Notes under the pieces: model-generated
Databases searched by the model: none
What the model was told of the DNA's origin: nothing
The model's input: only the letters and a program-made list of their open reading frames with translations
NCBI GenBank assembly: GCA_031763025.1
Contig: JASSKH010000021.1
Span: 9,357,358-9,421,357 of the forward strand
DNA from: Macrocystis pyrifera
Lineage: Eukaryota; Sar; Phaeophyceae; Laminariales; Laminariaceae
DNA: 64,000 nt
Direction of reading: 5' to 3'
Shown: positions 1 through 64,000 of the stretch, in pieces
How the letters are laid out: every line of letters begins with the position of its first letter
How positions within the stretch are numbered: position 1 is the stretch's first letter
Program-made: the position numbers and the translations under genes

Positions 1-330
1 CTGTATGGAGCATGCTGTACGCTAACGATGCTGGAATTGTCTCGAGGTTGGCTGAAAACGTCGCTAACATGATGACAGTCATTGAGACTGTCTTCGAAGC
101 AGAAGGCCTCACGGCATAGGAGAAGAAGACGGAGACAACGCTTTTACGTAGTCCAGACCAGACAACCCTCGCCCCGCCGGTCGTCATCGAAGCAGCGGGC
201 CACAGGTATTAATAGACGGCCGAGTTCTTACACCTACTGAATTGGCGGCATTATCCACGAAAACGCTGACCCCTCGCTCGAAACTCGACCAACGGTACTT
301 TTCATGACTTGACTCGGTGATGTCCACTTC
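1..330 (+). pseudogene. LINE-type reverse transcriptase fragment, degenerate
   Basis: Reading from base 3, the translation resembles the palm-to-thumb part of a non-LTR retrotransposon reverse transcriptase. It contains LYANDAGIVSRLAENVANM, where the usual YADD catalytic box is YAND, then MTVIETVFEAEGLT and EKKTETTLLRSPDQTTLAPP. In-frame stops occur at 117-119 and 210-212. A shifted frame near 253-300 gives GGIIHENADPSLE, the expected continuation of this family. The element is cut by the window edge at its 5' side. The stops, the frame change and the altered catalytic box mark it as a dead copy. Family assignment is from motif recognition only. Confidence 0.75.
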
Positions 331-613
331 AACGAAGTCGTCCCTGTAAACGGGCCGAAACGAATCGTAAGGAACGTGTCTAGACATGAGATTGTTACCC
401 TCCGACGCACTATGATCTGTTGAAGGGACGGCACCCACGGACAAGTACATCTGTGTATATTCCGAGGTTTTTAGGGGTGATGAAAGCGACAGGGGGGATT
501 TCGGAGATGTTCGGAGATGTTTAAGTTTTTTCCCATGGCATTTGCTTACAGCTCAATACTATCTCTGGTGTAATTCCGCCCATCTCACAACTCTTCACCT
601 AAGGTCAATTATT

Positions 614-1446
614 ATGGAGTCGGAAACTCGGATAGAATAAGCCGGTTTCCGATCGATTATTTTTCCTGCTGGATTATGAATAGCTACCCTTCTAATCGTC
701 CGTCGGATCGAATTCGCAGTTTTTGTTTTTTTTCTTGAGACGTTTGATGTGAGGCAGTGACTTTCAATAGATTGACAAGTATTAGCTCCGTGATGACAGG
801 GTACATAGGGCAGGCGGAAGTCGGTTCGAAACTGCTTCCCTCGCCGTAATGCTCGTGGGGTCAGAGAGGTCTTCATATTCCAGCAGCTGCGCTCAACCAC
901 ACAGACATGCTGATGTCTCGGTTCTTCCTCGAGCAGCGTGTGAGTTTCACACGCGGAGCGTTCTTCTTCATTTCGTCCTCGAGGCCATCGCGGCGCTGGG
1001 TTTCTTCGAGAGTCTTTAAAGCTACAGCCAGCGCCGCAGTTGGTAAATGTCATCGATACCGCGCGCTGCGGCCATCGGGGGCTGTCACATGTTGCTGACG
1101 GGGGTAGATAAGGATATATCACGCTGACTCGCGCCGAGCAACAGCAGAAGTGACACCAGCCAAGCCAGCGTCGAAGATGTTGCGGTGTGGGGTCGTTTCC
1201 TTTGTTGTATTGTTGTGCGGGTGCGTGATACTCGTACGAGTATGCAGCGGGACTTTATAATATTTCCGATGCATAAATCCGACTGGCGAGTTGGATCGAA
1301 AATCTCAGCTTTGTCGACTGTCTCGTCCAGTTGGAAATCATAATCGAAAAATCTTGGATTGAAATGGCGCCTTTTCAAATGAATAAGAATGCCAATTTTT
1401 GTCTCCGATCGGAAACCGGCTTTGTCAATCCTAGTTTCCGATTGCA
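614..1446 (-). mobile_element. TIR element, copy 1 (about 0.83 kb, non-autonomous)
   Basis: The two ends are imperfect inverted repeats: the left end (about 614-655) and the right end (about 1406-1446) share the core AAGCCGGTTTCCGATCG plus an outer GGAAACT-GGAT block. The interior closely resembles 39828-41240 plus 43172-43240 in the same relative order, so this is a dispersed repeat. The open frames inside it are not recognisable proteins, and their conservation between copies is at the DNA level. I see no transposase. Target-site duplications could not be fixed by eye. Confidence 0.6.
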
Positions 1447-3566
1447 CAACAAATAAGTGGCTTACGTCAACACAGGAAATATCTTAAGGATCGGCGCATC
1501 GCGCTCATTTTCTTGTTGTGCGAAGCGCCAGGCCAAGCCGAGGACTTTGTAATGGGCAAAAGGGATTCTTACTCAAAAACGTGTCTTTCGTACACCTGGT
1601 ACGAGCTGGTTCAGGCTAAACGCCCGAACATCTATCCGCCACAAGTGCCGCTTGCAATATCTACTCAAGGCTGGCGCTAGCGGCAAACTTGTGTCTCCAC
1701 CACACAACCCCACATGGGTCTGGCAAGAGATCGGTAATAGTCTGGTGTTTTGCAGATATTTTCGTTTTTTTTCAATTTTTCCGAACCAGCTCCAGGTAGT
1801 CCAGGGCACATTTCTCTAGATATGATCACACGAACAGTCGAAGATAGGGTTTGTAGGACCACATATCAAGTCATATTTAGCATCGACGATTGATCCAATA
1901 CCGAGGCAAAGTGAGGAGGCGCAACGCGTACGATTCGCACATTTACTGCACAAAGGTCCAAATGTCCAAATCGTTTTGTAGGGATCGATCCTGAATGTTT
2001 GCACACGTGTTCGTTGAGCTCCTATCGAACCCTCCACAGTTTGTTGTTTGTCTTGATTCCTCCACGGAATTTGGTTATGCCTCAAGGTGCAAGTATCAAA
2101 ACCAAACGTTACAACAAGATGTCTGACAGAAAATAACCTAACGAACAAAACGAGTCCGTTAACGGCTCGACAAGAGCTCACAGAACTCGTGTGCAAACAT
2201 TCAGGGTACATGTTCATAAGGCTGCAAGGACCTCCAATTCCTAATAGCCTGCAGCCGTGGCCCAAGAAAAATAATCAAGTCACAGGTTCGGACACTGCTC
2301 ACACGTTTTCAAGCCATATTTCGACGAGTCGAACTGATGGGAGACCTTAATCGGACCGTTGGCAGCGTCTTACGCGGCCATAGTACGCAGTTGGATAGAT
2401 CCTAACGGGACCTCCAGACCAGAGTAGTTCGAATTTCATTGTGCTGGGCAATATTCTTTGATGATGCAAATGCCGTACTGTGTGCAATGGCATTCATTGA
2501 AGTCCCGGGGTCAGCTGCGCGAAGCGCAACACGAACCAAAAACTCGTGTTGTGCTGTAAGCGTGGCCCATTTTTCGAGGCTCTCTCTCTGTGGAAGGAGA
2601 TGGCAGAGGTTGCGCCGAAGTGTCTGTGAGGTTCGCGAGTGAAGAAGACGAACGTAGAATGTCAGGAAATGACATCTCAAGCAACTTTCGTTCAACGGTA
2701 ACTAACATAGAATTCAAAAGGAACACGAACACATTCGAAGGGTATTCGCATATCTTCTGGATACGTTCGAGGTTGCTGGCATCCACACAATCCACGTATA
2801 TATATATATATATATATTTATTTTTTTTCCACTGATTAAAAATTATCGCTGACCCAAGCCATCAGCACAACATGTTTGTCGCTCTTCTTTCTCAACCTCA
2901 GCACGATACCGCGTCACCCGTTTGATTACAGCGATGCTTGCATAGATGTGTCCTCACCGTCTTGTGCCAGGCCAAACGTGATAGCGCGGAAGCTCCAGCC
3001 GGTCAGAAAGGAGCGTACTTGACAACTGATACCCCTTACGCAATGAAAGACAGTAACAAACGCTCTTACACCTTGTGGTGTGACAAGATTGCCGATAATT
3101 AGGCAAATCCCCACTATACTCAGTCTTCAGAGCAGTTATCGCGACGATGTACGAACCACACATGACACCGTCAACGACTTGAACGCAGTGGTACGGGGCC
3201 ATAGAGGTGCAACCCTTTTTCGTGAGGCTGGTTGCGCTATTTGCTCCATAGCTTACCCCAAACCACAAAGGCCAGAACCATTTACCTCAACGCGATGAAC
3301 AACCCCACCACCCAATCATTTCAAGATAAGCATCTGAAAACGCACAGAAGATTCAAAATGCTATATATAATGCCGTAGTCTAGACACCTCGCCTCACCTC
3401 GCCTGGCTGGAGCTCGTGGGCCCACAACCCTCGCCTCTACACCCTCTATCACTGCATTGCTCGTCGGAGGACGTTATTAATTTCGTGCGGAATACGCCAG
3501 GCACCAGTACAGAGAAAAATGAGAAGGGATATACTTTTTCCGGGCGCCATGGGCTTGACAAGATCT
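1447..3566. other. Intergenic stretch, nothing recognised
   Basis: Only short overlapping open frames on both strands occur here, none with a recognisable motif. A (TA)n microsatellite with a following T run lies at about 2797-2829. The region is 3'-flanking sequence of haloperoxidase A, which ends at 3567 on the minus strand. Confidence 0.5.
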
Positions 3567-6500
3567 TCACAGCTCGGTTTTGACGTCGGCAAACGTGGCC
3601 AGTTCTTCGACGGCGTCTTCAAATGAGTCCAACGTCTCCTGTTGTACCTCCTGATAGGTCGGTCGTTGGACGCGTTGAAGCGGGAATATTAGAGGAGTCA
3701 GAACGAGGTGAGTGGTAGTTGTCGTCGTGATCAGCACCCTCACTATTGCGCCTACTGCAATGCAGGTCCACAACCTGTGCTTATGGCGCATGCCAGACAT
3801 ACATAGGAAGATATGAAACCTCTGAAACGCACACCAGATACTGTAAACCCACAGGTGACAGAGCTCAACGGACGCGCAGTTTTCAGAACCAACAGCACAG
3901 TACACAGGTGTTCGAGGCCAACTCACGTCGCAGAAGTCATCTCCCGTGTAAGCCCCCTCGCAGAGCTTGCCATCCAGCTTGTACAAGTTTCGTCCGTACA
4001 GCTCGATCATCTGGCCGCTGTAAAGGCGGAAAATGTACGTCGCTGGGGGGATGGCATTTGTCACTGCACCGTCAACAACGCGGGCCTCCGAGAGTCCAGG
4101 AAGTTCCTGGCACGACGGCGATGAAGCGGAGGAACCAGAGTACACATTCGGGAGGTCAGGTGTGTATGGCGAAGCTGCGTGAGACCAACTAACGTCCTCT
4201 CGTGAGGGACACTGTTTACGAGCAAGCATACGTATTGGAAACTAGTACAACTGGCTCCAACACAACAGTAAGATGACTTAGAAGAAAACAGGGATCTCAC
4301 GGACCTCCCATGCCGTCTGAGTGCTGAATGACCTCCCCCAGGAACATGATCAGCAACATTCGACCAACTGCGTGCGTCAGAATCGCAACGTTCACACCAC
4401 AATCTGACGCACCTGCTGCAAACGGCGGACTGCACTGGTCTCTCCCATCATCGCCCCGTTGACGCCGTCCATCCTCCAGTGAACACCGATGTGCGACCTT
4501 CCCAAGAGAACATTGGCGCTTACCTGATGTGTCGCAAAATAACAAAAACTAGGCCGGGTTGGCATGTGCGACGGGTACACGGGCAGTCATCATTGTAAAA
4601 ATAGCAACCATCCATTCCAAGATGGGTCCAGCGGCCCAATACATATGGCGGTTTCCCGAGTACGGGTCAGTCCGTCACCGTTTTCTACGGGTCGGTTGGG
4701 CATGACTAATATCCGTCGCGTGCAAGTGAGTGATTGGAAGACACACAGCGCACGAACATAGCATTTCCTTTTCAGATAATTTCTTGTTCCTTATCGTAGC
4801 ATTCACCACGCCTGGGTTCTACATTTTAGTGGCAGCTACCCCCAAAATGTGTTCGACGATATCCTTACAGTCAGTACCCCACCGAAGTGACTATGTTCAA
4901 AAGCAGTACCGCACGTACCTACGTCGAACACTCGAATTTTTGTATCGCCGGGTCAGACCGAGAACGGGGACAGTGCGCGACATCTTCAGGTCAAGAGAAA
5001 CGTACAAATCTCATTCTGCATGTTCTGCGTGGCATATGTACGAACTCAAGCGATGTTGCCCACCTTATTGAGTTCCCCTTCGTACGTGAGGCCGTCGATC
5101 TGAGTGTCGTTCTCGTCGGTGCATTTGCCCACAATCTCCCTCCCTGTCGGCACGTAGGGGATCCTGTCTGTTCCCTCGTCGTTGGAGATGACGGGGTTGG
5201 GGAAGCATCTCTGCCCCCTCTCGAACCCGAGGAAGGCCTGTTCAAAGAGAAAGGTGGGATAGGTTCCCAAACAGATTAGCCTGTTGGCGTGCTAGACCTT
5301 GGATTGCGGTGTCCGTCTAGCGTATCGTATTTCCAGCGCAAGGGAGAGGCTACACAAGAGGCGGTAGGCAAGGACGCGATTGCAGAAGTCGCATAGCCTG
5401 TGCCGTGCCACTGTTGAGAAGGTATGTTGTTGTAGCCTGCCACAAAAATACACCAACCTACGGTACACCACCAGTACAGAATGTGCAGAGAAATAGTGAG
5501 CCAAGCAAAAAATGCTAACGGCCTGCGCGCGGCGGCTTTGCTATCGAACACTTCGAAGTACATTGACAAAGGTTTGCTGATGCATTGTCGTTTTGACATG
5601 TGTACGTCCTGATTCCACAATGCGTTTATCACCTTAAGCGTTGTGATGTACGCCCCGACGTTAATGGCATGGCCGCTGGGGTACGCCGGGTGCGTCGGAG
5701 AGCCTTCGGCGACCGCCATCGGGAGCAAGAACGTCTTCTCGCGACCGCCATTCATAATAAGGTTGTGCTTCTCTACCCGGTCGAGCAAGTCCTGCGAGGG
5801 TCCATGAGTACCAAACACAAGAATTGAATGCGGTTGCGATTGGTCGATAAGGGGGCGTGCTATACCGTTCTTCCTTCAGTAAAATTGGTGCATGCTGTCG
5901 AAATATCTACAGAGCGAAACCAACTGAACCATGTGATGTTCAGACCACGGAGAATGACGGTCATTATATCCCAACATAGTTCGGCTGGATTAAAAGTAGG
6001 TCACGATTGCTTGGCGCACACCGACGGTGGCAACGATCACATGTTCAAAGATGCATTCCTCGCTGGCTTCTACTCTACCTCTCATGCATTGACGTCATGT
6101 TTGGGCGGTCGCGCTGTGTTCCGTCACTGGTAAAAATTAGTATCCGGAAAAGCTCACAATGGGAATACGAAAGCCGGTCAGCTTCTCACCGTGTTCTTCA
6201 GTATGGAGTCTGGCAACGGGGTATCGACGTTCCCCACGAGCGTGTTGTGGACCAGGCCGCCGTACGCCTCGGGCCTCAGCATTCGGTGCACTTGCCACTG
6301 TGTCGTATAGTTTGGAACGATCGTTTTGGTTCGGGAGGGTAGGGGAGGGGAGAGGTCAAATTCCGCCGAATCGTGAACACAGCAGGGGAAGGTACAACCG
6401 TAGTGGTCGGCTAGAAACATTCACAGGAGTTCAGGAGAGCGATCACGCAGAGGTGTACTTATCAGCACTCGTCCTTTGTGGACGAATGAGAGCTAAAGTG

Positions 6501-9500
6501 TACACCGCGTGTCTCAATGAACAGCATAACTTCGAGTGGTATGACCCGCGTGGAATAAATCGCGAGCAGCAACTATCGCTCGCACTCTATCTATGTCCTG
6601 TCGCTCAACCCAGATAGGCCGTTTTCGGTGCCCGTACGAAGTAGTTAACACGAAAAAGAGCCGACTCTCATCGGACAACATTGTCGTACTGTACACGTTG
6701 ACGAAGCCACAAATCATTTCAACCTGAATCTCCTGGTCCAGAGGAACACGGAATGAGAAGAAGACGCGCGCTGCTGCAGAGGCCGCAGCTCGTAGTTCTT
6801 GGGTTCTTCACGAGTAGGTGCTCGTTTCGGTCCCCAACAACTGGCATCGAGAATTTGCGTATGTATCACAAGATACCAGGCAACAATAGTACTCTAGGAA
6901 CATCATATTGTTCGAGGTAGGACTCTAGCGATATTCGGTAGGTGTCATATTTGAACAGGTGCGTCTTCAGTCCGAATTGGCTTGTCAATATTCGCTACCT
7001 CTTTCGTAGCACGCTGCAGCGAGGGTTGTCATGGTTATCGTTCGGTTCTAACGCACGCTGACTCTGTGAACCGGGGCCTCGTATGTCACATGAAGGACAC
7101 ACCTTAGCATACCACGCGTGGCGCGTGGAAGAGCTGGACGCTGCCATTGCGGTGAGGATGTGCGGCTCGCCGAAGGTGGCAAACCCCTGCTGCCGGCTGG
7201 ACACCGCATACGGGCCGACCGAGCCGCCAAGCGCACCTTGCACGAACAAGATCAGCGCCGCGCGGAAGGCTTCCGTGTAGAGGACATCCCTAAACGCGAT
7301 AGTGGCAAGGTCTCGGCCGTTTCGGATGAAGCGGGGGTTCTCCCTGTCGAACACAGTCTCCACATCGGAGCCACCATTCTGGCTCGAAAGAAACATTAGG
7401 ATAGCGGCGAGGGGAACACAGTATCAAACGTGGGCAAGCACGTCAATCAAAAAGGGCAACCGGAGAGACAGCAGAGGGAACCAGCAGGTGGTGATTCGAT
7501 TAGTAGCGTTCCATCAAAACACTTACACACAAGAGGAAAATGTGATATCAACCCTTGGTGTAAGCACGAGGGATAGTAAAGCCAGGCTTTCTCGTTCTGT
7601 GAGTGTGCGATTTGAGTATTCTAAACAGCTCGATCGCGACCCACATTGTTAGCTCTAATACATGAAATGTGCACAAATTGGTACCGCATTGGCTAAATTC
7701 AACGACTTTTCGTTAGCCAGAGCATACACTTTTCAGCGCAGACGAAAGGAGGACACCGTAACAACGTCTGGCATATATCTCGTATTTAGGGCCAACCAAA
7801 CGTCCGACAGCAGTTTAAACTCTATGGGCACACCTGAACATCGAGCCACGACCGGAATGACGTCATGTAGTCCATTCCTGGGAAGAGGGGGTCAGCTTTC
7901 GGCACCACGTCGATAGAGTCAATCTCGAAGTCCGACAACATGAACTGAGACACAATGGGACCCGTGGTCACACCCGGCCAGTCCGTTCGGAACAGATCAG
8001 TGACAGGGTCGATCCTTTCGATTTCATTGCCGGCGCTGTTTGTATCTTTAGTGGTAGGGATATTCAGTCCGCAGAACGCCTCGTTATTCTGAAGGTTCTC
8101 TGCTCGAGGGCCGAGGGTGGAGGGTCAAAAGCGCGGACATTAAGCAGCCAACGATACAGTGTTAGTACTTTGAAGAGGAGTATATGATTGTTCACGGGTC
8201 GAACGGCAAGTCGGCAATGAAACATTCTGCAATCGATATTTCTTTTGCCCACTTAGGACCAACGTTGTGCAGCGTACCTGCGGCACGCTGGATAAGATCG
8301 TTGGTGTCGAATTGAGAGAAAGGAATGTCCCTCGCCAGGGCCATCCAGTACACCTCGGTTTGCTGTGCGGCCTGCAGGTGCACGATATACCGTGAGAAGA
8401 AAAGGAATGGGAGCAAGCGGGTCAGAGGCACATCAAGGCGTGTAAACACAGAGATAGCTACTGCACAACGTGTACGGTATCTTGACAATTCTGCACTGTA
8501 TCACACACATTTCTCGATATATCTGGCGACATATTCCAACGTGACAACAGTACACCCGGTTTCTAGTGAGCATCGTACCAGCCGTTCGGAGAGGAGACTG
8601 TCCGGCGTGGCGATGAAGACATTGTCACTGTAGAGTCACCAGATTATACCAGTGTTGGCCACCCCATGGAGATTTCCGCATTCCATGTACGTACGTAAAC
8701 CAGGACAAGATAGCGGACGGAACAAAGAAGAAGCGGCGCAGTTTAACTCGTGGTTGCCAAAAATCAATCCTGGCTATTGATCAATCAGGCTTGGTTGCCA
8801 TGCCCCCGATAACGTATTGCTGCTTCATGGTGCCGAGATTAAGTTGCAGCAATACTGTCGCGAAATACACTGAACGTCTGGATCGAAGTATCTCGTTCAT
8901 CCCTCCAAACCGGAGCACGTTCCGTGCAGAGGGTTTCTTCCTATTGTAGTACGTTTCTTATACATCTACACTGATGAAGCTATCGTGGATAGAACATCTG
9001 TTCTTTTCATGGCGAAGGTGCAATGGCAGTATCGCCTCGTCAATGCGCTGAATCGAAGATCGGTAGTAGTGTAGTGGTTCAATTCACAACCATCTGACGA
9101 GAGTATGCCCGTTTTTTACTACTGTAAGCACACCCTTCTGCAATATGGTAGTACGTTAACTTCGGTAGTGTCGAGATATGTCTTCCTTGCCCCAACGAAA
9201 GGCCTTACAGAATACAGTTCGACCTGAGTTCTTGTGCAGTAGTATGAGTAGTAGACTGAAATAGATTTAGTACTAAGAAGACGAATTTGACCAATGCTAG
9301 CCTGATATTTAGAAGAGCAATATGAATTAATGAGTCATAGTTTGAAGGTAGTGTACCTCGTACGCCGCATACCACATCTATGTTTAAACGATATATCCAA
9401 CATGGACCAACTATCCTGCTTTTCGCTTCTTACGGGCCGTGTTCTGTGGGAGCATCCTTACGAACGCACACGCACCTGTCGGCACCATCGACCTGGTGTG

Positions 9501-12500
9501 CCGCGCCCCCCGAGCGGGTTGGTCAGCTTTGCGCCGTCTCGACCACCCCCAGAGGGCACGTCCTCGCACACGTTGATGTCGCTCGAGAACACACAGTCCA
9601 GTAGCCTCTGGTAGTTCCTGCTGTTCACCTTCATCAACAGAAACCGTCACGGAAGTGCCCAACAGCGAAAGACACCCTAGTGAGGGATCCCACAGGCAGG
9701 CTTTACTTTCCGTCTGTACTTCTCAACCTCGGCATGTCTTAGGACATGGGTGCATCTGCTTTATATCTGGGGCTTACCTCATTCGAGAATCTCCATACCT
9801 CACCCAAACACTAAAGTTGAGCAAAAAGGGAAACAGCGACCCGATGACGTATATTAGGTATACATAAAAAATCTTCTCAATCACAAACGGCGTTGCAACA
9901 AATTTGGGTGAGGACACAGTATACAAGAGTTTGGCTACCATTTGCCTCGTGCGCCTGCTGTAAAATGCGTCGCTTACGTATCCATGCCATCACCTAGAAC
10001 CACTCCAGTAGGTTTGTGACTGGTCACGTTGCTGTCGACGAGTTGCTTCCATCCCGAGCCTATGTGCATAGTAGCGGTCAACCCCCGCTAAAGCGCTAAA
10101 CCTAACGAGTGCAAACCCTCTTTTTCAATGTTACTAACAGGTACGAGTGACGCCCGTTACGCGCTCAATGTTCGGTCCACGGTTATGCATTAACTCGTGA
10201 GTATCGAGGGTGCTTGCTATTTTGAACGGTGGATGGCAACTTTTTAGTGCCGAAACGACGCTCCTTGAGAAGTTTATCGTACCAAACTCTGGAGAGAGCC
10301 CATTCCAAACGTAACACACGTTCATCGCGTCTGTGTAAACACCTCATATTACATCGTTGTGACCACTACTGTATGTTCAAGGTACGCAATACGCTGTGTC
10401 GGACCATGGGGCACGCTAGAACACCACACCATCAAAAATGACATCAGGTTACAGCAGATAACAGTTTTGTAGTTATTCAGTTTGTTTGTCTCAGCGTTTT
10501 CCCTCTGATTCGTTTTTTTCACGGTGTAGAAACGTTTCACGTGCTTGCAGCCTACCATCACCTTACAGGTCACACCAGGGACATTTCGTTTGGATTGCGA
10601 CTTTTCAGAGCACGATTACGCCTCTGATTCTTGTTGCCGCGTGACCCTTGTGTTTGAGAGTTTCCCGGCGATTGTCACCTGCGTTCGTTGCCAGCTTCGT
10701 ATTTTAACAACTGCCCCCTTACGAGGACCCACCCTTTCTGTAGCCATCTACTGTAGTATATACAACGTACGAAAAAATCATTGAGTCGAATTACGGCGGG
10801 CTTGTGAGGCCTGGCCAAGTGACAGAGCATGGAGCGCGAGTCTGGACTCTTTGTGCTATGCATTATCCTCCTGTTTTGAACGCACCCTAAGGCATATCAT
10901 ATGTCCATACACCACGTACCCTATACGATATGATCGAATGCAGGAATATCTGACAGTCTGTGTGTGTAGTATGGGCATAATTTGTGGCAACTGTTCGAGG
11001 ACATGCTGTACCCGATGCGTTACCAGCCTTCTGTTCGTTCCAACTGTAAGGACCGGGCGAGATAAAATAGGGTCCCGGATACCCGTGTAGTCGGCGTACA
11101 GGCGGGTGCACGGGTAATCGTCAAACGTGATGGCAAAAACAATGCAGTAACCGGGTTTGGTTCGCTTAGGTTGGGTGAGTTCTGTTGGGACGCGTTGTCG
11201 TGGAACAGGGCACGTGTTAGCGTGCACAGGAACTCGCGTTGCTGTCTTGCTATGTGATCGAGGCCATCAACTTTATTCGGACGCCTTTTTCGTGTTACCT
11301 GTCCGAATCTGTCGTGCGGGAGGGTCTTGTGATACTGCCCCGCGAGCATCAGCGCTTCGTCGTCCTCATCTCCATTACTGATATGGCACGTCGGTCCAAC
11401 CTTGAACTCGTCCTCGGCGATAGTCTGTCGTTTCGCGCGGGTCACCTCCGCTCGCGGCACCGGCTGTAACCGAAACGTAGCGAGGCAGCATGAAAGCGTC
11501 AAAACATTTAGTTATAGGCTGGTTGAACCGGCACGTGTAGGTTGATGCTGCTTTCAACTCATGTCTACAACATGTATGCCGCACATGTATTGCAGACATT
11601 TTGACAGCGAGTACGTAAAACCGTTTTTGTGTGGTATTTTATACGGACGAAATCCCCGATCTCACCCCTGGCGTTCTACATCGTTCTTTTATAGAGATGC
11701 CTGGTACACATATATACGGTACAGTGCAGTGCGCACAGCATAGGCCCTTCAATATCGCCGGTTGCTGTTAGGGTGCCGGTATTGATGGCTGGCTGACGCA
11801 GGCACTGTAAAGGGACCACTCTTACCGTACATCGCATACATTGATCTAAAAGTGTTCCTCCTGCACAAAAGGGAGCAATCGAAACATCACGGGAAAACAA
11901 TGTCGGAATGAAGCCTTTGTCTATGCTCAACCCGTTTTTCGAAGCCACTGTTTTATGCGTCAGTCCTGAGTAGTTTGCGCTGTCAAGGACTGACCAACGA
12001 ACCGATATTCGTTACATATTGCATACCAGAGCATGTAAACTACAAAGATGCCAGGTATATGTACACTGTGTTGGCTCGAGTACCTGGTTGATAGTAGCGT
12101 TTGCGACGATGGTCTTAATTCATTTACAATATTCAAGTTTTCACGAAACGTATGTCCTTCACAGTCAATATTGAATCCAGAATATATAAACGCTGATGAC
12201 AAGTGTGGATTGCACATAACCGAAAGTCTACTTTTAGCACACTCGAGACATCGGCGATCTTCGAAATCGTTATTGCGAGGGAGGATCCTCTCGCCTAAGT
12301 ACCAGTTTCGTTATATCCTCTCTGATTGTGCGAGCCTGCGCTGACATTGTTGTTCAATTGGTGTGATTGACATTAAAACTACCAGGTACGTTATACAGTT
12401 AGTGTGCAGGAAACACATCTACGGGAAAACTAACCAACACATTATTTCCATTCTAGCGTGGTGATTAGAGGGGAATTTATCCATTTCTGTGGGCGGACGA

Positions 12501-14753
12501 AAATGCATGAAAATGCCCGTCTTACCAACTGCCAGTTGTCACCTACAGGAGTACTACTGTGGATAAGCATAACGAAAAGGCATCACGGTGCATGAGTACT
12601 AAATGCTTAGAATTCCTTTGTATTTCGTATTTCCAACCAAAGTGGTACCAGCATATGATCACCGTTGTCAGCCCGTTGTAAACTTTGATCTGTCGGCCAC
12701 TTTGGAAAACAAACCTGCAACCAGAAGAGCACCCTCGCGGTCTCCGCCTGCATGCCTCTCTTACATCCACGGGGGACCCACTCACTGCTATTCCATTACT
12801 GCCCCAGGGCGAAGACTCTAGCTGACAAATATACGACGTTCACAAGCCGGATACTCACGTCTAAGAAATCCAGAGAATCTCGGACCCTGCACACGCTTCC
12901 ACTCAGCAGTGGGTGTCTTTGGGTTTCGTCGCGGCCGAGACACGGAGGAAACGCAGTCAGCAGAACTGTGAAGCCCAAAAAAGTCTGCAAATTGGAGAAA
13001 AATATTAAAAAGGGGATAAAGTCAAACGTGCACGATAGGCGACGAGGAGGAAATGGACATTAGGGCACACCGCGCTGGGCGGGTCGTTGAGCCAACAAGG
13101 TACATCGAAATTGAGGTTGGGGTACCCACAACCGAAAGGCAATCAAATACGCGACAATGCCGACCACACGACGCGGTCTGTGTGTTGGTTTCGCACTCGT
13201 CGTCGAACACCCGATGGCACCCGTATCGTTGGGTTCACCTGTATACGCCTGAAGGCATCGGTACCTCCGCTCGTTTAACACATCGGTGAGGTTGATCGCA
13301 GAGCACGTTTCGTTAACCCCAAACGGGGTGCTACTGCAGTTCTACATACACCAGTACGATAAATTCAAGGACGATGTGATGCTTGTGTTTGGTCCAGGTA
13401 GTGCTTGATTTGGTTACTAAGTAGTATGACATAGCAATGTACTTGTAATGCCGAATCAAAACTCTTTTTTTCCGCGGCTCTGGTGCCCCTCGAAATGGTT
13501 TGTGAAGACTAGTCGCTTAACATTGAGCCCTGCCGGCACCACCTGTACCCATCGTCAGTGTGGCGGACTCAAGAGCGCGAAGCTTTATTTTTGCACGAGA
13601 TCAAGGCCTTCAGCGGGAGCAGAGTGGGGAGCGGAGTTTGAACGAGCGTTTGGGATCGAAAACTCTCCCCGAACAAAATCGATAGCACGGACTACCTGGA
13701 CCCACTCAGACAACAGAAAACACAGTCAGACCCCAACTGATTCTAATGTGTATGTATCGTGTACCTCGTTTATCAACATATGCTAGTCCACACCACGGTA
13801 GCTCAAGCCGTAAACAAGTTGATCCTATCCACTCCTACCCCCATATATTCATGTGCCAACTATCGGAAGAAACTCGCGTCAGCATATACTGGTGCAGGCT
13901 TCGCGTTTGTAGTAAAGTATGAAACCACGTCGCCGAGTGGAGGACATCGTGGTACACTTGCTGCCTTCTGGCAAGGGTTTACCCCTGTCCCGTTGCGGAT
14001 GCCTTGGGCTTTCTGGCAGGGCTTGGGGCAGTAGGGGGTTATCCCGTGAGATTTGCGGAAGTTCTGGTACCAGGTTTATTATCAGCGGCGTGCCAGTTAG
14101 CAAAGAGGTGGACAGGTTTTAGAGGTACTGGGTAGCTACTGTGGCCCTCTCGTAGACCCAAAGCTAAATTACACATGACACAGAAAAAACTGGAGCAATC
14201 GAAATAGATTTGTGCTTTGAAGGATGTATCATATTTCGTTTAATGAAAATTCTAATGGTTCGGGCCACGGACTTATTTCGTCATTTTCCGTCCGCCCCCA
14301 AATTGTGTTTTCTTCATTTCTACACTAACCTGCACACCCCTGCACAAATCTGTTAATCAAGTGGACTTGGAGAAAGTTGTGTGGTATTTGTCTAGGGTTC
14401 TAAGCCAAACTCATTACGTAGCAACAACGCAAACAACGACAGCAGTGATTGGTGATCGAAATGGCCTTGTAAGCGAGCAAATGCACTAAAAGATCTCTCA
14501 TATGGAATGAAATGGAGATGGGTCATTAGGAGCAGCGCAGACGCCTGTTCCTTCAAGAACGTGTGCAGCTGGCGCCTAGCTAAAACTACTGATCAGAGGG
14601 GATACTAACCCTGTTCAACTATTCACAGTAGTTACTCGTTTGAATCGCTGGTGTATTAGTACATCGCGGTGGCGCGCAACCCTCACTCGGGCCTACGCTT
14701 GATCAGTTTGCCGATTACGGCGCAGCCACGCATCAAGCAGATCACACCTTCAT
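3567..14753 (-). CDS. Vanadium-dependent haloperoxidase A, 14 exons, frameshifted in exon 4
   Basis: Predicted secreted vanadate enzyme that oxidises halide with hydrogen peroxide. Exons 1-14 on the minus strand: 14748-14753, 12859-12984, 11299-11463, 9476-9628, 8579-8627, 8278-8371, 7834-8099, 7103-7378, 6190-6297, 5633-5791, 5064-5237, 4413-4523, 3927-4106, 3567-3650. Exon 1 encodes Met-Lys and exon 2 the signal-peptide core (LGFTVLLTAF). Exons 8/9 give WYAK and WQVHRMLRPEAYGG, exon 10 SPTHPAYPSGHA, exon 12 LLGRSHIGVHWRMDG; together these supply every expected vanadate ligand. Exon 4 has a run of six G where B and C have five. The frame is lost there, and a TGA falls at the start of exon 5, after about 150 residues. 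The exon 4 acceptor is AAG instead of CAG. All other exons are open, so this is either a recent pseudogene or a base error in the assembly. It is transcribed away from B. Confidence 0.85.
9476..9628 (-). other. Exon 4 of haloperoxidase A with +1 frameshift
   Basis: The exon is 153 bases, against 152 in B and 155 in C (C has one extra codon). The first 40 residues align well (NYQRLLDCVFSSDINVCEDV, then PSGGGRDGAKLTNPLGG). The frame then slips at the G6 run near 9505-9512, giving GRGTPGRWCRQ where B reads GTAHQVDGAD. The 3' splice site reads TGATGAAG, where B has TTGACACAG. Confidence 0.8.
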
Positions 14754-14891
14754 GGCGAGGTGTGTGTAATTTCTCGGTTGCAGTTTGCAGTAGGCGCCGA
14801 CCTCTGCCTCGAGGTTCTCGGATCTTCTCGTGTGAGAAGGCGCAGCACAGGCGAGGCAGACAGCCTAAAGAGAAGAATTCGCGGGTGAAGC

Positions 14892-14908
14892 TGTCGGAGT
14901 GTGAGGGG
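14892..14908 (-). promoter_or_regulatory. Conserved upstream motif of gene A
   Basis: On the minus strand this reads CCCCTCACACTCCGACA. It lies 139 bases upstream of the A start codon and differs by one base from the motif upstream of B. It could be a core-promoter or 5'-UTR element, or simply residual duplication homology. Confidence 0.35.
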
Positions 14909-16136
14909 TGGAGGAAGCTTGTCAGCATAGCAGAAAACCAAACGCGGTTCTGCCTTTCTCGTTTTTCCGGCAGACAATTCCGGGAAGGTTCGGTGCTGGT
15001 AGCTCGTACACGCTACCTGGTCATAAACATCGTGCGTTACCTGACAGTGTTTCTGGCGTCGAATGTACGTGGAATTGCTATTTCGAGGAAAATAACATCG
15101 AGGTTTCGCGAACCATCCATAGTAACAGCGTCATGGTCCATGAGCGACGAGCATTATCCTATCTGTTGACCACTTCGGTCAGGTACTTTGTCCACCACAC
15201 ATATTCTAACACGTGAGTACCGCACCCCGATTTAACCGGGACGCCTCGTGAACATATCTATCTCCCGCTTCAACTATATCGACAAACGCTAGATTAGAAT
15301 CAGGTTGACCACATCTCGAAGGGAAACCATGTGCATTATACAGTACACAACAATTTACACAATTTACAAACCCTTGGAACGCTTCATTGTTTGGCTTAGT
15401 TCAACAGCCTACTTTGCCGACGATATGTCTAAGCGGCTAATTATTATTTGCACGAGAATGAACTAAATACCAATAGACTCGCCAGCTTTCTGGTGCTTCA
15501 ATTACCCTACTCCTGAGTTCGAGGGGTGCCCTTAAATAACCCTACTCCTCACGTTCCGGTTTGTTTTCTCAGGTGCGTGGCATGTAGTCGGATAGTAAGT
15601 ATGAAAAAGCGAGATATATTGCCGTAGGTATGTGCGTGGCATACAGCTTCTGCCCACACGCAAATTTATTACTGCAGAACGTCTCACCAGATAAATATTG
15701 TACATATGCTCTATAAACAGATCAACATAGTACGGCACAGCAGTAGTGCAATGCGCATGCAGTGCAGTAGAGAGAGTGACAACATTTTCGAATATTTATC
15801 GTGTTGGGCCGCATAACTGACGGAAGTGTGGATAGCCCTTGCGTTGGTATTCGTGGTCCATGTGTCTATTACTAGGGATATTACACGACGATTACGGTTA
15901 TTTACCGTCAGGTCCGGAGATCAGTCTTTGTTGTCAAGTAGTCCTATCTTTCTTATAACCGCCCCCCCCTTTGTGGAAACAAATCCTCGGGATTAGAGTG
16001 AGATATGTGTTGATGTACACTGTGGCACCGCAGCGTTTAAAGCAGACCCACCAGCCCAAACCCTTCCAGGAGTATTCCGCTCGGTAGAGCTAACATTGGC
16101 ACAATCGCTTTTTGTTGTGAAGACAAGGTGCCCCTG

Positions 16137-16153
16137 CCCCTCACACTACGACA
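16137..16153 (+). promoter_or_regulatory. Conserved upstream motif of gene B
   Basis: It reads CCCCTCACACTACGACA, 149 bases upstream of the B start codon. A shorter related block, CCCCCTCAC, occurs at 37209-37217, 77 bases upstream of the start of gene C. Confidence 0.35.
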
Positions 16154-16301
16154 ACCCCACTGTCTTGTTCGTTTTGCTTAGGCTCCCCGCTTCGCCTTCG
16201 CCGTACGAACTCGCACAAACAGAGCGCCGAGCACTTACCTCGTATCAGATTACGTCATCTACTGCGGCCAGCTGAGGTCTAGAAGTCACACACACCTCGC
16301 C

Positions 16302-19300
16302 ATGAAGGTGAGCCCTGCTTGGGTATCTATGTATATACACGTAGCCGAAATGGGCGTAGCTCACAATTCAATATGCTCCCCAATGCAGACAGAAGCGAAA
16401 AAACACTGTGCACAGGTAGACGTAGCAGCGATAACAATACGTCTGCCCCCGGTGCATAGTAACCATGAGACACGCCTGAGCTGACAATGTCATCATGATG
16501 GTTCCCTTTTCCGGGCTTCAACGTAAGGGTAGTATTTTTTATATAAACGATCAGACAGGACGAGGTGTTGGTGATGTCGCTACCCATGGTTCTCGCCGGT
16601 CGCACGTTTGTGACGTACCACACAACCAGGCCTCGGTCACAAACAGACACGGGCAGGAGCGTACGAGTTGAAAATAAAAAAGTGGAGATAGGTTACAAAA
16701 GTCGGGGTTCGACGATGATGAAGACCCTTGGAGTCTCCACCGTTTTACACATTCCGAAAATAATCTTGATATGAATCCATGTCGATTGTTCCAGATATGA
16801 TGTATATATACTGTAGCTCCTGGTCTGCGTCCTCTCGCTATGGTAGCTACACATTACCTATACACTCCAAACCGGGTACTGTCTTCTCTGACTCAAGTTT
16901 GTGTGTATCCTGGCGCCAGCCTTGGTCTATACGATTAGGATAACAACCATCATGAAGGAGAAGACGATGGTGTCACCTCGTTTGATTCGATTGGTAAAGC
17001 ATAAGTAGACATCACCCTTCAACGAGTAGTCGGTCTGTAGTCGATAGAGCTATACCAAACAGAGCCTACAATACTACTATACGGCGGACCATATATACTG
17101 AGACCTACGGTACATACGAAAATCTATATATTTACCTTTTGTTACTAACAATATTTGGTCCTATTAGTATTAACTTTGGTCCCCCGTAATAGCTACTTTC
17201 GTCAAGTATTGGTATATGATTGGCAGTATCTTCCGTGTCTGGGGTCTTTCGATAATTGATCAATACGTACTATTTACTTGTATATATATGTGTGTCATAC
17301 TCTCACAGATAATGTTGTACCAGCAGCATTTATATAGGATTGTTGGAACAAGCGCTACAATCTCATTTTCGGGATACACACGGGACTATAAATATAGCTC
17401 GATAGCCGGACGAGCTGCAATAACTCTTGCGGCACACCTAAGGAAATCTGCAACGAGGGCGAAAGTGAAACACGATCGCCTCAACTATCGCATGTTGCGC
17501 TCTGTATAACAGTGGCTAAACCGTACCGGGCGCAGCAGGGTCTGCCAACACGAGATCCGACCGCCCTTTGGTATAACAGTTTCTGGTACGGCAACTGTGA
17601 TTTACCTAGAACAAAAGGTTGAAGGTTTCCACAAACTTCGTATTATCGTTAGCGTTTGTGCCTGTCTTGGATTCCGGGGGCGCTGTCCGTTCTGATCCCC
17701 CCTCTGTTCCGGCTTGACACCTTGATCATATGCCCACCTGCAGCCGCCTGCGCTTGGGGCCGCTGGGCTGACGCTAGGCACAGGTCATGCCGGCAGGACT
17801 GAGATCAATGGGATTCGTCAGCGAAAGCCCCGTGTGCGGCACCACAACTGCATGAAACAGCAATGCAACGGCCATATTTCAACCGTGCGCTATAAACATA
17901 TTCGAGTTGCTGCAGCAGGAGCGGTACCCTGAATCGTAGAGTCATACGCACACGTGATACCACACAGCACGCAGCCACAAAGCAGATACCTGTACCATTC
18001 CAGGGTAACACGACTTTGCGCGTACGTTAACAATTTTCCACTGATGTGCGGTGTTCGCGAACGTCAAGCAGTTTCTGGGAACTTCTACAGACTGGCTTGT
18101 GCAAAACAACTAAGTCACCACGGGAACTCGCGCAAAACAAATGCGTTTGATACGGCAACAGAGTAGGCGAAATCGGTATTTGATATTTTTTTAGCTGCTG
18201 CAGCACTGTTTCAACTTGATCCACAGTGTGGATGTTATCCCACCAACATGGCGGCCTGTTGGATATATGTATCGAGCGTACCATATCGATTGTATTTTAT
18301 ATTTAATCCCAACCTGGTGTTGCGTTGAGCTCTCTTCCGATATTGATGTGCCTTGTGTCCTCGTGACATATGCGCGCGTAAAATATCGATGCCCACGAAT
18401 TCTAGGCTGTCGTATGTACTGCTAGTATTGCTGTGGCTCGCAGGACACACTCGATAGCCCGCCCCCCACCGGCTCCCTCTAAACGTATACTTCGTACGTG
18501 TATGGTCGCGCTCGTGAGGCACCGCTGCGCATCGTACATACTGTTCTTTTTGTAGTTCGTGATAGGCAGACTTGCCCTGTGGCAACTGAGATCAAGTTCA
18601 CGTTAGAATCAAGCAAAGGGTGATACCGATACCTTTGAGAGATACGGCGATTACAGATACACGGGTGCCATCGGTGTCTGTTGACGCATCCTCAATCCAA
18701 CACAAACCGGCATGCTCTCATTTTTATGGATGTTGTCTTGCGCTTTTCAGCTGTATCCACATCTCGAAGCCACAGCGAATTTCGAGTATAGTTTCCCGCC
18801 CCACGACGCCCTCGACCTACCTGCGGTAACTTTCTATGTCTTCTCGTCGTGTGTTGCGGGCATTGTGCGTTTTCCCCTCTTTGATTTTTTTCTCCTGTCA
18901 TCAGATTTCCTTGGGCTTCACAGCTCTGCTGGCCGCATTTCCTCCCTGCCTAGGTCGCGAAGAAACCCAGACACACGAACTTCTCAGCGGAAGTGTCTGC
19001 AAGATCCGGGATTCTCTGGATTTCCTTAACGTGAGTGCTCAGGCCTATAAGCGTCCTATTACTATCAGCTAGAAACTTCGCACTACTTCGCTTTACAGTA
19101 TCGATGAGACCAGCGGTAAGGGGGTACCGTGAGGTTTCGAACGACTAGGGCAGGCGTCGCCCGTTCGCGTGCTGTTCTGGTTTCCGGCATGCTCAACAGA
19201 CTTCCCGAAGCATCGTAAGTTAAAAAGTGTCGCAGAGAAAGGGCGGACATCGTGAACAAATTACTCAATCTGCACACAAGTTCAAGAACTACCTGGTCTG

Positions 19301-22300
19301 CTTATTGAAGCACGACACGTAGTTGGAGGCATGTATACAGGGGTATATACCACGTAACAGCTGATGTTTCGTAGGGCGGCTGCAGGGTGAGTTTGTTTTC
19401 GTCCGCCTGTTAATCACACATCGGTGGCAACTGGTAAATAATAGGTAGAAGTCACAGCAAAGAGCAGTGGCTTCGACAAATTGCTCGACAATTACTACTC
19501 CTTCACAGCAGGAGCCTATATTTTGAAGTGTAACATGCCCATAGGATATACGAGCCGGGAATATTTTGAGTCGACTGTGGTGTAGAAGATGCGGCAAACT
19601 GTTGTCATCCCTCATGCTCTACAGACAGATCTAAACGACTCGGGTAGTAGTGGTCTCTTACCGTATGAATTGCGCACCGCGTTCACGTTTGGCTATCGCA
19701 ACTACTATATATTTATCTATAGGACCGTAAACTTCACATGTATGTACACTACGGTATGTATGCACAATGATGCACACACTGATGTTTGTTAACCTACTGT
19801 CCAAATGGAGGCCATACATTCGTAGTTTGCAAAATTTATGGGTATACGACTCTTCAGAAAAATGCCGGTTCACCCAGGCTACCAAAAAACACTGTTGACG
19901 CTTCGATGTTACACCATCACGTTTCGTGTACAGCCGGTGGCCCGCGCGGAGGTGACACGTAAGAACCGACTAGCCATCGCCCAGGACGAGTTCAAGGTTG
20001 GACCGACGTGCCACATTACCAATGGAGACGAGGAAAACGAGGCGCTGATGCTCGCTGGGCAGTACCACAAGACCCTTCCGCACGACAGATTCGGACAGGT
20101 AACACGGGATACGTGTTTGATAGACGGTGATGTGGCCAACCACCTTGCGGGCCAGCGAAACGAGTCGCTGTTAAGTGTACACAAATCCGCAGAAAGCCAA
20201 TCTATTCAGGGTGTTGTTATGTGGCGTCGACCTTAGTTGTTCTCGACGAAGGTGGACAAAGTACGAGGTATATCCTCGGGGGCTAGATGTGTAGACGGAA
20301 CATGAACGCTATCCATTGACATGAACTACTCTAACGATCTAGCCCCGAATAACGGTGCCAATCACTTTTATGGCTGAATTCTACTGTGCGGTGCCGTATG
20401 AACGTCCTCTGTTACATGTTCACACGGTGAGTTGTGGTTCTGTACCAACCGGTCGAAACCACGTGACACTGTACCGGGAACGCAGCAGGACCCAGAGATA
20501 GCAACCAAGTAAATGGTAAATTTGGCCCTGCCGGTCATGTACGGGCGGCGTGAGCGCCAAGCCCTACGCGTAGGCTATTGATGTACGCGTGCGGTACAAC
20601 TCCTCGCGTAGCCACTCAAACACCAATTTGTATCCTTCCCCAACCACGTAGTAAAACGTAAATTTGCATTAAATGTTTTTCCCTCTGAAATCCCGAAAGG
20701 GTTTGAAGGCCCGAAGGCCTCCTCGCCGTTTTTGATTCTACAACGATCGAGTGTGCGGTTCGATGTGCATGCAATTGTGTCGAGCCCTAATGCGTGCTAG
20801 TGCCGTTGCGGTTTATCGCAGCGCACCGCGTTGCAACTTTACACCGCGTGGTGAACGTCAATGGTTATGACAACGCTGTTCGCTGGTGCAAACGCGGATC
20901 ACGTTTACGGGTTGACACAGGTAAGCAGGAAGGACTACCAGAAGCTGCTAGACTGTGTTTTCACGAGCGACATCAACGTGTGCGAGGACGTTCCCTCTGG
21001 GGGGGGTCGAGACGGCGCGAAGCTCACCAACCCACTCGGGGGCACGGCACACCAGGTCGATGGGGCCGACAGGTGCAAATGCTGTGGGAATAGAGAATAT
21101 ATGACACATGATGAGCAGAAATGAAGAGGGTAGGCTTGTTGGTTGATTGTTGGTGCACTGTGCAGACGAACCATTGACTAGCGAGTCACACAAAACAGAT
21201 CTTCGCGTTCCTCTCAGGCCGGCCTTGTCAGTGCGCACCTTCTGCGTAGTTTTCCGATAATGTATATATATGTGTGTGTGCTAATATATACAATTTAGAC
21301 GTGCTTCGATTGGTCCATGATGTCACGATTGAACTACCCCGGGCTGTGGTTGTGGGAGAAAAGAGACATGCGACCGTCAAGATTCAGAAAAACCGCTACG
21401 TACAAAGGTAGTGCAATACCGTTTGTATGGTTGTCATCACATACTTCGATGGGCCAAGCCCGTCTTACACACCTTCCACCTGACCCAATATACTCCTTCC
21501 AGGGTAGTTGGAACACTCTCAGCACAAAAATGAATGATGAGATAAAGCGATCGTGACGTTCAATAGTGTGCGCGACGGCATTGTTGTGAAACCTTCCTAG
21601 GAAAAAAGCGAGTGACGCAGTGTTACAGAGGACCTGACAACCCTGCCGGGATGGTTCATTGACCAGATCAGATTTTGACAACCACCACATAATCCTCTCG
21701 TGCGTGGTTTTCGTGTGGTTCCGTGTTTTTTCCCGTACGTTCCCGTTGGTCTTTCCGATGCGGAACGCTACATGCACTGGCCGACAATGGTATAAACTGG
21801 TGATTCTACAGCGACAATGTCTTCATCGACACGCCGGACAGTCTGCTCTCCGAACGGCTGGTGAGATGCTGACAAGAGACCAAATATACTGGTTTCGTGT
21901 CGGATGATGTCGCCAGATATTTATGCTTTATGTTTGTTTGATTGTCCTACTGACGCGTTGCAGGACTACTACACGTTGTACAGTATCTCAAGAATGTTTT
22001 TTGCGTGCACGGATGTGTACCGGACTCACGTGCTCCCATGCTGTTCTTGTATTGCAATACGACGTGATCATGCAGGCCGCACAGCAAACCGAGGTGTACT
22101 GGATGGCTCTGGCGAGGGACATACCTTTCTCGCAATTCGCTACCAACGACCTCATTCAGCTCGCCGCAGGTACCGCATGGTGACTTGTATGCGGTCGGAC
22201 CTGTAAAAGGCCGAAACGGATCCCAAGCGCAGTGCAGCCAGTTGTCGACTTGCCGTTTTAAAAACCCTTACATATCACACGCACTTCTTGAAAGCACTTC

Positions 22301-25300
22301 GTTAACCCTTGGAAGCCCCGGAACATAATAACCCGTGTCAGCTCCGCGCGTCCCCCCCACCGATGCTTGAATCTCGAGCAGAGAACCTTCAGGACAATGA
22401 TGCGTTCTGCGGGCTGAACATCCCCCGCACCGTGGTTAAAGGAAGCGACCCTGAAAAAACAGTAATCGACCCTGTCACTGATCTATTCCGCACCGACTGG
22501 CCGGGTGTGACCACTGGTCCCATTGTGTCCCAGTTCATTTTGTCGAACTTCGAGATTGATTCTATTGCGGTGGAGCCCAAGGCTAAGCCTCTTTTCCCAG
22601 AGAAGGACTACATGACATCCTTCCAGCCGTGGCTCGATGTGCAGGTGCGCGTTCACTTTTCCAGCCGCCTCGGCTTGTTTTGCTGGCGGTGCCTACAAGC
22701 CCTCTACGCCAAGTGATCACAATGTTCTCATTTTGTCTGCCCTAACCAGCGTGTACGTTTGTGTACGAGTGTTTGTGGAGTGGGAGGCAATTCATTTCCA
22801 GTATGTGCACTTTCCACGCTTTGTTTAGATCCCCCTATGTGAAGCATGTCAAGTCGAGTACAACCACTCAAGACACACCTGCCCAAAAAGGAAGGTCCCG
22901 GACATACTCCGAACAAATGATTGCTATTATTACTTTTCATTCGCATGCGTGTAGGTTATTTGAACTGTTTTTGTCGTCTACTGGTTCGCCCCCTCTGCTG
23001 TCTCTTCGGCGCTGCGTTGTCATCCTGTGCTTGGCCTCCATCTTATTATTTTTCCGTCGCTGCTGTGATATTTGTTTCGCTCTCGAGCCAGAACGGTGCT
23101 TCCGACGTGGAGACTGTGTTCGACAAGGCGAACCCCCGCTTCATTCGAAATGGCCGAGACCTCGCCACTATCGCCTTCAGGGACGTCCTCTACACGGAGG
23201 CCTTCCGTGCCGCTCTTATCCTGTTCACGCAAGGTGCGCTCGGTGGTTCCGTCGGGCCCTACACTGACGCCAGACGCCAACAGGGGTTCGCTACCTTCGG
23301 CGAGCCGCACATCTTGACCGCCATGGCCGCGTCCAGCTCGTCTACGCGACATGCGTGGTATGCTAAGGTGCGCGCTTCATCGCGGAAACAAATACCTCAA
23401 ATCGAGGAATATGTCTGCCTAGTAAACAAAATACATACGTTGACGCCGAATAACGCGTAGTACTAGACAAAAAACACACGTCGAACACAGTATTCGCTAC
23501 AGACACGGCTCCGGAATTGAGGGAACCAACGAATAGCACTGAAATACCATACATCGTATAAGTTATACTGTTCGTATCAGGGTACCTGGTTTATGCCTAG
23601 GTCTCAGGACTGTGCATCGGCCTTATTTCTCGGAGGAAGTTGTTGAGGAAGGACTAGAGTTCCCCATTCAACGAGCCTCATATCCAATGGATGCTGCCTC
23701 TTGTGTGACGCTTTTTGTCTACCCGGGCGTACGTTGGCTATGCTAGAATATGTTCCTGCAGGTATGACCACGATTATGCCGCCGAAACAAAAAGCAGGCG
23801 GAAAACATCACGATGAAGGTCACCACTAACACGTCCACGAAATTTGAGGAATTGCAATCTGGCTGGGAGGAAGGACGTGTAGAATGAACAGTCGGTTATT
23901 ATATATTTCGGTCATCATGACCGGGACCACACCCCTCCAGAGAGTGCAGCACCTTGACGCGCGCTTTTAAGCCTGAAATTCCTGTCCAGTTCAAAGAATA
24001 CGACTCAACTTGCCATCCACACCTCTGTGTGCTGGCTTCTCCCTGACCACTACGTTTTTGGCTTACCCTGTCTTGTTCGCGGTTGAGCTGACGTGACCTC
24101 CTTCAATGTTTGCCCGACCGGAATCAAATTGGTCTCGTAAACGATGCTACAAAAACAATAGTGGCAAGTACACCGCGTGCTGAGGCCCGAGGCGTACGGT
24201 GGCCTGGTGCACAACACACTAATGGGGAACGTCAATACTCCGCTACCAGACTCTCTCCTCAAGAACAAGGTGAGCAGGTGGCAGTATTTCAATATTACCG
24301 CTAGGAACGAGACCGAAATCTGAGTATTGCGAGCATCTGATCGAAGTACAATTGTGAAAACGAAAAGACCAATATAGACGAAATACTGCAGAAGCTAACC
24401 ATATACACAGGCTCGTATCCGTGGTCGTAAAGTATAATGGGAATACGAGCGGTTTATCGAAGCCCGCTTCGAAAACACTTGCTGAATGCTTGTATTCCGT
24501 ACTCGTCTACCCTCACAGGACCTGCTCGACCGAGTGGAGGAGCACAACCAGCTCATGAACAACGGCGGCGAAAAGACGTTCCTTCTCCCCATGGCGGTCG
24601 CCGAGGGCTCTCCGACGCACCCAGCGTACCCCAGCGGCCATGCCATCAACGTCGGTGCTTACATCACATCGCTTAAGGTGCCACACATGTTGTGAAATAC
24701 GGACTACCCAGTAGGTTCCGGTCCTGCGCGTTTGATTTCTTTGCTCCAGCAACCTTGGCACTTTAGTCTGTACTGGCGATACCGTGTGCAACCTGCCTGC
24801 GTTTGTGAACCTTCCGACTGTGGCACAACACAGGATAGCTAGTCATTTCATCCACGTCCATCCCTACGGCCTCCTGGTGAGTCGTTCCGTTACATACAGT
24901 AGGTGTTACCATACGCTAGACGGACGTTCCTATCCTGTCAGGGACGGTTTGAGGTTCGACCCTTTATTAATCTTTCTCACCTTTCTCTCCGGGCAGGCAT
25001 TCCTCGGATTCGAAATGGGGCAGAGGTGTTTCCCCAACCCCGTTATCTCGAACGACGAGGGGACAGAGAGGATCCCCTACGAGCCGACAGGAAGGGAGAT
25101 TGTGGGAAGATGCACTGACGAAAACGGCAGACAGGTGGACGGCCTCACGTATGAAGGGGAGCTTAACAAGGTGGGCAACATCACGTGTGTTAATGGACGC
25201 CGTGAGGATGTTAAGGGTTACAGATGACCTAATGAGGGCGCCCACGGAATAATTTCTTTGTCCGACCAACCGATGTATAAACGGCTGTGCTCGACGTGCA

Positions 25301-26598
25301 TGGGTTAGGTAGCTGTTAGAAACTCACATATTTTTCTGGGGCACTGGCCGTACAGATATCGTTCCCGTCCACTCAAGAAGTGTATAGTGTAGAGGCTTCG
25401 AACCATGACGTGAAAACCGTACCGTGGAATATATATATATAGTTTTTTCAGAACTAAATCTCATGTTCGGGCTCGTTGCGTCTCCCATAGTTTTGTTTTT
25501 TTCACGCGAGCGACGAGAGACACTCGCGGCCAACCCGTGGAAACATCTATGAGCGTTGGTTGTACTCGAGAGAAAGTGATACTTAGCAGAAATACTCACT
25601 CTCTAGGCAGCGTGTTGTCGAGTTGATGACTACGCCCGCACTCACCCTTCTCCCGGGCTTTCCTTGATAATTTGCGGGACACTTCAGGTGAGCGCCAACG
25701 TTCTCCTTGGAAGGTCACACATCGGTGTTCACTGGAGGATGGACGGCGTTAACGGAGCGGTGATGGGAGAGACTGGCGCCATTCGACGCTTGCAGCAGGT
25801 GCGTCCGGCAGTGTTCAGGTCGCTGCGGGTTCTTCAACTCGCAGTTGGTCGCATGTTGTTCATTATGTCTTTCGGGCAGGCTGTCCAGCACACAGACGGG
25901 ACGGGAGATTTCCGAGGTCTCCCCTTGATTGTGCAGTTTCGGCATGTTTAAGCTCTTGACATTCCTTTTGAATATATTTATTCGATTATCCCTTCGAAAC
26001 AACCACCGCACCTGCTCAATGTTTGCAATCGCCCACCCCATATTTACCCTTATACCAGGAGCTTCCTGGTCTTGCGGAGGCGCGCGTTCGTGATACCAAG
26101 AAGTGGTTTGATATCCCCGAAGCGACGTACAACTTCCGCCTGTACAGCGGCAAGATGATTGAACTGTACGGCAGGAACCTGTACAGGCTGGATGGCAAGC
26201 TCTGTGAGGGACCCTTCACCGGCGACGACTTCTGTCAGGTTAGCAAGGGTTCCGTCGATGTATACTGCTTGGAGACAGTATGCCAACTTTATCCCCTGTA
26301 CGTGTGTTGCTCTCTGTTCACTACCGGATTGCTGTTGTTGTCGCAATGAAGGTCTTCACGTGTGTAGCAGGTGTTTTCAGCCACTGGGCGGATTCAGTCT
26401 GTGTCTATGACTACTGCTTGCCACATCGAACATGCAGCAATGTCAACCGACGAATATTGTATCATCCTGTCGTCAACCACCGTCTGGCCTGTTTGAACGT
26501 GCCCAACGAATCACCAGGAAATCCAAGAGAACTCTTCCAACCGGTTTGAAGACCTTGTCGAGGAACATGCTACTTTCTCGATCCACGCCAAGATGTGA
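16302..26598 (+). CDS. Vanadium-dependent haloperoxidase B, 14 exons, complete (647 aa)
   Basis: Intact member of the cluster; predicted secreted enzyme using vanadate and hydrogen peroxide to oxidise bromide or iodide. Exons: 16302-16307, 18905-19030, 19934-20098, 20921-21072, 21812-21860, 22076-22169, 22382-22644, 23092-23367, 24162-24269, 24519-24677, 24997-25170, 25688-25798, 26059-26238, 26518-26598. Joined, they give 648 codons including TGA. Residues 1-19 form a signal peptide (core LGFTALLAAF). Residues 45-99 carry the N-terminal NGDE...LPHD block. Predicted vanadate ligands are K377 and R385 (WYAK/WQVHRVLRPE), S452-G453-H454 (HPAYPSGH), and R533 and H539 (GRSHIGVH). W374 and H447 match further active-site residues. 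Spacing from K to R (8) and R to S (67) equals that recalled for the Ascophyllum enzyme. Whether it prefers bromide or iodide cannot be read from the sequence. Confidence 0.92.
17077..17192. mobile_element. Short MITE copy in intron 1 of gene B
   Basis: About 116 bases with inverted ends related to CTATTACGGGGGTCCATAG. The left end is diverged (CTATACGGCGGACC) and the right end reads GGTCCCCCGTAATAG. The interior has the family's AATCTATATATTTACC and TTACTAACAATATTTGGTCC blocks. Confidence 0.7.
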
Positions 26599-29500
26599 AG
26601 CTCTTGACCAGCTCAAGGCGCCTGCTCAGAGTCCGCCGTGGTCTGGTGGAGTATCGACTGGTACCCGGCTTTGCGCATGCAAACTATGCGGTCGTCAGAT
26701 GAGCCATCTGCAACTGAGGTTGTACATTCGAGTTCATGCTGTTACCGCGGACGGACTTTTGCAACTGCGGAATTATATGACGCTAGAGCCGCAGCGTTGC
26801 GTGCTACAACAAGGGTAACTCTTGATTGTCAAAACATGTATGGTGTACGGGACGCCCCGACTTAGGAACAACCCAACGTCGTTGGAAAACTATGTGTGTT
26901 TACCGATTTTCATCTAGTTGGTAGAACTATTCATTGCTTAGCACTTTCATTGTTCTTAACGTTCAGGTTTTTGGGAAATCGGTGGACCTCTTTGGGTGAG
27001 ATGTCTCAGACAAATGAGCTGCATTCTCTACCGTAGCTTGCGGCTCGCGTTAGGTTTTTGCGATTGTCTCGTGAACATTCTTAAGGAGTGAGGTGTTCAT
27101 GGAGTGAGATAGTGAGGTCCTCGCTTGAACAGTAGCAGCAACAGCGATTTCGCATCTAGATATACCGGACGGGTGCGCTTGATTCATCGATCGCAATCTA
27201 TATAGTTCAGTTGCCGACCCGTTGCCCACTGTGGTGGCAATGCACAAGTGGTGGGATTCCCATCGGGTTGCGTGGCGCGGTGCCTGCCATAGTATTCGAA
27301 AGTCTTGTTGTTGTTAGCCTTTGCGTACAGGAGACTGGTTGCTTGTGAAGCTCACACGGTTGGCACGAGTATCCCCGCTAGCGTGTTCCACCGCGCGGGA
27401 GGGTGGCAGTCGCATCCATCCGAGCTCGTTGTAAGCTGACGAACGACAAAACGTTCGTGGATAAGACGAGGTTTACCTCTGTACGCGTTCAGTTGAATCG
27501 TAAATGATGGCATTGTGAAGACGATGACAACCAATAAGAAACCCAGTCCGTTTACGGACTACCTCTCAATCTGATCGGCTTGTATAGAATTCTAATATTC
27601 GTGATTATTGCAACGGCGTACAGTACCTGCTGGCTGAACAGTAGTGCGTGTGTCACGCGGCTTTGCTCTGTTTGCATTCCACCGAGGCCACGGCTGACAG
27701 AAACTCCGTTTTTGATATATATTCGTCCAGCGGTAACTCTTCCACAGCACGATGCCAAGGGCGTGTCCAGACGTGATAAGTCAATATATATACCTTGTAC
27801 ATGACATGCTAACCTGAAATTGCCTTTGACTGGTAGACGGTAGCGAACAAAACGGCGAAACACGACCATATTGGATACGCTATTTCTGCCGTAGGATTGT
27901 ATGTGGAGCACGGTACAGCGGTGTATTGGTCCGTGAGCCCATACAGGGGACTCCCTACGGCCGGTTTGCAGTTTCGTTAAGCCGCTTTAAGGCTAGAACT
28001 AACGAAATAATAAGCTTACGGATACGAAAAGCTCGATGTGGGGGGCGCAAGCCATTGTCGATGACTCCCGGCAAGAGGATTGTCTCTCTCAACCACGCTT
28101 TCCCTAGCACGGCCAAGTGGCGCAGAACACCACGTGTGCAATAATGTATGAAGAACCTTCAAGCACACACTGTGTCGGAGTATACACACAGTGACGACTA
28201 GGAGCCAGCCAGTATGACTGTACCTCTCAAACCTGTTTCACGCTATACCGGAAAATTTCACAGAGCAGAACCGGTAGAACGGTCTATGCGTTTCGGTTCG
28301 TGCCAATGTAGAGCATGCACGTTTGAGCTCACACATATATCACTGACTGGGCTCTCCATAGGGAGGGGGCTCACTTCTAAATTGGATCCAGTGCGTGCTT
28401 CTCAATGGGATTTGTTAGATACAAAGTAGTACGTAGTCCATGGGAGTTGGAATCGGGTTGATCGCAAACATTTCCTCAAAGTCCGTTCGTTGTTGGGCGT
28501 GCTGGGCAGCTGTTCAAGTCAGGAGCCCCATACAGTTTCTTTAGTACTCCTCTTGTATCACATTCTATAATATTCCAGAGCCAATCAAAGACCTTAGAGA
28601 CTCAACGTCCCCACCATGGTCGGCTTATAGAAGCTGCAATTCACTCTCAGACCCCCTGAAACTTTTGATCTTGCAAGAAAGATGCTGCTAGGATGCCGAC
28701 CGGTCCTGGAAAGTGTCTACCTAGACTGGAGTGTGAAATGTAGTTTATTGTGCTAGGTACAGCACCTCAAGCAACAGGGTCTACCACATTGGCTTAGCTG
28801 TACCCCCGTTGACTATCGTTATTCATGTTGGGACGAACGAAGATCCCTACCGACGATGGTCGCGAACGATGTATGTGTCGTAGGTGCCACACGTATCGTA
28901 CCAGGGGTCAATTATCAGACCAAACAAATGCCATGAATGTTTGTTTGGCGCGCAAGCTTCCATCCATGGCGTTTACAATGCCCTCTCAGGCCTCGTCGCA
29001 CTAATGTGACACTATTGGCCCTGAAATACTCTGTAGTACAGTGTATAGCAGCTGTGTTGCAATAGGCCCTCAGCGCTGACAACACTTGTAGTGGGTATCG
29101 TGCGGTCCGAGTAATGGATCCGTGATGAAGTGCGCGTTAAAAAGACAATATTAAATACTACGGAAAACATAGGACATCTCTCTCCCGATCTTTGTATTTG
29201 TTTTTTGCCTTCAATTTTGACTTTCTAGGCAAATATTTTCTACGCATAATACGCACTCGCACTCGGTGCCACCAGACCGCCTGAGCCAGCCGACGCGTTC
29301 AGAGTGTAACCTACGTACGGCCCGCACAGTGGAAGGAGGGCATGTTTGTTCCTGCGCGTCCTTCGTACGCCCAGCTGAGCACTTTAGATACCTTAGTACC
29401 TTAGTGGTCTATGTCATGAACGACTATGACCGTTGCTCGAGAATGGTTTTCCTCCCCTCGCCTATGCGGTATCTACTGCATTTCGGAAAAACAAAATCAT

Positions 29501-30211
29501 GAAAAAGTTAACTTGTCCGTGGTGCTGGCCGGTCGTGGCCGGACTGTATCTCATTGTATCAATTACGTTACCGGGTGGCTTTTCCCCCCCTTTTAAAACC
29601 GCTGCCGAGGTCAAGGCCCCCACATTCAGCACCCGCGTCTGAGAAAGCATTGTCCATGGGGTTATTGAAGAACAGACGCTAAAAGACCGCATGCACTGTC
29701 ACAGCAGCAGCCTGCGGTGCACGGCTTCTCACCGGCGCAACGTCGAGCAGCAGGGCGTGCCATCATAGGATGTCACTAGAAATGCATCATTGGACAGTAC
29801 CGGTGGTACCGCTTCACGAATCACATGGGACGTTTAAGGCAACCGCCCATTAGGTCACACAATCCCAATGGGAAGTCCCGTGGGCCCTGGTTTATGCCGG
29901 CGAAATTAAATTTGGACGCCCGACATGATTTCCAATCGGATGCCAGAATAGACTATGTTGCCGGTGTTTCTGCATGTGTCCCAATATCTCACTCAAGTCT
30001 TTACGAGGCCGCAAGTATTCTTGTATGTGCCCTTTTCTGATGGAAGAGCTCGATTTGGATATTACTCACAGAGCATGTGTGGTTTATTGTATAAATATAC
30101 TCCCTGTCAATTCAGGAGGGTCACACGATACTCATGCACGCAAGTATTCCATGCTGCATATGCGAGACATGTCATATGCCGTTGTAACAGTTCCGTGGGT
30201 TTGGGGAACAC
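26599..30211. other. Intergenic stretch downstream of gene B, nothing recognised
   Basis: Only short unassigned open frames are present. None shows a recognisable motif on either strand, and no haloperoxidase exon fragment was found. The first few hundred bases probably include the 3'-UTR of gene B. Confidence 0.4.
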
Positions 30212-30575
30212 CTAGCAGGTCCAGATAGTGGCGAATAAACCGTTGACCATTTTCATGAACGTGCTAGCAATGTTGTCGCTGAGTTTGCCTCTCACGGAGA
30301 TACTGGCATCGAAGATGTGGACGTCCATGTTTTCCTCCCCGGTCCTGCTGTAGAGCTTGGAAAACTTTAAAAAAAAACGGGATATTTGACGTGTTTACAT
30401 CCTTGATCACCGGGAACTTAGCTCCTAAAGGCGAGATCGTGCTAACCATTGCAACGCCCAGAGAGACGTTCTTCCGCTCTGCCACGGCATGGATGCTGTC
30501 GTTATCAGTGTTGCACGGTGTTGTGGTAGGATTGTTTTTTGATCCGACTAACCAGGGTATCAAACCTCGACACAA
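30212..30575 (-). pseudogene. Unknown coding-like segment with one apparent frameshift
   Basis: One minus-strand frame reads HAVAERKNVSLGVAMVSTIS and then GAKFPVIKDVNTSNIPFF. After the T9 run near 30369-30377 the sense-looking frame continues as KFSKLYSRTGEENMDVHIFD and then KLSDNIASTFMKMVNGLFAT, to a TAG at 30212. One base fewer in the T run would join them. Alternatively an intron ends nearby at CTCTACAG. The family is not recognised. It may be the 3' part of the candidate gene whose islands lie at 30744-33200. Confidence 0.3.
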
Positions 30576-30743
30576 TTGCAGCTGTTGCTAGGCGAGGTTG
30601 ACAAATTGTATATGTGGTGGAGAGCTGTCTCGATAGCCAAACGTATTCAGGAAAGTTGGATATAATATGTCATCGAGATGAACGGTTTCGAATCCGCGGG
30701 CGTCGGGTGGGTGACGGGGAGTTTGCGCGCACTGATATCTAGT

Positions 30744-31000
30744 TTAGAGCGTGTCCAAGATCGACTTGATGACGCCAAACGTTTGTTCCACGTATCCGTT
30801 GTAGTAGTAGCCGCGTTTATCGAAGTGGTGAATGTCACAGGTGATGCTGTAATCGTCGCGCAGTCGCTGGTGTAGTCGTAGAATACGCCGTTGTAGCAGT
30901 CGCAGGTACTCAACTGTTGCTCGTGCAAGAGTAGCTGCCGTTGTGGCAGTGGTACATCTATGGTAGATACGCCGGCGTAACAGTGTCGTCTGTGGTAGTC
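30744..31000 (-). pseudogene. Unknown Tyr/Cys/Gly-rich coding-like segment
   Basis: Three minus-strand frames in succession give related-looking motifs: YHCHNGSYSC, CDCYNGVFYDYTSDC, and finally DIHHFDKRGYYYNGYVEQTF continuing to a TAA at 30744. The repeated x-NG-x-Y pattern across frame changes suggests either a decayed repeat-containing protein or low-complexity coincidence. The family is not recognised. Confidence 0.22.
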
Positions 31001-31233
31001 GACAATCATGCCTGTGTTGCCTATCGGTCCGCTGCTCTCATGCTATCGAGGTGAGCCAGCAAAGAAGCGTAGCAGTATTTACGCAGGGCCACTTCAACGT
31101 CACCCAGGCCCAAATACTAATACTTTCCGACGAGCATGTTTACTATCCGTGGCCGCCGCCGTTCCCTCCGAATTTAGATTGTTTACAAAGCCCGGACCCC
31201 TGATGATAAGAAGCGCCATGGAGTCCTTGAAGC

Positions 31234-31432
31234 TTACAGTACAGGGTCCACGATGCCTTGGGGTAGCTGATTATCAATCGAATGGTTGGCAGCTACGCTG
31301 ATGTACTCGGTGATGACTGTTGACGGCGATTTGATCAACACGCCGCCGATGCTGTCTGAAAACGTTTATGAAATCATGTAGTCGTGGTTGACGTAGAAAA
31401 CATAGAAGTTGCGGTTGTGAAGAAGACCATAC
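31234..31432 (-). pseudogene. Candidate exon of a Cache-like sensor, with an in-frame stop
   Basis: A plausible acceptor (TTGAGCAG) at 31433 opens a minus-strand frame reading YGLLHNRNFYVFYVNHDYMI. An in-frame TAA at 31366-31368 follows, then FSDSIGGVLIKSPSTVITEY and HSIDNQLPQGIVDPVL to a TAA at 31234. Alternation of aromatic and hydrophobic residues with 'FYVNHD' is loosely like the strand of extracellular Cache domains. An intron removing the stop is possible, since TTTTCAG follows it. Family assignment is tentative. Confidence 0.28.
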
Positions 31433-31850
31433 CTGCTCAAGGTTTTCACCGATAAGCGGTGATTGTCCATTCGACGTAGAGTCGAACGCCTGAAGGTGCA
31501 ATGCAGTGTCTGAAGCTTGCAGGAGGTAATGATTAGGACTGGGTAAAGGCGATTAAAGAGGAATGAAGAAATGCTTTTTAGGTGCTGGAGATAATGATGA
31601 AGAACCTCTGGTCGTTGCTGTCTTACACGTGGAACGCGCTGGAACTAAAAGAAGTAATCGATTTCTTCTGTAGGCAATGACCACTAACCCGTAGTCTTTG
31701 GTGGGAATATAACGCGAAACAGGTGTTTAGAAACGATACCCGGTAACTGATACCCTGTGGGGTAAGTGATCACGCAGCCGTAGCCCTAGTGCACGTATCG
31801 CGGCAGTACATGCAGAGCTTAATGACTATGCGGTCTTTTCGGCTACGCCA

Positions 31851-32075
31851 CTATTGGAAGTCAATATCCGAGGCAATTGCTCCAATGACTGATCTCTGGA
31901 TTTTGATTTTCCCGTCCCGCTGAGAAGCCAATTTTGTCATCACCTGTGTAAAGCGCGTGTAGATCTGGTCGTCGAGGGTTCGTAAGAGGACGCATGCACA
32001 CGGGATTGGGGCAAACCTTCCCTCTAGGGCGTTGGACACCCCGGAACGGCCCATATATATAGCGGGCTGTGACAT
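31851..32075 (-). pseudogene. Candidate Cache-domain exon
   Basis: A 74-residue minus-strand frame contains LLRTLDDQIYTRFTQVMTKL and then IQRSVIGAIASDIDFQ. The ending (x-x-VIGAIASDIDF) fits the strand common in extracellular Cache sensors, where a hydrophobic VIGV-type strand leads to D-I. A TAG follows directly, so it is either a terminal segment or lost its donor. Upstream minus-strand islands near 32.5-33.2 kb (for example FKNDRHPLWKRAITA) could belong to the same decayed or multi-exon gene. Confidence 0.33.
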
Positions 32076-33940
32076 GCTCTTCTATTCGCCGCTACGTCCG
32101 CCGAACGTCCTGGTGGCCGACGTAGTCACTATGTTGCTGCCGCCGGCGGAGATTGAATATACGTTTTCGGACTAATTTCTCCGCATCAAAAACGTGGCTT
32201 GCGCTGTGGTATGTTTCTCGCGTGCTCGCGTGAAATCGGACTACAAAATAATTTTGCTTGTGACAGCACCAAAACAGTCGTGTGGTGATTTTGGTGTATA
32301 CGGCGTGAAAGTGTATTGAAACGAGGTCAGACGTTGATGGTACAGAATCCATCGTGTGACGTTTGAAGCACCGAATTTTCTTGCGCGTGGCGGTAGTATC
32401 GTACTCCCAGCTTGCAGCACCGGTGCCGCTGATCCTTGTACTTCCGGTGACGATCCGATAGCCTTGTATGACGGTCCGTCCGCACCTTGAGATGTGCATA
32501 TTTGTCGCAAGACTGGACGTTTGCTGCAATCGTCTCCGGAGTACTGCATGCAGCTGACGGGATTATGTTGCGCGGCGGGATGTTCTCAGCGACGCCGATA
32601 TGTAGCGCTTGATATATAATTCTCTGACGCCAGGTCGACCGCGTACGTGATCTGCAATTGGGGTACTTACCTTTTGACCAGATGGTTTCTCTCTGATGGG
32701 ACTCCTCACCTAAAGAACTACCCAACATCGGTTGTTTTACTCCTATAACCTTCGCATATCTGCAGTAGTAGGGCATGGGATTCCTGATCGAGTGAAATGA
32801 GTATTTTGCTTATTCATAGATATAATGTAAAAGTGAGAAATAAACTTCCTCAATCGAAGAGCCTGAGAAAGTGGTACTGGCACCCCTACCCCAGCCTTCG
32901 TTCGCGTCCAACATATGTCTCCGTAACAAAAGGGCGCCGATTGCCGGATCGGATTGGTAGAGGGGTGTTTGCAATACACACACGCCACGAGGTGCCCCGG
33001 TCGAGGCTCGCCGTTGGAAGCAAGCCGAAAGATAATGCAATCGCTGTTACCTGGGACTCGATGCGAAGACATCTTACCAATTGGGGTCCCGTCACTATTT
33101 GAACGTTCGTGCAGTGATTGCCCGCTTCCATAGGGGGTGACGGTCATTTTTGAAGACGACGCGGGTTGTAAAGTCGGCGAGGTAGCACTCTGGTTTTTGC
33201 TCCCTCGCCGATTTGTGCTTCGATAGGGGTAACACATTCAAGAATGATATTTCGGACCGACCCGGCGGTTCAACCGAACATCGTTGCAATATCATCAGTG
33301 TTGTACGCTACTATAGTACTGGTGGAATAGCTGCAGTAGGCTTCAGCACTGTTTGTCGGGGTGCGCCTTCAGCTTTCTCAAGTCCCCCCACTCTTCTGTT
33401 TTCCTTTGGTAGCGCCGGAATCCGTGCATGTACTGTTTTCCGATCTCGTGTGATCGTTGGATGTCCAAATCTCATCAGCATGTTACTGGATTGTAGTAGT
33501 ACTTCGTACTGCGCAGTACACTGTTGGTTCTTCACTATGGTATATGTGAACTGGTCTGGACACGGTGCCCCTGGGTGTAATATTGCCTCTCAACCAGGAT
33601 ATTTTTCTTCATGACACATTCCTCTAATACCTTCGCCACAAAGCAAGTACCGCAGGGACCAAATCATTATCTAGTGCAGAGTAACAAAAATATCGGTTTT
33701 TTACGAACGCAGACGAGTCGCATGAGTAGTACACGTGTGTGATACCGTGCGGTATCACCAAGTAGTATCCGCGGTCACTACGACCACCCCCACGAACAGC
33801 AGCAACCGTCTGCTGCTAGAGCTAAGGTGGTGGCGATGGAGGTGATAGTCGAGCTGGATTCAAAGCTGGTATTTAGTATCTGGTACCTGTGTCTCTCATC
33901 TCAACACGAGCGATACTCGTTCGATGAGATTTTTTCAGGA

Positions 33941-34048
33941 CTATTACGGAGGTCCATAGTAAATATGGCCTATGGTATACATAAAAACCTATATATTTGA
34001 CAATTTTTACTAACAATATTTGGTCCTATTTACTATGGTCCCCGGTAG
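33941..34048. mobile_element. Short MITE copy, 108 bp
   Basis: It starts CTATTACGGAGGTCCATAGT and ends ACTATGGTCCCCGGTAG. The flanks TCAGGA and TCAGAA may be a decayed target duplication. Confidence 0.75.
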
Positions 34049-34216
34049 TCAGAACCTTGACCAAGATAATACATTTATATTATAAGCATATCTAAAACTA
34101 AGATGAGTGCTTTGGCGATGATCGTATTTGATAAAAGGCTAAAAACCAGTATTCAAGGCACATTTCACGACTTTCGACCCCCTTGTCGTGAAACACACAC
34201 TGCAGTCATCAATCAA

Positions 34217-34327
34217 CTATTACGGGGGTCCATAGTTAACGGGACCAATTTTTGTCAGTAAAAATAGGTAAATATATAGGTTTTAATGAATACCATAGGT
34301 CCTGTTAACTATGAACCCCCGTAATAG
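34217..34327. mobile_element. Short MITE copy, 111 bp, opposite orientation
   Basis: It starts CTATTACGGGGGTCCATAGT and ends GAACCCCCGTAATAG. The interior is inverted relative to the neighbouring copy at 33941, only 170 bases away. Confidence 0.78.
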
Positions 34328-37293
34328 TATACGAGCCTTGTGACCGCGGAGTGCGATTCGTCGCCGAACTTACCGAGCAGGACCACCAGATTTGTTGGGA
34401 GGCGGCAGGTGACATGTATGAAGCCAAGGCCGCGAGCGTGTGCCCGTGACCTTTGGAAGCTTGTATTTTTCCTTGACGATTAATGCAAACACGGTCAAAC
34501 AAGAACATGGTCGAAAACCCGAGGTGATTTAATCGAGGTGAACAAACGACAGAACTTTGTTCTGGCTGAAACTGAGACTAAAGCCCTAAAGGATTTAGCA
34601 ACTATGGGGGCGACGGTGATGCATCTGGTGAAGGTGAAGGCGCAAGAGGGAGGCTGCGCAGCAATGAGGATATCGGCGAAAAGTATTTTGCGGGTGAAGT
34701 TTCCTCCCTAGCCAGAGCAATTCAATCCAACGGTGACTTGATTACGGATATACGACCAAGGCGATGGCCTTGTCGCCTCGCCTTGTCGCCTCGAAGATTA
34801 TACCACAGGGAACAATCATTGATTGGTTTTAGAGGAAATGGCGGAACGATCCACGTTTTAGGCAAACACTGCTAGAAAAAAACTTCTGGATCAAACCCAA
34901 TTATGCAGTCATTTCATAAACGCCTACGAGGTGAAAACATTGCGGTAGTATGAGTAGGGGAAAGCAGTATATACGGAAAGGGAAACACAGTGCCCTCTAC
35001 AAGCCCTTCAGCTTACCGTGTTGTTGAACCTTGGTCCTAACGGATTGCCACCGAAAACAGCACTAGATCATTAAACAATGCCCTAAATATCCCACCCTCA
35101 CCGAACAATTATGTTGGGACACGCAAGGAAATACCTATCCTCAGGCGAATTTCGAAGCCCATTTACCCGGCGAGTGGGAGAGTTCAAGAGCCGAGCGATG
35201 CATCCCATCAAATATCTCCAGGAGATATTTCCAAAGTCAACATCTTCGTGGTGTGTGCCCCCACTTGTTTCGGAGGAATTCGGAGTCGAAATTCGCATTT
35301 CGGAGTTGCACGGTACCGATAAGGGAATGGTTAAGGTGTTACCGTGCAGCACGGACAAACACGTACTCTGATGATATCGGTTTGACCTTAGCAAATGACA
35401 TCATTGGGGCTGCGTTTTTAGAGGCTAGTATACCCCCGGCGACAAGAGATTTTGCACGAGAGCCCCATCGCTGGGATGTGTGATCACTATGGGGTGTGAA
35501 AACGTGGGGTATGCTAACGGGACGACTGTTGCTCACGAGAGCGAACAGAGTTGTCCATACGAGGGGCGGTGTCATGACCAGGGGGTGTTCCAGCTGCATC
35601 TAAAATTGTTATGAAGTTCGAACAGACCCTGTCGAAGTGCACGGGGTGAGATAGCAAGGGGGTTAGGGTTAGGGATAGTATCAATAAGAGGTTACGGCGT
35701 GTAACCAAGATGTGTACTGAGGAATGATGGTTTTCGGTTCGAATCACATTTGTTTTTCATTCCCACGTAATTGCCAGTTATCATAAATCCCACGTTCATA
35801 CCGGTAAAGGGCAACTCATAATCTTGGAGAAGAGCCACCGGCACCGAAACTACGTTGGATGACCCTGAAAATATTGCACCCCAGAGGCCTAGTCCCTTTG
35901 AAAAACGGGACTCCTGACATATTGAGATGTAAAATCTTTATAGCTAGCCCACAACTGTCCATAAGCACAATATTATACCAGGTATACCTTTACCGCATAC
36001 CGTTTTCGTACCAGTGCACGATGGATTGTGACGACACCGATAAATTCCGTTACTGGCCACAAACGTACCATGCCGTGCATACCCGTGGCGGTTACCGGTA
36101 AAAAACGGAAGAAGGAAACTATTATCACCTTTGATTCACTATCACCTTCTATTCAGGCTGACACCGGTATCTATACCGGTGATTTGCGCGTTATGGACGA
36201 ATGATGTCTACGGGATGTGATTCATTGGGGTTGAAAATGTTTTCAGGCAGACGTCCGAAATGTGTCTGGTCTTCCACATACTCCCAGTGAAAATGTGACG
36301 ATCGTAAAACGTTTCGAACAACATGCCACCGGTTGTGCTTGTGTAGGGGGGGGCGATTAATCAAGGGGTGTGTGCTCTCATCGGTATCTTGCAGGTTGTA
36401 CTTCATACCGGGTATATACCGTTATGCAGTATATGAAGTAGAATCCTGTATAATTTGAAATACGGAATATTTGCACGATATCTGCTCGTTGAGCTTCTAA
36501 GGGCATTGTACCCCTCGGTCACCCTACGTACACTTGAAAAAATATACAGGTGGACAGGGCAACATATATAAAAATATATAATCAGATGGCTACATCTATC
36601 GATAAGTACTAGTGTACGGTACTCGCAAGGAAAACGCAGTGACAACTGCTGTTATCTCGGATTGGTGTGTATACTACCACAACGCTTGTCGAACGAGAAT
36701 CGAGTTTAATACGATACGGACAAAAACAAAAAAGTTATTTGATGCGACTAACTTGATCGGTATGGTACCTTGTATATATACATCGAAACGATCGTTCAGT
36801 ATCTGCATACGAAACACGGGCCGTAGGGGATGCCAGGGCGAGGAGGGCAGGTCTTGCTGGGTACGATACATCACAATATGACGTTTCGATGCTACGAAAA
36901 ATTGGATACGATGCCCGACACTACGAATTTTATGTTCTTCACAAGAGTACGCCTCAGGTCGTATGAATATGTACTCTTCTTGTGATCTGAATTTATCAAT
37001 TTTATTTATTACTTGCCTAACAATAAAATGCTGCAGGCTATTATTCCATAACGATACTTACAATAGAAGCAGCAGCGGCAGACGTTTGTCTCCTGTTCGT
37101 CTCCTGAAAGCGCCAAGGGAAAATTCAAGGAACGTTCTACCCTTAAGACATCGGGCTTGTGAAACGGCTTCTGCTGTTTTGGAGCAATAGAGACAACGAG
37201 TTGACTGTCCCCCTCACGTTACCACTCCCTGATCGACCAGCTCTGAAGACTTCTTCTAGAGTGCCTCTCTTCGTTTCCTGTGTCCAACTCCTC
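34328..37293. other. Intergenic stretch upstream of gene C, little recognised
   Basis: There is no gene I can support. Open frames on both strands at 35098-35394 are mutually exclusive and unrecognised. A short telomere-like GGTTAGGGTTAGGG lies at 35661-35674. The last few hundred bases should contain the promoter and 5'-UTR of gene C. Confidence 0.4.
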
Positions 37294-54763
<17,470 letters not shown>

Positions 54764-56531
54764 TAGAACGCACGTAGAACCCACCTCGTTTGGACTGCCG
54801 GTTCTGGAAGTGCAAAGTTGGTATAAAAGCGTGAACGAACAGATCACCTGACGCGCCGAGTCCATGATGTGTTTGGACCAAGCCCTGGTGTGGGGGGTGT
54901 ACTCGATAAGAGAGATGTACTCGATCTCGTGCGTGGCCGTAGTCGTATGACCGTGTGTGTGGCGGGGAATTCTAGGTCCTGCGTTTTCGTAAGCTCAGAG
55001 CCACTCGGACCAGATAATGCCCTGTTTCGTTGCAGCCTCGATACGTTTGGTTTTCTGTTCGCTCGGTGATTGCAACTGTCACTACATTGCTCGTGCTGCT
55101 GCGGCAATGTTCATCAAGCCAAATCAATGTTGACTGTCGCACCAAGCAACTCGCTCGGGTGTCCCATACGCGGTAATAAAAGTGGGTGTAGCTGCCTACT
55201 GAAAGAAGGCTTGGCAAAATGCTTGGTGCCACGATCAGTGAACAAGCTGTGCTGCATCGTGGCGTTGATTATTGTGTAACACATTGGTGCCGGGCTTCAT
55301 TAGATTGGGTAGTGCCGTATCGGCCAGGCGCACTATACAACATTTATTTACTATATTTAAGCACAGGAGATCGGTTATATTTGCATGAGTCATAGGAGTA
55401 TCCTGTTCAAGCGTATGTGGGCTTGGCGAGAGGCGGAGAGGCATGGCATACCTTCGAGGGCACTACACGCGCAAAGGCGACCCGATGACGTCATGATATT
55501 GAGTGATAGTGCCTCGTTATAAACTCGTCCTGTAGATGGAGCTCAGCCAAGCGTCTCAGTGGAGTAGCATCCACGTGCTCATTGTATGGGCGCGGAACCA
55601 ATACGACGTATCTAGTTTGAGTACGAATCCAGTTCTACGTTGTATGTTTTGATTAAAAAACAAAAAGGCCATGGTACATTGTACGAGGCGGTCGGGCTTG
55701 TCATTCATAAAGCTCTAGTCATCCTGCATCCTGTGAAGGAGACCGCTGGTAGAACCCTCTTCACTACCTTGATTTGTGGCAAGGTTACGTCTCGTGGTGA
55801 GCTGCGGCGGCCATAATTATATTTGTGTGTTGGCGTCCTCGCTTTCGCATGGCTTTTTCGCATTGCGCGCCGCCTGGAATATATGCTGTTGTTTTCCCTA
55901 CTGTTACATTAACCTACCCCGAACACCCAATAAGGAAGTGGTGAATGCGAACGCCAGATGACGTAGCGAACGCGAACGCCAGTTGATATTAACATACGGT
56001 GGCGACAAAAGCGTGTCGATAAACGTCTCTATTAGTATCACGCGACGCGATAGGACTATCACCCATGACGTTCGCTCGGTACGTACTAGCGTGAATAAAA
56101 TCAGCGATTTATCCACGATGGTCTCGTACGCACTGAAAACATAGGCTCCTCTTGTTTTTTCGCGTTCGAGTACATCGACCAATGTTTCACCAGATAATAG
56201 AAAAATGAACCTCCTGGAAAAATGCCGTGTTCAACGGACACGAAATATGTTCGTTCCCGGCGATCATCAGGGCACATTGCCCAGTCTCGATATCCTGCGA
56301 TACAGACGTTCGTGAGTAGGCCATAGTACTCTTCACCCAACCGAACGCGCCATACAGAAATAGCCAGCTATATTCCGCTTTGTTTTGACAGCTTAGGGGT
56401 CTGCACCCACCTATTAGTGCCAACTACGGTTGAGATACATGTGGGATTATCTTGAGGCTGCTATTTTGAGGTTTTCTATATTATAAAAAATGGATGCCTC
56501 TCCATTGTTCATCGTTCGCTCATCCCGAGTA
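54764..56531. other. Intergenic stretch downstream of gene C
   Basis: No gene is recognised. An inverted partial copy of the 57-58 kb tandem unit lies at 54892-54954. A short direct repeat (GCGAACGCCAG) occurs twice near 55945-55985. Confidence 0.4.
54892..54954 (-). repeat. Inverted partial copy of the 57-58 kb tandem unit
   Basis: The reverse complement closely matches the end of the unit near 57447-57513, including GGTCATACGACTACGGCC and ATCGAGTACATCTCTC. It lies 129 bases after the stop codon of gene C and may be within its 3'-UTR. Confidence 0.7.
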
Positions 56532-58046
56532 GCCATGTCATGACCTCCAGTAGAATTGCAGCGAACGCACTTGTGGAAACACACGCTATCTGGCAGCGAC
56601 TAGGTTGAGCAGTTCCGCCTGAGCCACGCAAAGTCTGTACAGTGTAGGCTTCCCCTCTCATAGCCCCCCCCCCCCCCCCCCCCCGTTATATCTTATATGA
56701 GGGTTGGGTTAGCGTCGGTTGGCAACGTCACTGTAAAACATGCCGCTCACTACGTGAGCTAGGCGTCCAGGGTACCGTTTGTTTTGTTGGCGGTCGCTCA
56801 CAGCTGGTCGTCGAGTTAGATCAGGTTCGGAAGTTGCCATGTCATGGCCACCAGTATCATTGCAGCGAACGCAGTTGTGAAAACACACCCTATCTGGCAG
56901 CGACTAGGTTAAGCAGCTCCGCCTGAGCCACGCAAAGTCTGGACAGTGTGGGTTCCCCCTCAAATCCCCCCCCCCATTATATATGTTGTATATATGGGTT
57001 GGATTGACGTCGGTTGGCAACGACACTGTAAAACATGCCGCTCACTACGTGAGCTAGAGCTAGACATCCAGGTTACCGTTTTATTTTTTATTTTTTGGCT
57101 GTCGCCCACAGCTAGTTGTCGAGTTAGATCATTTGTGCAAAATAAAGAACCTTTACTCTGTACAAGGGAATTGACCGTATCAAGTGTTCAAGGCAAGGCA
57201 CCCAAGAGGCAGTTACATAGTACTCCCATTGCTGTCTCTGGAAGTGGCTACACCTGAAATAAAAATTACTCATTGAGGCTGTCATCCATATGCACGTCCG
57301 CCTCACAAGCGTTTCTTAGTAGGATGCAGCTCACCCTTCATGCGACTCGCCGGACACCTCACGGCGCTTCGCGCTTGGTGCAAGCAATGTGTGCCTGGTC
57401 AGTGAAAACTCGACATGCTCCGTCCCGGCATTGTAGGGATGCGAGGGTCTATGGTCATACGACTACGGCCATGCATGATATCGAGTACATCTCTCCTATC
57501 GAGTACACCTCCCCCCCCTCCGTTACACATTATATAAGGGTAAGGTTGGCGTCCGTTGGCAACGACACTGTAAAATATGCCCTCACTACGTGAGCTAGAC
57601 ATCCAGGGTACCGTTTGTTTTGTTGGCGGTTGCCCACAGCTGGTCGTCGAGTAATATCATTTGTGCGAGGTAAAGAACCTTTTCTCTGCACAAAGGAATT
57701 GATCGTATTACGTAGTGTTCAAGGTAAGGCATCCAAGAGTCAGTTACATAGTACTCCTATTGCTGTCTCTAGAAGTGGCTACGCCGGAAATTAAACTAAC
57801 TCATTGAAACTGTCATCCATATGCAAGTCCGCCTCGCAAGCGGTTCTTAGTAGGATGCAGCACACCCTTCATGCGACTCGCCGGACACCTCACGGCGCTT
57901 CGCGCTTGGTGCAAGCAATAATTACCGGGTCGGTGAGAACCCGTCATGCGCCGTCCCGGCATTGTAGAGATGCGGGGGTCTATGGTCATACGACTACGGT
58001 CATGCATGAGATTGAGTACATCTCTCATAGCACGCCTCTAAACTAA
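56532..58046 (+). repeat. Composite tandem repeat block
   Basis: Two staggered duplications overlap. A 304-base unit beginning GCCATGTCATG occurs at 56532-56835 and again from 56836. A longer unit of about 0.53 kb occurs at about 56971-57513 and again at 57523-58046. Shared landmarks include GGTTGGCAACGACACTGTAA, CTCACTACGTGAGCTAG and ATGCGACTCGCCGGACACCT. Poly-C runs lie between subunits. Open frames inside the block owe their similarity to the duplication and look non-coding. Confidence 0.8.
56664..56684 (+). repeat. Homopolymer of 21 C
   Basis: An uninterrupted C run at the join between subunits of the tandem block. Shorter C runs sit at the equivalent points of the next units, near 56969 and 57509. 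Confidence 0.9.
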
Positions 58047-59471
58047 TAGGTGAGTGGGACCCGCCCCGTGCACAATATGGGTGAGAAAAATCTTTGTGGA
58101 AACCTTGGACAGTGTAACACGCCATTATTGGGTGTGTACCGGATTGAGCGATTGTGGACACCTTAGGTGAATTGCTGCCTTTGTTCTATGTCTCCACAAG
58201 GGGCAGATCCTGGCCACACTGTGTTACTGGTTCGCCCCCAGGCACTGGTTTTCTTAGGCACAAAAAACTCAGGCAAAATAGTGTGGATCGTGTTGTGTCG
58301 TGTTGGCCAAATATTGCGCGTTTTTCATTGAATAATCCATTGCAACGCATGAAATGTTGAGGTGTTTTTTCTTTTCGGAGTTACTCTTCGTCGAGCAGAC
58401 TCCCTGTGTGCACGTAGGCACGAGTGACCTCAGCTCCGTGGGCTGGTTTACCTCCTTTGAGCTTGCTGGAAGGCAGCCACAGCATATCTCTTCACCCGCG
58501 GCGTTACTCAATTAGCGATAATGTTGTAAAGTAGACATATACCAGAATATGGATACTGCAGTTGCGCAGGAAAAATTACGTGTGAAACACATCAGGAGTT
58601 TTTGCACGTGTTTCTACTACCGAGGTGTATGAACAACGATCTTGTGCTAACTAGCATATCGAGTGGGTTATCAACGCTGAATTGGTACAGTAAGATCTAG
58701 TGATATAGACCCGGCACGAAACTACACACTCATACTCCTGCTGTATTGCCGTCGGGTTGAGGGCTGTGGTATACAATACAAAATTGGGTATGGGTTGGGA
58801 ATATAAATACATGGTATATACTTACTTGAGTTAGAGTGAGCCTAGTGGATTCACACCAGGTACAATTTTCAAGACGTCAAGTACCCTTCGAACTCCGAGG
58901 TGCATGATATGAAACGCAGTGAGGCCCAAAATGTATCAAAACACTGAAAATGCCGTGAGTCCCACGCCCAGGGGAAACAACCTGGAAGCCATCACGGCGT
59001 TTTATAGGCCGTCCGTATATTCACGTGTTCTTCTGCATGTTCTTATATGTTAGGACACACTGATTTACACCAAAGCACGGGAAAAACCGATCGAACGATA
59101 TATGATAACAGCTGTTCTTGTGCACCGTCAACCAATCGGACATTCGGAAATAGCCCGCCCCTGCAGACGCGAACATCACCGCCTGTGCTGTTGGATCACT
59201 TCGTGTGCAATTTTACAGGTGTATGCAAGTTGTGTGCTTCATATATCAAGACCAACCAAGAGAACATGTACGACATTAATATTCACCAAACGCGTACGAT
59301 ACAGGTAATTGTACGTCAAGACCCACTGCAACACTCACCACACAGCACCTGCGAATAAGATGACGTGTAGAACATAAATTTGCCAGACTCTTGTGTGTTT
59401 GGGCCCTCACGTGTGAACTGCTATAGAAAAATCCTTGGACTGTCTTCTGTACCTGCGAACTGTTGTTTCAG

Positions 59472-59514
59472 TGCACGAGATGGTACTGACTCGAATCAAT
59501 TTAAAAGCGAGCCT
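59472..59514 (+). other. Candidate 43-base exon
   Basis: It is bounded by a strong acceptor (TGTTGTTTCAG) and a strong donor (GTGAGT), and reads HEMVLTRINLKAS in one frame. It is too short to assign a family, and no connected exon is certain. Confidence 0.22.
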
Positions 59515-59801
59515 GTGAGTAATATCGGCCTGTCGACCTGGTAGCATCCAGGGGATTCACCCGCCAGTGGTCAATCGCGGCGGGGATATTAGAACACGGG
59601 TGAACGGGTAACACGCAACTTGCAAAGTTTAGTATCGCCCGATCGGTCGAGCTCACATCTGACGTGCATTATTCGGTATAATATAAAGAAAAGAGAGCCC
59701 CTGTCGCGCGTCACCAGCTGGTTACGTTTTTCACTGGGGCTTGTTGTACCAAGTGCAATCTGCTGCGATCTGCTTGTCGTAAGCACGACGGAAACTGAGG
59801 G

Positions 59802-59927
59802 GACAATGATTTCGTGTTCGATTTGCTGGGCGTATTTCCCTATCTACATTTGGATAATACACATGAACGATCAATGCTCGACTATGCTGGGACCCTCGCG
59901 ACCCTGCTGGTTGTGGTGTTTCGAATA
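59802..59927 (+). other. Candidate exon, possible transmembrane segments
   Basis: A 42-codon open frame reads DNDFVFDLLGVFPYLHLD, then HERSMLDYAGTLATLLVVVF, and ends at a GTACGT donor. The 'FVFDLLGVFPY' and 'LATLLVVVFRI' stretches are hydrophobic and loosely like adjacent helices of an ion channel. A stop lies just upstream, so it would need an acceptor near 59800. Function is not assigned. Confidence 0.25.
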
Positions 59928-61021
59928 GTACGTACCTACGTGGTTGTCAGGGATGCTCGTGTGCCGCTTTTTGGAGCGCTAGTCGTCATGTGCTGTACTT
60001 TCTGCAATTTCTGCAGATTTTCGTCGGAGTGGTGGCTTTTGGAGCCCGCCGGTGATCTATGGTGCAAGTAGAACGGTTGATGCCATCGCTCGAATTCCCA
60101 AGGGATAGTGTTCCTTCGCATCTCGACCTCGAGCGGACGAAACAATAATATGCTGCTCGCACTGGAGGTTTGATCTTCCCCGTCAAGTGAGACACGTACC
60201 GGGGTGCTTCGCTTGCGGCTGCACGCGCAGGCTAGCTCAGAAAAGCCCCTTCTTTTGTCCGAAGTTGATACACGCGGGGGGGCGCAGGTAGAACTTCGGA
60301 TCCCTTTGATGGCAGACTGCCAGTACAAATGGACACCATGCTTACAAATACCGAGGAGTCCACTCCGGGGGGTCGTGATGGCAGATGAAGGCATCGTAAC
60401 CTGCGAGGGTGATCTCTGACTGTGAATGGCATACTACGGATACTGCGGTTATTTGTCGTTTGCATGCGCACTACCGTAGGTTTTTCTCTATGGGATACTA
60501 CAGACCAGACAGCCCATCTACGTTGTGATTCGAAAGCTCCCCATTCATCTTGGCGGACGGGGGACTGCTATACAAATTTCAAGGCTAGCGAGGATACCGG
60601 GCGAAACGCATAGCGGTAGAACCGATACCTTCTCGTTTGAGGTCTTCACACGAGGACTTCAATGCATCACCGAAACCATGCTATCGAAGAACTTTGTCCG
60701 CGCAACCAACCAAACAACTCCATACGCTTGTCCTAGCGCAAATAAATGTAACAGTGGAATTACACCAACAAGTAGTTGCCCCCTCGTCGAACCCTGCCGG
60801 TCATACACCGACGGGCCAAATACATCAACCCTTTCCGTAAGATATGTCTGGAGGGGCATAGGGTATGCAGGGACACCACCGAGACGTTCTTACCGCCCGG
60901 AAATAGTGAGCACACGCAGACACGGTCCTACCCTACCCCGCCAGCAGCCAAACCCAAAAGGCAGGCATCCCTGCGGTGGAATCCGCCGCGACATGTTTCT
61001 ACACGTCGTTTCCGAGCGTAA

Positions 61022-61228
61022 GTCACTTTACCTGGGACGTCCTTCAACTATTCTGGAGTTTGGGTACTCGTAGACAGTCTAGGTAGCCTGCTGGAGTTCG
61101 TTCGTGTGAGACTGACCGATGTGAGTTCTGCAGAGCAAACCATTGTTCGAGCATACAGCCTGATAATGCCGGGTGGTGGATCCGAAGCGGACGAGGCCTA
61201 CACAACAAATTTGCTGTACGTAGAATAA
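61022..61228 (+). other. Coding-like open frame without a start codon (68 residues)
   Basis: Between TAA at 61019-61021 and TAA at 61226-61228 the frame contains GVWVLVDSLGSLLEFVRVRL, then TDVSSAEQTIVRAYSLIMPG and GGSEADEAYTTNLLYVE. Its residue composition is typical of a folded protein. It lacks a Met at its start and is probably an exon or exon remnant of an unknown gene. A strong donor (GTAAGT) lies on the same strand just upstream at about 61018. Confidence 0.28.
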
Positions 61229-63131
61229 TCCAATCCCAGGTATCCACAAGGTACATACGGGCTACCTGTACTACAAAAACATGTTATCCGACATAGCCCA
61301 GCCTCTCTGCGCAACGAATAACGCAACAGCAGTAGCAATGGTAGTAGAAGAAACACGGTCGGGTAAAAGCAAGAAAAGGTCGTGGTGCCATAGCTCTGTG
61401 TTTCGGGTTTTTTTCACCTGCAGTGCAATACCTCACCCTCCCCGCATAGTTCTACACCAACTCACTTGAACCAACAAGTCCTGCCTTTTCCCTGTTTCCC
61501 ATGCCACCTCCGCCAACGGCCCGTCTCCGCTGCTGCTCCCTACGAGGTTTCTCTGCATTGTGATGGGCGCGATAACCTGCTTTCCCTCCCCCTTTCATTG
61601 CCTTGGATCCCTCCGAAATCACGATCTGGTGCAGTATATCACGATCGGGAGCTCTCGTTAGGTGCTCGATCTGTTGACCAATTGGCTTCGCTCCGCGACA
61701 CGTGAAGTCACCAATATCGAATCAATCATGGCGATATGCATGTACGTGTCAACAACCCGATTTATCCCTTCTTTGTTGCATCTTCATTTTCATAGGCCAT
61801 CTTCGCCTGAACTCTCGACAGGGACACACGCCTACACAACACGCATCGCCGCCACACATATGGTAATGTGGTTGCCCCAACAGCATCTCCCAGATAAAGG
61901 TGACACCCGTCCACCCACAAGTTGTTTTAAACGAAGAGAGGCTCCTTTACGCTCGCAAAACGACTCGATGTGGCATAGTTTGCGTGTGTACGAACCAAAC
62001 GACAATGGGTGTGCCTGCTGGCCGAGTAGAATGCACATCGCACAATTAGCCGGTACTAGGTAGGTGTCGGTTTCCTTGATGAACACACTATTTCACCTGG
62101 CAGTGTGCCACATTCGTTCTGCTATCAGAGACCTGTACGAGAGCAGCTGTAGCTTATTTTTTTTTGTTCCTCTCTGTCGCAATTGAACACCAGAACAAAG
62201 CATTTGGGGATCGCCAGTGGGCAACCATGACTTGGCGACTCACGCCAACTGTGCATCCCGAAGCGTGACGAGTCCTTATGATCCCGTATACGAACATGTA
62301 TGCCACGAAGATCCGTCTTAGTGGTGTTTTACGTTTTATCTGCCTCCTACAAGGAAGTGACCCTACCGCGAGGGAGAAGCCTTTCCGGCAACACCGAGGG
62401 ACATGGCAAAGTTGCAAAAGTCATGCCACAACAATTTATCCTCTCCTGCGGCAATTTACACCTGGTGCATATATCGTCAAAGCCGTTGCTCGGTGGCTGA
62501 GCCCCTTCACCTTCTTGGCAGTACGTACATAGAGTATCTGCTGCCTGAAAAATAAGGCAGGTCGTGTAATTTTACAGGACGTTGGTGTCCGACGCATGGT
62601 CTATACGAACAAACCTGAACCGAACGAGACCCCCCTTGGTCCCTTGGTGCAAAGGCAATAGGTATAACACACCGATATTCGATTCAGCTAAGATCGTCTC
62701 TCCTGCGAAATCTTGAGCGCAAAGTGTTCTCAATCCAGACAATACTCGCGAACCACTCACCAGCAAACCCCGATGATGTCGACCCTAACGAGGGATATCA
62801 GGTTACCTTATTTTCTTGCATGATGGAATCACTTTGTTATCTTGGTTTGTCTTGTGCATTGCCTAACCTGCCAAACGTTGTCCTAGGTATGCTCTATTAT
62901 GCTACCGACGGGTCTACGTCTCTGTAGCACAAGAGTATTTCGCGTTAAAGGGCAACATAGCAGCAAGGGAACACGAGACATGTTCAACAGCAGAAACATT
63001 GCTGCACAGTCGAAGCCACACGCCCTATGTAGCCGTCAACCTTAAACAAGTGTCTCGTGGACAGTGCAGCCGAGACCGATTGCTCGAGACTGCCCGGCAT
63101 TTGACAGACGTGCCATGTGTCTGTTAATCGA

Positions 63132-63879
63132 CTAGTCTACAGCTCGGTGAGGAGCGAGAGCATGTGCGCGTTCTTCGGCTAGACCATCGAAGGGGTCGAA
63201 GGTGCCCTTCACGACCGGCTGAACCGTCCATGAACGGAACGAGGGAAGAAAAAGGACCCAAATCAACAAACACGGGAATGGGGGTATGGATGTTAGGCAC
63301 ATGCAAATATGGTTAAAACGATACGGTACACATGCATGTGCTCGTCATGCCAGCAAGGCTGTGACCCAAGGATGTTATTCGTCTTCATCGAATGAGGAGA
63401 CTCTCGTGACAAAGCAATAAAACTCATTAATATGTCGTGCTTCACAGAGAACAACATTGCAGAGGCACTACAACACAACTGGCAAGGGCGAACAAAGCGT
63501 AACCGCCAATTAACCTCCAGCTTGATGGAGTGCGACCGTTCTAGGCGGCCACGCAGCTACAAAATCTACGTATGTCGTGAGCGGGGACAAGGTGGTGTCC
63601 ACTACAGTAGCAGGTACCGTATCAAGGAGAACCAACAAATATCGAAGACGTCGTGGCCACACATCCGCGCACCCCCCCCAGCTATTCTTCCGCCTGTACT
63701 CACGTCACAATAATCGTCCCCGGTGTATGGCCCTTTGCGGAGCGGCTTGCCGAGCCCGTACAGGTTCGCACCGTGGAGGTGGATCTGCGTGCCGTTGAGA
63801 AGGCGGAACGAGTACGTTGCCGCGGGAATGTCGTTGTTGTTTCGTTTCCCAGGCAAGCCTCTGGGAGCCTCGGTAGTTC
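63132..63879 (-). CDS. Vanadium-dependent haloperoxidase D, 3' end only (exons 13-14), frameshifted
   Basis: Exon 13 at 63704-63879 encodes the C-terminal strand region (ATYSFRLLNGTQIHLHGANL, then GPYTGDDYCD) with a GTGAGT donor. Exon 14 at 63132-63218 encodes GTFDPFDGLAEERAHAL and ends in TAG. Both match exons 13-14 of genes A-C. Exon 13 is 176 bases, against 180 in the others. It starts in phase (ELPRLPEA) but changes frame before NDIPAATYSF, so one deletion breaks it. The catalytic exons would lie beyond 64000 on the minus strand. It converges on gene C. Confidence 0.75.
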
Positions 63880-64000
63880 CTGAAATGACTTGCCACACGG
63901 GAAACAATTGGCATCTTCACATTCGTTGTACGGGTTTGCAATGCTTCTATGCTTCGTAGTAGGGCGGTATGCATTACCGCGCTGATGGCCATGAGTATAT

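Follow-up and report, generated by a model that had tools for sequence, protein, structure and literature searches.

Gene content and exon structure

The window analysed here is a stretch of 64,000 nucleotides of the kelp Macrocystis pyrifera (C202:9357358-9421357, C202 being the label of its contig). It holds three vanadium bromoperoxidase (vBPO) genes, each with multiple exons: A lies on the minus strand, B and C on the plus strand. It also holds the 3' end of a further copy, D, on the minus strand. Exons e2 to e12 were modelled with a custom spliced-alignment script; a coding exon further upstream, e1, was picked out because the copies conserve it and was then located in A, B and C. All three also have a last exon, e13, which makes 13 exons recovered per gene.

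In A (minus strand) the hydrophobic leader exon e1 lies at 12859-12984 (e1-peptide profile, E 6e-26; CAG acceptor, GTGAGT donor) and is followed by e2 (11299-11463), e3 (9476-9628), e4-e8 (8579-8627, 8278-8371, 7834-8099, 7103-7378 and 6190-6297), e9-e12 (5633-5791, 5064-5237, 4413-4523 and 3927-4106) and e13 (3567-3650, stop included, ending KTEL), the latter obtained by a last-exon search; e4-e13 together span 3567-8627. Compared with B, a G run in the e3 of A is longer by one G, hence a frameshift.

B (plus strand) displays the same arrangement: hydrophobic leader exon e1 at 18905-19030 (same profile, E 6.6e-26), e2-e7 at 19934-20098, 20921-21072, 21812-21860, 22076-22169, 22382-22644 and 23092-23367, e8-e12 at 24162-24269, 24519-24677, 24997-25170, 25688-25798 and 26059-26238, and e13, ending HAKM, at 26518-26598 (e2-e13 span 19934-26598). 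For C (plus strand), which starts at or before 37996, the hydrophobic leader exon is at 37996-38127 (E 2e-24; ACAG acceptor, GTGAGT donor), e2-e7 at 47845-48006, 49279-49433, 49972-50020, 50214-50307, 50494-50735 and 51268-51543, e8-e12 at 52136-52243, 52641-52799, 53232-53405, 53739-53849 and 54138-54317, and e13, ending HIEL, at 54683-54763 (e2-e13 span 47845-54763). Finally e12 of D (63712-63879, minus strand), detected by blastn of reference exons, belongs to a vBPO pseudogene of which this end alone is in the window; in window-frame coordinates the pseudogene extends to about 70502.

An earlier note on this DNA had credited A, B and C with 14 exons, identical intron phases, near-equal exon lengths and introns of widely varying length. 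The spliced alignments bear out the architecture: the phases of e2-e12 are common to the three genes (0,2,0,1,0,0,0,0,0,0,0), the exon junctions fall at GT/AG sites, and eight exons have equal lengths in all three (e4 49, e5 94, e7 276, e8 108, e9 159, e10 174, e11 111 and e12 180 nt), e2, e3 and e6 measuring respectively 165/165/162, 153/152/155 and 266/263/242 nt in A/B/C. Intron lengths do vary widely, the e1-e2 intron being 903 bases long in B vs 9717 in C. A total of 14 exons is plausible, 13 being recovered in each gene; however the exon carrying the ATG was not found, since none of the ATG-to-donor candidates upstream of e1, compared in 10 copies, was conserved.

The window also contains several repeats. 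A ~100-base dispersed element occurs in direct and inverted copies at 17075-17182, 33940-34328, 38870-38981 and 47000-47371, several of them in or around the long first intron of C, and other vBPO copies seem to have similar blocks upstream. A CT dinucleotide repeat of 87 copies (51087-51259) sits just upstream of e7 of C, and imperfect tandem repeats with spacings of ~300 and ~530 bases occupy 56528-58013, between C and D.

Family identity

In vBPOs, conserved Lys/Arg, Ser-Gly-His and Arg/His residues bind the vanadate, and bromide or iodide is oxidised with H2O2 to a hypohalous species. The patterns with which A-D were scanned, and which we take to be those of the vanadate site, are KWQVHRxLRPEA (Lys/Arg), PSGH and GRSxxGVHWR: A, B and C possess all three. 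Other rows of the scan without a motif correspond to copies with an exon left out, or to limits of the pattern, as for 1qi9 and 5111k. Three conserved catalytic motifs are also what the literature describes for the vanadium haloperoxidase family (PMC13198595).

The assignment to vanadium haloperoxidases, already made in the earlier note, is thus borne out by these motifs and by homology to a solved algal vBPO over the full length: residues 1-569 of the 596 in the spliced C model (e2-e13) align to residues 31-593 of Ascophyllum nodosum VBPO2 (PDB 5aa6, E 2.8e-240), the exon pieces of the window matching the same enzyme with E 5.7e-174. The Pfam PAP2 model gives C 21.5 and B 18.9 bits, both below its gathering cut-off of 27.2. 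Since the decisive evidence is the full-length match to solved vBPOs, this shortfall is no defining failure; it may be a limit of the Pfam model. A Pfam search of 10 stretches of the window (3 single exons of C and 7 long non-vBPO ORFs) returned a family for none.

Copies elsewhere in the genome

Searched against the genome, exon e7 of C matches at least 124 places: 18 on C202, 14 on C223, 85 on C195, 2 on C147, 2 on C218, 1 on C198 and 2 overlapping ones on C190. Those on C202 span 8.73-9.49 Mb, a cluster of 0.76 Mb. With exon e9 there are 110 rows: C202 accounts for 17 loci, a frameshift splitting one of them into two rows and D being absent, C223 for 14 and C195 for 73 rows, while 5 lie elsewhere. 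The window is a slice of a vBPO cluster with 18 matching loci on its contig.

The e7 matches on C195 (~5.1-9.0 and 13.8-13.9 Mb) are more divergent, at most 53%. By analogy with Saccharina japonica, for which 17 vBPO and 59 iodoperoxidase (vIPO) genes in tandem clusters are reported (PMC4421812), this group is probably a likelier vIPO set than the window cluster. This bears on whether the cluster members could themselves be iodoperoxidases rather than bromoperoxidases. Both types are present in kelps (PMC4421812), and the residues that set the choice of halide are described as largely unknown (PMC13198595); yet the closest solved relative of the window genes is VBPO2, and the divergent C195 group is the better candidate for the vIPOs, so that we hold an iodoperoxidase identity of the cluster to be improbable.

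State of the gene copies

Twenty-four copies were read—A to D, 14 others on C202 and 6 of the 14 on C223—so that the set is confined to these two contigs. Lesions were scored in e2-e12 against the closest reference exons. No net frameshift was detected in 14 of the 24, B and C among them; six (A, 9128k, 8881k, 8938k, 8849k and 5111k) have one net frameshifting indel in an otherwise open e2-e12; and in three (9165k, 8721k and 7650k) an exon is absent or incomplete in the stretch retrieved. The last one, D, is frameshifted in many places, its e7 match contains an in-frame stop, and the PSGH of the other copies is PSVH: it is a pseudogene, a decayed remnant. The earlier count of four genes has thus to be qualified, for the four matches are present but D is dead and A is frame-broken in this assembly. 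Similarly, the exons of B and C join without net frameshift, as expected from that note, whereas the extra G of A breaks the frame in e3. By their sequence, B and C look intact and functional.

As to A, it may be a recent pseudogene or the victim of an assembly error. We are evenly divided on whether it is a working gene whose one-base insertion comes from the assembly. Single indels recur in six of the 24 copies and several of them sit in short homopolymers, a pattern that one expects from a long-read assembly; A and 8881k are affected at the same G run, and the dN/dS of 0.12 between A and B also speaks for a working gene. On the other hand the indel of 9128k, at least one of the six, lies outside any homopolymer, and a recent loss within a large redundant family would look identical. 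The G insertions of A e3 (9476-9628) and 8881k e3 are of +1 and +2 respectively; this shared run would be either a slippage hot spot or a weak point of the assembly.

Age and relationships of the copies

The earlier note took the cluster for a young one and A and B for an inverted pair. For codon analyses we omitted D entirely, e3 of A and 8881k, e9 of 9128k and 7634k, e2 of 9165k, e8 of 8938k, e2, e3 and e12 of 8721k, e7 of 8849k, e6 of 7850k and 5111k, and e4 of 7650k; e6 of 7850k and e9 of 7634k were left out for their split models, though they have no net frameshift. The dS/dN values (NG86) are 0.688/0.081 for A-B, 0.800/0.143 for A-C and 0.772/0.129 for B-C. The low dS among neighbours that marks a young tandem cluster is thus absent from A, B and C (0.69-0.80). 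It is found about 0.45 Mb away on the same contig, at 8.82-8.92 Mb (C202:8815702-8926676), where seven near-identical copies, all on the minus strand, are arrayed head-to-tail with a spacing of 15-17 kb and differ by dS 0.00-0.075 (all 21 pairs); likewise three C223 copies differ by dS 0.031-0.048. On these values the divergence of A, B and C is old in relative terms, dS without a rate or other species giving no absolute date. Their dN/dS, 0.12-0.18, indicates that the A-C lineages are under purifying selection.

Phylogeny supports local duplication: in three trees A, B and C belong to one group of 15 members, all on the same contig (support 91/99, 96/94 and 98/98). An exclusive A+B+C group is nevertheless rejected (AU test, p 0.0019). 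A and B form with 9128k and 9116k, which lie 229-257 kb from them, a clade supported at 100/99 in the three trees, and C is outside it. Support inside this clade is weak: 80/51 (for B+9128k) and 80/64 in one tree, and no resolution in another. D, on a long degraded branch, groups with 9480k, the copy at 9.48 Mb (100/99).

Could A, B and C still stem from a young local triplication, A and B being an inverted pair? The copy nearest to A by dN is B (0.081), in inverted orientation, and A+B alone is not rejected by the AU test (p 0.276). These points lose their weight when one considers that B is as close to 9128k (dN 0.079, dS 0.639) as to A, that the dS among A-C is far above that of the young array (0.69-0.80 vs 0.00-0.075), and that A+B+C is rejected. 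We regard such a triplication as most improbable. The orientation of A and B is indeed inverted; their clade has four members, and within it the AU test neither establishes nor rejects A+B alone. Seen against the whole 0.76-Mb cluster, duplication is thus local, but the window copies are old lineages and no young triplet.

The last exon

Exon e13, of ~26 codons, follows a phase-0 donor. Of the 23 copies whose e12 could be followed to its end, 22 have GT[AG]AGT as this donor and B has GTTAGC. We found e13 in 21 of the 24 copies, all except D, 8721k and 9480k; one filter required endings of the kind listed here, and a looser pattern gave the same 21. These endings are HTEL (13 copies), HTKL (3, all on C223), HAEL (2), KTEL (A), HIEL (C) and HAKM (B): 17 of the 21 have a KDEL-like [HK]xEL end, which A and C fit and B does not.

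In six independent pairs the pN/pS of e13 is 0.40, with 53 of 132 changes synonymous vs 20.9% expected (p 3.8e-7). When all pairs of 13 representative copies are taken, pN/pS amounts to 0.57 in the exon as a whole and to 0.41 in its last four codons. Constraint is stronger in the core, where eight blocks give pN 0.08-0.15 vs pS 0.41-0.51. It follows that e13 behaves as a coding exon, with a faster evolution than that of the core.

The human carboxylesterases CES1 and CES2 have HIEL and HTEL as their ER-retrieval tails (PMC11845761), and e1 is hydrophobic in A, B and C. One might then propose that the vBPOs of the cluster are held in the ER or secretory pathway by their e13 tail rather than simply exported to the apoplast, that the HAKM and HTKL copies are exported, and that duplication diversified the site of halogenation. 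We put this forward tentatively, as a possibility that has the published data rather against it: an apoplastic location, at least in part, is described for brown algal haloperoxidases (PMC2866472), and in a set of ~70 new vHPO sequences from macroalgae the proteins with a signal peptide are mostly predicted to be secreted, only a few being possibly in the ER (PMC13198595). The crystal chains of A. nodosum (5aa6, 1qi9) end before such a tail, which fits its absence as well as its removal. In one literature search for an ER tail on haloperoxidases none of the papers listed had KDEL or HDEL; another matched a paper on human carboxylesterase. The conserved e13 and its ER-retrieval-like [HK]xEL tail are possibly a new point.

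Discussion

Altogether, we consider it very probable that four members of a multi-copy, clustered kelp vBPO family lie in the window, and that among them A-C are old and selected lineages, B and C look functional, A is frame-broken and D is dead, the young amplification having taken place elsewhere. From family knowledge, the enzymes of the window are predicted to bind vanadate and to oxidise bromide or iodide with H2O2; their hydrophobic N-terminal exon would be consistent with entry into the secretory pathway. The tree and the map suggest repeated local duplication, accompanied by changes of orientation, as the origin of the copies. A, B and C diverged long ago and under purifying selection; the recent amplification is that of the seven-copy array of the same contig and of at least three near-identical copies of another (C223).

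This corrects the picture of a recent triplication: a single kelp cluster brings together old, selected vBPO lineages and a recently amplified array, and allows the study of both old divergence and new growth in copy number. Besides, if the tail works as an ER-retrieval signal, purely apoplastic models of bromination and iodine handling in kelps would need a second compartment; the variants of the tail offer a direct test of this reading.

Comparison with known systems places the locus as follows. For M. pyrifera 38 V-HPO genes are reported; S. japonica has 88, arranged in tandem clusters (PMC11765636). Since the tandem expansion of these genes in kelps is published (PMC11765636, PMC4421812), the expansion as such is already known, and the present cluster resembles the vBPO and vIPO clusters of S. 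japonica, i.e. large tandem clusters of the same family on few chromosomes or scaffolds (PMC4421812, PMC11765636). Against the 38 V-HPO genes given for M. pyrifera (PMC11765636), we count 31-33 vBPO-type loci plus 73-85 places on C195, these being exon matches and not verified genes. At the protein level, A. nodosum VBPO2 (5aa6) aligns with the kelp enzymes from e2 to the end of e12 and shares the three active-site motifs; its crystal chain stops 4 residues past the last aligned residue, so that the kelp e13 tail has no counterpart in it. VBPO1 of A. nodosum (PDB 1qi9) is likewise a full-length homologue (E 2.1e-129), but more distant than VBPO2, and its chain stops one residue past the last aligned one.
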